From the NCBI RefSeq assembly GCF_036865545.1, contig NZ_CP142208.1, positions 1,178,001-1,242,000 on the forward strand: a DNA stretch of 64,000 nt. Direction: 5' to 3'. Position 1 is the stretch's first letter. Each line of letters starts with the position of its first letter. Source of the stretch: Erwinia sp. E_sp_B01_1. Lineage in GTDB: Bacteria; Pseudomonadota; Gammaproteobacteria; Enterobacterales; Enterobacteriaceae. Shown one piece after another: positions 1-64,000 of this stretch. The notes beneath the pieces were generated by a model that was given only the letters and a program-made list of their open reading frames with translations, was not told the DNA's origin and ran no database searches. The position numbers and the translations under genes were made by a program.

Positions 1-1
1 T

Positions 2-259
2 ATCAACTATCAGTCGCCAATCTATGAATTCGCTCAGTCAGCGGATGACGTGAAATATCGCCTGCTGCAGCTCGGGATTTCCACAAAATCACTGGAAGGG
101 ATCAGCATCTTCGCTGACAGCTTCTCCACGCCCAGTGATGAAGTGATCCTCTCTTACCTGAAAGATAAAACCCCGCTGGCTCTTAACATTGTGCGTTTCC
201 TTTCAGGCGAAACCCTGGCCACGCCAATACTGGGTAAAACCACCAGCGCTGCCGCCTGA
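2..259 (+). CDS. C-terminal fragment of an unrecognised protein
   Basis: The reading frame is already open at the first base and runs to TGA at 257-259, so this is the last 85 codons of a gene that starts outside the window. A GTG at 50 is in frame but is probably internal. I do not recognise the family. The tail looks globular and ends in a short Ala-rich stretch. It lies 55 bp before the NUDIX gene on the same strand and may belong to that operon. In E. coli htpG precedes adk; this sequence does not look like HtpG, so the locus has been remodelled. Confidence 0.6.
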
Positions 260-314
260 GGCGGTACCGTCATGCGACGTAACCCCCGGGTTACGTCCTT
301 TTATGGAGCCTGAA

Positions 315-713
315 ATGAAAATCATCGTTAAATGTGCGGCCATTATCATTTTTCAGCGTTCTCTGCTGCTGACGCGTAAGCGCGGCACCGCAACTTTTAT
401 TTCACCGGGCGGAAAACCGCTGGCGGGGGAAGATCATCTGACCTGCCTGAAGCGTGAACTTCAGGAAGAGCTGGGTGTGCAAATTAAAACTTTCCGGCCT
501 TTTGGCCTGTTTCATGGCCTGGCAGAGTTTGAGGCACTGGCAATCGAGAATCACGTATATCACGTTGAGATTGCAGGGCAACCCCGAGCAGGTTCAGAAA
601 TCGAAGAAATTGCCTGGGTCAATTACCGCAGGCCACCTTGTGAAATCGCGGTGGGATCGATCTTCCGCGATAACGTTATGCCACTGCTTTATCAGCAAGA
701 GTTGATCAACTAA
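315..713 (+). CDS. NUDIX hydrolase
   Basis: This 132-residue protein has a complete Nudix box at about residues 40-62: G, five residues, E, seven residues, RE, two residues, EELG. The RE..EE carboxylates bind the metal for hydrolysis of a nucleoside diphosphate linked to X; the substrate cannot be read from sequence. I chose the ATG at 315 because GGAG lies six bases upstream; an in-frame ATG at 303 has no such site. The stop overlaps the start of the next gene by one base (TAATG), which indicates translational coupling with the PLP-like and EamA genes. Confidence 0.85.
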
Positions 714-1588
714 TGGATGCATCTTCATTATCACCCCAGTTACAGAAAATTCATGGCGATCAATTTTATAAGCGAGCGCGTATGCAGAGAGATGAATTAA
801 GGGAAGAGCTGTCCCGCCTCTATAAGCTGCAGGATTACGATATTTTCTTTGTCCAGTCAGTGCGGGTGGGGTTGGTTATTCTTTCGCATCTGTTCCATAA
901 GCAGGAAACTACCCTGTGCCTGGCTAAACACGCCCATTACCAGCCGGTCAGCGAACTGTTTCATCATCCTGCTTCGCAGTTTACGGGGCCGGGCAATGTG
1001 CCGATCATCACCCACGTTAACCCTTACACCGGCACGGTTAACAGCCTGAAAGATTGCAAAGGAAAAGGGGTAGTGGATGCCTCGCACAGCTTTGCAACCA
1101 ACCTTCACGGCAGCCTGATCGGGGACAGTTCAATCTTCGTGGCGCCGATGCACAAACACGCTTCACTGACCGTTGGACTGGCGATCATTGCACTGCGTCC
1201 GGAGGACTTCAGTACCCTGATGCGCAGCGAACTTCGCCTGTTTGAAGAGTCTACGGCCTCTTCAAAACCGCTTGAGGAAGCCCTGAGCAATATCCGCAGC
1301 GAAAGTTGGCAGCCTTATAACGTGGCGCAGGTCATGCGGGTGGAGATGAAAGATATCGGTGGCATGGATTTCACCTCCATCAGCGAACCGACCCTGCCGT
1401 TCAGTTGCTTCACCGTGCCGCCGTTGAGCGAAGCGCTGCAGCAGAAGGTGAAAGCGGCCGGAGCCAGTTACTTCCCGCATTCAAACACCCTGCGTTTTTC
1501 CTGCTGGGCCAGAGGCGACGGGAAAAAGCCGGTTGATACCACCACCCTGGTTGAACAAAATCTTATGCAATTATGGGAGCGACAATGA
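713..1588 (+). CDS. PLP-dependent (aminotransferase class V-like) protein, putative
   Basis: This 291-residue protein is not one I can name firmly. Around residues 122-150 it carries an Asp-Ala-Ser-His segment, then a short strand and a His-Lys-His motif. That order resembles fold-type I PLP enzymes, in which the Asp binds the pyridine nitrogen and the Lys forms the Schiff base. It is shorter than ordinary class V aminotransferases (about 350-400 residues), so it may be a minimal or diverged member. It starts inside the NUDIX stop and ends inside the EamA start, so the three genes form one coupled operon. Function is inferred only from the fold signature. Confidence 0.5.
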
Positions 1589-2478
1589 AACAGAATCCCG
1601 GCAATCTGATTGGCATTCTGGGGGGGATAATCCTCAGCACGGATTCCGTCTTCATCCGGCTGATGAACATTCCGGATTCATGGACGATCGTCGCGCTGCG
1701 TGGCTGTTTTATGTGGGCGATCTGCATGCTGGTCTGGGCGATGTGGGGCAAAAGCCGCAGCACCATTGGTCAGCCCTGGCTGACCCGTGACAATGTGCTG
1801 TCGACGCTGTTTTTCTGCATCTCTTCAGCCTGTTTCGTCAACGCGCTGAACCGCGGAAATGTCGCTACGGTGCTGGTGATTATCTCCTCAACGCCGTTTA
1901 TCTCCGCACTGCTTTCACGCCTGTTTTTCAGCATCAAAAGCGATCGTAGCGTGATGATCGCCGCATTAGCCGGCATTGTTGGCGTGATTATCGTGATGTC
2001 CGGCCGCACTGAGGGCAGTCATGCTGTCGCTAATGCCTATGCGCTGGGCACCGCGGTTTCTATGGCGCTGGCCTTTATTTTCACCTCGCGGGTCAAAGGG
2101 GGCACGCTGGGATTACCCTCGCTCGGCGGGTTACTTGCTTCCATTTTGATTGCTCTGTGGATGGGGCCGGAATTGGGTGCTAGTCTGAAAACATTGACCC
2201 TTGAGCAATATGGCTGGTCGCTGGCCGAAGGGGCGTTGATCATGCCGCTGGCTATGGGTTTGATCACCTTATCGACCCGATATGTCTCTGCTGCGAATGC
2301 CGGTCTGTTTCTGCTGCTGGAAACCGCACTTGCTCCGTTATGGATGGCGCTGTTCATGGATGAAATGCCTGCAATTCAGGCAGTTGTCGGTGGTGCGGTG
2401 ATCGTCACGGCGGTGATAGCCCAGACTCTCTACGCGCGGCGCCAGATTGCCCATGCCCGTTATGCCGATGCAGGATAA
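1585..2478 (+). CDS. EamA/DMT-family membrane transporter
   Basis: This 297-residue protein has about ten hydrophobic segments arranged as two EamA repeats, typical of drug/metabolite exporters in the inner membrane. The ATG at 1585 overlaps the upstream stop as ATGA and has GGGAG about six bases before it; the in-frame ATG at 1573 is less well placed. Gene order (hydrolase, PLP-like enzyme, exporter) suggests that a small molecule is made or modified and then exported. The substrate is unknown. Confidence 0.8.
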
Positions 2479-2546
2479 CCGCGCAGTTCCTTGTGGATAA
2501 AGGGCCATGATGGTATGTTCTTGCCCTGGATAAATAGATCATTTAA

Positions 2547-3215
<669 letters not shown>

Positions 3216-3221
3216 CATTCT

Positions 3222-3244
3222 GGGGCCAGGCCATGTCTGGCCCC
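3222..3244 (+). terminator. Hairpin after adk
   Basis: An 8-bp perfect stem (GGGGCCAG with CTGGCCCC, 7-base loop) begins 7 bp after the adk stop. The downstream tract is only weakly T-rich, so termination may be partial. Confidence 0.55.
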
Positions 3245-3329
3245 TGTTACAGCAATTGGTTTTCCCCCCGCAATTTTCCGCTAGAATAAGTCTCGTTTTC
3301 ATCTCCTGATGCCCAGATAAGGAATAACA

Positions 3330-4289
3330 ATGCGGCAAGATAAACCCGGCGTCCTGTTGGTGAACTTAGGTACGCCTGACGCGCCCACCACGCCTGCTGT
3401 TAAACGCTACCTGAAACAATTTCTCAGCGATCCCCGCGTAGTGGATACGCCGCGCTGGCTGTGGTGGCCGATCCTCAATGGCGCAATCCTGCCAATCCGT
3501 TCTCCACGCGTGGCAAAGCTCTATGCTTCCGTGTGGATGGACGAAGGTTCCCCCCTGATGGTCTACAGCAAACGGCAGCGTGATGCGCTGGCAGCACGGC
3601 TGGATATGCCGGTGGAGCTGGGCATGAGCTATGGCAACCCCAGTTTAAAAAGCGCGCTGGACAGCCTGATGGCTCAGGGTGTAACCCGCCTGATAGTTCT
3701 GCCACTTTATCCGCAGTTCTCCTGTTCCACCGTGGCGGCGGTCTGGGATGGGATCACCAGCGTTTTCGCCGGCTACAGAAGCCTGCCTTCTGTAGATTTC
3801 ATCCGCGATTATGCGGAACACCCGGCCTATATTGCGGCGCTGAAAGACTCGGTAGAGCGCTCTTTTGCCAGACATGGTAAGCCGGATCTGCTGGTGATGT
3901 CGTTCCACGGCATTCCGCAACGTTTTGCCGATGAAGGCGATGACTATCCGCAGCGCTGCTATGATACCGGTGAAGCGCTGAAAGCCTCGCTGGGCCTCAC
4001 TGACCAGACAGCGATGCTGACTTTCCAGTCCCGCTTTGGCCGCGAACCCTGGCTGACGCCTTATACCGACGAAACCATGAAGTCGCTACCGGCTAAAGGC
4101 ATCAAACATGTGCAGATCATGAGCCCGGGATTCTCTGCTGACTGTCTTGAAACGCTGGAAGAGATCAGCGAGCAGAACTGTGAGTTCTTTATGCACGCTG
4201 GCGGCACTAAATTTGAGTATATTCCGGCGCTCAACGATGATGAACTGCACATCGACATGATGGTTGATCTGGTCAACGGGCGGAGATAG
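3330..4289 (+). CDS. hemH: Ferrochelatase
   Basis: Ferrochelatase inserts Fe2+ into protoporphyrin IX, the last step of haem synthesis. The 319-residue length matches the enterobacterial enzyme (320). The catalytic His lies in SFHGIPQRF near residue 194 and the conserved Glu in the segment CLETLEEI near 268. The N-terminal [13 protein letters not shown] motif is typical. AAGGA lies shortly before the ATG. The E. coli gene aes, between hemH and gsk, is absent here. Confidence 0.97.
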
Positions 4290-4293
4290 TCAG

Positions 4294-5598
4294 ATGAAAT
4301 TTCCCGGTAAGCGTAAATCAAAACACTATTTCCCGGTCAGCGCCCGGGATCCGCTGCTGCAACAGGCGCAGCCCGAGCAGGAGAACACCGGAAGCTGGAT
4401 TGTCGGCATCGATCAGACGCTGGTGGATATTGAAGCCAAAGTAGACGATGACTTCATTGCCCGCTACGGCCTCAGCAGCGGACATTCCCTGGTCATAGCG
4501 GATGATGTGGCCGAGCAGCTTTATGCCGAGTTGGTCAGGGAGAATTTGATTACGCATCAGTTTGCCGGTGGCACTATCGGCAATACCCTGCACAACTATT
4601 CGGTGCTGGCGGATGACCGTTCAGTGCTGCTGGGCGTGATGTGCAGCAACGTGCAGATTGGCAGCTACGCCTACCGTTATCTCTGCAACACCTCCAGCCG
4701 GACAGATCTGAATTACCTGCAGGGTGTGGACGGGGCGATTGGCCGCTGCTTCACCCTGATTGGTGAGCATGGCGAACGAACCTTTGCCATCAGTCCGGGC
4801 AAGATGAACCAGCTTAAGAAAGAGAGCATCCCGGAAGAGGTCATTGCCGGTGCTTCCGCGCTGGTTTTAACGTCTTATCTGGTACGCTGCGCGCCCGGTG
4901 AACCTATGCCGGAAGCCACCATGCAGGCCATCAGCTTTGCTAAAAAGCATAATGTTCCGGTGGTGCTTACTCTGGGCACCAAATATGTGATTGGCGATAA
5001 CCCCTCTTTCTGGCGCGAATTCCTGCAGGAACATGTCTCTATTCTGGCAATGAATGAGGATGAAGCTGAAGCGCTGACCGGCTTAAGCGATCCGTTACAG
5101 GCCTCCAACATGGCGCTGGACTGGGTGGATCTGGTGCTGTGTACGGCTGGCCCGCATGGCCTGTTTATGGCCGGGTTTACGGAAGAGGCGGGTAAGCGGG
5201 TGACTCAGCACCCTCTGTTGCCAGGCGCGATCCCTGAATTTAACCAGTATGAATTCAGCCGCGCCATGCGGCATCAGGATTGCCAGCAACCCTTGCGTAT
5301 TTTCTCGCATATTGCGCCTTATATGGGCGGACCGGAGAAAATCATGAACACCAACGGGGCAGGGGATGGTGCGCTGGCGGCGATGCTGCACGATATCACG
5401 GCTAACAACTATCACCGTCTTAATGTGCCTAACTCCAGCAAGCATGGTCGCAGCTATCTGACTTACTCTTCGCTGGCGCAGGTCTGCAAATATGCCAACC
5501 GGGTAAGTTATCAGGTACTGAATCAGCATTCGCCTCGCTTAACGCGCGGCCTGCCGGAGCGGGAAGACAGCCTGGAAGAGTCATACTGGGAACGTTAG
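4294..5598 (+). CDS. gsk: Inosine-guanosine kinase
   Basis: A PfkB-family kinase of purine salvage that phosphorylates inosine and guanosine with ATP. The start at 4294 gives 434 residues, exactly the E. coli length, with GGAG eight bases upstream. The PfkB C-terminal signature NTNGAGDGALAA holds the catalytic Asp near residue 355. It starts 5 bp after hemH, so the two are probably cotranscribed. Confidence 0.96.
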   Translation: MKFPGKRKSKHYFPVSARDPLLQQAQPEQENTGSWIVGIDQTLVDIEAKVDDDFIARYGLSSGHSLVIADDVAEQLYAELVRENLITHQFAGGTIGNTLHNYSVLADDRSVLLGVMCSNVQIGSYAYRYLCNTSSRTDLNYLQGVDGAIGRCFTLIGEHGERTFAISPGKMNQLKKESIPEEVIAGASALVLTSYLVRCAPGEPMPEATMQAISFAKKHNVPVVLTLGTKYVIGDNPSFWREFLQEHVSILAMNEDEAEALTGLSDPLQASNMALDWVDLVLCTAGPHGLFMAGFTEEAGKRVTQHPLLPGAIPEFNQYEFSRAMRHQDCQQPLRIFSHIAPYMGGPEKIMNTNGAGDGALAAMLHDITANNYHRLNVPNSSKHGRSYLTYSSLAQVCKYANRVSYQVLNQHSPRLTRGLPEREDSLEESYWER

Positions 5599-5626
5599 AA
5601 AAGCTCTGGCGGGAAGGGTAAATGCT

Positions 5627-5655
5627 GGCGGTGCCCCCTGACTCAGGGCACCGCC
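5627..5655. terminator. Hairpin between convergent gsk and ybaL
   Basis: A perfect 10-bp GC-rich stem (GGCGGTGCCC with GGGCACCGCC, 9-base loop) fills the gap between the convergent gsk and ybaL genes. T-tracts are short on both sides. It probably works as a bidirectional transcript end. Confidence 0.6.
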
Positions 5656-5660
5656 GGGTT

Positions 5661-7343
5661 TCAGATTGGGCACTGTCCTGATGGCTCACTGAGGTTAGTG
5701 TGCATCAGCGTCAGCATACTGTTCGCGATTTCTCTCTCCCCCATTACCACCTGATCCGCACCGCGTTCGGTAATATAATCCACTTCATCGTCATAATGCG
5801 CCCGCGCAATAATTTCGATATTGGGCCTTTTGATCCGCGCAGCAGTGACAATTTCCCCGGCTTCATAGCCGTTAGGGATAGTCAGCAGCAGCCAGCGGGC
5901 ACAGTCGAGACGGGCTAAATCCATGGTGTCAGCACGGGCCGCGTTGCCCAGCACCGCGCTGATCCCCTGTTCGCGCAGCGCTTCCACTCTGGGCCGGCTG
6001 TTCTCGACCACCACAATCGGAATGCCTTCTTCAATCAGCTTCCTGCCCAGCAGGCTGCCTACCCGGCCAAAGCCAACCACAATGGCATGATTACAGAGAT
6101 CGACCGGGATCTGCGTCTCTTCCTCAGTGGCTTCTTCCAGAATCTGATTATCCAGGGGTTCTGACTTGTCGAGATAGCCCTGCAGCAACGCAAACAAAAT
6201 CGGGTTGAGCATAATCGACAGGATCGCCCCCGCCAGCACCAGATTGCGTCCTTCACCGGAGAGCAGGTTAAGTGAGATGCCCAGTCCGGCGAGGATAAAG
6301 GCGAATTCACCAATCTGCGCCAGGCTGACCGAAATGGTCAGGGCAGTGCGAAGCGAGTGGCCAAACAGCCTGACCAGCAGCAGCGCTGCCAGAGATTTGC
6401 CCAGCACAATAATGGCCAGCACGCCCAGCACTGCCAGCGGTTGCGAGATCAGAATCATCGGATCGAACAGCATCCCAACCGAGACAAAGAACAACACGGC
6501 GAAGGCATCCCGCAGTGGGAGGGTGTCGTGAGCGGCACGGTGGCTGAGTTCAGACTCGTTCAGGACCATCCCGGCAAAGAATGCGCCCAGCGCAAAGGAA
6601 ACATCAAAGAATTCGACCGCGCCAAAGGCAATCCCCAGCGCCAGCGCCAGAACGGAGAGCGTAAAAAGCTCGCGAGAGCCGGTTGCCGCACTGCGGGCAA
6701 GGATCCACGGCACCGCGCGGCGACCCACGACCATCATCAGCACCATAAAGGCCACCACCTTGCCGATGGTAATCAGCAGATCCAGCAGCACCATACTGAT
6801 GCTGGCGTTGCCTTCTTCGAACATACCGGCAATGGCGGGCAGCAGCACCAGCGCCAGTACCATCACCAGATCTTCCACAATCAGCCAGCCGATGGCGATC
6901 TGCCCGCGCTGACTGTCAATTAACTGTCGCTCTTCCAACGCACGCAGCAGCACCACCGTACTGGCCGTTGAAAGACAGAGACCAAACACCAGGCCGGTTA
7001 ACCACGGCCAGCCCATCGCCCAGGAGAGCGCCATACCCAACAGCGTTGCTACCGCTATCTGGGCAATGGCACCGGGGATAGCGATCGCCTTCACCGCCAT
7101 TAAATCTTTCAGGGAGAAATGCAGCCCCACGCCAAACATCAGCAGGATAACGCCGAGTTCGGCAAGCTCAGGGGCAAGGTTAGTATCAGCCACAAAGCCC
7201 GGCGTAAAAGGGCCGGCCAGCACACCGGCTAACAGATAGCCGACAAGAGGAGAAATTCGCAGGCGGTTAGCCAGCATACCAAAGAGGAAGGCGAGAACCA
7301 GGCCTCCTACAATGGTGGTGATAAGCGGTGTGGTATGGTGCAT
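5661..7343 (-). CDS. ybaL: CPA2-family cation/proton antiporter YbaL
   Basis: An inner-membrane protein of 560 residues (E. coli YbaL is 558) with an N-terminal Na+/H+ exchanger domain of about twelve hydrophobic segments (residues 5-385). A cytosolic RCK-N Rossmann domain follows, with the nucleotide-binding GFGRVGS near residue 424. Unlike KefB/KefC it lies alone, without a quinone-reductase partner gene. Ion specificity is not visible from sequence. Confidence 0.93.
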   Translation of the reverse strand: MHHTTPLITTIVGGLVLAFLFGMLANRLRISPLVGYLLAGVLAGPFTPGFVADTNLAPELAELGVILLMFGVGLHFSLKDLMAVKAIAIPGAIAQIAVATLLGMALSWAMGWPWLTGLVFGLCLSTASTVVLLRALEERQLIDSQRGQIAIGWLIVEDLVMVLALVLLPAIAGMFEEGNASISMVLLDLLITIGKVVAFMVLMMVVGRRAVPWILARSAATGSRELFTLSVLALALGIAFGAVEFFDVSFALGAFFAGMVLNESELSHRAAHDTLPLRDAFAVLFFVSVGMLFDPMILISQPLAVLGVLAIIVLGKSLAALLLVRLFGHSLRTALTISVSLAQIGEFAFILAGLGISLNLLSGEGRNLVLAGAILSIMLNPILFALLQGYLDKSEPLDNQILEEATEEETQIPVDLCNHAIVVGFGRVGSLLGRKLIEEGIPIVVVENSRPRVEALREQGISAVLGNAARADTMDLARLDCARWLLLTIPNGYEAGEIVTAARIKRPNIEIIARAHYDDEVDYITERGADQVVMGEREIANSMLTLMHTNLSEPSGQCPI

Positions 7344-7561
7344 GCCTCTCTCCTTATGTATACAAATGTGTCCGGTTGTAAGTTTTAAGTGTATGGCATA
7401 TTTAATAAGTGCGCTTGATATATCTGGTTATAACAGCATTAAAAAGCAGGGAGTGAGGGAAAGTGATGTGTAAGCGTGATTTCCCGCAGTTATCAGGCCC
7501 CAGGCTTGATTCGTTGCAGGAAAGAAGCGGCGCAGATCGCAGAAATCCACGCCGTTAACGG

Positions 7562-8788
7562 TTATTTCGCCCGGTTGTCAGGCAGGAATATGGTCAGAAT
7601 GCCCAGAAGTGGCAGGTAAGCACAGATTTGATAAACAGTATTTATGCTGCTGTGATCGGCAACCACGCCTAAAACGGCGGCCCCAAGCCCTCCCATCCCA
7701 AAGGCAAAGCCAAAGAACAGGCCCGATACCATCCCGATACGGCCCGGCATCAGTTCCTGGGCATACACCAGAATGGCAGAGAAAGCCGAGGCCAGGACGA
7801 AGCCAATAATCACCGAAAGGACGCCGGTCCACCACAGCGAGGCGTGGGGAAGCAGCAGGGTAAAAGGTGCCACACCCAGAATCGACACCCAGATGACCCG
7901 TTTGCGGCCAACTTTATCGCCAACCGGCCCGCCAATCACCGTGCCTGCCGCCACGGCAAACAGGAAGGCAAAGAGATGGAACTGCGCATTCTGCACCGAG
8001 AGGCCAAATTTCTGCATCAGATAGAAGGTGTAGTAACTGCTGAGGCTGGTGAGGTAAAAATATTTTGAGAAAATCAGCACCAGCAAAATGGAGATGGCAA
8101 ACGCCACTTTACGGCGGGGAAGTAGGGTCACCTCTTTTGGCGCGGCGCTGTTTTTCGCCACCCGATGCTGGTTCTGATACCAGCGGCTGATTTGCAAAAG
8201 CACCACAATGGCCAGCAGTGCGGCCAGCGTAAACCAGGCGACATTGCCCCGTCCATAAGGCGCAATAATCAGCGCGGCCAGCAACGGCCCAAGCGAGCTG
8301 CCAAAATTGCCGCCCACCTGGAACAGCGACTGGGCCAGACCATGACGCCCGCCGGAGGCCATTCGCGCCACGCGGGAAGATTCCGGATGGAACACCGAAG
8401 AGCCGGTGCCCACTAAGGCTGCCGCCACCAGAATAGTGGGGAAGTTGGTGGCAACGGCCAGCAGGATCAGCCCGCCAAGCGTAAAGCCCATGCCGATCGG
8501 CAGTGACCAGGGCTGCGGATGTTTATCGGTATAGTAGCCAATCACCGGCTGAAGCAGGGAAGCGGTCACCTGAAACGTCAGGGTAATCAGGCCTACCTGC
8601 ACAAAACTCAGGGTGAACTCGCTCTGCAACAGGGGATAGATGGCCAGAATCAGCGACTGGATCATATCGTTTAACAGATGAGCCACGCTGATGGCGCCAA
8701 GAATACCAAATGCCGTCCGCCTGGCGGGAACAGAGGGGGAAGAGAGAGTACGTTCGCTTGCCATTATAAAACCTGTATGTTCAGACAT
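7562..8788 (-). CDS. fsr: Fosmidomycin resistance MFS exporter
   Basis: A major facilitator superfamily exporter of about 400 residues and twelve membrane segments, closely resembling E. coli Fsr (for example the segments HLLNDMIQSLILAIYPLLQ and SSVFHPESSRVARMASGG). In E. coli it gives fosmidomycin resistance. The start is uncertain: ATG at 8788 or an in-frame ATG at 8764 preceded by AGG. It is divergent from ushA, as in E. coli. Confidence 0.95.
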   Translation of the reverse strand: MSEHTGFIMASERTLSSPSVPARRTAFGILGAISVAHLLNDMIQSLILAIYPLLQSEFTLSFVQVGLITLTFQVTASLLQPVIGYYTDKHPQPWSLPIGMGFTLGGLILLAVATNFPTILVAAALVGTGSSVFHPESSRVARMASGGRHGLAQSLFQVGGNFGSSLGPLLAALIIAPYGRGNVAWFTLAALLAIVVLLQISRWYQNQHRVAKNSAAPKEVTLLPRRKVAFAISILLVLIFSKYFYLTSLSSYYTFYLMQKFGLSVQNAQFHLFAFLFAVAAGTVIGGPVGDKVGRKRVIWVSILGVAPFTLLLPHASLWWTGVLSVIIGFVLASAFSAILVYAQELMPGRIGMVSGLFFGFAFGMGGLGAAVLGVVADHSSINTVYQICAYLPLLGILTIFLPDNRAK

Positions 8789-8983
8789 GATTAAAAAGCA
8801 GAGAGTCGTTTTTGCGAGTTCTGGCTGGTAATAAAGGGTCGTGATAAGCGATCATGATTACCGCCCCTGATTATCCTGCGGCATAATCGACAAATAGTCA
8901 CAAAAAAATGACATAACCACTGATAGTTATGACAATGACTTTACGCTAAGCGGCGGTACCGGTTTATAACAAGGAGATTCGTT

Positions 8984-10732
8984 GTGCTTTTATTTAAGAA
9001 AAAGTTGTTGCCCGTTCTGGCCCTGGTATTACTGACTGCGCCGTTATTAGCGCAGGCCTATGAAAAAGACCGGGTATATAAATTCACTGTACTGCACACT
9101 AACGACCATCACGGCCACTTCTGGCCCAACGAGCATGACGAATACGGCCTGGCTGCGCAGAAAACGATGATGGACCAAATCCGCTTTGACGTGCAGGCGC
9201 ATGGTGGCCAGGTGCTGATCCTTTCCGGGGGCGACATTAATACCGGCGTGCCCGAATCCGATCTGCAGGACGCCGAACCCGACTTCAGGGGCATGAATCT
9301 GGTGGGTTATGATGCAATGGCTATCGGAAATCATGAGTTTGATAACCCGCTTTCCGTCCTGCGTCAGCAGCAAAAGTGGGCCAAATTCCCGCTGCTCTCC
9401 GCCAATATTTATCAGAAAAGCACCGGCAAGCGCCTGTTCCAACCTTATGCGCTGTTTAACCGTGTCGGGCTCAAAATTGCGGTGATTGGCCTGACAACGG
9501 ACGACACGGCAAAAATTGGCAATCCGGAATATTTCACCGACATGGAATTCCGCAAACCCGCTACCGAAGCTAAAGCGGTGGTGGAAGAGCTGCGTAAAAA
9601 TGAAAAACCGGATGTGATCATTGCCGCCACGCATATGGGGCACTATGACAACGGCAATCATGGCTCCAACGCGCCTGGCGATGTGGAGATGGCACGGGAG
9701 CTGCCCGCAGGCTATCTGGATATGATTGTTGGCGGCCATTCGCAGGATCCGGTTTGCATGGCAAAAGAGAACGTCAAACAGGCGGACTATGTGCCCGGCA
9801 CGCCGTGCCAGCCCGACAGGCAAAATGGTACCTGGATTGTGCAGGCGCATGAGTGGGGCAAATACATTGGCCGCGCTGATTTCTCTTTCCTGAACGGCAA
9901 ACTCACCCTGGAACATTACGAACTGGTGCCGATCAACCTGCGCAAGAAAATCAAAAATGCTGACGGCAGCACCAGCTGGGTGAACTACACCCAGGAGATC
10001 GCCAAAAATCCGGCGATGATGAAGTTACTGACGCCTTTCCAGAAAAAAGGAGAAGCGCAGCTGGGAGTGAAAATCGGCAGCGTGAAGGGCGATCTTGAAG
10101 GCGACCGCAGTAAAGTTCGCTTTGTGCAGACTAACCTCTCCCGGGTAATCCTCGCCTCGCAGATGGAACGCACCAAAGCGGATTTTGCAGTGATGAGCGG
10201 CGGCGGCGTGAGGGATTCGATTGAGTCGGGCACCATTACTTATAAAGACGTGCTTAAGGTTCAGCCGTTTGGCAACACGCTGACCTATGTGGAGATGAAA
10301 GGCAGCGAGGTTGAAAAATACCTGGCGGTGGTAGCCAATAAGCAGGTGGATTCAGGAGCCTATGCGCAATTTGCCAATGTCAGCCTGATCGCAGACGGCA
10401 CCGGTGTCAGTGAGGTCAAAATAAAGGGCGAACCTCTGCAGGCGGATAAAATCTACCGTATGGCCACGCTTAGCTTCAACGCCACAGGCGGCGATGGTTA
10501 TCCGCCGGTCAATCAACTGCCCAGCTACGTGAATACCGGTTTTGTCGATGCGGAGGTGTTGAAGCAGTATATCCAGAGTCATTCACCGCTGGATGCCGCG
10601 GCGTTCGCTCCGAAAGGGGAAGTGGTTTATCAGAAAAAAACGCCTGAAGAGGCAAAAGCTGTTCCCGCAGAGGGGAAACCCGCCAGACCAAAAATCTGGC
10701 GAATGCCTAAAATAGAGACGGCAATGCGCTGA
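8984..10732 (+). CDS. ushA: Periplasmic 5'-nucleotidase / UDP-sugar hydrolase
   Basis: UshA hydrolyses UDP-sugars and 5'-nucleotides in the periplasm. A signal peptide is obvious (basic MLLFKKK, hydrophobic core, cleavage after AQA near residue 25). The metallophosphatase motifs HTNDHHGHF, GGDINTG, GNHEFD and GGHSQ are present. I chose the GTG at 8984 because AAGGAGA lies seven bases upstream. At 582 residues it is about 30 longer than E. coli UshA (550). The extra Lys/Pro-rich tail ends inside a short DNA repeat at 10715-10781. Confidence 0.97.
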   Translation: MLLFKKKLLPVLALVLLTAPLLAQAYEKDRVYKFTVLHTNDHHGHFWPNEHDEYGLAAQKTMMDQIRFDVQAHGGQVLILSGGDINTGVPESDLQDAEPDFRGMNLVGYDAMAIGNHEFDNPLSVLRQQQKWAKFPLLSANIYQKSTGKRLFQPYALFNRVGLKIAVIGLTTDDTAKIGNPEYFTDMEFRKPATEAKAVVEELRKNEKPDVIIAATHMGHYDNGNHGSNAPGDVEMARELPAGYLDMIVGGHSQDPVCMAKENVKQADYVPGTPCQPDRQNGTWIVQAHEWGKYIGRADFSFLNGKLTLEHYELVPINLRKKIKNADGSTSWVNYTQEIAKNPAMMKLLTPFQKKGEAQLGVKIGSVKGDLEGDRSKVRFVQTNLSRVILASQMERTKADFAVMSGGGVRDSIESGTITYKDVLKVQPFGNTLTYVEMKGSEVEKYLAVVANKQVDSGAYAQFANVSLIADGTGVSEVKIKGEPLQADKIYRMATLSFNATGGDGYPPVNQLPSYVNTGFVDAEVLKQYIQSHSPLDAAAFAPKGEVVYQKKTPEEAKAVPAEGKPARPKIWRMPKIETAMR

Positions 10733-10781
10733 CTCTGGCGGATACCAACCGGAGAGGGCGATGCGCTGGCTCTGGCGGAGA
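10715..10781. repeat. Imperfect 30-bp direct repeat at the ushA 3' end
   Basis: Two copies of a roughly 30-bp unit (10715-10744 and 10752-10781) share the core ATGCGCTG.CTCTGGCGGA with about four mismatches. The ushA stop codon lies inside the first copy. The core does not match a REP consensus I know. It may be a local duplication. Confidence 0.6.
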
Positions 10782-10807
10782 CTATCCTGAGCCCGCGAAG
10801 CGGCAAT

Positions 10808-10841
10808 AAAAAACGGCACGCCATTCAGGGTGCCGTTTTTT
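10808..10841. terminator. Bidirectional intrinsic terminator between ushA and the PACE gene
   Basis: A 12-bp stem AAAAAACGGCAC / GTGCCGTTTTTT with a 10-base loop, with A- and T-tracts on either side, serves both convergent genes. Confidence 0.9.
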
Positions 10842-10857
10842 TTACGCCTGAAGCCGG

Positions 10858-11289
10858 TTAAGCCTGACACTGCCTGCGCTGGATCACCTTCTCGCGGAGA
10901 GTATCGTATATCCAGTTATAGGCCACCGTATAGGGCAGGAAGAACAGGAAGAAAGCGACTTCCAGTAAAAATGCCTGCCAGAGGCCGGTGCCCAGCATCC
11001 AGGCCGCAATCGGCAGGCCTATCAGGATAAATCCGCCCTCAAAACCCAGCGCATGAAGGATGCGCAGCGGTAACCCGCGTTTCACAGTGGGCGGGACCAG
11101 TCGATCAAAACCGGCGTTATAAAGGATATTCCAGCCCATCGCCACGGTGGAGAGCATCACGGCTAATGCACCCATCTGAAACAGTGGCTTCTCCATAATC
11201 CAGGCGGCGAGAGGGGAAACCAGCAGGATTGCCAGCACCTCAAATCCTGCGGCATGTAAAAAACGTTCTTTCAGTGTTCTGGTACGCAT
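10858..11289 (-). CDS. PACE-family efflux transporter (BTP domains)
   Basis: A 143-residue inner-membrane protein with four hydrophobic helices arranged as two tandem bacterial-transmembrane-pair repeats; compare RFLHAAGFE near residue 10 with RILHALGFE near 76. This is the architecture of the AceI/PACE proton-coupled efflux family, which exports chlorhexidine and diamines. AAGGAG lies before the ATG. It is divergent from a LysR gene 85 bp away, the usual layout for PACE genes and their regulators. Confidence 0.85.
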   Translation of the reverse strand: MRTRTLKERFLHAAGFEVLAILLVSPLAAWIMEKPLFQMGALAVMLSTVAMGWNILYNAGFDRLVPPTVKRGLPLRILHALGFEGGFILIGLPIAAWMLGTGLWQAFLLEVAFFLFFLPYTVAYNWIYDTLREKVIQRRQCQA

Positions 11290-11374
11290 ACAGGCTCCTT
11301 AATGATTGCGCACTATTTTCTCCGCTTTCTTTGCTAAGATAAAATGATTATCCATCTATAAAAGCGATACTTCA

Positions 11375-12244
11375 TTGCGCTACTCGCCAGAATCCTTGCA
11401 GGCATTTGTGCAGACCGTAGAGAGTGGTTCTTTCTCAGCGGCAGCGCGGGCTTTGCGTAAAAGTCAGTCCACCATCAGTACCGCCGTGGCCAATCTTGAA
11501 ACCGATCTGGGTTTTCAGCTGTTCAGCCGGGATGCCCGCACACCGGTACTTACGGAAAATGGGCGTCGGGCGCTGGCTCAGGTGCGGGAAATTTTGCAGG
11601 CCAGTTCACAACTGGATGAACTGGCCGTGCGGCTGGCTGGCGCGACGGAACCCTGCCTGAGCCTGGCGATTTCCGATTTCTGGCAGGCGGACTATCATGA
11701 GTCGCTGCTTAAACGTCTGGATGCGCGTTACCCGGAAATTGAATTTGAGTGCATGATTGCCGAAGATGCCGACGTCATCGACCTTTTGCAGGCGGGAAGG
11801 GCACATATCGGGGTGATCCGCGTACAAAGAGACTATCCGGAGGAGATCGCCACCGCACGCCTGCAGGTTGAAGCGCAGATGGCGATCTACATTCATCAGG
11901 ATCATCCGCTGGCGCAGCAATCGACGGTAAGTGAAGCGGAACTGAAACACGTCCGTCAGCTTTGCCTGAATACCTGGACCGATAACGATCGCTATCAGGC
12001 GGGAAAAGGGATCTGGTCAGCGCCCTCTTATCTGCTGTTACTTGAGATGGCGGAGCAGGGATTTGGCTGGACAATTTTGCCACACTGGCTGGTGGAGCAA
12101 TTTGGTCATCAGGTATTACGTCAGCTGCCGGTGAGCGGCTGGCCGCAAAAAATCTCTGTGGATGTGGCCTGGTCCCGCCGCTCGCCACCCGGGCCGGCAG
12201 GCCGCTGGATGATCGACCAGCTGCTGGCGCAGACAGCCGGTTAA
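11375..12244 (+). CDS. LysR-family regulator, likely of the PACE gene
   Basis: A 289-residue LysR-type regulator: N-terminal winged helix (ESGSFSAAARALRKSQSTIS, residues about 17-36) and a C-terminal substrate-binding-like domain. The best start is TTG at 11375; no ATG fits the conserved N-terminus. It is divergently transcribed from the PACE transporter, so the 85-bp intergenic region probably holds both promoters and its operator. The inducer is unknown. Confidence 0.85.
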   Translation: MRYSPESLQAFVQTVESGSFSAAARALRKSQSTISTAVANLETDLGFQLFSRDARTPVLTENGRRALAQVREILQASSQLDELAVRLAGATEPCLSLAISDFWQADYHESLLKRLDARYPEIEFECMIAEDADVIDLLQAGRAHIGVIRVQRDYPEEIATARLQVEAQMAIYIHQDHPLAQQSTVSEAELKHVRQLCLNTWTDNDRYQAGKGIWSAPSYLLLLEMAEQGFGWTILPHWLVEQFGHQVLRQLPVSGWPQKISVDVAWSRRSPPGPAGRWMIDQLLAQTAG

Positions 12245-12322
12245 GAGCTGCCTGAAGACCCGCGATGCATTCAGGCCACGATCGCAGTTCTGAGTCTTGA
12301 TCGTGAAGTCACCGGAGTGCTG

Positions 12323-12802
12323 TTACTCCCGCCGGGCGATATCCGCAAACCGGGCGTTTAGCAACTGGGCCAAATCCTGAGGAGAAAGCTCTATTTCCAG
12401 CCCACGCTTACCGCCCGAGACAAAAATGGTCGGAAACTGCTGTGCCAGACTGTCCACCACGGTAGGCAGACGCTTCTTTTGCCCCAGTGGACTGATCCCG
12501 CCAAGCAGATAACCGGTGGTACGCTGAGCAATCTGCGGATCGGCCATCTCCACTTTTTTGGCACCCAGCGCCTTCGCCACGTTCTTGAGATCCAGCTGGC
12601 TTGCCACGGGCGTGACGGCAACAGCCAGCGACTTTTCGTCACCGTTTAGCGCCACCAGCAAGGTTTTATAAACCTTCTCCGCATCCTGATTTAGCTTACG
12701 TACGGCCTCGTCACCAAAATGGGTATCATTGCTGTCATGCTCATAGGCGTGCAGTTGAAAGCTGACCTTCTGTTTTTCCAGTAGTTTTACGGCTGGGGTC
12801 AT
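12323..12802 (-). CDS. ybaK: Cys-tRNA(Pro)/Cys-tRNA(Cys) deacylase
   Basis: YbaK edits mischarged Cys-tRNA(Pro) in trans. The 159-residue length equals E. coli YbaK. The conserved Lys of the editing site lies in the segment [13 protein letters not shown], and the glycine-rich [13 protein letters not shown] is near the C-terminus. Confidence 0.95.
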
Positions 12803-12888
12803 TATTCTCTCCAGAGACTACAATCCGGTGGACCGTTTTATGTTCGAAAATAGTGGCTAAATTCCAGGCTTTAGGCGACAATCTGCTC

Positions 12889-12975
12889 CCCGCAAGCAAC
12901 CTGATTGCTGCCGGATAACTAAAATCATAAAAAATACTACTTTGACGGGCCGATAGAGATATTGGCCTTTTTTTT
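12889..12975 (+). ncRNA. chiX: ChiX small regulatory RNA
   Basis: The 3' part, around 12938-12972, keeps the E. coli ChiX seed CTTTGACGGGCC, followed by the terminator hairpin GGCCGATA-gaga-TATTGGCC and eight T. A 5' hairpin AGCAA-cctga-TTGCT matches the position of the 5' stem in ChiX. Synteny is right (between ybaK and ybaP). In E. coli ChiX represses the chitoporin gene chiP through Hfq-dependent pairing. The 5' end is estimated from a GACAAT box at 12877-12882. The last 39 bases overlap the 3' end of ybaP on the opposite strand. Confidence 0.85.
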
Positions 12976-13773
12976 ATCTTTTTTCAGCAAGTCGGGCAGG
13001 TTGCCTTCGCCATACAGATGCAATGCTCCAACGGCCACCACGTAACGGCCTTTTGGCAGCGCCTGCAATGTGTGTGACCAGCGCTGATTTCTCTGAAGCA
13101 TCAGCACATCATTTAAAGCGCTGTTAAAAGTGCTGGGCAGAGCGGTTTGCTTCTCTCCGGGCGGGCTTTCCAGCCACCAGCCAATCATAGTCTGCAACAG
13201 TCTGGCATTGGTGTGCCAGTGGATCAGCGTGTCCTGTAACAGCGTCAGGCCGTTATCCGGCAGCGCTTTTAACAGGGCCAGCTGGGTTTCCGGGCCTTCC
13301 AGCTCTATCACGGGTTTCTGCAGCGCCCTGGCCGCCTTAAGCAACTGAAAGTCGATGCCATAGTCTGCCCGCAGCCCCAGACGCTGAGCCTGCTGAGCCT
13401 GAAGCATCAGCGCAACCTGCCAGGCGGGGAGCGTATCTATGGCTTCCGGGCTGATGGCCACTTCCTCGCAGAGACGAGTAAGCTGAGTCATCTCCTCTGG
13501 CGTCAGACGTTCGGCCAATGGCAGACAGAGTTCACTTTCGCTGAACGGTGAGGTGTTGACGGTGATATCCGCCTCAACAATCAGCGCATCAGCCTTCTCA
13601 AGCTGGGCCTGAAGGGGGGCGGGCAGCGGCATCATCGTCGGCGTACCCATATGAATACTGCCTACCAGGTGCAGCTGACTTTGTCCCGCCGTCACATCCT
13701 GTGCCGGATAGGCGTAGCGTACTGGCATCACTTTCCGCCAAAGTGCTGCCACCCCCTGCATTAGTTTTCCCAT
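12937..13773 (-). CDS. ybaP: TraB/GumN-family protein YbaP
   Basis: A 278-residue TraB/GumN-domain protein (E. coli YbaP is 264). The two conserved GxxH-type motifs are visible: HLVGSIHMG near residue 40 and VAVGALHLYGEGN near 255. These are thought to form a metalloprotease-like centre, but its function is unproven. The 3' end is antisense to ChiX, so its last codons are constrained by the small RNA terminator. Confidence 0.92.
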   Translation of the reverse strand: MGKLMQGVAALWRKVMPVRYAYPAQDVTAGQSQLHLVGSIHMGTPTMMPLPAPLQAQLEKADALIVEADITVNTSPFSESELCLPLAERLTPEEMTQLTRLCEEVAISPEAIDTLPAWQVALMLQAQQAQRLGLRADYGIDFQLLKAARALQKPVIELEGPETQLALLKALPDNGLTLLQDTLIHWHTNARLLQTMIGWWLESPPGEKQTALPSTFNSALNDVLMLQRNQRWSHTLQALPKGRYVVAVGALHLYGEGNLPDLLKKDKKKANISIGPSK

Positions 13774-13855
13774 ACTTTCCGCCTTATCAGTTTGAAACCA
13801 TGCTAACGGTTTAACTGCCTGAGTAACAGGGTGAAAAGGCGCATTCTGCCTTGCA

Positions 13856-16366
13856 TCACTCCGCAGGTGGCTGGTAGCGGATCAGACGATTGGCATTACT
13901 GACTACGGTGATTGAGGATAATGCCATGGCAGCCCCGGCCACAACCGGACTGAGTAGCGTCCCCGTCAGTGGATAAAGAACACCCGCCGCGATGGGGATC
14001 CCAATAACGTTGTAAACAAAGGCTCCCAGCAGGTTCTGCTTCATATTGCGCAGCGTGGCTTTGGCGATTGCCAGGGCATCCACCACGGCATTCAGGTCGT
14101 GGCGCATCAGCGTAATGCCGGCGGTTTCAATCGCCACATCGCTGCCGGAGCCCATCGCAATGCCCACATCCGCCTGGGCCAGCGCAGGCGCATCGTTGAT
14201 TCCGTCACCCACCATCGCCACGATGTTCCCCTGCTGTTGCAGTTCACGGATGGCAGTGGCTTTTCCTTCCGGCAGCACGCCAGCAATAACCTGATCCAGA
14301 CCCGCTTCCTGAGCGATGGCCCTGGCGGTGATCTCATTATCTCCGGTCAGCATCACCAGCTGGTAGCCCTGGTTACGCAGGCGTTTCAGCGCTGAGACAC
14401 TTTCGGCTCTTAATGGATCGCGAAGAGAAAACAGGGCGACAATTTTCCCTTCTGCCGCCAGTAACACGGGCGTGATGCCTTTTGCAGCCTGCCGGGTTAT
14501 CTGTTCGCTGAGGTTTTCCGTAGCGATATTCTGCTGTGCCATCAGGGCGCTGTTACCCAGCCACAGTTCGCTACCCCCGACTTTACCGCTCACCCCCAGC
14601 CCCGACAGGGTACGGAATTGCTCACAGTCAGGCAGCTGCTGCTCACCGGCTTTTTCGAGTAAGGCGCGGGCCAGCGGATGTGAAGAACCCTGCTCCAGCG
14701 CCGCCGCCCAGGTCAGAACCTGATGCTCATCTGCCCCATTGCAGAGAGTGATATCCACCACGCGCGGGGTACCTTCGGTCAGGGTACCGGTTTTATCAAA
14801 CACCAGGGTGGTGAGGGTGCTGGCACGCTGCAGTGCGTCCGCATCCCGCACCAGCACGCCAGCTTCTGCTGCACGGCCCACGCCTGAGATGATCGACATC
14901 GGCGTAGCCAGACCCAGTGCACAGGGACAGGCGATAATCAGCACCGTAGTGGCAATGACCAGCATATACACTCCGTGCGGAGCAGGGCCGAAGAAGTACC
15001 AGACAGCGGCACTCAGCAGGGCTACAGCGACCACGGCGGGCACAAAGACGGCTGAAATTCTGTCGGCCAGCTTGCCGATTTCCGGCTTGCTGCTCTGCGC
15101 CTGACGAACGCTGGAAATAATGCGGGAAAGGGTGGTGTTTTTCCCCACGGCGCCGGCAGTAAATAGCACGCTACCATCCTGAAGTACCGTACCGGCGTGG
15201 ATCTCGTCACCCACCGTTTTCTGTTGTGGCATGGCTTCACCGGTCAGCATTGCTTCATCCAGCCAGGCTTCACCCTGAGTGAGTCTGCCATCCACCGGCA
15301 CCCGATCGCCGGTGGTCAGACGCAGGGTCATACCGGGATGAACCTCACTCAGCGGCAGGACTTTCTCGCCCCCGTCTGTCACTACCCTGGCGGAGGGAGG
15401 AGTGAGATCCAGCAGTTTTTCCAGCGCTTTCGAGGAGCGCTGACGGGCACGCTGCTCCAGCATATGGCCCAGGTTGATCAGGCCGATAATCATCGCACTG
15501 GCTTCGTAATAAAGATGACGGGCCTCATGAGGGAAAGCCTCCGGCCAGAGAGTGACCGCCATCGAATAGAGCCAGGCGGCAGCCGTTCCCAGCGCCACCA
15601 GCGTATCCATGGTAGCCGTGCCTTTCATCAGGCTGCGTCCGGCACTGCGGTAGAAGTGGCCGCCAGCAACAATCATGACCAGCAAAGTCACCAGGCCGAC
15701 GATCAGCCAGCCCGGCCGGTTGTTGTCGGTCAGCATCATATTGTCGCCAACCATGCCCCACAGCATCAGCGGGATCCCGAGCGTCAGGGCAAGAATTGCC
15801 TGCCAGCGAAAACGCCGCACGGCCTCACGAGCCGTTTGCTGCTGCTTTTCGCGGCGTTCGCCTTCATCTTCAATAATTTCCGCACCATATCCAGCTTGTT
15901 TCACGGCGGCGATCAGGGCATCGGGAGCGGCATCGCCCATCACCAAAGCGCTACGCTCTGCCAGATTGACGCGAGCCTGGCTGACACCACCCACTTTCTG
16001 CAATGCCGTCTGCACGCGGCTGACGCAGCTTGCGCAGCTCATGCCGTCAATCAGCAGGTGGAAGCTTTCCGCCTGCTGCGCCGGAAGCTGATGAGTTTCC
16101 GCTGTCAGCGCTTCCGGCTGGGATTCTGATTCTGTCAGCGGTTCAGCCTTTGGGTGTGCGTTATCCTCTGCCAGCGTGGCGTGATAACCAGCCTGTTCCA
16201 CGGCGGCAATCAGTTCACTGGCTTCAGCGCTTCCGCTGACGGTGGCTTCAGTAAGGGAGACTTCTGCCTGTTCGACATCGGCACGCTGTTCCAGCGTCTC
16301 TCTGACTCTTTTTACGCAGTGTCCGCAGGACAGGCCGTCCAGCGTTAATCTTGTTGTCTGGGTCAT
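13856..16366 (-). CDS. copA: Cu(+)-exporting P-type ATPase
   Basis: CopA pumps Cu+ from cytoplasm to periplasm. Two N-terminal metal-binding domains carry GLSCGHC and GMSCASC. Later come the membrane CPC motif in IIACPCALG, the phosphorylated Asp in DKTGTLTEG, the HPLARAL nucleotide motif and GDGINDAPA. The start at 16366 (836 residues; E. coli 834) has AAGGAG eight bases upstream; an upstream in-frame GTG is not needed. Expression from a CueR promoter is directly visible. The E. coli neighbours ybaS/ybaT are missing. Confidence 0.97.
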
Positions 16367-16421
16367 GCTTTTCACTCCTTATTACCCGTTTCACCCGGAA
16401 GGGGTTTAACAGTAGTAGTAA

Positions 16422-16452
16422 AGGTTAAACCTTCCATCAAGGGGAAGGTCAA
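16422..16452 (-). promoter_or_regulatory. copA promoter with CueR operator
   Basis: On the minus strand TTGACC and TAACCT are separated by 19 bp, the long spacer typical of MerR-family promoters. The spacer holds the dyad CCTTCC...GGAAGG, which matches the E. coli copA operator almost base for base. CueR bound to Cu+ or Ag+ would activate here. Confidence 0.92.
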
Positions 16453-16570
16453 GGAATGATTCTCATGCCTGTTCCGTAACCTTTTATCGCCTGCTGTGAC
16501 TGAGTGCCCGTCACCTTAAATTCTACCTTTGTCTGGAGAAGGAGCCGGATATCGACCTGCCCCTGTGGAT

Positions 16571-16732
16571 TTAAGCGGCCAGGCTGGCATTTATAAGATT
16601 GATTTCTTCGATCCGGCGTTGGTTCATGTTGAGAAGGCTGTAGTCAAAAGATTCGATATTCTTTAATTTATGATCGTATGCCTGCTTAAGTGCTGATTCT
16701 GATTTTACCGTTAAAATAAACTGATTATACAT
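16571..16732 (-). CDS. Putative 53-residue protein between copA and cueR
   Basis: An uninterrupted ATG-to-TAA frame of 53 codons fills most of the copA-cueR gap. GGAGAG lies seven bases before the ATG. The protein is soluble-looking, Asn/Lys/Glu-rich and lacks Cys, so it is not an obvious copper chaperone. I do not recognise it. A CueR-like box (16739-16762) lies directly upstream in the same orientation as at copA. However, the box overlaps the Shine-Dalgarno sequence, so the transcript start for this ORF is unclear. It may be a real copper-linked small protein or a chance ORF. Confidence 0.4.
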
Positions 16733-16762
16733 ACATCAACTCTCCATCACGGGGAAGGTCAG
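16704..16762 (+). promoter_or_regulatory. Probable cueR promoter followed by a second CueR-like box
   Basis: On the plus strand TTTACC (16704-16709) and TATACA (16726-16731) are 16 bp apart and could drive cueR. Just downstream, 16739-16762 read on the minus strand gives CTGACCTTCCCC.TGATGGAGAG, nearly the copA operator. It could allow CueR autoregulation, or drive the small minus-strand ORF. Confidence 0.5.
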
Positions 16763-16771
16763 GAAGCAGAG

Positions 16772-17185
16772 ATGAATATCAGCGATGTGGCTAAAAAAAC
16801 CGGGCTGACCAGTAAAGCCATCCGGTTTTATGAAGAGAAAGGGCTGGTCACTGCGCCGTTACGCAGTGAGAACGGCTACCGCAGTTACACAGCCCGGCAT
16901 ATCGAAGAGCTGACGCTGCTGCGCCAATCCCGGCAGGTGGGGTTTACGCTGGAAGAGTGCCGCGAAATGGTGATGCTGTTTAACAATCCGCAGCGCCACA
17001 GCGCCGATGTTAAAGCCAGGACGCTGGATAAGGTGGCGGAAATAGAGTCGCACATCAGGGAACTGAATCAGATGCGCGATCGTCTTCTGGCACTGGCGGC
17101 AAGTTGCCCTGGCGATAACGGCGCTGACTGCCCGATCATCAACGATCTGGCTGGCTGTTGTCACACGACTAAATCCTCTGAGTAG
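16772..17185 (+). CDS. cueR: MerR-family copper-responsive regulator CueR
   Basis: A 137-residue MerR-type activator. The N-terminal winged helix contains [11 protein letters not shown] and ENGYRSY. A dimerisation helix follows. The Cu+/Ag+-binding loop near residues 112-120 has two Cys separated by seven residues (CPGDNGADC), the CueR signature, and a CCH tail follows. It regulates copA, and cueO elsewhere in enterobacteria. It is divergent from copA. Confidence 0.95.
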
Positions 17186-17272
17186 GAGAGCAATCCTTTT
17201 CCGGTGTTCTGGCAGGAGGCACGTATCATGCCGGGAAACAGCGCCCAATAATGCGGGAAAATAATGGCGGAT

Positions 17273-18274
17273 TTAACTCAGCCGCAGCAGATAAGGCGGC
17301 AGTTCGGGCACCGGTAACACTGAAAGCACCTTGAGTTTTTGCAGCGTGCGGATCCGCGAACGCTCCAGATGTTCCCGCAGCGCCATTGCAGCCAGATCCC
17401 AGTTTCCTTCCAGCAATCTCTCGTAGACCAGCCGGTGCTCACTGACGATCGCGTCGTCTATTGGGATCGCCAGCATCTCATAAAAAATGCGCATGACGAT
17501 AAAGGGTGACTGGTTCTGTCGCAGGATCTCCATCATCGTCCGGTTGCCTGCAGGCTCCAGACAGTAGAGGTGAAGATCGTCTTCAATCTGCTCCAGTTCA
17601 GCCGGACCGATCCGTTTGCCACTCGCCTGATCCAGACGCTGAAGATTCGCCAGAATCTGTTGCCGCGGCAGATGAGGTGCGGCTTTACGTAAGGCCGTGG
17701 CCTCCAGGCTGGCCCGGATTTCATAGCGATCGCCGATCTCTCTGGCCGTCAGCGGGCCAGCCAGCCAGTGGGAATAGGGCTCTTTTTCGACCAGACCTTT
17801 GTCCCGCAGGCGCATCAGACTTTCGCGGATGCTGTTACGACTGACGTTACAGAACTCCGCGGCCTGGGCTTCATTCAGCTGATAATGACCAAATACCATG
17901 CAGGTTGAGAGGGCCTGTTGCAGACTGTGCAGCACCTTTTCGCCGGTGCTACGGGTATCCACCAGCTCACGCTCCTGATCCAACCCCAGCAGGCTGCGGC
18001 TCAGGGCAATCCGATGGGGCTCAACCTCTTCATTTGGCCCGGCCACAATAAAACCGCGCCCTTCAAAACGGGTGATCAGCCCCCGATCGTGCAGCAGGCT
18101 TAACGCTTTACGAACCGGCACGCGACTGGTGCCAAAAAGCTGTGCCAGTGGGCCTTCCAGCAATACCAGCCCATGCGGTACTTTGCGGGCAATGATGGCA
18201 TCTTCCAGCACCTCGCGGATCGTTTCGTAGCGTGCCGGGGCTTTTGCCTCAACCTTTGTGCTGTCAGTGACCAT
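17273..18274 (-). CDS. GntR-family regulator with two winged-helix domains
   Basis: This 333-residue regulator has two GntR-type DNA-binding domains: one at about residues 15-75 (RVPVRKALSLLHDRGLITRF) and another at about 105-175 (RNSIRESLMRLRDKGLVEKE). An FCD-like helical effector domain fills the C-terminus. The ATG at 18274 fits the domain start; the open frame continues upstream but without family similarity. It faces a solute-binding protein gene across 157 bp, so it most likely controls that gene. The ligand is unknown. Confidence 0.75.
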   Translation of the reverse strand: MVTDSTKVEAKAPARYETIREVLEDAIIARKVPHGLVLLEGPLAQLFGTSRVPVRKALSLLHDRGLITRFEGRGFIVAGPNEEVEPHRIALSRSLLGLDQERELVDTRSTGEKVLHSLQQALSTCMVFGHYQLNEAQAAEFCNVSRNSIRESLMRLRDKGLVEKEPYSHWLAGPLTAREIGDRYEIRASLEATALRKAAPHLPRQQILANLQRLDQASGKRIGPAELEQIEDDLHLYCLEPAGNRTMMEILRQNQSPFIVMRIFYEMLAIPIDDAIVSEHRLVYERLLEGNWDLAAMALREHLERSRIRTLQKLKVLSVLPVPELPPYLLRLS

Positions 18275-18431
18275 CCTTCTATCCCACTTTCCCGCCGAAG
18301 AAGTGTCTATTATGTCACATTGCCCGGATGATAAAATTAACCAGGCTGGCTTTGCCGTCCACCTGTTGATGCTATTACACTGCCGTATCCGCTCGATACT
18401 GCGAACAGAAAGCCGTTTATAGGGATTAAAA

Positions 18432-19637
18432 ATGAATCTTCTGATGAACTCCGCAGCCGTGGCGACAAACCAGATTACCCTGCGGGTGCTGGGCACCTCC
18501 GTGACCCTGCTGGAGCAGCTTCGCCTGCGGGCAGAGCAGGATCTGGGGATAAAAATAGAGTATCTGTTACGCAGTGTGGGAGACGCTCAGCGCATTGCGG
18601 TGATGCAGCCTGAAAGCTACGATCTCTACGACCAGTGGTTCCACAATATTGATTTTGTCTGGCCTGCAAGGGCTATCCAGCCGCTGGACATTGTCAGACT
18701 GCGCTACTGGGATGAGATCAACGCCCTGCCAAAACAGGGTACGCTGATCCCCGGAGGGAAACTGGGTGACGGTAGCGTGCCGGTCAACCGTCTCTATGTG
18801 CAGCATGATGGCAGTCTTGGGGGCCAGCCTACCGGTCAGATCAGCATGCTGCCGCTGACGCACAATGCGGACAGCTTTGCTTACCATCCAGACCGGTTAC
18901 CAGCGGCATTAAAAGGGCAAGCTGAAAGCTGGGGCTGGTTGCTGCATCCGGCGTTTTCGGGGCAGGCCGCTCTGCAGGATGATGCGGCAATAGGCGCGCT
19001 GGATGCGGTGCTGGCTGTGCAGGGAGCAGGTCTGGGCGAGTTTGCCAATCCGGGCAATTTAACCCTTGAAGAGATCGACAATTTAACGACAGTGCTGGCA
19101 CGCTTACGCCGTCAGGGGCACTTTGCGGCTTTCTGGTCGACGCAGGATGAAGCCTGCGAGCTGATTGAAAATCAACAGGTCGGGGTGCAGAGTTTGTGGG
19201 CGCCTGCCTATTTCCGTCATCATTTCCGCCAGAGAGGTTATAAGATGGCAACCCCGCTGGAAGGCTACCGCGCCTGGTACGGCGGCCTGTCACTCTCCCG
19301 ATGCGCCACCGGAAAAATCAAAGATGCTGCTTATGCCTATCTCAACTGGTGGCAGTCGGGCTGGGCTGGTGCAATTATGGCCCGTCAGGGTTATTACATC
19401 TCCAATCCTGAGCGTACGCGTGCGCATCTTTACCCGGCAGAGTGGGATTTCTGGTACGGCGGTAAAGCCGCCAGTGAAATTTTGCCTGATGCGGCAGGAA
19501 ATCCGTTGATCGCCAAAGGTGAGGTCCGCGATGGCGGCAGTTACGAACAACGGATGAGTCATATTGGTGTCTGGAACTCGGTGATGGATGAGCATAACTA
19601 CCTGGTCAGACGCTGGCAGGACGCCCTGCGCGCCTGA
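18432..19637 (+). CDS. Solute-binding protein-like protein without signal peptide
   Basis: A 401-residue protein resembling extracellular solute-binding proteins of the polyamine/iron class (PotD/PotF-like), with segments such as SYDLYDQWFHN and the C-terminal YLVRRWQDAL. AGGGA lies six bases before the ATG at 18432, which supports that start. Yet the N-terminus (MNLLMNSAAVATNQITLRV) lacks a Sec or Tat signal, and no permease or ATPase gene is adjacent. It may be a cytosolic sensor, or its signal may have been lost. The last 32 bp overlap ybbJ convergently. Confidence 0.7.
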   Translation: MNLLMNSAAVATNQITLRVLGTSVTLLEQLRLRAEQDLGIKIEYLLRSVGDAQRIAVMQPESYDLYDQWFHNIDFVWPARAIQPLDIVRLRYWDEINALPKQGTLIPGGKLGDGSVPVNRLYVQHDGSLGGQPTGQISMLPLTHNADSFAYHPDRLPAALKGQAESWGWLLHPAFSGQAALQDDAAIGALDAVLAVQGAGLGEFANPGNLTLEEIDNLTTVLARLRRQGHFAAFWSTQDEACELIENQQVGVQSLWAPAYFRHHFRQRGYKMATPLEGYRAWYGGLSLSRCATGKIKDAAYAYLNWWQSGWAGAIMARQGYYISNPERTRAHLYPAEWDFWYGGKAASEILPDAAGNPLIAKGEVRDGGSYEQRMSHIGVWNSVMDEHNYLVRRWQDALRA

Positions 19638-20073
19638 TGACTTTCAGCGTTACCCCTTCCACGGCTACCACCGTGACCGGGGTGCCTGCCGGAAAATCTT
19701 CGGCGGCCTGTACGCGCCAGCCGCTGTCACCAATTCGCACATGGCCGAAACCATCGACCAGGGGTTCATCCAGCGTCAGTTCCCGTCCAATCAGCTGGAT
19801 ACCTCGCTGATTGAGCGAAGAGGTGGGTTGCGTACGCTCCCGTGCTTTCAGCCAGCGATACCATCCCAGGGCGGAAAGCACGGTCAGCAGCGCAAAGCTG
19901 ATCCCCTGCCACTCCCAGGGTAACGGCACCAGCCACACCAGCAGACTGACCAGCAAAGCTGCGATGCCGCTCCACAGCAGATAGCCGCTGGCGCCAAGCA
20001 TTTCGGCAGCCAGCAGAATACCGCCCAGCGAGAGCCAGAGCCACCAGGGTTTGAAGATCAGTTCGGCTAACAT
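19606..20073 (-). CDS. ybbJ: NfeD-family membrane protein YbbJ
   Basis: A 155-residue NfeD-like protein: two or three N-terminal hydrophobic helices (residues 10-65) and a C-terminal OB-fold domain (GIQLIGRELTLDEPL onward). NfeD proteins pair with SPFH/stomatin proteins. Its start shares one base with the qmcA stop, so the two are coupled. Confidence 0.93.
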   Translation of the reverse strand: MLAELIFKPWWLWLSLGGILLAAEMLGASGYLLWSGIAALLVSLLVWLVPLPWEWQGISFALLTVLSALGWYRWLKARERTQPTSSLNQRGIQLIGRELTLDEPLVDGFGHVRIGDSGWRVQAAEDFPAGTPVTVVAVEGVTLKVIRRAGRPASV

Positions 20074-20987
20074 TATGCACCCCGGCCTTTTTTGGACTCC
20101 CCAAGCAGCTCGGCTATCCCGGCAACAGACCCCATCAGACTGCTGGCTTCCAGCGGAACCATCACGATTTTGCTGCTGTTTGAGGTACCAATTTTCTGCA
20201 GGGCGTCGGTGTATTTTTGGGCAACAAAGTAGTTAATGGCCTGAATGTCGCCAGCGGCGATCGCTTCAGATACCATCCGGGTGGCACGGGCTTCAGCTTC
20301 CGCGCTACGTTCGCGCGCTTCGGCCTGCAAAAAGGCTGACTGACGTTCTCCCTCTGCCTTGAGGATCTGCGACTGTTTGTCCCCCTCAGCACGCAGAATA
20401 GCAGCCTGGCGAACCCCTTCAGCTTCAAGAATATCGGCGCGCTTGGTGCGCTCGGCTTTCATCTGTGCATTCATTGAAGCGATCAGTTCCGCTGGCGGGC
20501 GCACGTCGCGGATTTCAATACGGGTAATTTTGACGCCCCAGGGGTTGGTGGCTTCATCCACAATCCGCAGCAGGCGGGTGTTGATGTTATCGCGCTGGGA
20601 AAGCATCTCATCCAGCTCCATTGAACCCAGTACGGTACGCATGTTGGTCATCGTCAGGTTGATGATGGCCAGATGAAGGTTGCTGACCTCATAGGCGGCA
20701 CGCGGGGCGTCCACCACCTGCGTAAAACAGACGGCATCAATGGTGACGCTGGCATTGTCTTTAGAGATGATTTCCTGCGAGGGAATATCCAGCACCTGTT
20801 CCATCATGTTGATCTTACGACCAACACGATCCATAAAAGGCACCAGAAGATTGAGGCCGGGTTGCAGCGTTTTGGTATAGCGGCCAAACCGCTCCACCGT
20901 CCACTGATAGCCCTGAGGAACGATTTTAATGCCTGCCCAGACAACGATCAGGGCCAGAACAATAATAACGGGAATAACAGTAAGCAT
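20073..20987 (-). CDS. qmcA: SPFH/stomatin-like membrane protein QmcA
   Basis: A 304-residue protein (E. coli 305) with an N-terminal membrane anchor (residues 3-22) and an SPFH domain containing [20 protein letters not shown] long Ala/Glu/Arg-rich coiled coil (about 170-250) follows. It is thought to form high-order membrane scaffolds with YbbJ at the inner membrane. Confidence 0.96.
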
Positions 20988-21081
20988 ATAACCTCCGGAT
21001 TGTTGTTACAGGGCCGACTCATTCGGCCCACTCCCGTTATCGCTCAGCCGCCCTCACAGCGGGCCGGCAATCAGGGGAAAA

Positions 21082-21939
21082 TCAGTAAAGCAGGGAATAA
21101 AGCTGACGACGGTATTTTGCCGCCAGCGCATCACCTGTTCCCAGCGCGGCCAGGATCTCCTGCAGCATTTTACGCGCCTGGCCGTCGGCGGCAGCTAAAT
21201 CTTTCTTCAAATGACCAAAAAGCAGTTCTAGCGCTTCCTCATTACGGCCTACCTGATGCAGTTGAAGCGCCAGCTTGGTCGCCAGTTCTGCATTTTCCGG
21301 ATCGGCTTCAATCTGCTGCTGCAGATGCTGGATCTCCGGGGTGTCTGCAGCCTGCTTAAGCAGATCGATCTGCGCCCTCAGGCCCTGGTAACGGGTATCT
21401 TTGTCCTGCAACGGCACCACATCCAGCACGGCTTCTGCCTCGTCGCTGCGATTCAGCGCAATCAGTGCTTCAGCCAGCAGGAAGCCCATTTCGCTGTTCT
21501 GATTGCTTAACTGCCACGCCTCTTTCAGCAGGGGAAGGGCCTCCAGCACTTTGCCTTCTTCCATCAACTGCATACCTTCCTGCGCTTTCAGCTCTTCCTG
21601 CTTCGGCAGCACTTTTTCAAGCAGGGTGCGGATCGCCTCTTCCGGCTGGGGGCCCTGGAAGCCATCTACCGGTTGACCGTTCTGGAACAGGTAAACGGTA
21701 GGAATTGAGCGCAGCCCAAACTGCTGGGCAACCGCAGGCTCGGCATCGCAATCTAACTCAGCCAGAATAAACTGTCCGGCATATTCCTGAGCCAGACGCT
21801 CCAGAACCGGCGTCAGCTCCTGGCAGTGCTGGCTGCGGGCAGACCAGAAGTAGAACAGCACCGGCACCTGCATTGACTGCTCAAGCGTCTGTTGCAGGTT
21901 GGTTTCGTTGATCGTAACAATTGCAGCTTGTGGTGACAT
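21082..21939 (-). CDS. cnoX: Chaperedoxin CnoX (YbbN)
   Basis: A 285-residue protein: an N-terminal thioredoxin fold (residues about 10-110) with SQHC in place of CxxC, so it has one active-site Cys and no normal redox pair. TPR-like helical repeats follow. In E. coli CnoX (284 residues) holds chlorine-damaged proteins and hands them to GroEL/DnaK. Confidence 0.96.
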
Positions 21940-22016
21940 GAATTCGTCTCTTATCCAGGGTTTATTACTTTATTGGGGCGCAGGGCGGGGCTTCAAGGCT
22001 TATCCGCGCTTTCCGC

Positions 22017-22829
22017 TTATTTCCCGCGCAAAATGCGATCCAGCATCCAGCCCGGCAGTAAACGCCGTAACAGCGTCATCGCATGGGCGACCAGCGTCAC
22101 CGGATATCGCAGGCGTGGATGATTGCTCTCAAAAGCATGGCGCAGTTTGGGCAAAATTGCCTCGGGAGGGAGCGTGAAGCGGGCCGCAATCCCGGGATTT
22201 TTTACCGGCTTATCCTCTTGCGCCTGACGGACATTATCGGTGAAGCGGGTTTTTATCGGGCCAGGTTCAATCAGGCTGACCCGGATGCCGCTGCCGTGTA
22301 ACTCCATTCGCAGCGCATCTGACCAGGCTTCAAGTGCATACTTACTGGCCGCGTAGGCACCCCGGCCAGGGGTGGAAATCAGCCCCATTACGGAGCTGGT
22401 ATTCACAATTCGCGCCGATCCACTGGCGCGCAGTGCCGGAAGCAGAAGGGTGGTGAGCTGGTGAGTGCCAAAGAGATTGGTGGCGAACTGCTGCTCCATC
22501 TGCTGGCGCGTAATCGACTCCAGCGGGCCATAAACGCCATAGCCACCATTGTTAAACAGACCAAAGATACGGTTGTCGCTCAGGATAAGTATTTCAGCGG
22601 CGGCACGCTCCACGCTCTGGCTGTCGTTGAGATCCAGTTCAATCCCCGTAAACCCAAGATCGTTCATCCGCTGCACATCTTCCGGCTTACGACAGGCGGC
22701 AAAAATCCGGTAGCCACGGCGCAATAAATCGTTGGCGGCCACCAGACCAATACCGCTGGAACAGCCGGTTATTACTATGATTTTTTGCATAACTTTACCT
22801 GTTAACCGTCTGCAAACCCTGTTACTCAT
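22017..22829 (-). CDS. ybbO: Short-chain dehydrogenase/reductase YbbO
   Basis: A classical SDR with TGCSSGIG near residue 20, the NNGG motif, and the catalytic Ser and YAASK at about 150-170. Its E. coli homologue reduces long-chain aldehydes. The start at 22829 gives the E. coli-like extended N-terminus (LTGKVMQK is shared) and overlaps tesA by 8 bp; the internal ATG at 22790 is the alternative. Confidence 0.94.
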   Translation of the reverse strand: MSNRVCRRLTGKVMQKIIVITGCSSGIGLVAANDLLRRGYRIFAACRKPEDVQRMNDLGFTGIELDLNDSQSVERAAAEILILSDNRIFGLFNNGGYGVYGPLESITRQQMEQQFATNLFGTHQLTTLLLPALRASGSARIVNTSSVMGLISTPGRGAYAASKYALEAWSDALRMELHGSGIRVSLIEPGPIKTRFTDNVRQAQEDKPVKNPGIAARFTLPPEAILPKLRHAFESNHPRLRYPVTLVAHAMTLLRRLLPGWMLDRILRGK

Positions 22830-23445
22830 GCTTAACTAGTGGAGCCAGCTCTTTGGCCATCAACCCGGCAATAAACGGCTGGGCATCAGGATTAGGATGG
22901 ATGCCATCCTGCTGCATCCATTCAGGCTTCAGATAGACCTGCTCCATGAAAAAGGGCACCAGCGGGATGGAAAATTCTTTTGCCAGCTTCGGGTAAATTT
23001 CACTAAAAGATTCGGTATAGCGGCGGCCATAGTTGGCCGGCAGACGGATTTGCATCAGTAACGGCTGCGCATCGGCAGCTTTAACCTGAGCAATAATTTT
23101 ACTGAGATCCTGCTCGATATTCTTCGGCGGGAAGCCCCGTAAACCGTCATTGCCTCCCAGCTCGATCAGTACCCAGCGAGGCTGATGCTGTTTCAGCAAC
23201 GAGGGCAGGCGCGCCAGCCCCTGCGTGGCAGTGTCGCCGCTTATGCTACCGTTAACAATGGCAGGCGTTTTCTGCCACTTATCATTGAGTAACGCAGGCC
23301 ACGCGGTGGTTGCAGACATCTGGTAACCGGCACTTAAGCTGTCGCCGAGCACCAGCAGGGTGTCGGCCGCCGTCGCGCGGAGCGTCATCAGGGCCAATAA
23401 TAACAGGAACGGGTAATGCCAGCGGAAAACATTCTTGAAGTTCAT
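22822..23445 (-). CDS. tesA: Acyl-CoA thioesterase I / lysophospholipase L1
   Basis: A periplasmic SGNH hydrolase of 207 residues with a signal peptide ending at ATAAD near residue 26. Block I GDSLSAGY carries the nucleophile Ser, block III is GGNDGLRG, and block V DGIHPN carries the Asp/His pair. The ATG at 23445 fits the signal peptide. Its first 30 bp overlap the start of ybbA head to head, as in E. coli. Confidence 0.96.
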   Translation of the reverse strand: MNFKNVFRWHYPFLLLLALMTLRATAADTLLVLGDSLSAGYQMSATTAWPALLNDKWQKTPAIVNGSISGDTATQGLARLPSLLKQHQPRWVLIELGGNDGLRGFPPKNIEQDLSKIIAQVKAADAQPLLMQIRLPANYGRRYTESFSEIYPKLAKEFSIPLVPFFMEQVYLKPEWMQQDGIHPNPDAQPFIAGLMAKELAPLVKHE

Positions 23446-24101
23446 CGTCTTAGTAAGTCCGTCGGTCAGGGTGAGCATCAGCTTTCCATCCTTACCGGAG
23501 TTGAGCTGGTTGTCAAACCGGCTGAAACCATTGCGCTGATTGGTGAGTCCGGTTCCGGCAAATCCACTCTGCTGGGTATTCTGGCCGGGCTGGATGATGG
23601 TTCTGAAGGCGAGGTCTTTCTGTTGGGCTCGCCGCTGCACTCGATGGATGAAGAGCAACGAGCCGGACTAAGAGCAAAGAGCGTTGGCTTCGTTTTCCAG
23701 TCATTTATGCTGGTGCCAACGCTGAATGCGCTTGAGAACGTGCAACTGCCAGCGTTGCTGAGGGGGAGAGCGATCGCCACAGTCGGGAACAGGCTCAGGC
23801 CCTGCTGGCGCAGCTTGGCCTGGCCGAACGTCTGACGCATCTGCCTTCTCAGCTTTCGGGCGGCGAGCAGCAGCGTGTGGCGCTGGCGAGAGCCTTCAAT
23901 GGCCGTCCGGCACTGCTGTTTGCTGATGAACCCACGGGCAACCTTGACCGCAAAACGGGCGACCGCATTGCCGATCTGCTGTTCTCCCTCAACCGTGATT
24001 TTGCCACCACGCTGATCCTTGTGACCCACGATGAGCAACTGGCCGCACGCTGTGACCGGCGGCTGCGCGTGCGTGACGGCAAGCTGTGGGAGGAAGCATG
24101 A
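23416..24101 (+). pseudogene. ybbA: ABC transporter ATPase YbbA, interrupted by a one-base deletion
   Basis: A LolD/MacB-type ATPase, about 228 residues when intact. The first frame holds Walker A GESGSGKST and the Q-loop and runs to 23835; the signature LSGGEQQ, Walker B and H-loop are in another frame ending at 24101. The frames join if one G is added to the five-G run at 23762-23766, giving a protein that aligns end to end with E. coli YbbA. All active-site motifs survive. I therefore suspect a sequencing error rather than decay. It partners with YbbP. Confidence 0.85.
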
Positions 24102-26514
24102 TCTGGCGCTGGTTCTGGCGTGAGTGGAAATCGCCTTCGCTGCTGATTGTCTGGCTGGCTTTGACGCTGGCCGTGGCCTGCGTTCTGGCACTGGGCTCGC
24201 TCAGCGACAGGATGGAAAAGGGATTAACCCAGCAAAGCCGCGATTTTATGGCGGGCGACCGCACGCTGCAAAGCTCGCGCGAAGTGCCGCAGGCGTGGCT
24301 GGATGAGGCAAGAAAACAGGGATTACAGGTTGGGCGTCAGCTCACTTTTATGACCATGACTTTTGCTTCTGATACGCCGCAGCTCGCCTCCGTCAAAGCG
24401 GTGGACGATCTCTATCCGATGTTTGGCAAGCTGGCTACGGAGCCTGCGGGATTGAAACCGGCTGCCGGTACCGTACTGGCTGCGCCGCGTTTGCTGGCCC
24501 TGCTTAACCTGAAAGCAGGCGGAAATCTGGATGTGGGTGATACCACGCTGCGCATTGCAGGCGAGGTGGTACAAGAGCCGGACGCGGGCTTCAATCCTTT
24601 CCAGACGGCTCCCAGACTGTTAATGAATCTGGCCGACCTTGGTAAAACCGGGGCCATCCAGCCAGGAAGTCGCGTGACCTGGCGCTATAAATTCGCCGGT
24701 ACGCCGCAGCAATTAAGTCAGTATGACCGTTTTATCGAGGCCAATATCAAACCCGAGCAGCGCTGGATAAGCGTGGAAAATTCAGAAGATGCGCTGGGGA
24801 AATCCATGCAGCGGGCGCAACAGTTCCTGCTGCTTTCGGCTCTGCTGACGCTGATGCTGGCCATAGCGGCGGTTGCCGTAGCGATGAATCACTACTGCCG
24901 CAGTCGTTATGATCTGGTCGCGGTGTTGAAAACCCTGGGGGCTAACCGGGCAGCGCTGAGAAAACTGATTGTCGGGCAGTGGCTGGCTGTGCTGCTACTG
25001 GCGGCGGTGTGCGGCGGAGCAATTGGCATGGGCTTTGAAGTAATTTTACTTCAGATGCTCAAGCCGGTTCTGCCCGGCGAATTGCCTCCGGCCAGCGGCT
25101 GGCCGTGGCTGTGGGCGATTGGCTCACTCTTTATCATCTCGCTGCTGGTGGGCATGCGTCCCTATCGCTTACTGCTGGCTACTCAGCCTTTGCGTGTATT
25201 GCGGCGGGATGCTGTCGCCAACGTCTGGCCGCTGAAATTCTACCTTCCGGCGATGGCTCTGGTGGTCATTGCGCTGCTGGCCGCGCTGGTCGGTGGCAGC
25301 AAACTGCTCTGGGCACTGGTGGGCGGTATTGTCCTGTTGTCGGCGCTGTTAGGTGCAATTGGCTGGGGCGGTCTGATACTGCTTCGCCGGTTTAGCGTGC
25401 GCAATCTGGCGTTCCGGCTGGCCATTAATCGCCTGTTAAGGCAGCCCTGGACCACGCTCAGCCAGCTGGCGGCCTTCTCTCTGTCATTTATGCTGCTGGC
25501 ATTGCTTCTGGTGATGCGCGGCGATCTGCTGGATCGCTGGCAGCAGCAGCTCCCCCTGGCAGCCCAAACTATTTCCTGCTCAATATGACCCAGGAGCAGG
25601 TTCCACAGGTAAAAACCTTTCTTGAGCAGCATAAGGTGGTGCCACAGACCTTCTATCCGATCGCCAGAGTCAGGCTCACCGGCATCAATCATCAACCTGC
25701 CGATCCGGCGCTGGATGGTTCCCTGAACCGCGAACTGAATCTGACCTGGCAGGAGCAGTTGCCGGATCACAACCCTCTGACGGCTGGAAGCTGGCCGCCG
25801 AAGCAGGGGGAAGTGTCGATGGAAGAGGAGCTGGCAGGCCGGCTTAAGGTGAAACTGGGCGACACCCTGACGTTCACCGGGGATACCCAGGATTTCACCG
25901 CCAAAATTACCAGCCTGCGTAAAGTCGACTGGGAGAGCCTGAAGCCGAATTTCTTCTTTATCTTCCCGCGTGGCGCGCTGGTAGATCAGCCACAAACCTG
26001 GCTTACCAGCTTCAGGCTGGAGGGCAACAATCCGCTGCTGGCACAGCTTAACCGACAGTTCCCGACGTTGAGCCTGCTGGATATCGGCAGCATTCTGCGT
26101 CAGATTGGGCAGGTGCTGGCGCAGGTGAGCCAGGCGCTGGAAATCATGGTGATCCTGGTGACCGCCTGTGGTGTGCTGCTGCTGCTGGCGCAAATCCAGG
26201 TTGGCATGCGTCAGCGCAGGCAGGAGCTGGTGGTTTACCGCACGCTGGGAGCGAGTAAAAAACTGCTGCGTGGAACCCTGTGGTGTGAGTTTGCATTACT
26301 GGGCGCCGTTTCAGGTATTGCCGCGGCCATCGGGGCAGAAGCCGCGTTATGGGGCCTGCAACGTAAAGTCTTCGACTTCCCCTGGGAGCCGGACTACCTG
26401 CTATGGATTATTCTGCCCTTAACCGGTGCCGTTTTGCTTTCCCTGTGTGGCGGCTGGCTTGGGGTTCGTTTATTAAAAGGTAAAGCCCTTTTCCGGGGCT
26501 ACAACGCCGCATAA
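24098..26514 (+). pseudogene. ybbP: ABC transporter permease YbbP, interrupted by a one-base deletion
   Basis: A FtsX/MacB-family permease, about 805 residues when intact (E. coli 804). The first frame runs from ATG 24098 (overlapping the ybbA stop) to 25588, the second from about 25557 to 26514. Adding one C to the five-C run at 25552-25556 restores a single frame that continues E. coli YbbP without a gap. Membrane segments and the large periplasmic domain are otherwise intact. A sequencing error is likely, especially as ybbA next door shows the same kind of defect. Confidence 0.85.
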
Positions 26515-26518
26515 ACAG

Positions 26519-26545
26519 AGGCCGGTAGCTGCCGGCCTGCTATTT
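26519..26545 (+). terminator. Terminator after ybbP
   Basis: A 7-bp stem AGGCCGG / CCGGCCT follows ybbP by 4 bp, then a modest T-tract (TATTTTC). Confidence 0.7.
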
Positions 26546-26617
26546 TCATCATGATTAATGACACTACTACAGCATAACCTCCGTGCAGTCGGGTGCACTG
26601 CCGCACCGGATAGTGCT

Positions 26618-26651
26618 TTGTGGGCGGTCAACGTTAGAGGTACTATTAACG
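26618..26651 (+). promoter_or_regulatory. luxI promoter with a 20-bp dyad over the -10
   Basis: TTGTGG (26618-26623) and TACTAT (26641-26646) are 17 bp apart. A 20-bp dyad (26632-26651: CGTTA arms, centre GTAC) overlaps the -10. Lux-type boxes are 20 bp long. A site over the -10 suits an EsaR-like repressor better than an activator. Confidence 0.45.
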
Positions 26652-26678
26652 TAATTTCTGGCTAAGGATGGAGTAAGT

Positions 26679-27338
26679 ATGTTGCACCTGCTTGATGTGA
26701 ATTACAGTTTCCTGTCTGAACTGAAATCCAGAGAACTCTTTACTCTAAGAAAGAAAGTTTTTAAAGACCGGCTCAACTGGCTGGTAAATGCTGAGAACAA
26801 TATGGAGTCGGATGAATATGATAATCCCAGAACGACCTATATTTTTGGCATTTATCAGGAAGTCTGTATCTGCAGCCTGCGATTCATAAATATCAAATAT
26901 CCGAATATGATTACCGGCACCTTCAAATCCTGGTTTAAAAATGTGGAGCTGCCTCAGGGGAATTATGTGGAAGCCAGCCGCCTTTTTATTGACAAGGATC
27001 GTGTTCAGGCGCTGGAGCTTCGTCAGCAGCCTGTCAGCGCTTTGCTGTTTCTTTCCATGATTAACTATGCCAGACATTATGGATATGAGGGAATCTATGC
27101 CATCGTCAGCCATCCGATGTATCTGATTTTCAAAAAATCCGGCTGGGGAATTTCGGTAGTGGAACAGAGTCTGTCTGAAAAAGACGAAAATATTTATCTG
27201 ATATTTATGCCCGTTGATAAAGGGAACCAGCAAACGCTGATGGCGCTGGTAAAAGCAAAGGTTCCCGCCTTAACGTGCCGGCTGAACAGCTGGCCGCTCT
27301 CATTCCCCGTCAGGCTGCACCGGACGGATAAGGTTTAG
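26679..27338 (+). CDS. Acyl-homoserine-lactone synthase (LuxI/EsaI family)
   Basis: A 219-residue LuxI-type synthase that makes an N-acyl homoserine lactone from SAM and acyl-ACP. The invariant residues are visible: R in LRKKVFKDRLNW (about residues 24-35) and D-E in MESDEYDNP (about 43-51). A catalytic-site Arg appears in CSLRF, and E-SR in VEASRLF. It most resembles EsaI/ExpI/SmaI enzymes of enterobacteria. GGAG precedes the ATG. It converges on its luxR partner, overlapping by 39 bp at the 3' ends, the EsaI/EsaR arrangement. Acyl-chain length cannot be told from sequence. Confidence 0.92.
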   Translation: MLHLLDVNYSFLSELKSRELFTLRKKVFKDRLNWLVNAENNMESDEYDNPRTTYIFGIYQEVCICSLRFINIKYPNMITGTFKSWFKNVELPQGNYVEASRLFIDKDRVQALELRQQPVSALLFLSMINYARHYGYEGIYAIVSHPMYLIFKKSGWGISVVEQSLSEKDENIYLIFMPVDKGNQQTLMALVKAKVPALTCRLNSWPLSFPVRLHRTDKV

Positions 27339-28043
27339 CTCAATACCCAGTCGGATGGCGTGTTTAGCGTTGGACACGCCTAATTTCTTCACCGCATTGC
27401 CCATGTGATATTTCACAGTGGTCAATTTAATGCCCAGAATCAACGCAATTTCCTGGTAAGATTTACCTACGCTGGCCCAGTAAATAATTTCATTTTCGCG
27501 GTTGGAAAATATCTCGCGGGTATTCATCTCATTGAAGTCGGCTTTTCTTGCCAGCTCCTGATAAAGCTGTGACAGTTTTTCATGAGCCGTAATCAATAAC
27601 ATCTGAAGCTTGCTTCTGTTATTATGAATTAACTCTTCGATATTATCGTCGCAGTGTTTATCTAACATCAGAGAGAGCACCACCAGATTATTATTATGGT
27701 CATGCAATACAAAGGTGTAGCCGTTAATGATGTCGTGATTACGTGCCATATCAAATAATTTTGGCACTTTCACGCCCTGATTCAGCATCAGGTTTTCATC
27801 CCAGGAAAAGGGGGTCAGTCGGTAAAGCGCGGTAATTAATACCGGATCGATGAACTGGAAATTGTTATCGATATAGACTTTAAACCACTCCGGACGGTTT
27901 GAGATAATCGAGAAATCCGCCGGATTCCTTTTGCTCATGATGGCGTAGGCGTATTTGATGTTGTTGAACTGGACCAGTTTACGTTCCAGATAATCCTTGA
28001 TTGACGTGTTAATAGCTTGATTATCAAAAAATAACTTAGCCAT
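27300..28043 (-). CDS. LuxR-family quorum-sensing regulator (EsaR-like)
   Basis: A 247-residue LuxR-type regulator with an N-terminal autoinducer-binding domain (residues about 20-160; conserved W and Y in NRPEWFKVYIDNNF and D-P in FQFIDPVLIT). A C-terminal GerE/LuxR helix-turn-helix (SNRENEIIYWASVGKSYQEI to TVKYHM) follows. I chose the ATG at 28043 because GGGAGA lies seven bases upstream. The convergent position next to luxI suggests an EsaR-like regulator, many of which bind DNA without signal and are released by AHL. Confidence 0.9.
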   Translation of the reverse strand: MAKLFFDNQAINTSIKDYLERKLVQFNNIKYAYAIMSKRNPADFSIISNRPEWFKVYIDNNFQFIDPVLITALYRLTPFSWDENLMLNQGVKVPKLFDMARNHDIINGYTFVLHDHNNNLVVLSLMLDKHCDDNIEELIHNNRSKLQMLLITAHEKLSQLYQELARKADFNEMNTREIFSNRENEIIYWASVGKSYQEIALILGIKLTTVKYHMGNAVKKLGVSNAKHAIRLGIELNLIRPVQPDGE

Positions 28044-28473
28044 GTCATTATCTCCCTGGGAAATAGTGCTTCCATCGTGAATCAGAGACTTTAACATAAA
28101 TTTAATCTACCGGCTAACCCTACAGGGCAGAGCAACGGTGTGAAAAGCATCAAAAGAGAAAGGAAAGGTAACAGGGAAGAAAACAAGGATCGCAGGCTGG
28201 AAAGGCAGGGGGTAAGGGTGAACCAGATCGCGCCTGAACAGTTTTAAAGGTGAATTTAATTTACCATTTTAAACTCTTCGGTTTGGTACTGGTTCCCTTG
28301 GTGTTGGCAAAATAAAATCTAAAGTACTAATAATTAACTATATTTATTTTTTTGGTTCGCCAATACAATACGATGTTTGAATCATTAATGGTAGCCATAC
28401 TTAAGTACAGTTAAGCACTGTTCTTTTTCACCCGCGAGTGGCAGCAGTAACTGTTTATCGCGGGTTGCCTGCC
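28044..28473. other. AT-rich intergenic region upstream of luxR
   Basis: This 430-bp gap between the luxR start and the purK stop holds no ORF I can support. It carries the luxR promoter region, a half-conserved lux-box-like sequence at 28107-28127 and a TACTTAAGTA palindrome at 28398-28407. The stretch 28250-28420 is markedly AT-rich compared with its neighbours. Confidence 0.6.
28107..28127 (-). promoter_or_regulatory. Candidate lux-type box upstream of luxR
   Basis: Read on the minus strand, the left half CCTGTAGG matches the consensus half-site of lux boxes; the right half is poor. It lies 64-84 bp before the luxR start, a position that would suit autoregulation. Confidence 0.3.
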
Positions 28474-29544
28474 TTAAACGTCCAGTTTTTCCACTGCCCA
28501 GGCAATGCCGCTGGCATAGTCCGCAGGCAATTGCGGGACCAGCGCCTTAAGGGCCGCCTGCAATGACGTTTTACTGACATCAGAGAGGTTAAGGTGGCCA
28601 ACTTTGCGCCCTGGCCGCACTTCTTTCTCATACCAGTGCAGATGCACCAGCGGCTCATTAAGCCAGTCCAGGTTTACCGCCGTCCCAATCAGGTTAACCA
28701 TTACTGAAGGGGTGCTGACCACAGGCCGGGGCAGTGGCAAATCCAGAATAGCGCGCAGATGCAGCTCGAACTGGCTGATCGAAGCCCCGTTCTGCGTCCA
28801 GTGGCCGCTGTTGTGCACCCGGGGAGCCAGTTCATTAATCAGCAGGCCTTCCGGTACCACAAAGCACTCCATCGCCATAACACCGACATACTTCAGCTCA
28901 TGCATAATGGCTGAGAGCATCGATTCGGCCTGCTTTTGCAGAGCGGCGTCTGGCTCAGGCAACACCACGCTGGTGCGTAAAATGCCATCCTGATGGAGGT
29001 TGTGCGTCAGGGGATAAAATACAGTGCTGCCGTCATGGGCACGGGCGCCAACCAGAGAAACTTCTCCAGAAAAGTTAATGCCCTGCTCAACAATGCACTC
29101 ACCGTAGCAGTCGGCAGGCAGAGCATCTGTTTCATTCGCCCGCAGGCGCCACTGACCACGGCCGTCGTAACCGCCCGTGCGGCGCTTGACGATAGCCAGT
29201 TCGCCCAGATCTGAGAACACCTGAGGCCACTCTGCGGCATCCGCCAGCAGCTGCCACGGCGCGGTAGCAAGACCAAGCTGGTCCAGCAGCTGCTTTTGTG
29301 TCAAACGATCGGCCAGGCGGGGAAAGATATCGCGGTTCACAAAGGCGCTGTGGGTTGCCAGCTCGCGCGTCAGAGCCGTTTCCGGCCAGCGCTCAATTTC
29401 AGCGGTGATCACGCTTTGCTGAACAGGCAGTGCTTCGGGGTCGGCATCCAGTCCGACAGGGTAGACGGCAATGCCCAGCGGCTCACCGGCCTGGCGCAGC
29501 ATGCGGCCAAGCTGACCATTTCCTAATACGCAAACCGGCTTCAT
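28474..29544 (-). CDS. purK: 5-(carboxyamino)imidazole ribonucleotide synthase
   Basis: An ATP-grasp enzyme of purine synthesis that carboxylates AIR to N5-CAIR with ATP and bicarbonate. It has 356 residues (E. coli 355). The N-terminal [10 protein letters not shown] and the ATP-grasp segments [11 protein letters not shown] and [13 protein letters not shown] are conserved. It overlaps the purE stop by 4 bp (ATGA), so purEK is one operon. Confidence 0.97.
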
Positions 29545-30050
29545 GCTTCCTCCCGCGGATCCGGGTTGTTCAGCACTTCGTCAGTCTGGGCCTGACGCCA
29601 GTTGGCCAGACGGGAAGAGAGATCTTTATCGTGGATCGCCAGGATCTGCGCCGCCAGCAGGGCAGCATTGGCTGCGCCGGCTTTGCCAATCGCCAGGGTG
29701 CCAACCGGAATACCGCGTGGCATCTGTACGATGGAGTAAAGGCTGTCGACACCGCTCAGCGCTGCGCTTTGCACCGGTACGCCCAGCACCGGCACCAGGG
29801 TTTTCGCTGCCAGCATTCCCGGAAGATGAGCCGCGCCGCCTGCGCCAGCAATAATGACCTGAATGCCGTTATCCGCCGCCTGTTCGGCAAAGCTGAACAG
29901 CTTGTCCGGCGTGCGGTGGGCCGAGACCACTTCGCACTCGAATGGGACAGCCAGGGCAGTAAGTATCTCCGCGGCAAATTGCATGGTTGCCCAGTCACTT
30001 TTGGAACCCATAACAATAGCAATGCGGGCCGGTGCGGCGTTGGAAGACAT
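29541..30050 (-). CDS. purE: N5-CAIR mutase
   Basis: PurE converts N5-CAIR to CAIR. The ATG at 30050 gives 169 residues, the E. coli length, with MGSKSDW near residue 14 and SAHRTP near 45 forming the active site. AGGAG lies ten bases before this ATG; an upstream in-frame ATG lacks family similarity. A PurR box lies about 95 bp upstream. Confidence 0.97.
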
Positions 30051-30144
30051 CGGGGTCTGACTCCTGTGATTGTACAAACGTCATCTGACAGCCTCTGCGG
30101 TGGTCAGATGGGAAGGGCAAAGAGAATATCACGACTCTGCGGCA

Positions 30145-30160
30145 AGGAAAACGTTTGCTC
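30145..30160 (-). promoter_or_regulatory. PurR operator of purEK
   Basis: The minus strand reads GAGCAAACGTTTTCCT, nearly the PurR consensus ACGCAAACGTTTTCNT. PurR with hypoxanthine or guanine would repress purEK. Confidence 0.9.
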
Positions 30161-30197
30161 AGGCCTCAACAGGCCCTTTTGGGCACTATTTGACGCT

Positions 30198-30923
30198 TCA
30201 GAAGGGGAAAGAGATCAGGGTAGTTTCACTGGGGCTGACCCGAATCATCGAGCCTTCGCTGTGCCAGGCACCCAGCACCAGCCGTTCAGCAGGCTGACCA
30301 TTAATGTCCAGCGCGTGGACAGCAGGGCGATGGGTATGGCCGTGGATCAGATACCGGACCTGATGACGCGCCATGGCTTGTGTGACTGCTTCAGCATTGA
30401 CGTCCATGATGCGCAGATCTTTGCTGCTGTTAGCCTGTTTGCTGCCTGCACGCATTTTTGCAGCAATTCGCTGACGCACAAATAGAGGCAGGGCCAGAAA
30501 TACTTTTTGCAGCCAGGGTTGGTGAACCTTGCGACGAAAACGCTGATAGCCCTGATCGTCAGTACACAGCGTGTCACCGTGCATTATCAGGATCCGCTTG
30601 CCATAAAGCTCAGGCACCTGCTCCTCAGGAAGCAGGGTCATTCCGCTTGCTGCAGCAAAGCGTTTACCGATCAGAAAATCACGGTTACCGTGAATGAAAT
30701 AGCAGGGCACGCCCTGTTGCTGAAGCGCTTTCAGCGCGGAGGCAATCTCAGCGTGAAGCGGATCAGGATCGTCATCGCCGATCCAGGCTTCAAACAGGTC
30801 GCCAAGGATATAGAGCGCATCCGCCTGAGGCGCTTCACGCCGTAAAAAAGCAAGAAAACCGGCAGTGATTGCCGGTTCTTCTTCACACAGATGGAGATCT
30901 GCGATAAACAGCGTATGAGGCAT
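30198..30923 (-). CDS. lpxH: UDP-2,3-diacylglucosamine pyrophosphatase
   Basis: LpxH cleaves UDP-2,3-diacylglucosamine to lipid X in lipid A synthesis. It has 241 residues (E. coli 240). Metallophosphoesterase motifs are [26 protein letters not shown] and HGHTHRP. The start overlaps the ppiB stop by one base. Confidence 0.97.
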
Positions 30924-31417
30924 TATTCGCTGACGGTGACTTTCTGGATCACAACGTCTTCTTTTGGCACGTCCTGATGCATACCGCTACGGCCAGTAGA
31001 AACCGCTTTGATTTTCTCAACCACGTCCATGCCTTCAACCACTTCAGCGAACACGCAGTAACCCCAGCCCTGCAGGCTTTCGTCACGGAAGTTCAGGAAG
31101 TCGTTGTCTGCCACGTTAATAAAGAACTGGGCAGTAGCGGAGTGAGGTGCCTGAGTACGGGCCATCGCCAGCGTACCCTTGGTGTTTTTCAGACCGTTGC
31201 TGGCTTCGTTCTGGATTTCTGCTTTGGTATCTTTCTGCTTCATGCCGGGTTCAAAGCCGCCGCCCTGAACCATAAAGCCGTTGATAACGCGGTGGAAGAT
31301 TGTGTTGTCGTAAAAACCTTCACGGCAGTAATCCAGGAAGTTGGCAACGGTGGCCGGCGCTTTATCGTCGAAAGTTTTGATGACGATATCGCCATGATTT
31401 GTCTGGAAAGTGACCAT
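30923..31417 (-). CDS. ppiB: Cytosolic peptidyl-prolyl cis-trans isomerase B
   Basis: A cyclophilin of 164 residues, equal to E. coli PpiB, with no signal peptide. Core motifs [14 protein letters not shown] and [17 protein letters not shown] are present. The ATG at 31417 is the family start; the frame extends upstream without similarity. Divergent from cysS. Confidence 0.97.
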
Positions 31418-31647
31418 ATTCTCATCCTGTAAAGGTTGGGGGTTTTTGATAAACCGGTGCTGGCGACATTCAGTGGCCAGCACACTATTAATAGACGGCT
31501 TTTATATCACAAAATGTGATGACGAGTCAGCATCGCTGCATAACAGCCGCCGGCATAACCTTGCTTTGCATGGCGCTTCCGTTAACAATACGGCAGAATA
31601 TGCTTTTCACCGGTTATCACCCGCACACGTCAAAACGGAATGTCTCA

Positions 31648-33036
31648 ATGCTAAAGATTTTCAATACCCTGAGTCGTCAAAAAGAGGAATTTAAACCTAT
31701 TCATGCCGGTCAGATCGGCATGTACGTGTGCGGCATTACCGTTTACGACCTGTGTCACATTGGACACGGCAGAACTTTTGTGGCCTTTGATGTGGTAGCC
31801 CGCTACCTGCGTTATCTCGGATACTCGCTGAAATACGTCCGCAACATCACCGATATCGACGACAAAATTATCAAGCGCGCCAACGAAAACGGCGAGACGG
31901 TTGAAGAGCTGACCAACCGGATGATCGCCGAAATGCATAAAGATTTTGCCGCGCTCAATATCTTACCGCCAGACCAGGAGCCACGCGCCACGCGCCACAT
32001 CAGCGAGATCATTGAGATCGTCAGCAAACTGATCGATCGCGATCACGCTTATGTAGCCAGCAATGGCGATGTGATGTTCTCCGTCAGCAGCGATCCTGAT
32101 TATGGTCTGCTGTCACGCCAGGATCTGGATCAGTTGCAGGCCGGCGCGCGGGTGGAAGTTGAAGCCGATGTGAAGCGTAATCCGATGGATTTCGTGTTGT
32201 GGAAAATGTCCAAAGCCGATGAGCCAAGCTGGCCTTCCCCCTGGGGAGCGGGTCGCCCTGGCTGGCATATTGAGTGTTCGGCCATGAACTGCAAACAGCT
32301 GGGCGATCACTTTGATATCCACGGCGGCGGATCGGATTTGATGTTCCCTCACCACGAAAATGAGATTGCTCAGTCTTCCTGTGCCCACGATGGCCCCTAC
32401 GTGAACTACTGGATGCACTCCGGGATGGTGATGGTTGATCGCGAGAAGATGTCCAAATCGCTGGATAATTTCTTTACCGTCCGCGACGTGCTGGAGCATT
32501 TTGATGCGGAAACCGTTCGCTACTTCCTGATGTCCGGCCATTATCGCAGCCAGCTTAACTACGCTGAAGATAACCTGAAGCAGGCCCGTTCAGCGCTGGA
32601 GCGTCTCTATACGGCAATACGTAACACCGATACCTCCGTTGAGGCGGCGGGTGGTGAGGAGTTCGAAACACGCTTCCGTGAAGCGATGAATGATGACTTC
32701 AACACGCCTGAAGCTTACTCCGCGCTGTTTGACCTGGCGCGTGAGGTGAACCGCCTGAAGGCAGAGGATATGGCGGCAGCCAACGGCCTCGCGGCTAAAC
32801 TTCGTCAGCTTGCTGGCGTGCTCGGCCTTCTTGAGCAGGATCCTGAGCTGTTCCTGCAAAATGGTGCGAAGACCAACGATGATGAAGTGGCAGAAATCGA
32901 AGCCCTGATCAGACTGCGTCTTGATGCCCGCAGGGATAAAAACTGGGCGCAGGCTGATATGGCCCGCGACAGGCTGGTAGCTATGGGTATCGTTCTGGAA
33001 GATGGCCCGCAGGGAACCAGCTGGCGCCGTAAGTAA
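31648..33036 (+). CDS. cysS: Cysteinyl-tRNA synthetase
   Basis: A class I synthetase of 462 residues (E. coli 461). HIGHGRT near residue 37 is the HIGH motif and EKMSKSLDN near 267 the KMSKS loop. The zinc ligands Cys28 (YVCGIT), the Cys in ECSAMN and the downstream HHENE are visible. The ATG at 31648 has GGAA upstream and fits the family start. A good terminator follows at 33102. Confidence 0.98.
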
Positions 33037-33101
33037 CACCGGAACCTCTGCCCTGGATCCCAGAATATCGCGGCCGGGGCGAGCGGCACTGTTAATCCAT
33101 C

Positions 33102-33128
33102 ACAGGGGCGAAAGCCCCTGTTTGTTTT
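33102..33128 (+). terminator. Terminator after cysS
   Basis: An 8-bp stem ACAGGGGC / GCCCCTGT with a GAAA tetraloop, followed by TTGTTTTC. Confidence 0.88.
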
Positions 33129-33141
33129 CTGCGGGGCAACC

Positions 33142-34230
33142 ATGACTATCCGTCAACTCTCGCTGTCTGGCTTCCGTTCTGTCCGCGAAGTCACTCTGGA
33201 GCTGTCACAGCTCAATGTTATCAGCGGCCCCAACGGCTGTGGCAAATCCAACCTGTATAAAGCGGTGCGTCTGCTGCATGAAGCGGCCAGCGGGCGATTG
33301 TCTGCCGCATTAGCGGAAGAGGGCGGGATCCAGAAAACGATGTGGGCGGGTGCGCCAAAGCGGGGGGAATCCCGGCGGAACGGCAAACGTATGGTGCTGG
33401 GCGTGGAGATGGATGACTATGAGTATCAGCTGGAGATTGGTTTCCCTGAGCCGCTGATCAGCCTGTTCAATCTGGATCCGCTGGTGAAAGCCGAAAACAT
33501 CTGGCTCAGCGGACAGCGGCAGCGACCCTCTTCACGGCTGCTGGAGCGGAAAAATCAGGCGGCCTTTCTTAACAATATAGACGGTGAGCGCATTGCTTAT
33601 CCCTCTTCGCTGCATGAGGAAGAGTCCGTCTTCTCACAGCTCTCCGATCCTCACCTTTATCCGGAAGTCTCCCAGGTCCGTGAAAATCTTAGCAAGTGGC
33701 GCTTCTACCACGAATTCGCAGTCTGGCCTGGCTCACCCATCCGTGTGCCACAGGTAGGCATTCGTGCGCCCGTACTGGCGCATGATGGTCATAACCTCGC
33801 GGCAGCTTTTGAAACAATCCGCGAGCGTGGGCACACCGAACTGCTCTTTTCAGTGCTGACGGAGGCTTTTCCGGGCAGTGAATTTTTTGTTGAAGCCCAG
33901 GGAGGACGTTTCCAGATGCTGATGCAACGCCAGGGGATCTTAAGGCCGCTGGAAGTCGCCGAACTGTCGGATGGCACGCTGCGTTTTTTATGTCTGGTGG
34001 TGGCGCTCCTGAGTCCAAGGCCGCCCACTTTTATGGCGATCAACGAACCTGAAAACAGCCTGCATCCTGATTTACTGCCTGCGCTGGCATTACTGATCGC
34101 CGAAGCAAGCCGCTACAGCCAGATTTGGGTCACCAGCCACTCGCCAGCATTGGCAGAACAAATCGGCCGGCATTGTGACCTTCGGCATTATCAGCTTTCA
34201 CAAAGGGAAGGGGAAACTGTGGTGCTGTAG
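33142..34230 (+). CDS. Stand-alone SMC/OLD-like AAA ATPase
   Basis: A 362-residue ABC-type ATPase head. Walker A GPNGCGKSN is near residue 30, the signature-like LSDGTLRFL near 274, Walker B MAINEPEN near 299 and the H-loop THSPALAEQ near 333. The fold matches AAA_21/OLD-family proteins but the TOPRIM nuclease domain of OLD is absent, and no nuclease gene is adjacent. It is single-copy between cysS and ybcJ, followed by a hairpin. The biological role is unknown. Confidence 0.75.
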   Translation: MTIRQLSLSGFRSVREVTLELSQLNVISGPNGCGKSNLYKAVRLLHEAASGRLSAALAEEGGIQKTMWAGAPKRGESRRNGKRMVLGVEMDDYEYQLEIGFPEPLISLFNLDPLVKAENIWLSGQRQRPSSRLLERKNQAAFLNNIDGERIAYPSSLHEEESVFSQLSDPHLYPEVSQVRENLSKWRFYHEFAVWPGSPIRVPQVGIRAPVLAHDGHNLAAAFETIRERGHTELLFSVLTEAFPGSEFFVEAQGGRFQMLMQRQGILRPLEVAELSDGTLRFLCLVVALLSPRPPTFMAINEPENSLHPDLLPALALLIAEASRYSQIWVTSHSPALAEQIGRHCDLRHYQLSQREGETVVL

Positions 34231-34232
34231 AA

Positions 34233-34253
34233 GCCCTGCCGGAGAGGCAGGGC
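34233..34253. terminator. Hairpin between the convergent ATPase gene and ybcJ
   Basis: An 8-bp stem GCCCTGCC / GGCAGGGC with a 5-base loop lies directly after the ATPase stop. It has no T-tract. Confidence 0.45.
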
Positions 34254-34260
34254 AGATCGG

Positions 34261-34473
34261 TCAGGCTACAACGGAGATGCTGTTGCCTTCAAATACCACG
34301 GTCTGACCGCTGACTATCTTGCAGCGCTTGCGGGTCTCCACCACGCCATCAACGGTAACCAGGCCTTCCGCTATCAGCAACTTTGCTCTTGCGCCGCTTT
34401 CCACTAAACCTTCCAGCTTCAGCAGATCGCACAGGTCGACGTGCGGATGTTTACCTAAAGAAAACGTTGCCAT
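34261..34473 (-). CDS. ybcJ: S4-like RNA-binding protein YbcJ
   Basis: A 70-residue protein (E. coli YbcJ is also 70) consisting of one S4-type RNA-binding fold: LCDLLKLEGLVESGARAKLL. The start overlaps the folD stop, so it is the second gene of a folD-ybcJ operon. Confidence 0.95.
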   Translation of the reverse strand: MATFSLGKHPHVDLCDLLKLEGLVESGARAKLLIAEGLVTVDGVVETRKRCKIVSGQTVVFEGNSISVVA

Positions 34474-35339
34474 TATTTTACTGCTCCATCATGAAAATGT
34501 TCGCAGGCGTACAGGGTATTCTGAATCAGTGTAGCCACTGTCATCGGACCCACGCCGCCTGGTACTGGGGTTATGTAAGACGCGCGCTCTGAGGCAGCGG
34601 CAAAATCAACATCGCCAACCACTTTGCCGCTTTCCAGGCGATTGATGCCCACATCGATCACTACAGCGCCTGGTTTAATCCAGTCTCCGGGAATAAAACC
34701 CGGTTTGCCCACGGCAACAATCAACAGATCGGCATGTTCCACATGATGGCGCAGATCTTTCGTAAAGCGGTGAGTCACGGTAGTAGTACAGCCAGCCAGC
34801 AGCAGTTCCATACTCATTGGACGACCCACGATGTTGGACGCGCCAACCACCACGGCATTCATGCCAAAAGTATCAATGTTATAACGCTCGAGCAGCGTGA
34901 CAATGCCCCGGGGCGTGCACGGACGCAATTTAGGCGCGCGCTGACACAGACGGCCAACGTTATAAGGATGGAAACCGTCCACGTCTTTTGCAGGTGAAAT
35001 ACTTTCCAGCACTTTAACGTTATCGATGCCAGCCGGTAACGGCAGCTGCACCAAAATCCCATCAATGTCGCCGTCGTTATTCAGCTTGTCGATCAGCTCA
35101 AGCAACTCCGCTTCGCTGGTGGAGGCGGGCAGATCGTAAGAGCGGGAAAGAAAACCTACCTCTTCACAAGCGCGGCGCTTGCTGCCGACATAAATCTGCG
35201 AAGCCGGGTTCTCACCGACCAGAACAACTGCCAGCCCAGGGGCACGCTTACCAGCTTCGACACGCTGCTGCACTTTAGCCGCAACCTCTTGTCGCACCTG
35301 CTGCGCAATCGTTTTACCGTCAATAATTTTTGCTACCAT
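34473..35339 (-). CDS. folD: Bifunctional methylenetetrahydrofolate dehydrogenase/cyclohydrolase
   Basis: FolD interconverts 5,10-methylene- and 10-formyl-THF using NADP+. It has 288 residues, as in E. coli. The catalytic-site segment [14 protein letters not shown] (Lys56 region) and the NADP-binding [12 protein letters not shown] are conserved, as is the C-terminal [11 protein letters not shown]. It lies next to argU, as in E. coli. Confidence 0.98.
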
Positions 35340-35527
35340 CAGAGAGGGGATCCATCTGTATTGAGTTGAAACGGGGAATGGAGCCTATTTTGTCAGAAGC
35401 GGGCGCTGCTGTCAGGCACAGTTTGCGGGCAGACTGTTCAATAGTGCAGCAACAGACCGAATCAGCCCGATAAATCGTTGACTCAGCAGGTTCGCACCGT
35501 ATAATTCGACCCACGCAGCACCTCAGT

Positions 35528-35604
35528 GCGCCCTTAGCTCAGTTGGATAGAGCACCGGCCTTCTAAGCCGTAGGTCACAGGTTCGAATCCTGTAGGGCGT
35601 ACCA
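35528..35604 (+). tRNA. argU: tRNA-Arg (anticodon TCT), prophage insertion site
   Basis: A 77-nt tRNA with encoded CCA. The anticodon TCT is at 35562-35564, the T-arm ACAGG/CCTGT at 35577-35593. It closely matches E. coli argU, which reads AGA codons, and follows folD as in E. coli. Two acceptor/anticodon pairs are imperfect: G1 with U72 and C27 with U43. In both, the 3' partner lies in the half that the prophage supplies. Confidence 0.96.
35560..35604. other. Probable attL core of the prophage
   Basis: The integrase gene starts its 3' end 16 bp after the tRNA, so the crossover core most likely lies in the 3' part of argU. attR is outside the window, so the exact core length cannot be set here. 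Confidence 0.6.
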
Positions 35605-35619
35605 TTAACTTTCAATGAG

Positions 35620-36783
35620 TTAGGCTTTCTTCTTCTCTCCCTCATTTTCCAAAAGTGTCAGATTAGTGTCATTGGTGCCAATCATGTCATCGATTTTGCG
35701 TGCGTGTTCGGTCAGATGGTTTGGCGACATGTGGGCATAACGACGCACCATCTCAATCGATTCCCAACCTCCCATTTCCTGCAGCGCTGAAAGTGGTACC
35801 CCGGCCTGGACTAACCAGCTTGCCCACGTATGGCGCAAATCGTGAAACCTGAAATCAGTTATACCTGCTTTCTTTAATCCAATTCGCCAGCCAGAGTTAT
35901 CATCAACTCTCATCTTTCTCACATCAGGCGTCTTTGAACCGTCAGCGCGATAACTTGCCCTGGTGTGCACAAAAACAAAGCGACCATGTTTTCCAATCTG
36001 TTCGCGAAGAACCTTGCATGCGGTATCATTCAGAGCCACGCCGATAGCCTTGCCCGCTTTAGCGTTTTCCGGATGTATCCATGCAACCTTTCTCTGCATA
36101 TCGACCTGTGACCATTCCAGGTCGATGATGTTTGATCTACGCAAGCCGGTAGACAGAGCGAAAATTACGATGGGCTTAATGCTTTCCGGCATACAGTCGA
36201 TCAACACCCTCGCCTCATCTCTGGTCAGCCAGCGAATCCTTTTGCTGACAGGCTTCCTTGCCTTAATGACTGGCGCCTGCCTCAGCCACTTCCATTCATC
36301 AGCTGCAATCCTCAGCATGCTTCTTATCAAAGACAGATACTGGCTCCGTGTTGCGGCCGCCAAAGGTTTAGCTTTGTAGGCTGGCACTGGCTTTCCCTTC
36401 CTTAATGCTGCGTCTCGCATAGTTTCCCACCGGTGAAGATGGTTGCGGTTCACCATGCCCGAGACTGATGCGATCACCTTCTCCTCTGAAATAGCCGAAA
36501 GGTTCATCCCTGAAAAGTGACCGAGAAAATATTCAATCTTCGTTCGGTCATCATCCAGTGACCGCTTATGGTCCTTCTCTGTGAGCCACCTGAGACAGGC
36601 TTCGTCGAAGGTGTGCTCCGGAATCTCTCCAAGCTTGTTCACCCGCCATGATTCCGCTCTCAGCCGGTCATAGAGTTCCTGCGCTTGCTTCCTGTCTGTC
36701 GTCTCAAGGCAGCGCCTAACTCTTTTGCCACCCGGTTCGACGAAGTCGCAGTACCAATTGCCGTAACGTTGTTTGAGCGCCAT
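35620..36783 (-). CDS. int: Prophage tyrosine integrase
   Basis: A 387-residue tyrosine recombinase. An N-terminal arm-binding and SAM-like domain (about 60-170) precedes the catalytic domain: first Arg in STGLRRSN, H-x-x-R in HDLRHTWASW, and the nucleophile Tyr in VRRYAHMSP. It is the prophage gene nearest attL and directs integration at argU, the same target used by E. coli DLP12. Confidence 0.95.
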   Translation of the reverse strand: MALKQRYGNWYCDFVEPGGKRVRRCLETTDRKQAQELYDRLRAESWRVNKLGEIPEHTFDEACLRWLTEKDHKRSLDDDRTKIEYFLGHFSGMNLSAISEEKVIASVSGMVNRNHLHRWETMRDAALRKGKPVPAYKAKPLAAATRSQYLSLIRSMLRIAADEWKWLRQAPVIKARKPVSKRIRWLTRDEARVLIDCMPESIKPIVIFALSTGLRRSNIIDLEWSQVDMQRKVAWIHPENAKAGKAIGVALNDTACKVLREQIGKHGRFVFVHTRASYRADGSKTPDVRKMRVDDNSGWRIGLKKAGITDFRFHDLRHTWASWLVQAGVPLSALQEMGGWESIEMVRRYAHMSPNHLTEHARKIDDMIGTNDTNLTLLENEGEKKKA

Positions 36784-37025
36784 ACAGCTTTCCTCTCTGG
36801 ATGGCCGTTCTCTGCATTCACGGCCTGATTCTGTTGCTGATTGTGGATATATTCAAGACAAGAAGATTTAAGAATCTCCAGGCGGCCTCCGCCATTGGAG
36901 CCAGACTTGCCCGCACGAAGCTTCCTGTCTTTGATTAACTGGCGGACTGTGCGCGGTGATTTCCGGAGAAAACTGGCCGCATCACAGAGGTTGAACAGAA
37001 CGTCATCCATTCTGAAATCAGTCAT
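36660..37025 (-). CDS. Excisionase-like helix-turn-helix protein
   Basis: A 121-residue basic protein with a MerR/Xis-like winged helix near the N-terminus (LCDAASFLRKSPRTVRQLIK, residues about 13-32). A low-complexity basic tail overlaps int by 124 bp in another frame. Overlap of xis with int is common in lambdoid phages. It probably directs excision; this is inferred from fold and position. Confidence 0.65.
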   Translation of the reverse strand: MTDFRMDDVLFNLCDAASFLRKSPRTVRQLIKDRKLRAGKSGSNGGGRLEILKSSCLEYIHNQQQNQAVNAENGHPERKAVWRSNNVTAIGTATSSNRVAKELGAALRRQTGSKRRNSMTG

Positions 37026-37109
37026 CGTTTACCTCACAGAGTATTTTGAACTCGCCCAGATGGCGATCACGAATGCTATTGCGATGGGAATGTCGGGGTA
37101 GGCTTGCAC

Positions 37110-37466
37110 TTAAAGTTGGTGCCTCCCGATAAAGTCACTCTGCATATTTCTAATTGACTCCTGCTGAGCGCTGCTAGCAATCTTGTCAAGTTGAAGCATT
37201 GTCTTCGCTGAAGGCCTGCACTGGAGTGAGCCAGGAACGGTCTCCCCATCCACACGGTATAGATTTCCATAAGCGAAAAACTTATTTGCCACCCATACCT
37301 CTTTCCGCTTTCCTTTATGCAGGAAAGTAATCGTGTATTCGCCAGAACCAACGACTTCACCTTCAGCCATTATTACGATCAATTTTTCATCCCACTCCTG
37401 ACTAAATGGGCGTTGATAAAACATGAGTGTGTTTATTACATGTTCTGCATAGAATCTGATATTCAC
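37110..37466 (-). CDS. Prophage protein of unknown function (118 aa)
   Basis: Starts with GTG at 37466, with GGAG five bases upstream. A compact soluble protein with several aromatic residues and a KGKRKEVWVANKFF segment. I do not recognise it. It is the first of a set of left-end accessory genes. Confidence 0.6.
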   Translation of the reverse strand: MNIRFYAEHVINTLMFYQRPFSQEWDEKLIVIMAEGEVVGSGEYTITFLHKGKRKEVWVANKFFAYGNLYRVDGETVPGSLQCRPSAKTMLQLDKIASSAQQESIRNMQSDFIGRHQL

Positions 37467-37475
37467 GAAATCTCC

Positions 37476-37679
37476 TTATCCACCACGCCCCAGCCGCTGA
37501 CACACACAATTCAGCCACAACCATGCCCGCCCGCGATGTTTTGCAGGTATCAGGTTTTCAATGCGTTTGGCGTGTTTGTCGAGTATCTGGCGGTAGGTTA
37601 GGGTGTTTGATTGGTGTTTGAATTCTTTAAGCGCTGCTCGAGCCGTGCTGTTGATCGCGTTTTGCGATTCCTGTGTCAT
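37476..37679 (-). CDS. Small prophage protein (67 aa)
   Basis: Short, basic and helical. The segment TYRQILDKHAKRIENL resembles many uncharacterised left-operon proteins. It overlaps the upstream gene by 53 bp. Function unknown. Confidence 0.5.
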   Translation of the reverse strand: MTQESQNAINSTARAALKEFKHQSNTLTYRQILDKHAKRIENLIPAKHRGRAWLWLNCVCQRLGRGG

Positions 37680-37824
37680 GCTGTCGCTCCATGCAATCTG
37701 ACCAGACCTGAGCGGCTATAGCTCTCCAGCCCACAGCATGGACATGTCGCCGCTTACCCGTAGCACCGGCATGAGTTATCACCTCATCCAGATAGTTTTC
37801 GAAAGCCTTTTCTGATTTAGTCAT
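37627..37824 (-). CDS. Small prophage protein (65 aa)
   Basis: A short His/Arg-rich protein overlapping both neighbours. The segment GWRAIAAQVWSDC has a clear hydrophobic pattern. Function unknown. The 3' overlap of 53 bp with the next gene makes its exact extent less certain. Confidence 0.45.
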   Translation of the reverse strand: MTKSEKAFENYLDEVITHAGATGKRRHVHAVGWRAIAAQVWSDCMERQHDTGIAKRDQQHGSSSA

Positions 37825-38131
37825 CGGTGAGCCTTACGCCGGGAATTTGACCGTTCTTAATGCGGGAATAAAGTTTCTCTGCTGATTTTGTGGCTATATC
37901 AGCCTGTTCGAGCATCGCATTAACTGCCACCTCTTCACGCCTATCCTCTGTTGTAATCAGACTAAAATCACCCTGCTCACCAGATGATAATAAGAACCCG
38001 ACATCAACCGTTGCGCCTTTATGGCCGGAATAGACAACGATACCCCTGCGATACGTGGACGTTTCATCATCCCAAGTTTTAATCTCAGCTCCCACAGGTG
38101 GGAAGCCTTTTCCATCCCATTCAACGCTCAT
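37817..38131 (-). CDS. Prophage protein of unknown function (104 aa)
   Basis: The N-terminus (WDGKGFPPVGAEIKTWDDE) resembles the start of DUF551-type phage proteins; the rest is not recognised. It overlaps its neighbours by 4-8 bp, consistent with a coupled operon. Confidence 0.6.
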   Translation of the reverse strand: MSVEWDGKGFPPVGAEIKTWDDETSTYRRGIVVYSGHKGATVDVGFLLSSGEQGDFSLITTEDRREEVAVNAMLEQADIATKSAEKLYSRIKNGQIPGVRLTDD

Positions 38132-38343
38132 GATAATTTCCTCTGCTGTTCTGCTCTCACTACCTTCGCGTGGTCATCCCTGCATTCCGGACTACAGAAG
38201 TGTCCGCTGTCTATCGGATCTTCACAGTAGTGACACTCTCCCGTGTACACCATCTGAGGCGTTGAATGTCTGTTAGCGAGAGCAAGCTCAATCATTTGCT
38301 GCTCGCGTGCTGCTGCTTCATCAATTGGGTCTGCAAAATTCAT
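38128..38343 (-). CDS. Zinc-ribbon phage protein (71 aa)
   Basis: Two CxxC-type knuckles (CHYC and CSPEC) about 13 residues apart form a zinc ribbon, like DUF2116 proteins. It overlaps the upstream gene by 4 bp. Role unknown. Confidence 0.65.
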   Translation of the reverse strand: MNFADPIDEAAAREQQMIELALANRHSTPQMVYTGECHYCEDPIDSGHFCSPECRDDHAKVVRAEQQRKLS

Positions 38344-38630
38344 GCTGATACCTCCGCAAATGCTTTCTCACACTGCAAAGAGATGCGAGTTATCTGCTGC
38401 TGAATTTCTTGCAGCGTCTGGGCCTCACCAGTCCGGATGTCGTGGTTAATCAGGGCGCGAATAAGATGCTCAATCTTTGAGTAATACCCGATGCGCTGCT
38501 TAGTCAGCTGCCCGGCGGTCTTCCCATGCTGAACAGTGTTAAAAACATAAAGAATGAAGTCGCTCATCCCGCCTTCAATCACGTAGTTTTCACTAATTTT
38601 TATATCCAATTCACTCTTAACTTTACTCAT
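38340..38630 (-). CDS. Prophage protein of unknown function (96 aa)
   Basis: A mostly helical protein with a C-terminal predicted coiled coil (QTLQEIQQQITRISLQ). AGGAG lies before the ATG. Not recognised. Confidence 0.55.
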   Translation of the reverse strand: MSKVKSELDIKISENYVIEGGMSDFILYVFNTVQHGKTAGQLTKQRIGYYSKIEHLIRALINHDIRTGEAQTLQEIQQQITRISLQCEKAFAEVSA

Positions 38631-38654
38631 GGTTATCTCCTGAAATTTTGGCGT

Positions 38655-38677
38655 AAAAAAACCTGCCGGAGCAGGTT
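38655..38677 (-). terminator. Intrinsic terminator in the left operon
   Basis: Minus-strand stem AACCTGC / GCAGGTT with a 4-base loop, then a run of T. It lies 9 bp after the stop of the 38686-38970 gene. Confidence 0.85.
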
Positions 38678-38685
38678 GATGGGGT

Positions 38686-38970
38686 TTATCTTGCCAATCT
38701 TATTTTGGCGCCGACTGAGCGGCTAACTTCTCCTTGTCCTCCAATATATTGGCCAAATCCTCCATTAGAAGAACTTTCATCCCAGATTAAACCTTCATCC
38801 TGCAGGCTTTCGAGTGCATCATAGAAATCTTGGTAGAAGATATCTGGGTTTAATCCCATCTCACGCATTACGCGACTTAACGTAATACCAAATGTTGGCA
38901 AATTTGATTGGGATTGTTGCTCAAAACTATTGTGTATGTTTTGCAGGGCGGAAAGTATTGCGTCTTTCAT
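38686..38970 (-). CDS. Prophage protein of unknown function (94 aa)
   Basis: Acidic N-terminal helical part and a Gly/Ser-rich C-terminus. A terminator follows directly, so this is the last gene of its transcript unless antiterminated. Not recognised. Confidence 0.55.
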   Translation of the reverse strand: MKDAILSALQNIHNSFEQQSQSNLPTFGITLSRVMREMGLNPDIFYQDFYDALESLQDEGLIWDESSSNGGFGQYIGGQGEVSRSVGAKIRLAR

Positions 38971-39045
38971 TACTAATCATCCTTCAATTTATCCGGGCCC
39001 ATTCCCGTGACTAAATCATCGGCTCATCCGTGAGATTCTTTAGCC

Positions 39046-39207
39046 TCAACGCCTTACCTCGCCACACTCAAGCTGAACAAATGGCCTACGCTCGATGATC
39101 CGACTCTTCATAAGCTCACAGGACTCTCTGGTTTCGTATATCCGGGTAGATACTGGTATTGCTACAGGAAAGGTCGAGGTGATGAGTAGAACAAAGCCGG
39201 TTAGCAT
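39046..39207 (-). CDS. Small prophage protein with N-terminal hydrophobic segment (53 aa)
   Basis: A 53-codon frame whose ATG overlaps the DUF551 stop as TAATG. Residues 1-19 are hydrophobic (LTGFVLLITSTFPVAIPV), followed by a basic tail with two Cys. It could be exported or membrane-anchored. Similar short proteins are common in lambdoid left operons. Confidence 0.6.
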   Translation of the reverse strand: MLTGFVLLITSTFPVAIPVSTRIYETRESCELMKSRIIERRPFVQLECGEVRR

Positions 39208-39719
39208 TAGCTACCTCCCGGCACTGGGGCTGCTGGAAGAGGCATCCAGTGCGATACATCATATGCTTTCCCCTTGCCGCGGGTGTCAAACCAAGCGCCG
39301 AGAAACAGGCCATCACCTATGTATTTGCCGCTCTCTATGTTGAAACTCTCGCAAACTGGAATGCGTATCAACACATCCTCACCGACTTTCGGGTAATCAA
39401 CGCCGCACTTAACCCACCCATCCGGTGCCGGGATACTCGCTGGCGGGGTGATAAATACCTCAACCACTTCTCCGCCATGGTCATCTTTGGATTTGCTGGC
39501 ATCCAGCGAGTTATTGTAAGCACGAAGCTCAACGTCAGGGCCGTATGAATCACAGACTTCAACCCGATGAATGAAGTAATCAGGCTTACCCTTCATGGCT
39601 TCTAACTGATACTCCATTGCCTCAAGGTAAATAGCTGCCCGTGGTGATTGCAGGTCAACGCCACCTTCGCGGATGGCTTTAATCTCTGCTTCAAGCGCCT
39701 GCTTCTCTTCATTATTCAT
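39207..39719 (-). CDS. DUF551-type prophage protein
   Basis: A 170-residue protein. The C-terminal half carries the DUF551 pattern: DGWVKCGVDYPKVGEDVLI near residue 100 and DVSHWMPLPAAP near the end. These proteins are frequent in lambdoid left operons; the function is not known. Confidence 0.75.
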   Translation of the reverse strand: MNNEEKQALEAEIKAIREGGVDLQSPRAAIYLEAMEYQLEAMKGKPDYFIHRVEVCDSYGPDVELRAYNNSLDASKSKDDHGGEVVEVFITPPASIPAPDGWVKCGVDYPKVGEDVLIRIPVCESFNIESGKYIGDGLFLGAWFDTRGKGKAYDVSHWMPLPAAPVPGGS

Positions 39720-40323
39720 CGCTCACCCCGGCATTGTTCAGGCGCAGCACTTCCCGCATCGCGGGCCAGGCGTCTTTAGGCGTAGGGGCGCGATTCCACG
39801 TGCGGATCATTTCGCGTAGCGTTTCATCATCCGGCAACTTAACCGGCACGGCTGGTGCTGGGCGGGTGAAAAGAGGAACAACGCGACTATTTGGCTCATT
39901 ATGCGCAAGGCTGTTACCCCACCCCCAGATTTCATCTTCCAGCAACCCCGGATCTGAACTGACGCAGAAATCTTCAAAGTGTGCGTCACCATTAGCCGTC
40001 ATAATTCCGTACATAAACGGATCCTGCTTCGCCAGCGCATCAAGCCGGGCCTCTGCTGCTTCCAGTCGCTCAATAAGCTCAGTGACTGCGGCGGGATTGG
40101 CAGCGGCAATGAAAGCTGCATCATTCCAGTCGGAACCAGACCAAGGCTCTGCGTTGAACCGTTTATGATTATTTTGGTTCCCGCTGCAGACCACTCGCTT
40201 ACCTACCGGGTATGCAGCATCGCTGACTGAGTAGACTGCGGCCCTTTCCCAATCAGTGGCAGATTTCCAAGGGCCAGGGGTTGCTCCCTGTGCCAGCTCT
40301 TTCAGCTCATCCAGATTACTCAT
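39712..40323 (-). CDS. Ead/Ea22-like prophage protein
   Basis: A 203-residue protein from ATG 40323. The ATPGPW motif near residue 15 and DAAFIAAANPAAVTELIERL near 75 are hallmarks of Ea22-like proteins. The C-terminal part (NRAPTPKDAWPAMREVLRL) is shared with other accessory phage proteins. It overlaps both neighbours by 8 bp. Confidence 0.75.
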   Translation of the reverse strand: MSNLDELKELAQGATPGPWKSATDWERAAVYSVSDAAYPVGKRVVCSGNQNNHKRFNAEPWSGSDWNDAAFIAAANPAAVTELIERLEAAEARLDALAKQDPFMYGIMTANGDAHFEDFCVSSDPGLLEDEIWGWGNSLAHNEPNSRVVPLFTRPAPAVPVKLPDDETLREMIRTWNRAPTPKDAWPAMREVLRLNNAGVSDE

Positions 40324-40480
40324 GGTTGCTCTCCTTCGTCTGCTGCCAGGCTTTCTCCATAAACGGTTCACTGAATTCAATTTCAGGAGCCTGCACGAAA
40401 GCAATGTAGGCCTCTTCCTGACAATTGGTGCAATAACCGGAGCGGATAGCACACCCGCAGTTTTCACATGATTTACTCAT
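40316..40480 (-). CDS. Small Cys-rich zinc-binding prophage protein (54 aa)
   Basis: A 54-codon frame with five Cys arranged as CENCGC and CTNC in the first 20 residues, a likely zinc knuckle. It overlaps the neighbours on both sides (ATGAGTAA junction downstream), so the gene is clearly part of the coupled operon. Function unknown. Confidence 0.7.
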   Translation of the reverse strand: MSKSCENCGCAIRSGYCTNCQEEAYIAFVQAPEIEFSEPFMEKAWQQTKESNHE

Positions 40481-41030
40481 CCCCGGCCTCCGCTGGCTTA
40501 GCGCGTAACTGAGCGGCGTAGTGTCTGGCTAAATCTATCGCCCGATCACCTTCAGGATGCCCACCCTGAACTGCGGAGGCAAAACCTTCCACGCCCTGAG
40601 CCTTTATCTCGGCAATGAAGTCTTCGTCAACGACTTGCTGCTGATCGTCGATTAAGCGAATGCTAAGACACACCCCGTCAACCCAGCCACCTTCGTCATG
40701 GTCAAACCGCTCACAACTAAACTCACCGTCATTATCAACTTCAGGAATGGTGTAGCTGTCGTATGGACCGCCGTATGTCGGAACCATTCCGACATTTGGG
40801 TGCTCAATCCACAGGAAGAATGGGCGATTAGTTACAGGGCATCGCTCTGGCTTCCACCAGTTTTGCTCGCCAGCCAGCGCCTTTACCTGCTCCTGCAGCC
40901 GGTCACGCTCTGCAACAACTTCAGCAAACTTGCGCACCAGGTAAGCCGGGACGCTCTCGCCAAAGCTGATATCTGCTGGCAGCGCTTGACCTTTAATCAC
41001 GCCGCGCATTTCATGTTCTGTAAAATTCAT
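40473..41030 (-). CDS. Prophage protein of unknown function (185 aa)
   Basis: From ATG 41030. The middle region (PFFLWIEHPNVGMVPTYGGP) is typical of a DUF551-like or related fold; the C-terminal ends in RAIDLARHYAAQL, common in Ea22-type proteins. Likely another accessory left-operon gene. Confidence 0.6.
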   Translation of the reverse strand: MNFTEHEMRGVIKGQALPADISFGESVPAYLVRKFAEVVAERDRLQEQVKALAGEQNWWKPERCPVTNRPFFLWIEHPNVGMVPTYGGPYDSYTIPEVDNDGEFSCERFDHDEGGWVDGVCLSIRLIDDQQQVVDEDFIAEIKAQGVEGFASAVQGGHPEGDRAIDLARHYAAQLRAKPAEAGDE

Positions 41031-41031
41031 C

Positions 41032-41403
41032 TCATAGCTCCTGTGCATTGCAGATGCGAACCACTTCAGCGCAGGTCGCAGTGTCAAACATGCCGATATG
41101 GCAATCTTTAAAAGGAATGTTGAGCCGCTTGCTTAGCCAGTCATAAGCTCCCCGGCGACTCCTTGAACCTGACTTCCATATCGGGTCGAATGCGGCATGT
41201 GCTGCGCTCTTTGCCTTGCGCAATTCTGCATTTGCCAGCCTACCCAGCGGGACAGCCTTAGAGCGCTTATGACAACCAACCCATGCGCCACAGGGTAGGC
41301 ATGACCAAAACTGCAATGAGTAAAGGTCCGGTCGGTGAGGGTAGATATCCTTTCCTGTTACGAGAGCAGCATCCTTGCCGCAGTAATTGCACTTCAATAT
41401 CAT
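41032..41403 (-). CDS. DUF3268-family zinc-finger protein
   Basis: 123 residues from ATG 41403. CNYCGKDA at the N-terminus and CLPCGAWVGCH near residue 40 form the zinc site. The tail RLNIPFKDCHIGMFD is typical of this phage family. Function unknown. Confidence 0.75.
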   Translation of the reverse strand: MILKCNYCGKDAALVTGKDIYPHRPDLYSLQFWSCLPCGAWVGCHKRSKAVPLGRLANAELRKAKSAAHAAFDPIWKSGSRSRRGAYDWLSKRLNIPFKDCHIGMFDTATCAEVVRICNAQEL

Positions 41404-41404
41404 T

Positions 41405-41665
41405 TCATAGCTCCTTAATGTAGAGTCCCGCTGCAATCAGCCGTGAACGTTGTTTTGGCTTGCTCGCATTGATTTCCTGATGCAACTTGAAGGCATAATC
41501 GGACATCTTTTTTTCTAACCATGGCTTCTGTGAAATGGCGTAACGGTATGCTTTATTGCCATACACATATCTGGCACCATAACTTCCGAACTGGCACTTA
41601 GGGCAACCAACGCCGCCCGAGAATATCCACTCACAACTGGCACATACCCTCAGTTTTGCTTTCAT
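41405..41665 (-). CDS. Zinc-ribbon prophage protein (86 aa)
   Basis: Two CxxC pairs (CASC and CPKC) about 12 residues apart, then a basic helical tail. It lies one base before the DUF3268 gene start, so the two are probably translated together. Confidence 0.65.
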   Translation of the reverse strand: MKAKLRVCASCEWIFSGGVGCPKCQFGSYGARYVYGNKAYRYAISQKPWLEKKMSDYAFKLHQEINASKPKQRSRLIAAGLYIKEL

Positions 41666-41667
41666 AG

Positions 41668-41979
41668 TTACTCCTGAAGTTCGCTACCACCCAAGCCGTA
41701 ACGCCTGGTCAGGTAGTCGCCATAGCCTTTGCTTGGATCGACCGGTACAGTGACGATGATTTCTGGAAGCTTCGGATAGAGCGCCGCTTCTTCTGCAAAC
41801 TTCCTTGTCCATCGATTGATTGTCCTTTCAGCCATCGTCTTGTGCCGCGGGTGTTGATCCCCAGCCTTCAGCGCCAGCCATGCCGCACCACAATCAGCGG
41901 CTATCCTTGCCAGCATCTGTTCTCTGTCAGATTTAGGGCGCAGAGATTCCGCCCTCGTGTGAGGATTAAGGTTTGGCAT
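41668..41979 (-). CDS. Prophage protein of unknown function (103 aa)
   Basis: From ATG 41979; the frame upstream of this lies inside the ATPase gene. A basic, helical N-terminus and a conserved-looking SKGYGDYLTRRYGLGG near the C-terminus. Not recognised. Confidence 0.55.
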   Translation of the reverse strand: MPNLNPHTRAESLRPKSDREQMLARIAADCGAAWLALKAGDQHPRHKTMAERTINRWTRKFAEEAALYPKLPEIIVTVPVDPSKGYGDYLTRRYGLGGSELQE

Positions 41980-41998
41980 GGTGGTTTCCTGAGAGGGG

Positions 41999-42862
41999 TT
42001 AGGCGGCTTGCTCCAGCTCGCCTTTACGGATGTCGTAAACATCCTTAGCTTTAGCTTGCTGCTCGGTGCCGCGCAGGGTTCGCCAGGCTTCTTCGAATGC
42101 CGGCTTAAGCTCTTCCACTGAATGCGCTGAAGTTGCCAGTTCGGTGAAGTGCTTCAATGCCTCTTCGTGCGGGTCAACTCCTGACTCCAGCCAGTTGAGA
42201 AGCTTCTTGCCAGTATCCTCAGAGAGGATCATCGGGTCTGAGTTTGAGAACAGCTTGGTACGGTCCTTCGTGGAGTTGGCGTGATGCGACTCATGCACCA
42301 GGTCAAGCACGGTAGTGAACTCATATTCAACGCCATCACGCTGCTCAGACTTCATGCCCAGCTTGGCTACTTTCTTGCGTCCATTCTCTTCAACCTGCGC
42401 TGTTTCCGTTTTACTGCGCATGGTGGCGATCACATGCATATTCGTTCGCAGAATCGCGTCGAGGAACAGTCGGTGACGCGGGTTAATCTCGCTCCATGCT
42501 GACCAGGTGTTTCCGCGAAACTTCGCTTTAGCAATGGTATCGACCAGCTCCAGGCAGCCGCCAACGCCACTCCATTCATGCGTGATGCTGTCGATGATGA
42601 TGGTGTCGTAACCGGCCTGTTCAGCAGCATTAATGCCCTCAATGAAGCGCTCCGGACTGAATGGCGGCTCAAGTTCCAGCACATCAAAATCAGCTACATC
42701 TGAGTAAAGCGAGGCGCTTCCTTTCTCGGTGTCGATTACTGCTACTTTCCCGCCAATTCCCTTGGCGATTAGCAATGCGCTGTAAGTTTTCCCTGAACCG
42801 CTCGGCCCGGTAAGAGCCAACCTAAGTCTGGCTTTCTTTCTCATGGCTTTTTCAAATTTCAT
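41999..42862 (-). CDS. Sak4-like RecA-fold ATPase
   Basis: A 287-residue ATPase from ATG 42862. Walker A GPSGSGKT is near residue 19, followed by VIDTEKGSASLYSD and Walker B IIIDSITHEWSG near 92. This matches the Sak4 group of phage single-strand-annealing or RecA-like recombinases. It occupies the place of erf in P22 or bet/exo in lambda. No exonuclease or SSB gene is nearby. Confidence 0.8.
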   Translation of the reverse strand: MKFEKAMRKKARLRLALTGPSGSGKTYSALLIAKGIGGKVAVIDTEKGSASLYSDVADFDVLELEPPFSPERFIEGINAAEQAGYDTIIIDSITHEWSGVGGCLELVDTIAKAKFRGNTWSAWSEINPRHRLFLDAILRTNMHVIATMRSKTETAQVEENGRKKVAKLGMKSEQRDGVEYEFTTVLDLVHESHHANSTKDRTKLFSNSDPMILSEDTGKKLLNWLESGVDPHEEALKHFTELATSAHSVEELKPAFEEAWRTLRGTEQQAKAKDVYDIRKGELEQAA

Positions 42863-42870
42863 GACTGTCC

Positions 42871-43050
42871 TCAGAAGGGCGCTTCGCCCAAAAAGTATTT
42901 CTGGTTTAACTTTTCGCAGAGAGCACAATTAAGAGCTGCCTGCTTTGCTTTGCGCTGTCCTGTGCGCCGGTAGTGCAAAGCGTCAATAACGTGGCCATGA
43001 CGTTTTGCGATGCTTTCCTGAATGCTTCTTGCTGGCTGGGTTAATGGCAT
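42871..43050 (-). CDS. Small prophage protein (59 aa)
   Basis: A 59-codon frame ending 8 bp before the Sak4 start, with an ATG overlapping the upstream gene. The segment ALNCALCEKLNQKYFLGE contains two Cys. Position matches small kil/arf-type genes of P22, but I see no sequence match. Confidence 0.55.
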   Translation of the reverse strand: MPLTQPARSIQESIAKRHGHVIDALHYRRTGQRKAKQAALNCALCEKLNQKYFLGEAPF

Positions 43051-43157
43051 TGAAGACTCCCCCTGATGAGGTTATGTGCTGCGGCCCACATCATTGCGTC
43101 CCGTGTAATCAGAGCGATGCGGGCCATCTTGCGGGCCAGAATTACGTCATCATTCAT
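43041..43157 (-). CDS. Small prophage protein (38 aa)
   Basis: A 38-codon frame, amphipathic and Met/Ala-rich, with AGGGAAG upstream. It follows cIII by 2 bp and overlaps the next ORF by 10 bp. Support is position and spacing only. Confidence 0.4.
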   Translation of the reverse strand: MNDDVILARKMARIALITRDAMMWAAAHNLIRGSLQCH

Positions 43158-43159
43158 GG

Positions 43160-43300
43160 CTATGGCTTCCCTGGGCTGGTTAATGCGTCGATAAATGAGC
43201 GCCAGCCGGAGCGGATGCGCCTAACGATTCGGTCAAGTTGAGATGCGTTGAAATTGAAGCCACCCATGTGGGTAGCCCCAGCTAAAGCGAATGCCTGCAT
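43160..43300 (-). CDS. cIII: CIII-like regulator of lysogeny
   Basis: A 46-codon gene. The helix LDRIVRRIRSGWRSFIDAL aligns with the amphipathic helix of lambda CIII (pattern L-x-R-I-x-R-K/R-x-R-x-G-W-x3-I-D-x-L), and both end in PG-x-P. CIII inhibits FtsH and so stabilises CII. AAGGA lies seven bases before the ATG. Its place downstream of N in the left operon is also right. Confidence 0.82.
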   Translation of the reverse strand: MQAFALAGATHMGGFNFNASQLDRIVRRIRSGWRSFIDALTSPGKP

Positions 43301-43366
43301 GGGTGATTCCTTTGTTTGTTTGGTTTATTCATTACGAAACGCCCGAGCGGACGCTTTGGGATGCAT

Positions 43367-43391
43367 AAAAAAGCCGCTCGTGTTGAGCGGC
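43367..43391 (-). terminator. Left-operon terminator upstream of cIII
   Basis: Minus-strand stem GCCGCTC / GAGCGGC(C) followed by six T. It lies 66 bp before cIII, so cIII expression from PL needs antitermination by N, like tL1 in lambda. Confidence 0.88.
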
Positions 43392-43495
43392 AAGTGATTC
43401 AGGCCAATTCGTACTGTCTGCAACGTCACCTCTAAAGCGCGTTGTGATGACTGATAATCACATTCGAGCCGACTCAGTGAATCAGCTCTGCGGTG

Positions 43496-43765
43496 TCACT
43501 CAGGCTTGCTGATGATTTCGTAGAGAGGTATTTGGTTTGTTTTGTAAGGTCCGTAATTGGATATGTAAGCATCCTTGCTTTCAGGCCCATTGCCGTACAA
43601 ATCCGGGTCTGATAGGGCTGTAAATCTCGAAGCCTCACGGGCCTGTTCATCGGCAAAATATCCCAGCGTGTGTCTAAAAACCTCCAATGTGAAAGTGAGC
43701 ACTTCAATCCCGTACCAGTTGTCATCCCTGACAATTCTTATTGTGTCTCCAGCCTTTGGTTCCAT
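43496..43765 (-). CDS. Prophage protein of unknown function (89 aa)
   Basis: The N-terminus KAGDTIRIVRDDNWYGIE has a strand-rich pattern; the rest is aromatic. Many enterobacterial prophages have short genes of this look in the left operon. Not named. Confidence 0.55.
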   Translation of the reverse strand: MEPKAGDTIRIVRDDNWYGIEVLTFTLEVFRHTLGYFADEQAREASRFTALSDPDLYGNGPESKDAYISNYGPYKTNQIPLYEIISKPE

Positions 43766-43776
43766 CTTCCAACTCC

Positions 43777-44082
43777 TTACAGTTGCTGCTGGCCCAATGC
43801 CTTCAAAATCACAGCGTCAATTTGTGCTGCGCTATCTTCGACCGGATTAAATGAACTGGCTTTCGATTCAATCCCCGCCTGACGGAAGTGAGCCTGAATG
43901 CGCAGGCAAGCCTCAAGCAACTCAGGTGCGGCTGAGATGAGGTTCGCGTTGGCATCGTTAATATTGTAAGTAGGCGTTGAGTTATATAAATCCGCGATGT
44001 ATTCGCATTCATTCAACGCCACTATCTTGCAGCCAGGCTCATCGTATGACCAAGGCCCCGGCGTTCCTTTAAATTCACTCAT
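43777..44082 (-). CDS. Ea22-motif prophage protein (101 aa)
   Basis: TPGPW near residue 7 and DANANLISAAPELLEACL near 55 form the widespread phage motif also seen in Ea22-like proteins. Function unknown. It overlaps the next small gene by 4 bp. Confidence 0.7.
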   Translation of the reverse strand: MSEFKGTPGPWSYDEPGCKIVALNECEYIADLYNSTPTYNINDANANLISAAPELLEACLRIQAHFRQAGIESKASSFNPVEDSAAQIDAVILKALGQQQL

Positions 44083-44243
44083 TTCCCCTCCAGATAATGT
44101 TTCCTGACCGCTGCAACCAGCTGGTCTCTGTTTAATGTCTCACCTGCGTTTAATTTCACACCGGCATATTCAGGCTTGAGTCTGAAAAGGTATCCACACG
44201 CTAACCTGACAACACGCCGCTTCTCGCCTCTTACCTGAATCAT
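44079..44243 (-). CDS. Small prophage protein (54 aa)
   Basis: A 54-codon frame, basic (MIQVRGEKRRVVRLACGYLF at the start), overlapping the downstream gene as ATGA. A terminator precedes it by 14 bp. Confidence 0.6.
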   Translation of the reverse strand: MIQVRGEKRRVVRLACGYLFRLKPEYAGVKLNAGETLNRDQLVAAVRKHYLEGK

Positions 44244-44256
44244 GTTTTTAGCCCGT

Positions 44257-44280
44257 AAAAAAGGCCGCCCGGTGGCAGCC
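44257..44280 (-). terminator. Left-operon terminator
   Basis: Minus-strand stem GGCTGCC / GGCGGCC (one G-U) followed by six T. Confidence 0.82.
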
Positions 44281-44282
44281 TG

Positions 44283-44399
44283 TTAGTTTTCAATTACTAC
44301 GTCGAGCAGCTCTTGCCTGTCAGCATCCAGAAGCGCTACATATCCGATTTTGAACATCCTCACCAGCCAATCAACGCTCACGTTTTGATAATTACTCAT
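44283..44399 (-). CDS. Small prophage protein (38 aa)
   Basis: A 38-codon frame with AGGAG before the ATG, acidic at the C-terminus (LLDADRQELLDVVIEN). It lies alone between two intrinsic terminators. Confidence 0.5.
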   Translation of the reverse strand: MSNYQNVSVDWLVRMFKIGYVALLDADRQELLDVVIEN

Positions 44400-44437
44400 C
44401 TCTCACTCCTGCGGCAGCGCCGCTGTTATTCAGGCGT

Positions 44438-44464
44438 AAAAAAAGGCTGCGAGTTAGGCAGCCT
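44438..44464 (-). terminator. First left-operon terminator after N
   Basis: Minus-strand stem AGGCTGC / GCAGCCT with a 7-base loop, then T-run. The left arm is inside the last codons of the 163-residue gene. Confidence 0.85.
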
Positions 44465-44945
44465 GTTGTGCTTCCCGGCACTGCCGGTTTAGTTTGTTGA
44501 AGACGTCCCGGAAAATGGGGTATTCGTCCTTTGAAATTTTGCTCATGTAGCGATGACCGATAATCCCTGTTTCCTCATCCAGTACGATGCGCGCACTGTT
44601 TACGCCGACCACAAAGAAGAATCTCGGGAACTTGCGCCACTGCGTTATCAGGCCATCATCAATCGCTTGCTGAATGTAGGGCGGAAGCTCAACAAGGCTA
44701 GCGAGAGCAGTCTTATTCTCCTCTCTCTCAATGGCGTCCTTCGTGCGCTGAATACTGTCCTGCAAGTCTCTCAGCGCGTCACTCTGCTTATCCCACTTAT
44801 TCATTGTTGCGCGTCCATTGCGCTTGTCATTAAGCGGCTGTCCATTTGCCTGAGCTACAGTGTCGAAGTGGTTCTGAAGCCGCTCATCAAATCTCATCTC
44901 TTTCTTTACGAGAGAAGCTTTTAAAATTTCCAGGCGCTTAGTCAT
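44454..44945 (-). CDS. Prophage protein downstream of N (163 aa)
   Basis: From ATG 44945, 2 bp after the N stop. A long charged helical region with coiled-coil character (residues about 1-85) precedes a C-terminal domain with RFFFVVGVNSARIVLDEET. Not recognised. Its position is that of the first gene after N, where superinfection-exclusion genes often lie in P22-type phages, but nothing specific supports that role. Confidence 0.6.
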   Translation of the reverse strand: MTKRLEILKASLVKKEMRFDERLQNHFDTVAQANGQPLNDKRNGRATMNKWDKQSDALRDLQDSIQRTKDAIEREENKTALASLVELPPYIQQAIDDGLITQWRKFPRFFFVVGVNSARIVLDEETGIIGHRYMSKISKDEYPIFRDVFNKLNRQCREAQQAA

Positions 44946-44947
44946 AG

Positions 44948-45193
44948 CTACCTCGCCGTAACTGATTCTGTTGGCTTCCTGAAGCCAGCCGCAAAAATCG
45001 CAACCTGACCCAGACACATATTGTCTGCACTCGGATCAGCCACACTTCGCGCTGATGGTGCCGTTACTGCTCTGAATACATTGCTGCTGCAACCAGTAGC
45101 GATTACAGCGATTTTGCGCATCAATCTTGCATCTTGTTCACGTTCAATTGCGGAGGCTCTCAGGCGCTCTCTGCGGCGTTGCTTGGCGTTCAT
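44948..45193 (-). CDS. N: P22 gp24-type transcription antitermination protein N
   Basis: An 81-residue protein. The N-terminal arginine-rich motif NAKQRRRERLRASAIERE closely follows the boxB-binding motif of P22 N (gp24). The C-terminus FAAGFRKPTESVTAR also mirrors the P22 protein. N binds boxB RNA and, with NusA and other factors, lets RNA polymerase read through terminators. GGAGG lies five bases before the ATG at 45193. Both nut sites are present and have the P22-type GACAA loop. Confidence 0.87.
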   Translation of the reverse strand: MNAKQRRRERLRASAIEREQDARLMRKIAVIATGCSSNVFRAVTAPSARSVADPSADNMCLGQVAIFAAGFRKPTESVTAR

Positions 45194-45387
45194 TTGAACC
45201 TCCGTTGCGGGTAGATGATTTTGGTGGTGAAGGCCGGACGCTACCCCGGCGATGTGTTCAGGCATGGGCGTCACCATTACCTTGGGCCACCTGCCTGCCC
45301 AGCCACGAATTGCCTGTGTTCGTGCCCACGTTGCGTGTCTTCGTTTTTCCACGCCGCTTCACCCCAAAACCATCTCTGGTCATTGGT

Positions 45388-45424
45388 CACGCTTTGTCAG
45401 CGTGCATCTGATTTTTAAAGAGCG
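45388..45424 (-). promoter_or_regulatory. nutL (boxA and boxB)
   Basis: On the minus strand boxA CGCTCTTTA (45424-45416) is followed 11 bases later by boxB CACGCT-GACAA-AGCGTG (45404-45388), a perfect 6-bp stem with the P22 loop. It lies in the leader between PL and N. Confidence 0.93.
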
Positions 45425-45467
45425 TGATATCCGTTTCGTGTTGCTTCAGCCTCTTGCTGTGGGATTA

Positions 45468-45513
45468 AAGATACAGACAAAACTGTATTATCGTCAACAG
45501 ATAAAACTGTATT
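45468..45513 (-). promoter_or_regulatory. PL promoter with OL operators
   Basis: TTGACG (45497-45492) and TATCTT (45473-45468) are 18 bp apart on the minus strand. Two operators of the form ACAG-N6-CTGTAT, at 45471-45488 and 45495-45512, are 24 bp centre to centre. A third weak site may lie near 45517-45543. The CI repressor would block PL here. Confidence 0.88.
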
Positions 45514-45571
45514 ATTTACAGGTTTTGAGGCAATAGACTGTATTTCAAAGGAAAGAAATTTGTGAGGGGCG

Positions 45572-45593
45572 AAAAAAAACCGCCTCTCGGCGG
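45572..45593 (-). terminator. Terminator after cI
   Basis: Minus-strand stem CCGCC-gaga-GGCGG followed by eight T, 18 bp after the cI stop. Confidence 0.9.
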
Positions 45594-45610
45594 CTTATTT
45601 GGGAGGGTGG

Positions 45611-46242
45611 TTAGCGTTTGCGGCGGTAAATACGGTGTTCAACCATTGTGCCGATGATCTTAATCTCTCTCTCGGCGCTATTCATGGTTGGATAGTCATC
45701 ATTAAGAGGTACTAATTCAAAGTGATGCTTACCATCTGATGAGTAAAAGGTAGGGCGGTACTTTTTAAACGTGGCTTCGTGCTCTCCGTTCTTGGCAACA
45801 ACAAACTCACCTGGTGCCGGTTCAATCTCAGGGTCTACAACAATCACATCCCCGGCTTTGAAGTCTGGCTCCATAGAGTCGCCCACGATCTTCAATGCGA
45901 AGGTGTATTGAGACCAGTCCATGTCTGTCAGGACGTACTCAAAACTCCCGTCCATTGCTTCTATGGCTGGCTTTGATGCTAATGCGCCAGCCTGTACGTA
46001 GTTGATCAAGGGAATCCTCCTTGTATTCACCTCGCTCACTGGTACGAAAGTTCCACCATTCATCAGCCAGGAGGGCTCACATCTCAGTGCTTCGGACATA
46101 CCAACAATATTGCGAGGCTTAAGGGTCTTGCCATCCTCAATACTAGCCCAAGACTGTTGGGTTATACCCGCTTTTTCTGCGACTTCAGTCTGAGTTAAGC
46201 CCAGCTCTATTCTTCTTTTTTTACTCTATCTGCAAGGCTCAT
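45611..46242 (-). pseudogene. cI: CI-type prophage repressor, interrupted by a one-base deletion
   Basis: An S24/LexA-type repressor, 210 residues if intact. The ATG at 46242 opens MSLADRVKK, but a stop follows after two more codons. Adding one A to the seven-A run (46216-46222) joins it to a helix-turn-helix (TQTEVAEKAGITQQSWASIE) and the open frame to 45611. The autocleavage site AG (in YVQAGALA), catalytic Ser in GDSMEP and Lys in the ATFKKY region are present. A resident prophage needs this repressor, so the gap is more likely a base-calling error. Confidence 0.85.
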
Positions 46243-46268
46243 AGGTTCCTCTCCATTTCCCACAATCC

Positions 46269-46331
46269 TCACAGGTAAAGCTGTATTTGACAAACAGAAG
46301 TAACTGTTAGAGAATACAGATAAAACTGTGG
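46269..46331. promoter_or_regulatory. OR operators with PR promoter
   Basis: Three 18-bp ACAG-N6-CTGT sites lie at 46269-46286, 46292-46309 and 46314-46331, 22-23 bp apart. PR has TTGACA (46287-46292), a 17-bp spacer and GAGAAT (46310-46315) toward cro. PRM would lie in the opposite direction. Confidence 0.9.
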
Positions 46332-46341
46332 AGGCAAGTTT

Positions 46342-46560
46342 ATGGATACTATTTCTCAACGCCTCAAACAGAAGCGCATGGAGTTAAATCTCACCCAGGC
46401 GCAGTTAGCTGAGAAAGCTGGCATGAAGCAGCAATCTATACAGCAAATTGAAGCAGGCTCGACGCAACGACCGCGCTTTCTGTTTGAACTGGCTTTAGCG
46501 CTCAAGTGTGATCCGCTCTGGCTTTTGTACGGCACCACAGGTGGCTCCAGGGCCGCCTAA
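46342..46560 (+). CDS. cro: Cro-type repressor
   Basis: A 72-residue protein with one helix-turn-helix ([20 protein letters not shown], residues about 17-36). It is the first gene after PR and divergent from cI, so it is functionally Cro. GGAGG lies before the ATG. Confidence 0.88.
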
Positions 46561-46567
46561 GCAACAC

Positions 46568-46607
46568 CGCTCTTTACACAATCAGGCCGCCCGCCGACAA
46601 CGCAGGC
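46568..46607 (+). promoter_or_regulatory. nutR (boxA and boxB)
   Basis: boxA CGCTCTTTA (46568-46576) is followed 12 bases later by boxB GCCCGC-CGACAAC-GCAGGC (46589-46607), which has the loop of P22 boxB-right and one C-A mismatch in the stem. A hairpin without T-tract at about 46622-46638 may mark a Rho-dependent tR1. Confidence 0.88.
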
Positions 46608-46677
46608 AAACAACAATGTGGCACCCCACGGTGCTAACACGTATCTAACTAATTAACCAACATGGAAATTATAAGAA

Positions 46678-47016
46678 ATGGAACAGGCAAACCCACGCAA
46701 ATCAGCAAGTATTGCGTTTATCGGTCGCCATCTTTTGGCTACTGCACACCAGGCATTATCAAACACCCGTCAGTCAGTGGTTGCCAGGCTGCTTGAAGTG
46801 GCTGATTCAACCATCCTTCGCCGTACCGAAAAATACCCTGAAATTATGGAAACTCTCGCCGCCTGCGGTGTAGAGGATTTTGTGATGCGCGGGGAACGGA
46901 AGATGCCGATGGAACATTACCGGCATTTGATCTGGATACAGCTGGAGTATTCCCGGCTGCAACTGGAAATGACAAAAGAAAAGCCGCAAGAGAGCACGAA
47001 CTCTTTTGCGGCCTGA
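46678..47016 (+). CDS. cII: CII-like transcriptional activator
   Basis: A 112-residue protein in the cII position, between nutR and the replication genes. The central segment TRQSVVARLLEVADSTILRR looks like a helix-turn-helix, as in the CII/c1 family, and the C-terminus is charged. The presence of cIII supports a CII-dependent lysogeny decision. Sequence similarity to lambda CII is weak, so the assignment rests mostly on position. Confidence 0.65.
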   Translation: MEQANPRKSASIAFIGRHLLATAHQALSNTRQSVVARLLEVADSTILRRTEKYPEIMETLAACGVEDFVMRGERKMPMEHYRHLIWIQLEYSRLQLEMTKEKPQESTNSFAA

Positions 47017-47053
47017 TATCGAAATCTCAGCAATTTCAATGGAGTCATTATAC

Positions 47054-47191
47054 ATGAGAAAGCATGTTGACTATACAGGAACACACAAAATCATTACCCG
47101 TGACCAGTACCTGAAGTCTCTCCATCCATCCATTGCGGCAAAGCTGAAGTGGATTCTGGAAGAGAATAAGCCGAAGGGGAAGGGTAAATGA
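47054..47191 (+). CDS. Small prophage protein before O (45 aa)
   Basis: A 45-residue basic protein from ATG 47054, ending ATGA-coupled with the O-like gene. GGAG lies upstream. Function unknown. Confidence 0.55.
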   Translation: MRKHVDYTGTHKIITRDQYLKSLHPSIAAKLKWILEENKPKGKGK

Positions 47192-48042
47192 GTAATGTCA
47201 GAAGTTTAGCCAAAGCGAGAGAGGCCAAACGCTCACAGGACACGCCGAAAGAGGTCGGTAAGGGGTTTACCTTGCTGCACAGAAAAATACAGGAGACGGA
47301 GTTCTACAGAAAGGATTCTCAAGCTGTTCATCTTTGGGTTCATCTGATCATGTCAGCAAATTACACAGAGGCGGCGGTTAAAACAGAGTATGGGGTTATT
47401 CAGTTGCAGCGCGGCCAGTTTATTACCGGTCGCAACACGCTGGCTAGCGAGACAGGAATCGAACCAAATCGCGTTCAGTACCTGCTGAAGAAGTTCAAAA
47501 AGCTGGGAATGATTGAGACCGCATCTCCTGGTAAGTTCACGGTGATTACCATCTCAAAATATGGTGAATATCAGGGAGAAATTGTCCCAGAAGATTCCCA
47601 GAAGATTCCCAGACCAAATGCAGATGTGGCGCGGCTTCCAGAGAAGGTTGTCCCAGAAGATTCCCAGAAGATTCCCACAACTAACAATATAACTAATAAA
47701 TCATTATCTAAAGATAATGATATGTCATCTCAGGATGACGAATCGCCTCGTAAGAAATCTAAGTCAATCCCATATCAGGCAGTGATGAGCGCCTATAACA
47801 ATTCGGTTGGTGACAAGCTTCCAAATGCTGAATCACTCAATCCCAAGCGTAAGCGGGATATCAAGCGCCTGCTTAGCGAACTTGCAGAGCCAACAGTCGA
47901 TGCTGCTGAGAAGTATTTCAGTGCCTTCATGTGCAGAGCAAAGCCGTTTTACTTCGGTGCCAATGACACTGGCTGGGCTGCAAACTTCGATTACCTGCTG
48001 AGAAGCGAGACGCTTACCAAAACCCGGGAGAACTGCCTGTGA
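47188..48042 (+). CDS. O-like replication initiator
   Basis: A 284-residue protein in the position of lambda O or P22 gp18. The N-terminal winged-helix region (LHRKIQETEFYR to LLKKFKKLGMIET, residues about 25-110) is typical of phage initiators. A linker with the repeated VPEDSQKIP follows, then a C-terminal helicase-interaction domain. The DNA encoding the linker has iterons and an AT-rich stretch, as in lambda O, so the origin probably lies inside the gene. The downstream helicase overlaps by 4 bp. Confidence 0.82.
   Translation: MSNVRSLAKAREAKRSQDTPKEVGKGFTLLHRKIQETEFYRKDSQAVHLWVHLIMSANYTEAAVKTEYGVIQLQRGQFITGRNTLASETGIEPNRVQYLLKKFKKLGMIETASPGKFTVITISKYGEYQGEIVPEDSQKIPRPNADVARLPEKVVPEDSQKIPTTNNITNKSLSKDNDMSSQDDESPRKKSKSIPYQAVMSAYNNSVGDKLPNAESLNPKRKRDIKRLLSELAEPTVDAAEKYFSAFMCRAKPFYFGANDTGWAANFDYLLRSETLTKTRENCL
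47584..47720. other. Candidate phage replication origin inside the O-like gene
   Basis: A 28-bp sequence occurs twice without mismatch (47584-47611 and 47650-47677). Each copy contains two AGAAGATTCCC units. An AT-rich region (47678-47730) follows, with the perfect palindrome TCATTATC-taaa-GATAATGA at 47701-47720. Iterons beside an AT-rich block is the lambda ori layout. Confidence 0.65.
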
Positions 48043-49478
48043 GTGAATCATACCTGACACCCCCGCATAGCATTGACGCTGAACAGGCAGTATTGGGAGG
48101 CTTGATGCTTGATGGCGGAGAAGACCGTAGCCAGAAGGTTATGGCAATCCTAAAGCCAGAGAGTTTCTACAACAAATCACACGGTGCCATCTACGAAGCA
48201 ATGCGTGACCTGCTGAAGAGAAATCAGCCTATCGACCTGCTGACCCTCTCTGATGATCTTGAGTCCCGCTCCACACTTCAGCAATCAGGCGGATTCGCTT
48301 ACCTGGCTGAGATGAGTAAGAACACCCCATCATCTGCAAACATCGTGAACTACGCGCTGGTTATTCGTGACAGGGCTATGGAGCGTTACGCCATCCAGAA
48401 GCTGACCGAAGCCACTGAGATGCTCTACACCCGCAGCACGCTGACCGCAGTGGACAAGCTGGAAGCCGTTAACAGCCTGACCAGCCAGATTAGCGACTAC
48501 GCCAAAACGGGAAACCGTCGTGGCCTGCGTTCGTTTGGTGAGGTTATGGATGACTGGGTAGTGGATTTGGAGAAGCGTTTCGATCCGAATGGAGAGACTC
48601 GCGGCCTGAGCACTGGCATCCCGTCAATGGACAGAATGCTGGCGCCTAAAGGACTGGTGAAAGGCTCCCTGTTTGTCATTGGCGCAAGGCCAAAAATGGG
48701 GAAAACGACCCTGTACAGCCAGATGGCTATCAATTGCGCCATTCGTGAAAAGAAACCATCCCTGATGTTCAGCCTGGAAATGCCATCTGACCAGATCCTG
48801 GAAAAGTTGGTAGGGCAGAAGTCTGGAGTTAACCCCAGCATTTTTTACATGCCGGCTACGCAGGACGATGGCGATGAGTACGTGGGTGATTACGATGGCG
48901 ACTTCGACAAGGCAATTAAAACCGCTCACCGGTTGCGAGAGCTTGACCTGCTGTACATCGACGACACCCCCGGGCTGTCACTGGCTCACATCGTTGCAGA
49001 ATGCCGCAAGGTTAAGCGTCAGAAGGGCAGCGTAGGCATGGTTCTGGTTGATTACCTGACCCTGATGACCGCTGAGAAAGCCGACCGTAACGACCTGGCG
49101 TACGGGATGATCACAAAGGGACTGAAGAACCTCGCCAAAGAGCTGGGTTGCGTCGTCGTCCTCCTTACTCAGCTAAACCGTGAGCTGGAGAAGCGCGTCA
49201 ACAAACGCCCGCTGCCAAGCGACTCTCGCGATACAGGCCAGATTGAGCAGGACTGTGATTACTGGGTAGGCATTCACCGGGAGGGCGCATTCGATGAAAC
49301 CCTGAATCAGGAAGACACCGAATTACTTCTCAGACTGAACCGGCACGGCAAAACAGGCGTGGTTTTCTGCCAGCAGAAGAACGGCGCTATCTACGACTTA
49401 GACCAGGTTGCAGCACGCATCGATCGCGAAAAGCGTCAGGATGGCAAAGGTGGCAATCAGCAGAAAGGGGGCTTTTGA
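48039..49478 (+). CDS. DnaB-type replicative helicase
   Basis: A 479-residue DnaB-family helicase like P22 gp12. The N-terminal domain begins PPHSIDAEQAVLGGLML; Walker A is GARPKMGKTT near residue 215; Walker B VLVDYLTLM near 338; LTQLNRELEKR near 376 follows. The prophage carries its own helicase, so it needs no P-type loader. Confidence 0.94.
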   Translation: MSESYLTPPHSIDAEQAVLGGLMLDGGEDRSQKVMAILKPESFYNKSHGAIYEAMRDLLKRNQPIDLLTLSDDLESRSTLQQSGGFAYLAEMSKNTPSSANIVNYALVIRDRAMERYAIQKLTEATEMLYTRSTLTAVDKLEAVNSLTSQISDYAKTGNRRGLRSFGEVMDDWVVDLEKRFDPNGETRGLSTGIPSMDRMLAPKGLVKGSLFVIGARPKMGKTTLYSQMAINCAIREKKPSLMFSLEMPSDQILEKLVGQKSGVNPSIFYMPATQDDGDEYVGDYDGDFDKAIKTAHRLRELDLLYIDDTPGLSLAHIVAECRKVKRQKGSVGMVLVDYLTLMTAEKADRNDLAYGMITKGLKNLAKELGCVVVLLTQLNRELEKRVNKRPLPSDSRDTGQIEQDCDYWVGIHREGAFDETLNQEDTELLLRLNRHGKTGVVFCQQKNGAIYDLDQVAARIDREKRQDGKGGNQQKGGF

Positions 49479-49681
49479 TGGAAAAACTACCAACCGTTAT
49501 CTCCGAAGGCGAAATGAAGATAGTGCCGGGCCTGAAAATCACAGTGATGGTGCTCGACAATGGGCGTCGGATTATACCGGAAGAGGATATGCAGCGTGCT
49601 TGTGAGTGGCTGGGCATGGATCTGGCATCGGTACTTCAGGACAGGGTTATGGCCGGGCAGACTGCCAAAGGGAGTGAATAA
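49478..49681 (+). CDS. Small prophage protein (67 aa)
   Basis: The ATG overlaps the helicase stop as TGATG. Mostly strand-forming N-terminus, helical C-terminus. Not recognised. Confidence 0.6.
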   Translation: MEKLPTVISEGEMKIVPGLKITVMVLDNGRRIIPEEDMQRACEWLGMDLASVLQDRVMAGQTAKGSE

Positions 49682-49682
49682 G

Positions 49683-49874
49683 ATGGAAGATAACAAAGTT
49701 AAAAATGCTGACGGCACCGTAACAGTCATTCATGAATGCGAGTGCTGCAGAGGAATCGGGACAGTTGACGAAAGGCTAGGCGGTGAGCCTTTCAGCAATC
49801 CGGAAGCAACATGCCCTGACTGTGACGGCATCGGGGAATGGTATGAAACTGTAATCGCCGGGGAGGCATCATGA
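49683..49874 (+). CDS. Zinc-finger prophage protein (63 aa)
   Basis: From ATG 49683. Two CxxC-x-G-x-G units (CECCRGIG and CPDCDGIG) about 25 residues apart resemble the zinc knuckles of DnaJ. No J-domain is present. Role unknown. Confidence 0.65.
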   Translation: MEDNKVKNADGTVTVIHECECCRGIGTVDERLGGEPFSNPEATCPDCDGIGEWYETVIAGEAS

Positions 49875-50095
49875 CCGACACAGTTAAGAGCGAAGATGGG
49901 CGGGAGAAGTTTGAGCGTTGGTGGGAAATTACGCATCACAACGGCAAGCCCCCACGATTTGGATGGGCCCACTGGCGTGAAGGTGATGGGTATTCATCGA
50001 CTGAAGAAGACGATTCAACTCAGCGTGAATGGGAAGCTTTTCAGGCTGGTTGGCAGGCCAGAGCGGAGCAGGGGGAGAGTAATGTTAACGCTTAA
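49871..50095 (+). CDS. Small prophage protein (74 aa)
   Basis: Trp-rich acidic protein with a C-terminal EWEAFQAGWQARAE motif found in many nin-region proteins. ATGA-coupled to the upstream gene. Function unknown. Confidence 0.6.
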   Translation: MTDTVKSEDGREKFERWWEITHHNGKPPRFGWAHWREGDGYSSTEEDDSTQREWEAFQAGWQARAEQGESNVNA

Positions 50096-50441
50096 GCACT
50101 TTTTCGACAGGCCATCCTGGGCAGCAGTGGCTGGCTACGATTTCAACATCATCGACTGCATGTCTGAGGCGGCTAATCGTATAAACATTTTCCAAGGTAT
50201 ATGGGCATTGCTCTGTGAAATTCCAGATATCGAGATGAGAGAGGTATGGAAGGTACCATTCAACCTTATGGTTTGCGTCCTGGCGTTGCTCTGGGGATTC
50301 ATTTACCCATTAGCTGGGCTGTCAATTTACTTCCGCTGCAAGCGAGCGGTGAAGAAATATCCACTGCGTAGTGAATGGCCGCCGATTGTTGAGAGAAACA
50401 TATCTGGCTGGCTTGAAGACTGCGAGAGGAAATTCAAATGA
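50082..50441 (+). CDS. Membrane-associated prophage protein (119 aa)
   Basis: From ATG 50082, with GGGGGAG upstream and a 14-bp overlap with the previous gene. One strong hydrophobic segment (VPFNLMVCVLALLWGFIYPL, about residues 58-77) suggests an inner-membrane protein. Not recognised. Confidence 0.6.
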   Translation: MLTLKHFFDRPSWAAVAGYDFNIIDCMSEAANRINIFQGIWALLCEIPDIEMREVWKVPFNLMVCVLALLWGFIYPLAGLSIYFRCKRAVKKYPLRSEWPPIVERNISGWLEDCERKFK

Positions 50442-50710
50442 CTGAGCTTACGTTTAACCAGTGGATGATGGTTGGCCTGATGGCAATCAGCTACCTGTTT
50501 ATCACGGTCAAGACTGGGCAGTGGCTTATGTGGGTATTCCTCAAGTCATGGGAAAAGCTCCGCAAGCAAACCCGTCAGCAGCAGGCGGTTAATGACCTCT
50601 ATGATGCTTTCGACCTCGATCAAATCAAAGATGGCACCACCTTGAAGGTAACCACAAAGGGCAGCCTGACAATCATGATTTACCGCACGGAGAAAAAGCA
50701 TGACAGCTGA
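50438..50710 (+). CDS. DUF4752-like membrane protein
   Basis: A 90-residue protein with an N-terminal membrane helix (residues about 8-30) and a cytosolic C-terminal part containing LYDAFDLDQIKDGTTLKV, which fits DUF4752. Function unknown. Confidence 0.6.
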   Translation: MTELTFNQWMMVGLMAISYLFITVKTGQWLMWVFLKSWEKLRKQTRQQQAVNDLYDAFDLDQIKDGTTLKVTTKGSLTIMIYRTEKKHDS

Positions 50711-50879
50711 AGTAATCCCACTAAAGCGCCCCGATCACCTGCAAGAGGTGAGTAACGGTCTGTCCCTACTCAAAACATTCCACGCAACCGGCGGACACAA
50801 CCATCAGACCGTGAGCTTGATTATGGCAAAGATGGCAGATGACCTGGCAAAAGCGCAGGAGCAGATGAAAGGGAGGTAG
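50700..50879 (+). CDS. Small prophage protein (59 aa)
   Basis: A 59-codon frame overlapping the preceding stop by 11 bp. The segment HNHQTVSLIMAKMADDLAKA is helical. Its stop (TAG) lies 3 bp before the GTG of ninB. Function unknown. Confidence 0.6.
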   Translation: MTAEVIPLKRPDHLQEVSNGLSLLKTFHATGGHNHQTVSLIMAKMADDLAKAQEQMKGR

Positions 50880-50882
50880 GCC

Positions 50883-51326
50883 GTGCATGACTTCTGTTTG
50901 CACAAATCCACTCTGGGACAGTTCACCAAACTAATCTTCGACCTCGTTTCTTCCGACAAAAAATACCGCATCAAATTCTCAGCATGGCGTGACCAACGCA
51001 GCATCCCTCAGAACTCTCTTCAGCACATGTGGTACGCAGAGCTAAGCGCTTATCTCATCAAGCGTGGCAAGCCATTTGCGTCTCCAGAATGGGTGAAGGA
51101 TGCGATGAAGCACACCTACCTGGGATATGAGAGCCGGGAAATGGTCGATGTGGTGACAGGAAAGAGAACCCAGATACAGACGCTACGGCATACATCAGGC
51201 CTCGACACAGGCGACATGCATCACTACCTCACTCAGGTAGAGGGATGGGCGCTCAATGTCGGTTGCAGGCTGACGATACCGGCTGACAGCGAATATAACC
51301 AACTCAGACAAAAGCAGGTGGCTTAG
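50883..51326 (+). CDS. ninB: NinB recombination protein
   Basis: A 147-residue NinB (Orf) protein; lambda Orf binds SSB and replaces RecFOR in recombination. Conserved segments are RIKFSAWRDQRSIPQNSLQH and MWYAEL. The start is GTG at 50883, with GGGAGG upstream. Confidence 0.9.
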   Translation: MHDFCLHKSTLGQFTKLIFDLVSSDKKYRIKFSAWRDQRSIPQNSLQHMWYAELSAYLIKRGKPFASPEWVKDAMKHTYLGYESREMVDVVTGKRTQIQTLRHTSGLDTGDMHHYLTQVEGWALNVGCRLTIPADSEYNQLRQKQVA

Positions 51327-51701
51327 ATGACAGCACGTGAACGCATCAAAGAATTCCTTTCAGGGCAAAGGTTCGTATCAACCAAAATTCTCCATGACCA
51401 TATTCAGTCACTTGGATTTAACCGGGTCAGTTCCTGCAGCGCTCTATCGAAGATGGTTTCCAGGGGCGAAGTTATCAGTAACGGCCATCACATCCACACC
51501 TATGTGAAGCTGAACGAAGCCTACAAGCCAAAGGCTGCCTCAGCCCGCCAGAAAGCTAATCACGCGAATCTGGGCAAGATAATGGGAAGGGTGCCACGCA
51601 AACCAAAAACAGAGGCCGGTGATAACGACATCTTCGAACTGTGCCGCAAACACAGCAATATTTATGCAATGGACAAGCTTCTCCGCGAGGTGAGGGTATG
51701 A
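51327..51701 (+). CDS. Winged-helix-like prophage protein (124 aa)
   Basis: The N-terminal region (ERIKEFLSGQRFVSTKILHD to SALSKMVSRGEVIS) has the spacing of a winged helix. A C-terminal Asp/Arg-rich part follows. It lies directly after ninB without a gap. Not named. Confidence 0.6.
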   Translation: MTARERIKEFLSGQRFVSTKILHDHIQSLGFNRVSSCSALSKMVSRGEVISNGHHIHTYVKLNEAYKPKAASARQKANHANLGKIMGRVPRKPKTEAGDNDIFELCRKHSNIYAMDKLLREVRV

Positions 51702-52018
51702 ACTTAACAGCAGAACATAGCATGGTTGAATCATTGCTTGGGCAGGCTGCAAAGGTAATTTCTGAGATGGTTCAGAAAGCAAACGCCAGGGCAGAGCAGG
51801 AAAAGGCGGTGGCCTTCAAAGGGACAGTGTCATCCATTCCAGAAATGCTTGTCAGCGCCCGGGGAAATCAAACGCTTGTCGCTGAGCTATTGGGAGCAAG
51901 CAGGGGGACAATCAGGAAATACGCCAGAGACTTCAAGGCAGAGCATCACGCCATTGTTAACGGAACCCTCATGATTAACCGGGGCCATCTTGGTGAGCAC
52001 AAGAGAATTAAAGCATGA
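51698..52018 (+). CDS. ninH: NinH-like protein with N-terminal extension
   Basis: A 106-residue protein from ATG 51698 (ATGA overlap). The C-terminal half (SIPEMLVSARGNQTLVAELL to GTIRKYARDF and HAIVNGTLMINRG) aligns with lambda NinH (68 residues), a helix-turn-helix protein. The N-terminal 45 residues are an extra helical part. Confidence 0.8.
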   Translation: MNLTAEHSMVESLLGQAAKVISEMVQKANARAEQEKAVAFKGTVSSIPEMLVSARGNQTLVAELLGASRGTIRKYARDFKAEHHAIVNGTLMINRGHLGEHKRIKA

Positions 52019-52188
52019 GGCAGAGAATAAGCCCCACACAGAAAGCAATCGACCAACTCATATTCCAGCCTACCCGCAGAAGCCGCAATAAACCCAAGCC
52101 TATCCCGTCAGCGAGTGAAGTAGTAACTCTCGATTATTGCTACCTGCTGTTGAAGGCTAAATGGGACCGTATGCGGAGGACGCGATGA
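52015..52188 (+). CDS. ninE: NinE-like protein
   Basis: A 57-codon gene. The segment TRRSRNKPKPIPSASEV and the basic end KWDRMRRTR match lambda NinE. Overlaps both neighbours by 4 bp. Confidence 0.8.
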   Translation: MRQRISPTQKAIDQLIFQPTRRSRNKPKPIPSASEVVTLDYCYLLLKAKWDRMRRTR

Positions 52189-52334
52189 CTGAACCAAAAG
52201 AACAGGCCTGTTCGGATTGTGGTATGGCCCTGAGCGCTGATGAATCGTGGGTATGTGAGGACTGTTGCGCTTTCTACTCAATGCTTGATCCAAATTCGAA
52301 TATGGCAGGAGACGATGATGGCGAACCTTCGTAA
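52185..52334 (+). CDS. ninF: NinF-like Cys-rich protein
   Basis: A 49-codon gene with a zinc-type arrangement CSDCG...VCEDCC and then LDPNSNM, the order and spacing of lambda and P22 NinF. Overlaps ninE by 4 bp and ybcO by 17 bp. Confidence 0.78.
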   Translation: MTEPKEQACSDCGMALSADESWVCEDCCAFYSMLDPNSNMAGDDDGEPS

Positions 52335-52608
52335 AGAAGCGCGGGGCAGGGAGTGCCAAGTCAGATTGCCGGGCATCTGCAATGGCAACTCTGAAACAGT
52401 AGTACTCGCGCACTACCGGATGGTAGGCATCTGCGGAACAGGCATGAAACCTGATGACCTTTTTGGTGCCTGGGCGTGCTCTGGTTGCCACGATGAGATA
52501 GACAGGCGTACACGTCACTGTGAAGTCACTGAGGCCCGTATAGCGCATCTGGAAGTTGTTATCAGGACACAGGATGCATTACTCAGAGAAGGAAAGGTGA
52601 AGCGATGA
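52318..52608 (+). CDS. ybcO: YbcO-type nuclease (DUF1364)
   Basis: 96 residues, the same length as YbcO in E. coli prophage DLP12, and very similar: LRKEARGRECQVRLPGICNG at the start. CSGCHDEIDRRTRH holds the HNH-like zinc/catalytic residues. It belongs to the RusA-associated nuclease cassette. Confidence 0.9.
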   Translation: MANLRKEARGRECQVRLPGICNGNSETVVLAHYRMVGICGTGMKPDDLFGAWACSGCHDEIDRRTRHCEVTEARIAHLEVVIRTQDALLREGKVKR

Positions 52609-52967
52609 CCGAATATCGAATAGTTCTACCCTGGCCGCCGGGCAACAATCACCTCTTCTCAGTGTTTCGAGGCAGGAAAATCAAAAGCAAGAAAGGCAGG
52701 GAATACACAGCAGCAGTCATCAAGCAAATCACCGAAGCAAATCAGCAATACCTCCTCACCGGCAGCCTGAAAGTAAAAATCACCGCATACCCACCGACAC
52801 GCGCCAGGCGTGACCTGGACAACCTCTTCAAAGCCCCTCTCGACTCACTCACCCAGGCAGGCGTAATAGCCGATGACAGCCTGATTGATGACGTGCGCAT
52901 GGTGCGTGGAGAAGTGAAAAAGGGTGGGCGGCTGGAAGTCCTGATAACTGAACTGGAGGAAGCATGA
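52605..52967 (+). CDS. rusA: RusA Holliday junction resolvase
   Basis: A 120-residue RusA (E. coli 120). LPWPPGNNHLF at the N-terminus, RRDLDNLFKAPLDSL with the catalytic Asp pair near residues 67-70, and the conserved DDSLIDD. Resolves Holliday junctions in the phage recombination pathway. Confidence 0.94.
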   Translation: MTEYRIVLPWPPGNNHLFSVFRGRKIKSKKGREYTAAVIKQITEANQQYLLTGSLKVKITAYPPTRARRDLDNLFKAPLDSLTQAGVIADDSLIDDVRMVRGEVKKGGRLEVLITELEEA

Positions 52968-53575
52968 ATAACGACACTTTGGCACAGTTGGCACAGGTAA
53001 TGCGAAAGTCAGACCTGAAGAAACGATACCTCAAGCCTGTAGCTCTCATCACACCGTTACAATCCACCTGGGTACGCTGCATTCTCGATGTATGGGGAAG
53101 CAAGTACGGCGGCAACGAAGGGCCAGCAGGAGCATCCAGCGTAATCGGTCGTCTGATGATTAGGCAGGAATGGAATGGAAGGGAGAGTGAGCGGATCATG
53201 GAAGTGGTCAACAATCTGCACAAGCAGGGTTACAGCGGCAATGTGCTATTTCTGAAGGCCAAAGAAATCCTCAACCCTCAGAACAGCGTCAGCAATCTTC
53301 TCGACCGCGCCAACGAAACGGAAGATGCCGACTTTGTAGAATCCATCATCACTAAGATATTCGCACCGAACAATCCGATCCGGTATGTAGCTATTAAGCA
53401 TTACTGTGAGCGCAAATGCTCGCAAGATATTGCTAATGAGTTATCCCGTATTACCGGCATGCACTTCGAAAATGCCAAAACCCGAATAAAATGGTGCAGG
53501 CAATTACTTGAGGCTTCCGTTTATCACGCTATAAAGCGAGAAATGAATGGGATAAATCACAAACATGCCGCTTAA
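52964..53575 (+). CDS. Q-like antiterminator (DUF1133)
   Basis: A 203-residue protein in the Q position, last gene of the early right operon. It resembles DUF1133 proteins: WVRCILDVWGSKYGG near residue 35, and a C-terminal helix-turn-helix-like region (RYVAIKHYCERKCSQDIANE to FENAKTRIKWC). A PR'-like promoter and terminator follow 24 and 100 bp downstream, the signature of Q-controlled late transcription. Confidence 0.72.
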   Translation: MNNDTLAQLAQVMRKSDLKKRYLKPVALITPLQSTWVRCILDVWGSKYGGNEGPAGASSVIGRLMIRQEWNGRESERIMEVVNNLHKQGYSGNVLFLKAKEILNPQNSVSNLLDRANETEDADFVESIITKIFAPNNPIRYVAIKHYCERKCSQDIANELSRITGMHFENAKTRIKWCRQLLEASVYHAIKREMNGINHKHAA

Positions 53576-53598
53576 GTTCGTTAACGTGAAAATAAATA

Positions 53599-53627
53599 TT
53601 GAAAACGTCACTTCGACCTGGTAAATT
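53599..53627 (+). promoter_or_regulatory. Late promoter PR'
   Basis: TTGAAA (53599-53604), an exact 17-bp spacer, TAAATT (53622-53627). Start of transcription would be near 53634. Confidence 0.75.
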
Positions 53628-53677
53628 TATGCCATGCTCGGATGACAAAGACAGAAGAGCGGCAGATTACTGAAAAT

Positions 53678-53709
53678 AAGGCCTGAGTTTAGCGACTTGG
53701 GCCTTTTTT
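53678..53709 (+). terminator. tR'-like terminator
   Basis: Stem AAGGCC / GGCCTT with a 16-base loop followed by TTTT. It would stop PR' transcripts after about 75 nt unless the Q-like protein acts. Confidence 0.8.
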
Positions 53710-54146
53710 ATTGGGTTTTCGTCATGGTTAGCAACTTTTGCGGGTTTTAAGAAACGAACCAAATAAAGTAAATGCAAACGATGATGTAGTTCTGATGGCG
53801 GCTTAACAGCCTGTAAGTCAGTGAGGTCTTCCAATCCCTCATAACCGAATTTGGCGCAGTGGCCCGCTGTGATTAATAATGGGCACCCAACAGGTAAGAG
53901 CATTAGGCAGACGGCATCTCTCACCAAAGATTAGCGATGAGTGAAATGACAGTGAGTGAATGTGACGACGCTCGTCAGTGCTCTTTCCTGTGGGTAACAA
54001 CGGGCATGTCGCCTTAGTAAATCCCAACTCGGTGCTGGATTCGCGACTAGCCGTCCACTCCACGAAACGGGGTACACAACTGACAAGCAGCTTGACGAAG
54101 TGGCAACAGATACGCCGCTCGTGTTGTGAAGCAGGCTGCTTTTCGT
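53710..54146. other. Late leader region without supported genes
   Basis: About 440 bp follow tR' before the next structured element. Frames are short on the plus strand; minus-strand frames cross both terminators and have no protein-like character. I see no gene here. It is the untranslated leader of the late transcript. Confidence 0.55.
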
Positions 54147-54317
54147 TGTGGTGTAACTCAATTCCCGCCTGGCGGTGGGTTAGATGGGTAGAGTAATGCA
54201 TCAACCAGTTAGCTGGCAGGGCAGGCATGATGCTTATGCTGAACCTGAGTGTCAGTTCGAGTCTGACCACCACAACACCTAATACCGAAGGTCGCCATTA
54301 GAGCGGCCTTTTTTTAT
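54147..54317 (+). ncRNA. tRNA-like structured RNA with terminator
   Basis: The 3' part has a perfect T-arm (GTCAG-TTCGAGT-CTGAC, 54251-54267), then CACCACA (54268-54274), which pairs fully with TGTGGTG at 54147-54153. U8-A9 and a D-stem ACTC/GAGT (54156-54159, 54191-54194) are also in order. The D-loop is about 20 nt too long and the anticodon region about 33 nt too long, so it is not a normal tRNA. A terminator (AAGGTCGC / GCGGCCTT plus T-run) ends it at 54288-54317. It may be a phage tRNA decayed by insertions or an unfamiliar RNA. Confidence 0.4.
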
Positions 54318-54430
54318 TCCAGTTTTCGCCCCTACCAATTAACTCGACCCTCAAATATTCCTGTGTGGTAGCGGGCGTCTTTCATTCAACAGCAAAAGAG
54401 CCGGTCTGACCGGGATCGCCGGAGACGGCT

Positions 54431-54838
54431 ATGGCATTCGATATAACCAAAGAGTTCTTCATTGGTGCTGGCGGCTCCCTGGCCGCATCCATTGCGGGAG
54501 TCATGGCGTTTGGCCGTTACTGGGTAAGCAGCAGGGCTCAGAACGCAAACGACAAATCACAAATCAATATGCTCCAGTGGCAAATGGATGAGTTAAAGCG
54601 CTCCAAGGAAGAGAACAAGCAACTGCGTGATGAGATTGAAGATCGTGATGAGACGATAAGAAAGTATTGGGCTGAGATATCAGAAACCAAAACCACTCTT
54701 CAGATAATCCAGATATCCCAAAAGCACCTCGAAGAACAAAACACCTTACTTAAGGAGCAGGTGAAAGAGCTGACCACTTCTAACATGGAGATGGTTAAGC
54801 AACTCATCGAGCTTCGAGAATCCCTGAGGGTTCAATGA
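54431..54838 (+). CDS. Membrane/coiled-coil protein, first gene of the late operon
   Basis: A 135-residue protein with one N-terminal hydrophobic segment (FFIGAGGSLAASIAGVMAFG) and a long coiled coil (about 40-130). GGAGA precedes the ATG. It lies just before the lysis genes and could be a holin-related or antiholin protein; no direct match. Confidence 0.55.
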   Translation: MAFDITKEFFIGAGGSLAASIAGVMAFGRYWVSSRAQNANDKSQINMLQWQMDELKRSKEENKQLRDEIEDRDETIRKYWAEISETKTTLQIIQISQKHLEEQNTLLKEQVKELTTSNMEMVKQLIELRESLRVQ

Positions 54839-55074
54839 TGATCAAGAACTCCCAAGGTGAAACCATACTGACCTGGCAAATGCTGGTGATTATTTCCTTA
54901 ACGTCATTCGCAATATTCCTTGGCGGGGTTTCATCTGGTTACTTCTACTTTCGTGCTGAGTACCTGCCCAAGGCAGAGGCCCGCGACAAGGTAGTGAACG
55001 AAATCAAGAAGCAGGTCGATCAGCTTCCGACCCAGAAAGAACTCAAGCAGGTTGTTAAGGAGGATTCTAAGTGA
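54835..55074 (+). CDS. Single-pass membrane protein in the lysis region (79 aa)
   Basis: One membrane helix at about residues 15-40, then a charged helix (RDKVVNEIKKQVDQL). ATGATG at the start overlaps the upstream stop. It may assist the holin; role unproven. Confidence 0.55.
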   Translation: MMIKNSQGETILTWQMLVIISLTSFAIFLGGVSSGYFYFRAEYLPKAEARDKVVNEIKKQVDQLPTQKELKQVVKEDSK

Positions 55075-55538
55075 GCCAAGCAATCCAGATCCTCAATTTT
55101 GAGGAAGGGTACAAAGAATCCCCATACCTCGATACGCTCGGTTACCCCACTGTTGCAGGCGGCGTGCGGATAGGGCCCAAAGGTGCCAGCCTGACAAATT
55201 ACACCTTCACCGTTCCTCGTGCTGTTGGTGATGTGTGGAAGCAGTTGATTCTGGATGGAAAGATTTACGAGATGAACAACCGGCAGAATATCGCAGCAGC
55301 ACTCAAAGCGTGTAACCCGGCTCGGGCAGACATTCTCTACAGCATGGGATATCAGCTTGGCGTCGATGGTCTGGCAGCATTCAAGAACACTCTGGTTCTC
55401 ATCTCTAACGGCAACTTCACTGGGGCTGCTAACGAGATGCTCAAGAGCCTGTGGGCCAAGCAAACGCCTAAGCGTGCCCAGCGTCACGCAGAAGTAATGC
55501 GCACTGGTAGCTATGACGCATACAAGGGGCTGATATGA
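55071..55538 (+). CDS. T4-type lysozyme (endolysin)
   Basis: A 155-residue glycoside hydrolase of the T4 lysozyme class (GH24). The triad fits: Glu in NFEEGYKE near residue 11, Asp in YLDTLGYPT near 20, Thr near 25. No signal or SAR helix, so it needs a holin for export. GTG start at 55071 overlaps the previous stop. Confidence 0.85.
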   Translation: MSQAIQILNFEEGYKESPYLDTLGYPTVAGGVRIGPKGASLTNYTFTVPRAVGDVWKQLILDGKIYEMNNRQNIAAALKACNPARADILYSMGYQLGVDGLAAFKNTLVLISNGNFTGAANEMLKSLWAKQTPKRAQRHAEVMRTGSYDAYKGLI

Positions 55539-55879
55539 CATTCGCTATCTGGCTCCTGATTGTGCTTATCGCAATCATCGGTGTGCTGCTGATCCGTAAA
55601 TACTCCTCGCTTGAGTTTGTAGCTCACGCCCGGCTGCTGTTTAAAGCGTGGTCGGTATGGCTGGCCTCTCTGGGTTCAGCATTAAGCGCCTGGGTGCAAT
55701 CTTTCCCTGATGCTGCAATGAATGGCTGGAACATGCTTCCCCCTGACATTAAGTCATTCCTGCCTCAGAACTACCTCGGCATGATTGGCGCTTTCATGGT
55801 GGCAATGGCCGTCATCTCCCAGTTCGTTCGCCAGCACAAGCTGGTAGAGCAAAAGCAGGAAATGGAGCGCAGGCCATGA
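55535..55879 (+). CDS. Putative holin
   Basis: A 114-residue protein with two membrane helices (residues about 3-22 and 83-103) and a linker with KAWSVWLASLGSALSAWVQS. It is ATGA-coupled to the lysozyme and is followed by the Rz gene, which fits a holin. The family name is uncertain. Confidence 0.7.
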   Translation: MTFAIWLLIVLIAIIGVLLIRKYSSLEFVAHARLLFKAWSVWLASLGSALSAWVQSFPDAAMNGWNMLPPDIKSFLPQNYLGMIGAFMVAMAVISQFVRQHKLVEQKQEMERRP

Positions 55880-56172
55880 GCGAGATAATGACGCTCTTAA
55901 CCGGCGCATGGGGTCACCTGGCAGGCGGACTGGCAATAGTCGCCGCTCTCGCGCTTTCATGGTTCGGCGGAAAAAAGATTGGCACCACGCAGACACAGGC
56001 TGAAGCTGACGTTAAAGCGGCTAAGGTCGAATCTGCTCAGGTATCGGCTGTAGCTGAAAAGCAGAAAGAAAACACACAGGCGGTGAAGGATGTACAGCAA
56101 AGCAATTCTGCTCTCACTGATAGCGCTGCTCGCGACAAGTTGCGCCAGTCCCAATACAACCGGACAGAGTAA
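55876..56172 (+). CDS. Rz-like inner-membrane spanin
   Basis: A 98-residue protein with an N-terminal membrane helix (GGLAIVAALALSWFGG) and a long Ala/Lys/Glu/Gln-rich coiled coil reaching into the periplasm. The Rz1-like gene lies partly inside its 3' end, the diagnostic layout of a spanin pair. Confidence 0.82.
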   Translation: MSEIMTLLTGAWGHLAGGLAIVAALALSWFGGKKIGTTQTQAEADVKAAKVESAQVSAVAEKQKENTQAVKDVQQSNSALTDSAARDKLRQSQYNRTE

Positions 56173-56320
56173 CCCCACAACTATCGCTGATTCCAGCTGC
56201 ACCCTGTTTGGCCCCATATACACCTATGGTAAAGACGCCGAACTGATGGATATCCGCACCGTCCGCGAGATAAACACGCACAACGACACTTACGATCGCG
56301 TGTGTGGAGAAAAGAAATGA
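56090..56320 (+). CDS. Rz1-like outer-membrane lipoprotein spanin
   Basis: A 76-residue lipoprotein in another frame, starting inside the Rz-like gene (83-bp overlap). The lipobox LLATSC places the lipidated Cys near residue 18. The mature part has two more Cys. With the Rz-like protein it would fuse inner and outer membranes at lysis. Confidence 0.85.
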   Translation: MYSKAILLSLIALLATSCASPNTTGQSNPTTIADSSCTLFGPIYTYGKDAELMDIRTVREINTHNDTYDRVCGEKK

Positions 56321-56571
56321 ACCCTCTTAAATGGCTCCTGACTAAAGCGGAGCCCGTAACCAAGGAAGCACCAGTGACCGATATCACCGCATCAGAAGCA
56401 GCACCAGAAACCAACGTTGAAACCCCAGCAGTTGAGCCAGCTCCAGTAGCAGTAGTGAAAACTGGCGTGAAGGACTTCGAAGCCGCACTGTCATTCGTAG
56501 AGAGCGGCGTTGCTAAGTTGGGTGAAGCTGCCAAAGCAGAGCTGAAGGCGCTGGCTCAGAAGTACCTGTAG
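56317..56571 (+). CDS. Small Pro/Ala/Glu-rich prophage protein (84 aa)
   Basis: ATGA-coupled to the spanin gene. A low-complexity acidic stretch with PVTKEAPVTD and VETPAVEPAPVA leads into a helical C-terminus. Not recognised; position next to the lysis genes is the only clue. Confidence 0.55.
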   Translation: MNPLKWLLTKAEPVTKEAPVTDITASEAAPETNVETPAVEPAPVAVVKTGVKDFEAALSFVESGVAKLGEAAKAELKALAQKYL

Positions 56572-56639
56572 CTCATTACAAGAGCCATCCACTTTTCCCG
56601 GTGGCTCTGATAATGACTTACGTATCTGTGGAGGATGCC

Positions 56640-57611
56640 ATGGTTCAGCGAGTAATGACGACAGGTGGTTATCCCGTAAAGATGCCTGACGCTAACGAAA
56701 TCTCTGACGATGTGACAGGCGACCTGATGGGCCGTCAAATCAGCATCAATCAGATTGCCGGTGCGAGTGACGCAGTAAACAGCGTGCTTCATGCAAAAAC
56801 AGCAGAAGAGATACGCAATGCTGCAGGCATTCAGGAATCCCAGATTGCCGTGAAGGGTGATGCTGGTAAGTCAGCATATGAAATAGCTGTTCAGGAAGGG
56901 TTTGAAGGAAGCCAAACCGAATGGCTTGAGTCGCTTCATGGCAGTGACGGCATTGATGGCATTGATGGAAAAAATGGTACCGATGGCCGAGACGGAACAG
57001 ACGGAAAAAATGGATCTGACGGAAACTCTGCCTATCAGATTGCCCGTGATGCTGGCTATGGCGGCACAGAGACACAGTGGTTAGCAAGTCTCAATGGTTA
57101 TGACGGTAAAGATGGGATTAACGGAGTTGATGGAAAAAACGGTGCAGACGGAAAGGACGCCTTGCCGGGGAAAGATGGCTTGAACGGCAGTAACGGTAAA
57201 GACGGGCTGAACGGAAAATCCGCTTACGAGTTAGCTGTATCCGGTGGTTTTTCTGGTACGCAAACTCAATGGCTGGCTTCGCTGAATGGTACGAATGGCA
57301 AAGATGGTACGAATGGGAAGGATGGCATCAATGCTACGCCAATCCTCTTTGAAGCCATCGATTCTAAAGTCGTCACAGCCGGCACAAAGGTGGCAATCAA
57401 GTTCACCAAAACATATTCAACTCCCCCTGTAGTCTCGCCAATACCAACCTGGTCAGGATTGCAGATGAACATTGGTTCAGCCTCAGAAGTTACAACGACT
57501 GGATGTAACGTCACCGTATTGCAGTCACTTGGCACACTCCTGTTATCAGGTGGGCCATTTGGCAATGCGCCGGCTAACGCAACATTCCGCATGTTCGTGA
57601 TTGGGAGCTGA
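56640..57611 (+). CDS. Collagen-repeat fibre-like protein
   Basis: A 323-residue protein. Three copies of a 25-residue module (SAY.IA...GF.G...EWL.SL.G) at about residues 77, 129 and 193 alternate with Gly-X-Y runs of the GKDG/GTNG type, which would form collagen-like triple helices. A beta-rich C-terminal domain follows. This is typical of trimeric tail fibres or adhesins, but here it sits between lysis genes and terminase. I chose ATG 56640 because GGAGG lies five bases upstream; the frame starts earlier at 56601. Confidence 0.75.
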   Translation: MVQRVMTTGGYPVKMPDANEISDDVTGDLMGRQISINQIAGASDAVNSVLHAKTAEEIRNAAGIQESQIAVKGDAGKSAYEIAVQEGFEGSQTEWLESLHGSDGIDGIDGKNGTDGRDGTDGKNGSDGNSAYQIARDAGYGGTETQWLASLNGYDGKDGINGVDGKNGADGKDALPGKDGLNGSNGKDGLNGKSAYELAVSGGFSGTQTQWLASLNGTNGKDGTNGKDGINATPILFEAIDSKVVTAGTKVAIKFTKTYSTPPVVSPIPTWSGLQMNIGSASEVTTTGCNVTVLQSLGTLLLSGGPFGNAPANATFRMFVIGS

Positions 57612-57787
57612 TGATGGTTAAGTTCAATATCATATGCCACTGCAAAATCAAATGGTGGGTAAAGCCACTTATTGGGATTGTTAAAGCATGGGTTCTTGTC
57701 ACCAGAAAGAATATCGACGTAGACAGGCTGGCTGATTTTGTAGCCAGTCACGGCATAAAAAAACAATACATCACAAAAGAGATTTAA
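57611..57787 (+). CDS. Small prophage protein (58 aa)
   Basis: A 58-codon frame sharing bases with the fibre stop and ending immediately before terS. Basic and Trp-rich (KIKWWVKPLIGIVKAWVLV), so it may associate with membranes. Function unknown. Confidence 0.55.
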   Translation: MMVKFNIICHCKIKWWVKPLIGIVKAWVLVTRKNIDVDRLADFVASHGIKKQYITKEI

Positions 57788-58315
57788 ATGGCAAAGCTCA
57801 CCGACAAACAAGAGCTGTTTGCCCGTGAGTACCTGAAAGACCTCAATGCTACACAGGCAGCTATCAGGGCGGGTTACAGCGAGAAGACCGCTCAGATGCA
57901 ATCAAGCCGTCTGCTATCAAATGTTATGGTCCAAGATTGCATTGCAGCGCTGAAGGCCGATCGCAATGAAGAAGTCGGTATAGATGCAGCCTACGTGCTT
58001 CGCCGCCTGGTAGAGATAGACCAGATGGATGTTATCGATATTCTCCAGCCAAATGGCGAGCTGAAGCCGATTAAGGACTGGCCTAAGACGTGGCGCACTA
58101 CCCTTTCGGGAATGGATGTCACTGAGATGTCAGGCGACGACTCAGGATTCCTGAAAAAGATTAAGTGGCCTGATAAGGTGAAAAACCTCGAGCTTCTTGG
58201 TAAGCATGTGACTGTTCAAGCTTTCAAAGAGAACATCAAGTCAGAGCATTCCGGAAATATCGGCATCAACCTGAATAAAACCCTCACTGAGCTATTCGAC
58301 GATGACAGCGATTAA
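57788..58315 (+). CDS. terS: Terminase small subunit
   Basis: A 175-residue TerS of the terminase_2 family; the N-terminus LTDKQELFAREYLKDLNATQ and the helix AAIRAGYSEKTA are the DNA-binding part. It recognises pac/cos DNA and passes it to TerL. The stop overlaps terL by 14 bp. Confidence 0.92.
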   Translation: MAKLTDKQELFAREYLKDLNATQAAIRAGYSEKTAQMQSSRLLSNVMVQDCIAALKADRNEEVGIDAAYVLRRLVEIDQMDVIDILQPNGELKPIKDWPKTWRTTLSGMDVTEMSGDDSGFLKKIKWPDKVKNLELLGKHVTVQAFKENIKSEHSGNIGINLNKTLTELFDDDSD

Positions 58316-59671
58316 CCCGATATTTAAACCCTTCGTGAAGCCATCCCGCTACAAAGTGGCAAAGGTGGTCGCGGGTCAGGTAAAAGCTGGACGATTGCTC
58401 GCTTACTGGTAGAAATAGCCAGGCGGGGGAATTATCGCTTTCTCTGCGCCCGCGAACTCCAGAACAGTATCAGTGACTCAGTTATCCGCCTGCTGGACGA
58501 CACAATAAACCGTGAAGGCTATCAGGCAGAGTTTGAAGTGCAGAGAGCTAACATCCGCCACCTGATTACCGGTAGCGAATTCATGTTCTACGGCATCAAG
58601 AACAACCCGACCAAAATTAAGTCGCTCGAAGGCATCGACATATGCTGGATGGAAGAGGCTGAAGCAGTATCCAAAGAGTCGTGGGATATCCTGATCCCCA
58701 CCATTCGTAAGCCTGGCTCTGAGATATGGGTCAGCTACAACCCAAAGAATATTCTCGACGATACGCATCAGCGTTTCGTTATCGCACCTCCTGATGATAT
58801 CTGCTTGCTGACTGTGAACTACAGCGAGAACCCCTGGTTCCCTGATGTGCTTCGGCTGGAGATGGAGGAGTGCAAGCGCAAAGACTATGACCTCTATCTG
58901 CACATATGGGAAGGCGAGCCGGTTGCTGATAGTGACATGGCAATCATCAAGCCTTCGTGGATTGCTGCTGCTGTGGATGCTCACAAGGCGCTTGGATTTG
59001 ATATTGCCGGAGAGAAGCGTGTTGGATTCGATGTGGCCGATGAAGGTGAGGATAGCAACGCCACCACTCTACGCCATGGTTCTGTAGCTATCGACGTGCA
59101 GAACTGGGACAGAGGCGATGTGATTGAATCCTCTAATCGCGTGAACCTCTATTCAGAGCAGCAGAAAGCCGATGAGATTATTTATGACTCCATCGGTGTT
59201 GGTGCTGGCGTTAAGGCCCAGTTAGGCCGCATAGCCAAAATTAATATTCAAGGCTTCAATGCTGGCGGTGCCGTGCTTCACCCTGAAGCTGACTACATGC
59301 CCGGTAAAAAGAACAAAGACATGTTCTCGAACATCAAGGCTCAAGCATGGTGGCATGTTCGTGATCGCTTCTACAAAACATGGCGTAGCATAGAGGCTCG
59401 CAAAGCCGATCCGAATTGCACGCTCGAATACAGCCCTGATGAGCTGATAAGCCTGTCCTCTGATATCCAGAAGCTCGAATACCTAAAAGCTGAACTGTCC
59501 CGCCCATGGGTGGACTACGACGGTAACGGCAAGGTTAAGGTTGAGAGTAAGAAGGATATGAAGAAGCGCGGCATCCCATCACCAAACATGGCTGACTCAC
59601 TGATTATGGCGTTCGCTCCACTTATCAGGAAGCCAATGGTCATCGACCCAAGCCAACTCAGGAGAATTTAA
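58302..59671 (+). pseudogene. terL: Terminase large subunit, interrupted by a one-base deletion
   Basis: An ATPase-nuclease that packages DNA, 456 residues if intact. The ATG at 58302 opens [11 protein letters not shown] and a normal lead, then loses frame just before Walker A. Adding one A to the AAA at 58361-58363 yields [11 protein letters not shown] (Walker A). The rest, including WMEEAEAV (Walker B) and the nuclease motif around GFDVADEG, is open to 59671. All motifs are intact, so a base-calling error is likely. Confidence 0.87.
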
Positions 59672-61195
59672 GTGCGGTGGTTTAAAAGAAAAGAAGTCGC
59701 CGCGCCTGAGCCGGTGAAAGAGCCTGAAAAGGTTCAGATGAAGATTAACCCTGAAGCTGTAGCATCAATCCAGGCAGTAGCTAAGCGAGAGTATCAGCAG
59801 TACACCCCACCGAAAGGCGTTATCCCTGAGAAGCTAGAACGAGGCATTCTCGCTATGGACTCAACCCCATACGACATGCTGAACGATGCTTACATGGGGT
59901 ACGGGATGGGTACTTTCGAGGGATTCCCCGGATACCCTTACCTGGCTGGTATGGCGCAGAAGCCTGAATACCGCAAGATGGTCGGCATCATCGCTGAGAA
60001 GATGACAGCGAAGTGGATAAAGCTGAAGACGGTTGGTGATGACGACAAGTCAGATCGCGTTAAGCAGATACTCGATGCCATGGAGCGCTTTGACGTTGTG
60101 GGCAAGTTCAGAGAAGCCGCTGAACATGATGGATACTTTGGTGGCGGGCAGATTTATATCGACGTCCTGTCACCTAAAAACGTATCAGCCTGGACAGATG
60201 ATAACGAGCTGCAAAGCAAGCTTTTCATCAGCGACAAGAAGATTGCCAAAGGTAGCCTTAAAGGCTTTCAGGTGATTGAGCCAGTCTGGACATACCCCGG
60301 CGTATACAACGCACAAAACCCGCTGAGTCCTGACTTCTACAAGCCGACAGAATGGTTTGTGATGGGGAAAACGGTTCACGCCAGCCGCATGATCAACTTC
60401 GTATCACGCAACGTGCCTGACCTGCTGAAGTCGGCTTATAACTTCCGAGGCCTGTCACTTACGCAGATTGCAGAGACATACGTTAACAACTGGCTCCGCA
60501 CGCGGGACAGTGTCAGCGACATGATCCACTCGTTCAGCGTGCCGGTGCTCAGCACGGACTTGAGCCAGATGCTGACAGGCGGTGGTGCAGACACCATGCT
60601 TTTCCGCCTGCAGATGTTTAATCAGTGCCGTGATAACCGAGGCGCTTTTGCAGTAGACAACGACGCTACGAAGCCGGAAGGGTTGGAGTTTATCAACGCG
60701 CCACTCAGCGGACTGGATACGCTACAGGCTCAGTCTCAAGAGCAGATGGCATCAGTATCCGGGATACCGTTAGTCTTCCTGCTGGGCATCACGCCAAACG
60801 GCCTAAACGCTTCCTCAGATGGTGAGATTAAGGTTTTCTACGACTACATCCACTCGCTGCAGAAATCGATGTTTAAGGCTCCCCTTAAGCGCGTTATCGA
60901 CATCATTCAGCTCTCTGAGTTCGGCGACATTGACCCTGATATCACCTTTGAATTCGAGCCTCTCTATGAGATGAGCGCGAAAGAGAAAGCTGATATTCGC
61001 AAGGTTGATGCTGATACTGACGCGGTCTACATAAGCAATGGTGCGCTGTCTGCAAATGAAGTGCGCGAGAAGATTGCTGATGACCCGGACAGCCCTTACC
61101 ACTCACTGGACTTAAGCGATGACCTCGAACTCGAAGAAGAAGCCCCAGACGACGAGGAAGCCAGCCCCGAAGACGATAAGGCCGGTGCAACCTAA
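59672..61195 (+). CDS. Portal protein (DUF1073 type)
   Basis: A 507-residue portal of the DUF1073 family. Starts with GTG at 59672, with AGGAGA seven bases upstream. Conserved segments are [32 protein letters not shown] and [18 protein letters not shown]. The acidic C-terminus ([14 protein letters not shown]) overlaps the next gene by 77 bp. Confidence 0.9.
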
Positions 61196-61934
61196 CGCAG
61201 GTGTTGAGGCCTGGTATCGCAAGCAGCTGGATAAAGCCGTCAGAGATATGAATGACTCGATGGTGTACTGGCTGAAGGCGAATTACCGGGCATCTGGCGC
61301 TATGGCAATGGACGCATCACCTGCTGTGTTTATGCGGGACGCGATGAAGAAGTTAGCCCGGCGCTGGACAAAGCGTTTTGATGACCTCGCTCAGAAACTT
61401 GCTGACCGGTTCGCCGGTGATGCCATGAAGAACTCTGACGTGTCGTTAAGTAACGCGTTGGAGGCCGCTGGATTCACCGTGCCTTTTAAGATGACGCCAG
61501 CGATGAATAACGCATTGCAGGCAACCATCACTGAAAACGTTGGCCTGATACGCAGCATCCCGGAGCAGTATCTCACGCAGGTGCAGACGATGGTGATGCA
61601 GTCAGTAGGCAGGGGGCGAGACCTCGGCACGCTGACAGAAGAGCTTGAGAAGCGTTACGGCATTACGCGCAGACGGGCAGCGCTCATCGCACGCGATCAA
61701 AACAACAAGGCTACCGCAACCATGCAGTCAGCCAGGCAGCAATCACTCGGCATCACGCAAGGCATCTGGCGACACTCACACGCAGGTAAAGAGCCTCGAC
61801 CATCACATGTGAAAGCTAATGGTGAATTTTTCGACCTGTCAAAAGGGCTTTACCTGGATGGCAAGTGGACTCTTCCCGGTGAAGAGATTAACTGCCGCTG
61901 CACTTGGTCACCAGTCATCCCCGGACTTAATTAA
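61119..61934 (+). CDS. Minor head / head-morphogenesis protein
   Basis: A 271-residue protein with the SPP1 gp7/Mu F-like fold: [19 protein letters not shown] near residue 183 and the C-terminal [20 protein letters not shown] to [15 protein letters not shown]. It sits on the portal and is needed for capsid assembly. It begins inside the portal gene. Confidence 0.88.
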
Positions 61935-61946
61935 ACGGAAGCACAC

Positions 61947-63272
61947 ATGACAATCGAACGGTTAGCGTTTGACCGCGCATCCGTGCGCACTTTCGATGGT
62001 AATGGCAGGCTTCAGGTCACCAAAAGCAATATCAGCAAGGCGAATGTCTGCCCCTACTACGGGCGCGAGATTCCTAATGCTGAAGCGCTGGGGCTGGACC
62101 CGGACAAGATTTACCGGCTCTGGCGTCACCCTGATGAACTGAAGAAAGCCGCATCAACCTTCAACAATATTCCCGTTCTCTGTATCCATACCCCTGACTT
62201 CCCTGGTGACCCGCCTCGAGAATACCGCGTAGGAACGACGCACTCTGGCTGTGATTTTGATGGCACCTATCTCAGTAACGGCCTGTCCGTTTGGGATAAC
62301 TCTGCCATCGCAGGTATTGAGACAGAAGAGCAAAAAGAATTGTCGTCCTCGTACCAGTACAGGGCTGACATGACTTCCGGCACCACGCCTGATGACGAAG
62401 AGTTTGACGGCATCATGCGTGACATTGTCGGGAACCACGTTGCACTGGTCGAAACTGGCCGCGCAGGTAGCGACGTATTGGTCGCTGATTCTCTCCCACT
62501 GGAGCTTAAATACATGAAGTTAGACCGCAAAGGCGTCGCCATCCGTGCCGCGCTGGGAGCGTTTCTGAAGCCGCGCCTGGCTCAGGATGCTGCACCCAAA
62601 GACCTCACCGCCATTCTGAATTCGCATAAGTCAGCAAAAGCGATCGCTCAGGCCGTGGCTAACAAATACAAAACCCGCCTGGCTGCCGATATGGAGCTGG
62701 AGCCAGAAGAGTTGGTAGAGATTATCGAAGCCTCCTCCGAAGGTGTTGAGCCTGAAGAAGAGCCGAAAGTGGCCGGTGATGACGACAACGAGTCGATCAT
62801 CTCTCTGCTGCGTGAAGCTGGCATGCCTGAAGAAGTGATCGCCAAAATCTCTGCCGCTCTGTCTCCGGCTGTTGCTGAAGATGAAGACAAAGACGACGAC
62901 AAGAAAGATGACGATAAGAAGGATGAGAAGGTTTCTAAAACCGCTATGGACTCCGCTATCCGTCTGGCTTCTGACAGCGCTACCCGTAAGGCCGCTGAAA
63001 ACTTCCGCGCTGTGCGTGAAGCTGAGCAGGCTGTGCGCCCACTGATTGGCGATGTGATCGCTATGGACTCCGCTGAAGACGTCTACCGCACTGCACTTGA
63101 GCAGGCTGAGGTGGATATCACTGGCGTTCACGCATCTGCATTCCCTGCAATGGTGCGTATGGCTATCAGCCAGAAAGAAAACAAACGTCCTGTCATTGCT
63201 CAGGATTCCGCTTCCGCTGACGAGTTCGAGAAGGCTTTCCCGACCGCTGGCAAACTGAAACGAGGTTTCTAA
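61947..63272 (+). CDS. DUF2213 prohead protease/scaffold
   Basis: A 441-residue protein. The N-terminal DUF2213 region ([20 protein letters not shown], about residues 35-54, to [15 protein letters not shown] near 167) is the protease-like part. The C-terminal half is very acidic with Asp/Lys repeats ([16 protein letters not shown]) and behaves like a scaffold. The gene lies directly before the cement and capsid genes, as expected. Confidence 0.87.
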
Positions 63273-63273
63273 C

Positions 63274-63756
63274 ATGGCAGGTTTTCAGAGTGTAATTAAC
63301 CAGTACCCAGCTCCGGGCATTGAAGGTGGCTTTGCCAGCACCAACCCACACGCAACTTTCCTGGCTGGCGAAGCGGCCCTGGTGTCAGGCACTAATGGCC
63401 TGACGATTGGACGCTTTGCGTGGGCAGTTGATGGCGTGGCTACTAATGCCGGAACCGGCGCTCCTTCTGGCTTCGTGCATCGTGATGGTCAGGCGATTAT
63501 CACAACATGGCTGGGCAGCGATTCCAACGTTATTCAGTCTGGCCGCGAAGTAACCCTGATGGTTGCGGGAGACTTCTGGGCGCGTACTTCTACCGCAGCC
63601 ACTCTCGGGCAGAAGATCTTCGCATCACTGACTACCGGTCAGGTTCAGACAGGCGCTGCTGGCGCAACTATTGCCGGCTTTGCCGAAACCGAATTTGTCG
63701 CAGGTAGCGTCGCAGCAGCGGGCGAACTTGTGAAAATCAGCACCTGGAGCAAGTAA
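63274..63756 (+). CDS. Capsid cement (decoration) protein
   Basis: A 160-residue Gly/Ala-rich, strand-rich protein of the Gp24-like structural cement class ([20 protein letters not shown] to IGRFAWAV). It stabilises the capsid surface. Position between the protease/scaffold and the capsid gene agrees. Confidence 0.8.
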
Positions 63757-64000
63757 TGAACGAATTTCAAAAGCACTACGCCGCCGCAAGCGGTAAATAC
63801 GGCATCGTGTTGCGCGGTGCTGAAAAGGCTCAGTACCTGAAGCCTGAGTTTGCAGATAACTTCGCTCTGGCGATGGATGCGCAACCCACCATGGTTACTA
63901 CCGGCAGCTCCGGCATCCCGGCATACTTCACCAACTACGTTGACCCAGAGCTGATCCGCGTACTGGTAACCCCGATGAAAGCAGCAGAAATCATTGGTGA
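63756..64000 (+). CDS. Major capsid protein (start only)
   Basis: The ATG at 63756 overlaps the cement stop (TAATG). The visible 81 residues (for example [20 protein letters not shown]) fit DUF2184-type major capsid proteins that travel with DUF1073 portals. The gene is cut by the window end. Confidence 0.85.

Follow-up and report, generated by a model that had tools for sequence, protein, structure and literature searches.

Programmed ribosomal frameshifting is a known phenomenon, and its stimulatory structure usually lies 5–9 nt after the slip site. In tailed phages, a conserved frameshift in the G/GT tail assembly chaperone, reportedly described by Xu, Hendrix and Duda in 2004, is said to fix the protein ratio; both of its products have roles, whereas at the terL locus considered here the unshifted product would be a 36-aa stub. 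According to the accessible text of PMC5009743, A_AAG is a −1 shift site in bacteria, e.g., in the IS1222 transposase, where it occurs as G_CGA_AAG, and A_AAG on its own shifts only modestly. The proposed terL site would share with these IS1222-type sites a −1 shift on A_AAG in bacteria, but it lies in a phage terminase rather than a transposase, has GCA before AAG, and forms Walker A at its junction. For terL itself, a putative −1 frameshift was proposed in the Microbacterium phage vB_MoxS-R1 and termed speculation by its authors, and the same article mentions that terL of the Gordonia phage Nyceirae lies in two ORFs (PMC9030533, accessible portion). The vB_MoxS-R1 gene likewise occupies two frames with a −1 shift proposed; however, that case concerns one phage with the slip sequence GGT-AGC and, in the accessible portion, no stem is mentioned, whereas the site here is GCA-AAG-G followed by a predicted stem. 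A possible further case also concerns recoding in a terminase gene, but through ribosomal bypassing tied to a UUA codon. The literature search for terL recoding yielded this one speculative −1 report, at another site, and the possible bypassing case; the accessible portions of PMC8008677, PMC3203893, PMC7260188, PMC4168068, PMC7412058, PMC12671138, PMC3711429 and PMC3025963 contain no terL case, and the terms searched for do not occur in PMC10885494.

The window, a stretch of 64,000 nucleotides from Erwinia sp. E_sp_B01_1, carries frame breaks in ybbA, ybbP, cI and terL, all four at the positions given by the initial annotation (Table 1), which had ascribed them to systematic under-calling of homopolymers. 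With a probability of roughly 0.8, two unrelated phenomena meet in this window, i.e., one-base homopolymer losses in ybbA, ybbP and probably cI, and a programmed −1 ribosomal frameshift in terL.

Table 1. Broken genes and proposed recoding elements, in positions of the window
Feature	Position	Strand	Basis
ybbA, ABC-transporter ATPase, split over two frames	23416..24102	+	Pfam ABC_tran; comparison with relatives
ybbP, FtsX-like permease, split over two frames near codon 490	24098..26514	+	FtsX ORFs; intact homologue
cI-like prophage repressor (HTH + Peptidase_S24), frame broken after ~9 codons	45611..46242	-	Domain match; frame reading
terS, terminase small subunit, 3′ end overlapping terL start	57788..58315	+	Pfam Terminase_2; phrog_51
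terL 0-frame ORF, 36 codons + TAG; first 21 codons = TerL N-terminus	58302..58412	+	Codon-position diversity; frame reading
Proposed slip site GCA AAG G	58359..58365	+	Same in 21/21 split loci; invariant in 20 aligned
A_AAG tetramer within proposed slip site	58361-58364	+	
terL −1 frame of 435 codons, from Walker A (GGRGSGKS) to stop	58364..59671	+	phrog_3717, phrog_2; Pfam Terminase_3
Predicted stimulatory stem, 5′ arm, 5 nt past slip site	58370..58387	+	Predicted fold, conservation
Predicted stimulatory stem, 3′ arm	58437..58454	+	Predicted fold, conservation

Frame breaks at homopolymer runs

The first piece of ybbA covers positions 1–80 of the ABC_tran profile and the other frame positions 76–136. 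Among 80 relatives, the ybbA frame stays open over 220 codons or more in 78, one is cut, and one has 187 codons. The ybbP gene consists of two FtsX-bearing ORFs (500 and 309 aa), both of which match a single 805-aa protein; in its 80 relatives the frame is open in 76, cut at the locus end in two, and shorter in two at other codons (639 and 755). Both breaks are therefore private to this assembly, and comparison with two relatives bears out the earlier claim that each gene is one base short at the run named for it. The two breaks are best read as homopolymer-length assembly errors. An intact 805-aa YbbP (P0001) is found on another contig, which measures 4,803,247 b against 4,803,726 b for the contig of the window, and this protein is identical over its full length to both window pieces. 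That the other contig is 479 b shorter, not longer, counts against the error reading. That contig may come from another strain, as would suit the reading that this strain really did acquire the ybbA, ybbP and cI breaks by recent mutation and that they are not read errors; however, identity from end to end speaks against it.

For cI, the Peptidase_S24 half is open and the HTH start lies in a different frame. The frame is continuous in all 77 viral relatives (51 judged by pattern and 26 by reading the translation), by which a conserved frameshift in cI is ruled out, and the cI flank pattern with the run size left free gave no match in viral contigs. When the cI region was compared with 295 genomes from the family, the strongest match other than the region itself reached 71% identity. 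A truncated C-terminal form of cI occurs on at least six contigs, and the best intact form among the 120 matches listed is 91% identical, so that a near-identical intact form is absent from those matches; both observations lend something to genuine mutation. Against this stands a bias of 16:0 towards the loss of single bases at runs in otherwise conserved genes, and genuine mutation of the three genes is thus considered unlikely. The cI break is probably a homopolymer-length assembly error too, with less certainty than those of ybbA and ybbP.

This bias comes from a survey of 672 gene places over 1.2 Mb of this genome, in which 16 internal breaks passed the filter, all of them one-base losses and none a gain. 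The preponderance of losses claimed for the window thus extends beyond it among the counted breaks, although at least two rows left out of the count (stretch C, 139161 and 303269) are gains by their printed frames. The survey gave 45 multi-frame rows, 29 of which were left out beforehand as short end segments (possibly over-long reference ORFs) or for a segment below 70% identity; ybbA was not recovered and lies outside the 16. Fifteen breaks could be located, all at runs of 4–7 bases, and 13 of these at runs of at least 5, compared with 4.5% of random positions. One comparison genome (G007; 20 of 23 multi-frame rows left out) showed three breaks in 655 gene places, all gains, and another (G018; 13 of 13 left out) showed none in 280 gene places of the one stretch surveyed. 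Over the genome as a whole, runs of at least 5 bases show no depletion, and the errors are therefore sporadic and partly clustered. Of the systematic under-calling originally claimed, a biased single-base loss that includes ybbA and ybbP stands, but the strong, general form was not seen. Sporadic losses of this kind would account for the splits in ybbA and ybbP, in further genes of the chromosome and probably in cI. They are consistent with a long-read consensus. Homopolymer-length errors are described for long-read-only bacterial assemblies in the accessible part of PMC8812927; the residual run-length errors are alike, while the platform is only presumed here.

The conserved terL junction and its predicted stem

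In terL, the N-terminus is encoded in one frame and the remainder, beginning with Walker A, in the −1 frame, with a Pfam Terminase_3 match over 58538-59671 and Terminase_3C below the cut-off. This break is not private to the assembly. Of the 80 viral relatives retrieved as closest, 20 are broken in the same way at precisely this position (19 distinct sequences; 20 with the window). In the split loci, an N-terminal frame of the form MT..N..F.PF..P.RYKVAK joins a −1 frame starting GGRGSGKS at GCA-AAG-G, and GCAAAGG stands at the junction in 21 of 21 loci (20 viral plus the window). Upstream of the junction, diversity at the three codon positions of the 0 frame is.11/.061/.418; downstream, in the −1 frame, it is.012/0/.305 and then.115/.048/.369. 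The third-position variability switches frame exactly at the junction, and purifying selection acts on the N-terminal frame. A point against a programmed frameshift is that split and single-frame forms are interleaved on the TerL tree, with seven changes, at least four of them forced.

The initial annotation had counted terL among the under-calls. Sign and size are indeed equal at the four sites, and such breaks do exist in the genome; however, the run at terL is three A only, which is not notable, and the under-call reading is refuted for this gene because the break recurs in viral relatives (19 distinct sequences on other contigs, with synonymous divergence) with frame-specific selection flanking it on both sides. 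That all four breaks are under-calls is thus scarcely credible.

The predicted stem comprises 17 bp, is conserved, and is paired in 99.4% of 323 cells; 12 of its 17 pairs never vary, and it shows no compensatory changes. Invariant third positions amount to 7 of 12 in the stem arms versus 2 of 52 outside (p 3.9e-5), with the arms chosen on the same alignment that was used to test their conservation. The mean fold z is −2.3 in 20 split loci versus −0.23 in 61 single-frame loci, with moderate values within the split set (−0.85 to −4.06) and some single-frame loci near −2. Rfam gave no match over 58200-58700 up to E 5, and a covariance model run against 394 genomes of the order (E up to 1e-6) returned the own locus and one weak match, which is single-frame.

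The split form was not seen in isolated phage, where the two closest of 1,437 matching phage records, the two examined, are both single-frame. This observation would suit a widespread pseudogene of dead prophages; however, codon positions 1 and 2 vary little to either side of the break, the junction never varies, and the stem has frozen synonymous sites, which is not the picture of decay and makes this reading extremely unlikely. Further searches with split types gave no match for L202 in a near search or for L203 in plasmids, whereas L213 matched 163 genomes of E. coli, in no case with 80% coverage. With terL itself, 636 of 5,426 E. coli genomes contain a 60–80% relative, none covering 80% of the query. 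Record spans alone suggest a single frame in these E. coli relatives.

Proposed translation across the junction and its possible meaning

Features by which a programmed −1 frameshift is recognized occur together at terL, i.e., conserved overlapping −1 frames, a slip-prone motif, a downstream predicted structure, and a switch of selection at the junction. On this comparative evidence, terL is a strong candidate for programmed −1 ribosomal frameshifting by A_AAG plus stem-loop, in which 21 and 435 codons would be joined into a 456-aa TerL. Alternatively, terL could be a true split gene whose second frame starts internally, with a shorter TerL in use. Database starts are late or unusual, since five of six TerL records begin after Walker A and one just before it, and rare near-cognate codons (CTG/ATT/ATC/ATA) that might start the −1 frame precede Walker A in 11 of 21 loci. 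However, these rarer codons are missing in the other 10, and in none of the 21 loci does the −1 frame offer an ATG, GTG or TTG after its last stop and ahead of Walker A; in one locus (L211) the stop and Walker A are only three codons apart. The TerL forms of 377–421 aa lack Walker A, and the purifying selection on the N-terminal frame argues against an internal start as well, so that a true split gene appears very unlikely.

In the frameshift model, the ribosome would initiate at position 58302, on an ATG that overlaps the terS 3′ end, and translate 21 codons in the 0 frame, whose conservation was observed, as far as the AAG of GCA-AAG-G. It would then slip back one base on A_AAG, presumably aided by the predicted and conserved stem 5 nt downstream. 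Shifted ribosomes would run through Walker A to give TerL, and unshifted ones would stop 15 codons later and release the short peptide, for which PHROGs has no family. The likely purpose would be to keep the packaging ATPase low, or to set its timing, with respect to TerS. Probably, in one clade of temperate phages of enterobacteria, the packaging ATPase arises solely via an obligatory −1 frameshift that builds Walker A at the junction, so that terminase supply would be set by ribosome slippage; the unshifted peptide may be a by-product or a regulator.

A practical rule follows from comparing the breaks: one that is private to a single assembly and sits at a run is suspect, whereas one that diverged relatives share, and at which selection switches frame, is biology. 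If the model is true, pipelines that correct frameshifts could mistakenly "fix" a genuine terL signal, and database TerLs of the split kind lack their ATPase motif on paper. In a 71-member TerL cluster of Cronobacter malonaticus, known from protein alone, the sequence shown begins after Walker A. Recoding at the TerL P-loop as a control point was not found established in the literature searched; if the model holds, translational recoding would act on a core phage motor protein right at the catalytic P-loop.

Frame breaks along the chromosome

The source genome is a single contig of 4,803,726 b, and the window covers its bases 1,178,001-1,242,000. As the initial annotation had claimed, ybbA, ybbP, cI and terL each occupy two frames; its remark that other frames may also carry hidden errors fits further splits of ABC ATPases and 16 counted internal breaks in the genome. 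In a whole-genome scan, ABC_tran was split in two not only at ybbA but also at two further loci, showing that frame breaks also occur beyond the window. The prophage follows a tRNA-Arg gene; its left part is similar to Erwinia phage vB_EhrS_59 (87.6% over 12% of the query), whose annotation of the matched part includes CI, Cro and N.

Coordinates of the prophage and of the further split genes
Feature	Location	Remark
Prophage	window 35528-64000	beside tRNA-Arg (tct)
Frame-split ABC ATPase gene, as ybbA	G000:C1:529012-529454 (this genome)	whole-genome ABC_tran scan
Frame-split ABC ATPase gene, as ybbA	G000:C1:1676255-1676658 (this genome)	whole-genome ABC_tran scan

Three 400-kb stretches of this genome were surveyed against the relative G007, and the first stretch against the relative G018 as well. 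In this genome, 45 of 672 gene places gave multi-frame matches, and 16 of the 45 passed the filter as clear internal breaks, all of them one-base losses. G007 showed 3 counted internal breaks among 655 places, all one-base gains, a bias opposite to that of this genome (p 0.004 for the break count, p 0.001 for the loss/gain direction), and G018 showed none among 280 places in the first stretch. The 15 located break sites adjoin runs of 4 (n = 2), 5 (n = 6), 6 (n = 5) and 7 (n = 2), and 4.5% of random positions adjoin a run of at least 5. Seven of the nine breaks of the second stretch, i.e., 7 of the 16 counted, fall within about 60 kb (G000:C1, about 3.88-3.94 Mb), which suggests local trouble or locally poor consensus quality rather than an even error. 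The earlier claim of systematic under-calling is thus upheld in part: all 16 counted breaks are one-base losses and the 15 located ones lie at runs, but no overall depletion of runs of at least 5 was seen relative to the related genomes.

The breaks in ybbP, ybbA and cI

Under-calling at ybbP is supported by the 805-aa protein P0001, found on a contig of 4,803,247 b when the first YbbP piece was used as a protein query. P0001 matches the first piece at 486/486 residues and the second at 320/320, the two pieces jointly spanning its length. Another protein of 805 aa and P0001 differ at 4 residues. The origin of P0001 may be a different version of the present assembly or a closely related strain; the contig of P0001 is 479 b shorter than that of this genome, and therefore the differences extend beyond run lengths. 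This contig suggests that nearly the same strain has been assembled a second time. Of 80 relatives, 76 have a fully open ybbP; the end of the locus truncates it in 2, and in a further 2 it is shorter at other codons. The case for an assembly error at ybbP is strong. The ybbA break is likely an assembly error too, its frame being open in 78 of 80 relatives, with the intact-twin evidence confined to ybbP. The ybb region has a match in 37/37 genus genomes searched, own genome included, and the YbbP piece has its nearest named relative in Erwinia typographi (92% identical).

For cI, the evidence on the proposed under-call is divided. The HTH is read through in a single frame in 77/77 viral cI relatives, a comparison of sequences that favours a private change in this genome. 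However, a 132-aa C-terminal form occurs on 6 database contigs, the longest of which equals this genome's contig in size, and the best intact form among 120 matches listed is 91% identical. On balance, the cI break is probably an error.

The split terL of related phages

A homopolymer under-call had also been proposed for terL, which is contradicted by an identical break, in the same arrangement, in 20 of the best 80 viral loci (59 are single-frame and 1 lacks a detected Walker A); these fractions are not population rates, since the best 80 of 356 relatives confirmed in viral contigs with the C-terminal TerL piece as query were kept. In the split loci, the N-terminal frame ends in RYKVAK and the -1 frame begins with GGRGSGKS, the two meeting at GCAAAGG; when every viral contig was scanned for the exact pattern, 20 stretches matched, and their contigs are those of the 20 split loci. 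The two closest phage records have a single-frame terL. The rule applied here is that of PMC3711429, by which a frame break seen as a singleton suggests an error or a recent indel, and clustered breaks may be programmed. On the TerL tree (77 rows), the split state changes 7 times, at least 4 of them forced, vs. 17.2 in shuffles; the split state has been gained and lost, or the start of terL has recombined.

Among 20 distinct split sequences (the window and 19 others), diversity by codon position is.11/.061/.418 in the 0 frame upstream of the junction, and.012/0/.305, further on.115/.048/.369, in the -1 frame downstream. This codon-position diversity switches frame, and therefore the frame that is translated differs between the two sides of the junction. 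Counted from the start of GCA, the stop of the 0 frame comes 48-57 nt later. From the previous in-frame stop to Walker A, the -1 frame contains no ATG, GTG or TTG in 21/21 loci, and therefore usual internal initiation cannot supply Walker A. In the same interval, CTG, ATT, ATC or ATA is absent in 10/21 loci and present once or more in 11/21; in the viral locus L211 the gap is three codons only. Together, the 0-frame and -1-frame parts make 456 aa, a length also found among the TerL homologues listed, including P0234, whose contig equals in size that of the single-frame viral locus L210. Five of six TerL records fetched start after Walker A (e.g., one of 418 aa under the name Cronobacter malonaticus, with 71 cluster members); the sixth (446 aa, Pantoea) begins with a short -1-frame segment just upstream of it. 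From similarity and length, we infer that these records carry split DNA.

A predicted stem and the putative slip

A consensus fold predicts a stem of CGCGGGUCAGGGAAAAGC with GCUUUCUCUGCGCCCGCG downstream of the junction, starting 5 nt past AAG and paired in 99.4% of 323 cells. Its 17 pairs include 12 that never vary, 3 with one-side changes that keep pairing, and 2 with one unpaired cell each; none of the 17 shows compensatory changes. Invariant third codon positions in the split loci number 7/12 in the stem arms vs. 2/52 outside (p 3.9e-5); 12 single-frame loci have 0/12 and 0/52, a weak control because they are more diverged. The mean fold z-score is -2.3 for 20 split vs. -0.23 for 61 single-frame loci. 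L214 and L215, single-frame near relatives of the split type, have one stem pair broken by a synonymous change; they are alike over the stretch shown and count as one observation, which fits a relaxed need for the stem.

According to PMC5009743, -1 shifting at A_AAG is relatively low in level; IS1222, e.g., uses this site. In literature that mostly excludes subscription journals, so that earlier notice elsewhere is possible, the accessible texts yielded on terL recoding one speculative -1 shift in a Microbacterium phage, the same authors' mention of a Gordonia phage terL in two ORFs (PMC9030533), and a terminase of a Streptomyces phage in which bypassing is possible (PMC5009743). Both the slip efficiency and the purpose of the putative terL frameshift are inferred here. 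In the simplest account, lysyl-tRNA would slip -1 from AAG to AAA on A_AAG, and the predicted stem would assist this slip.
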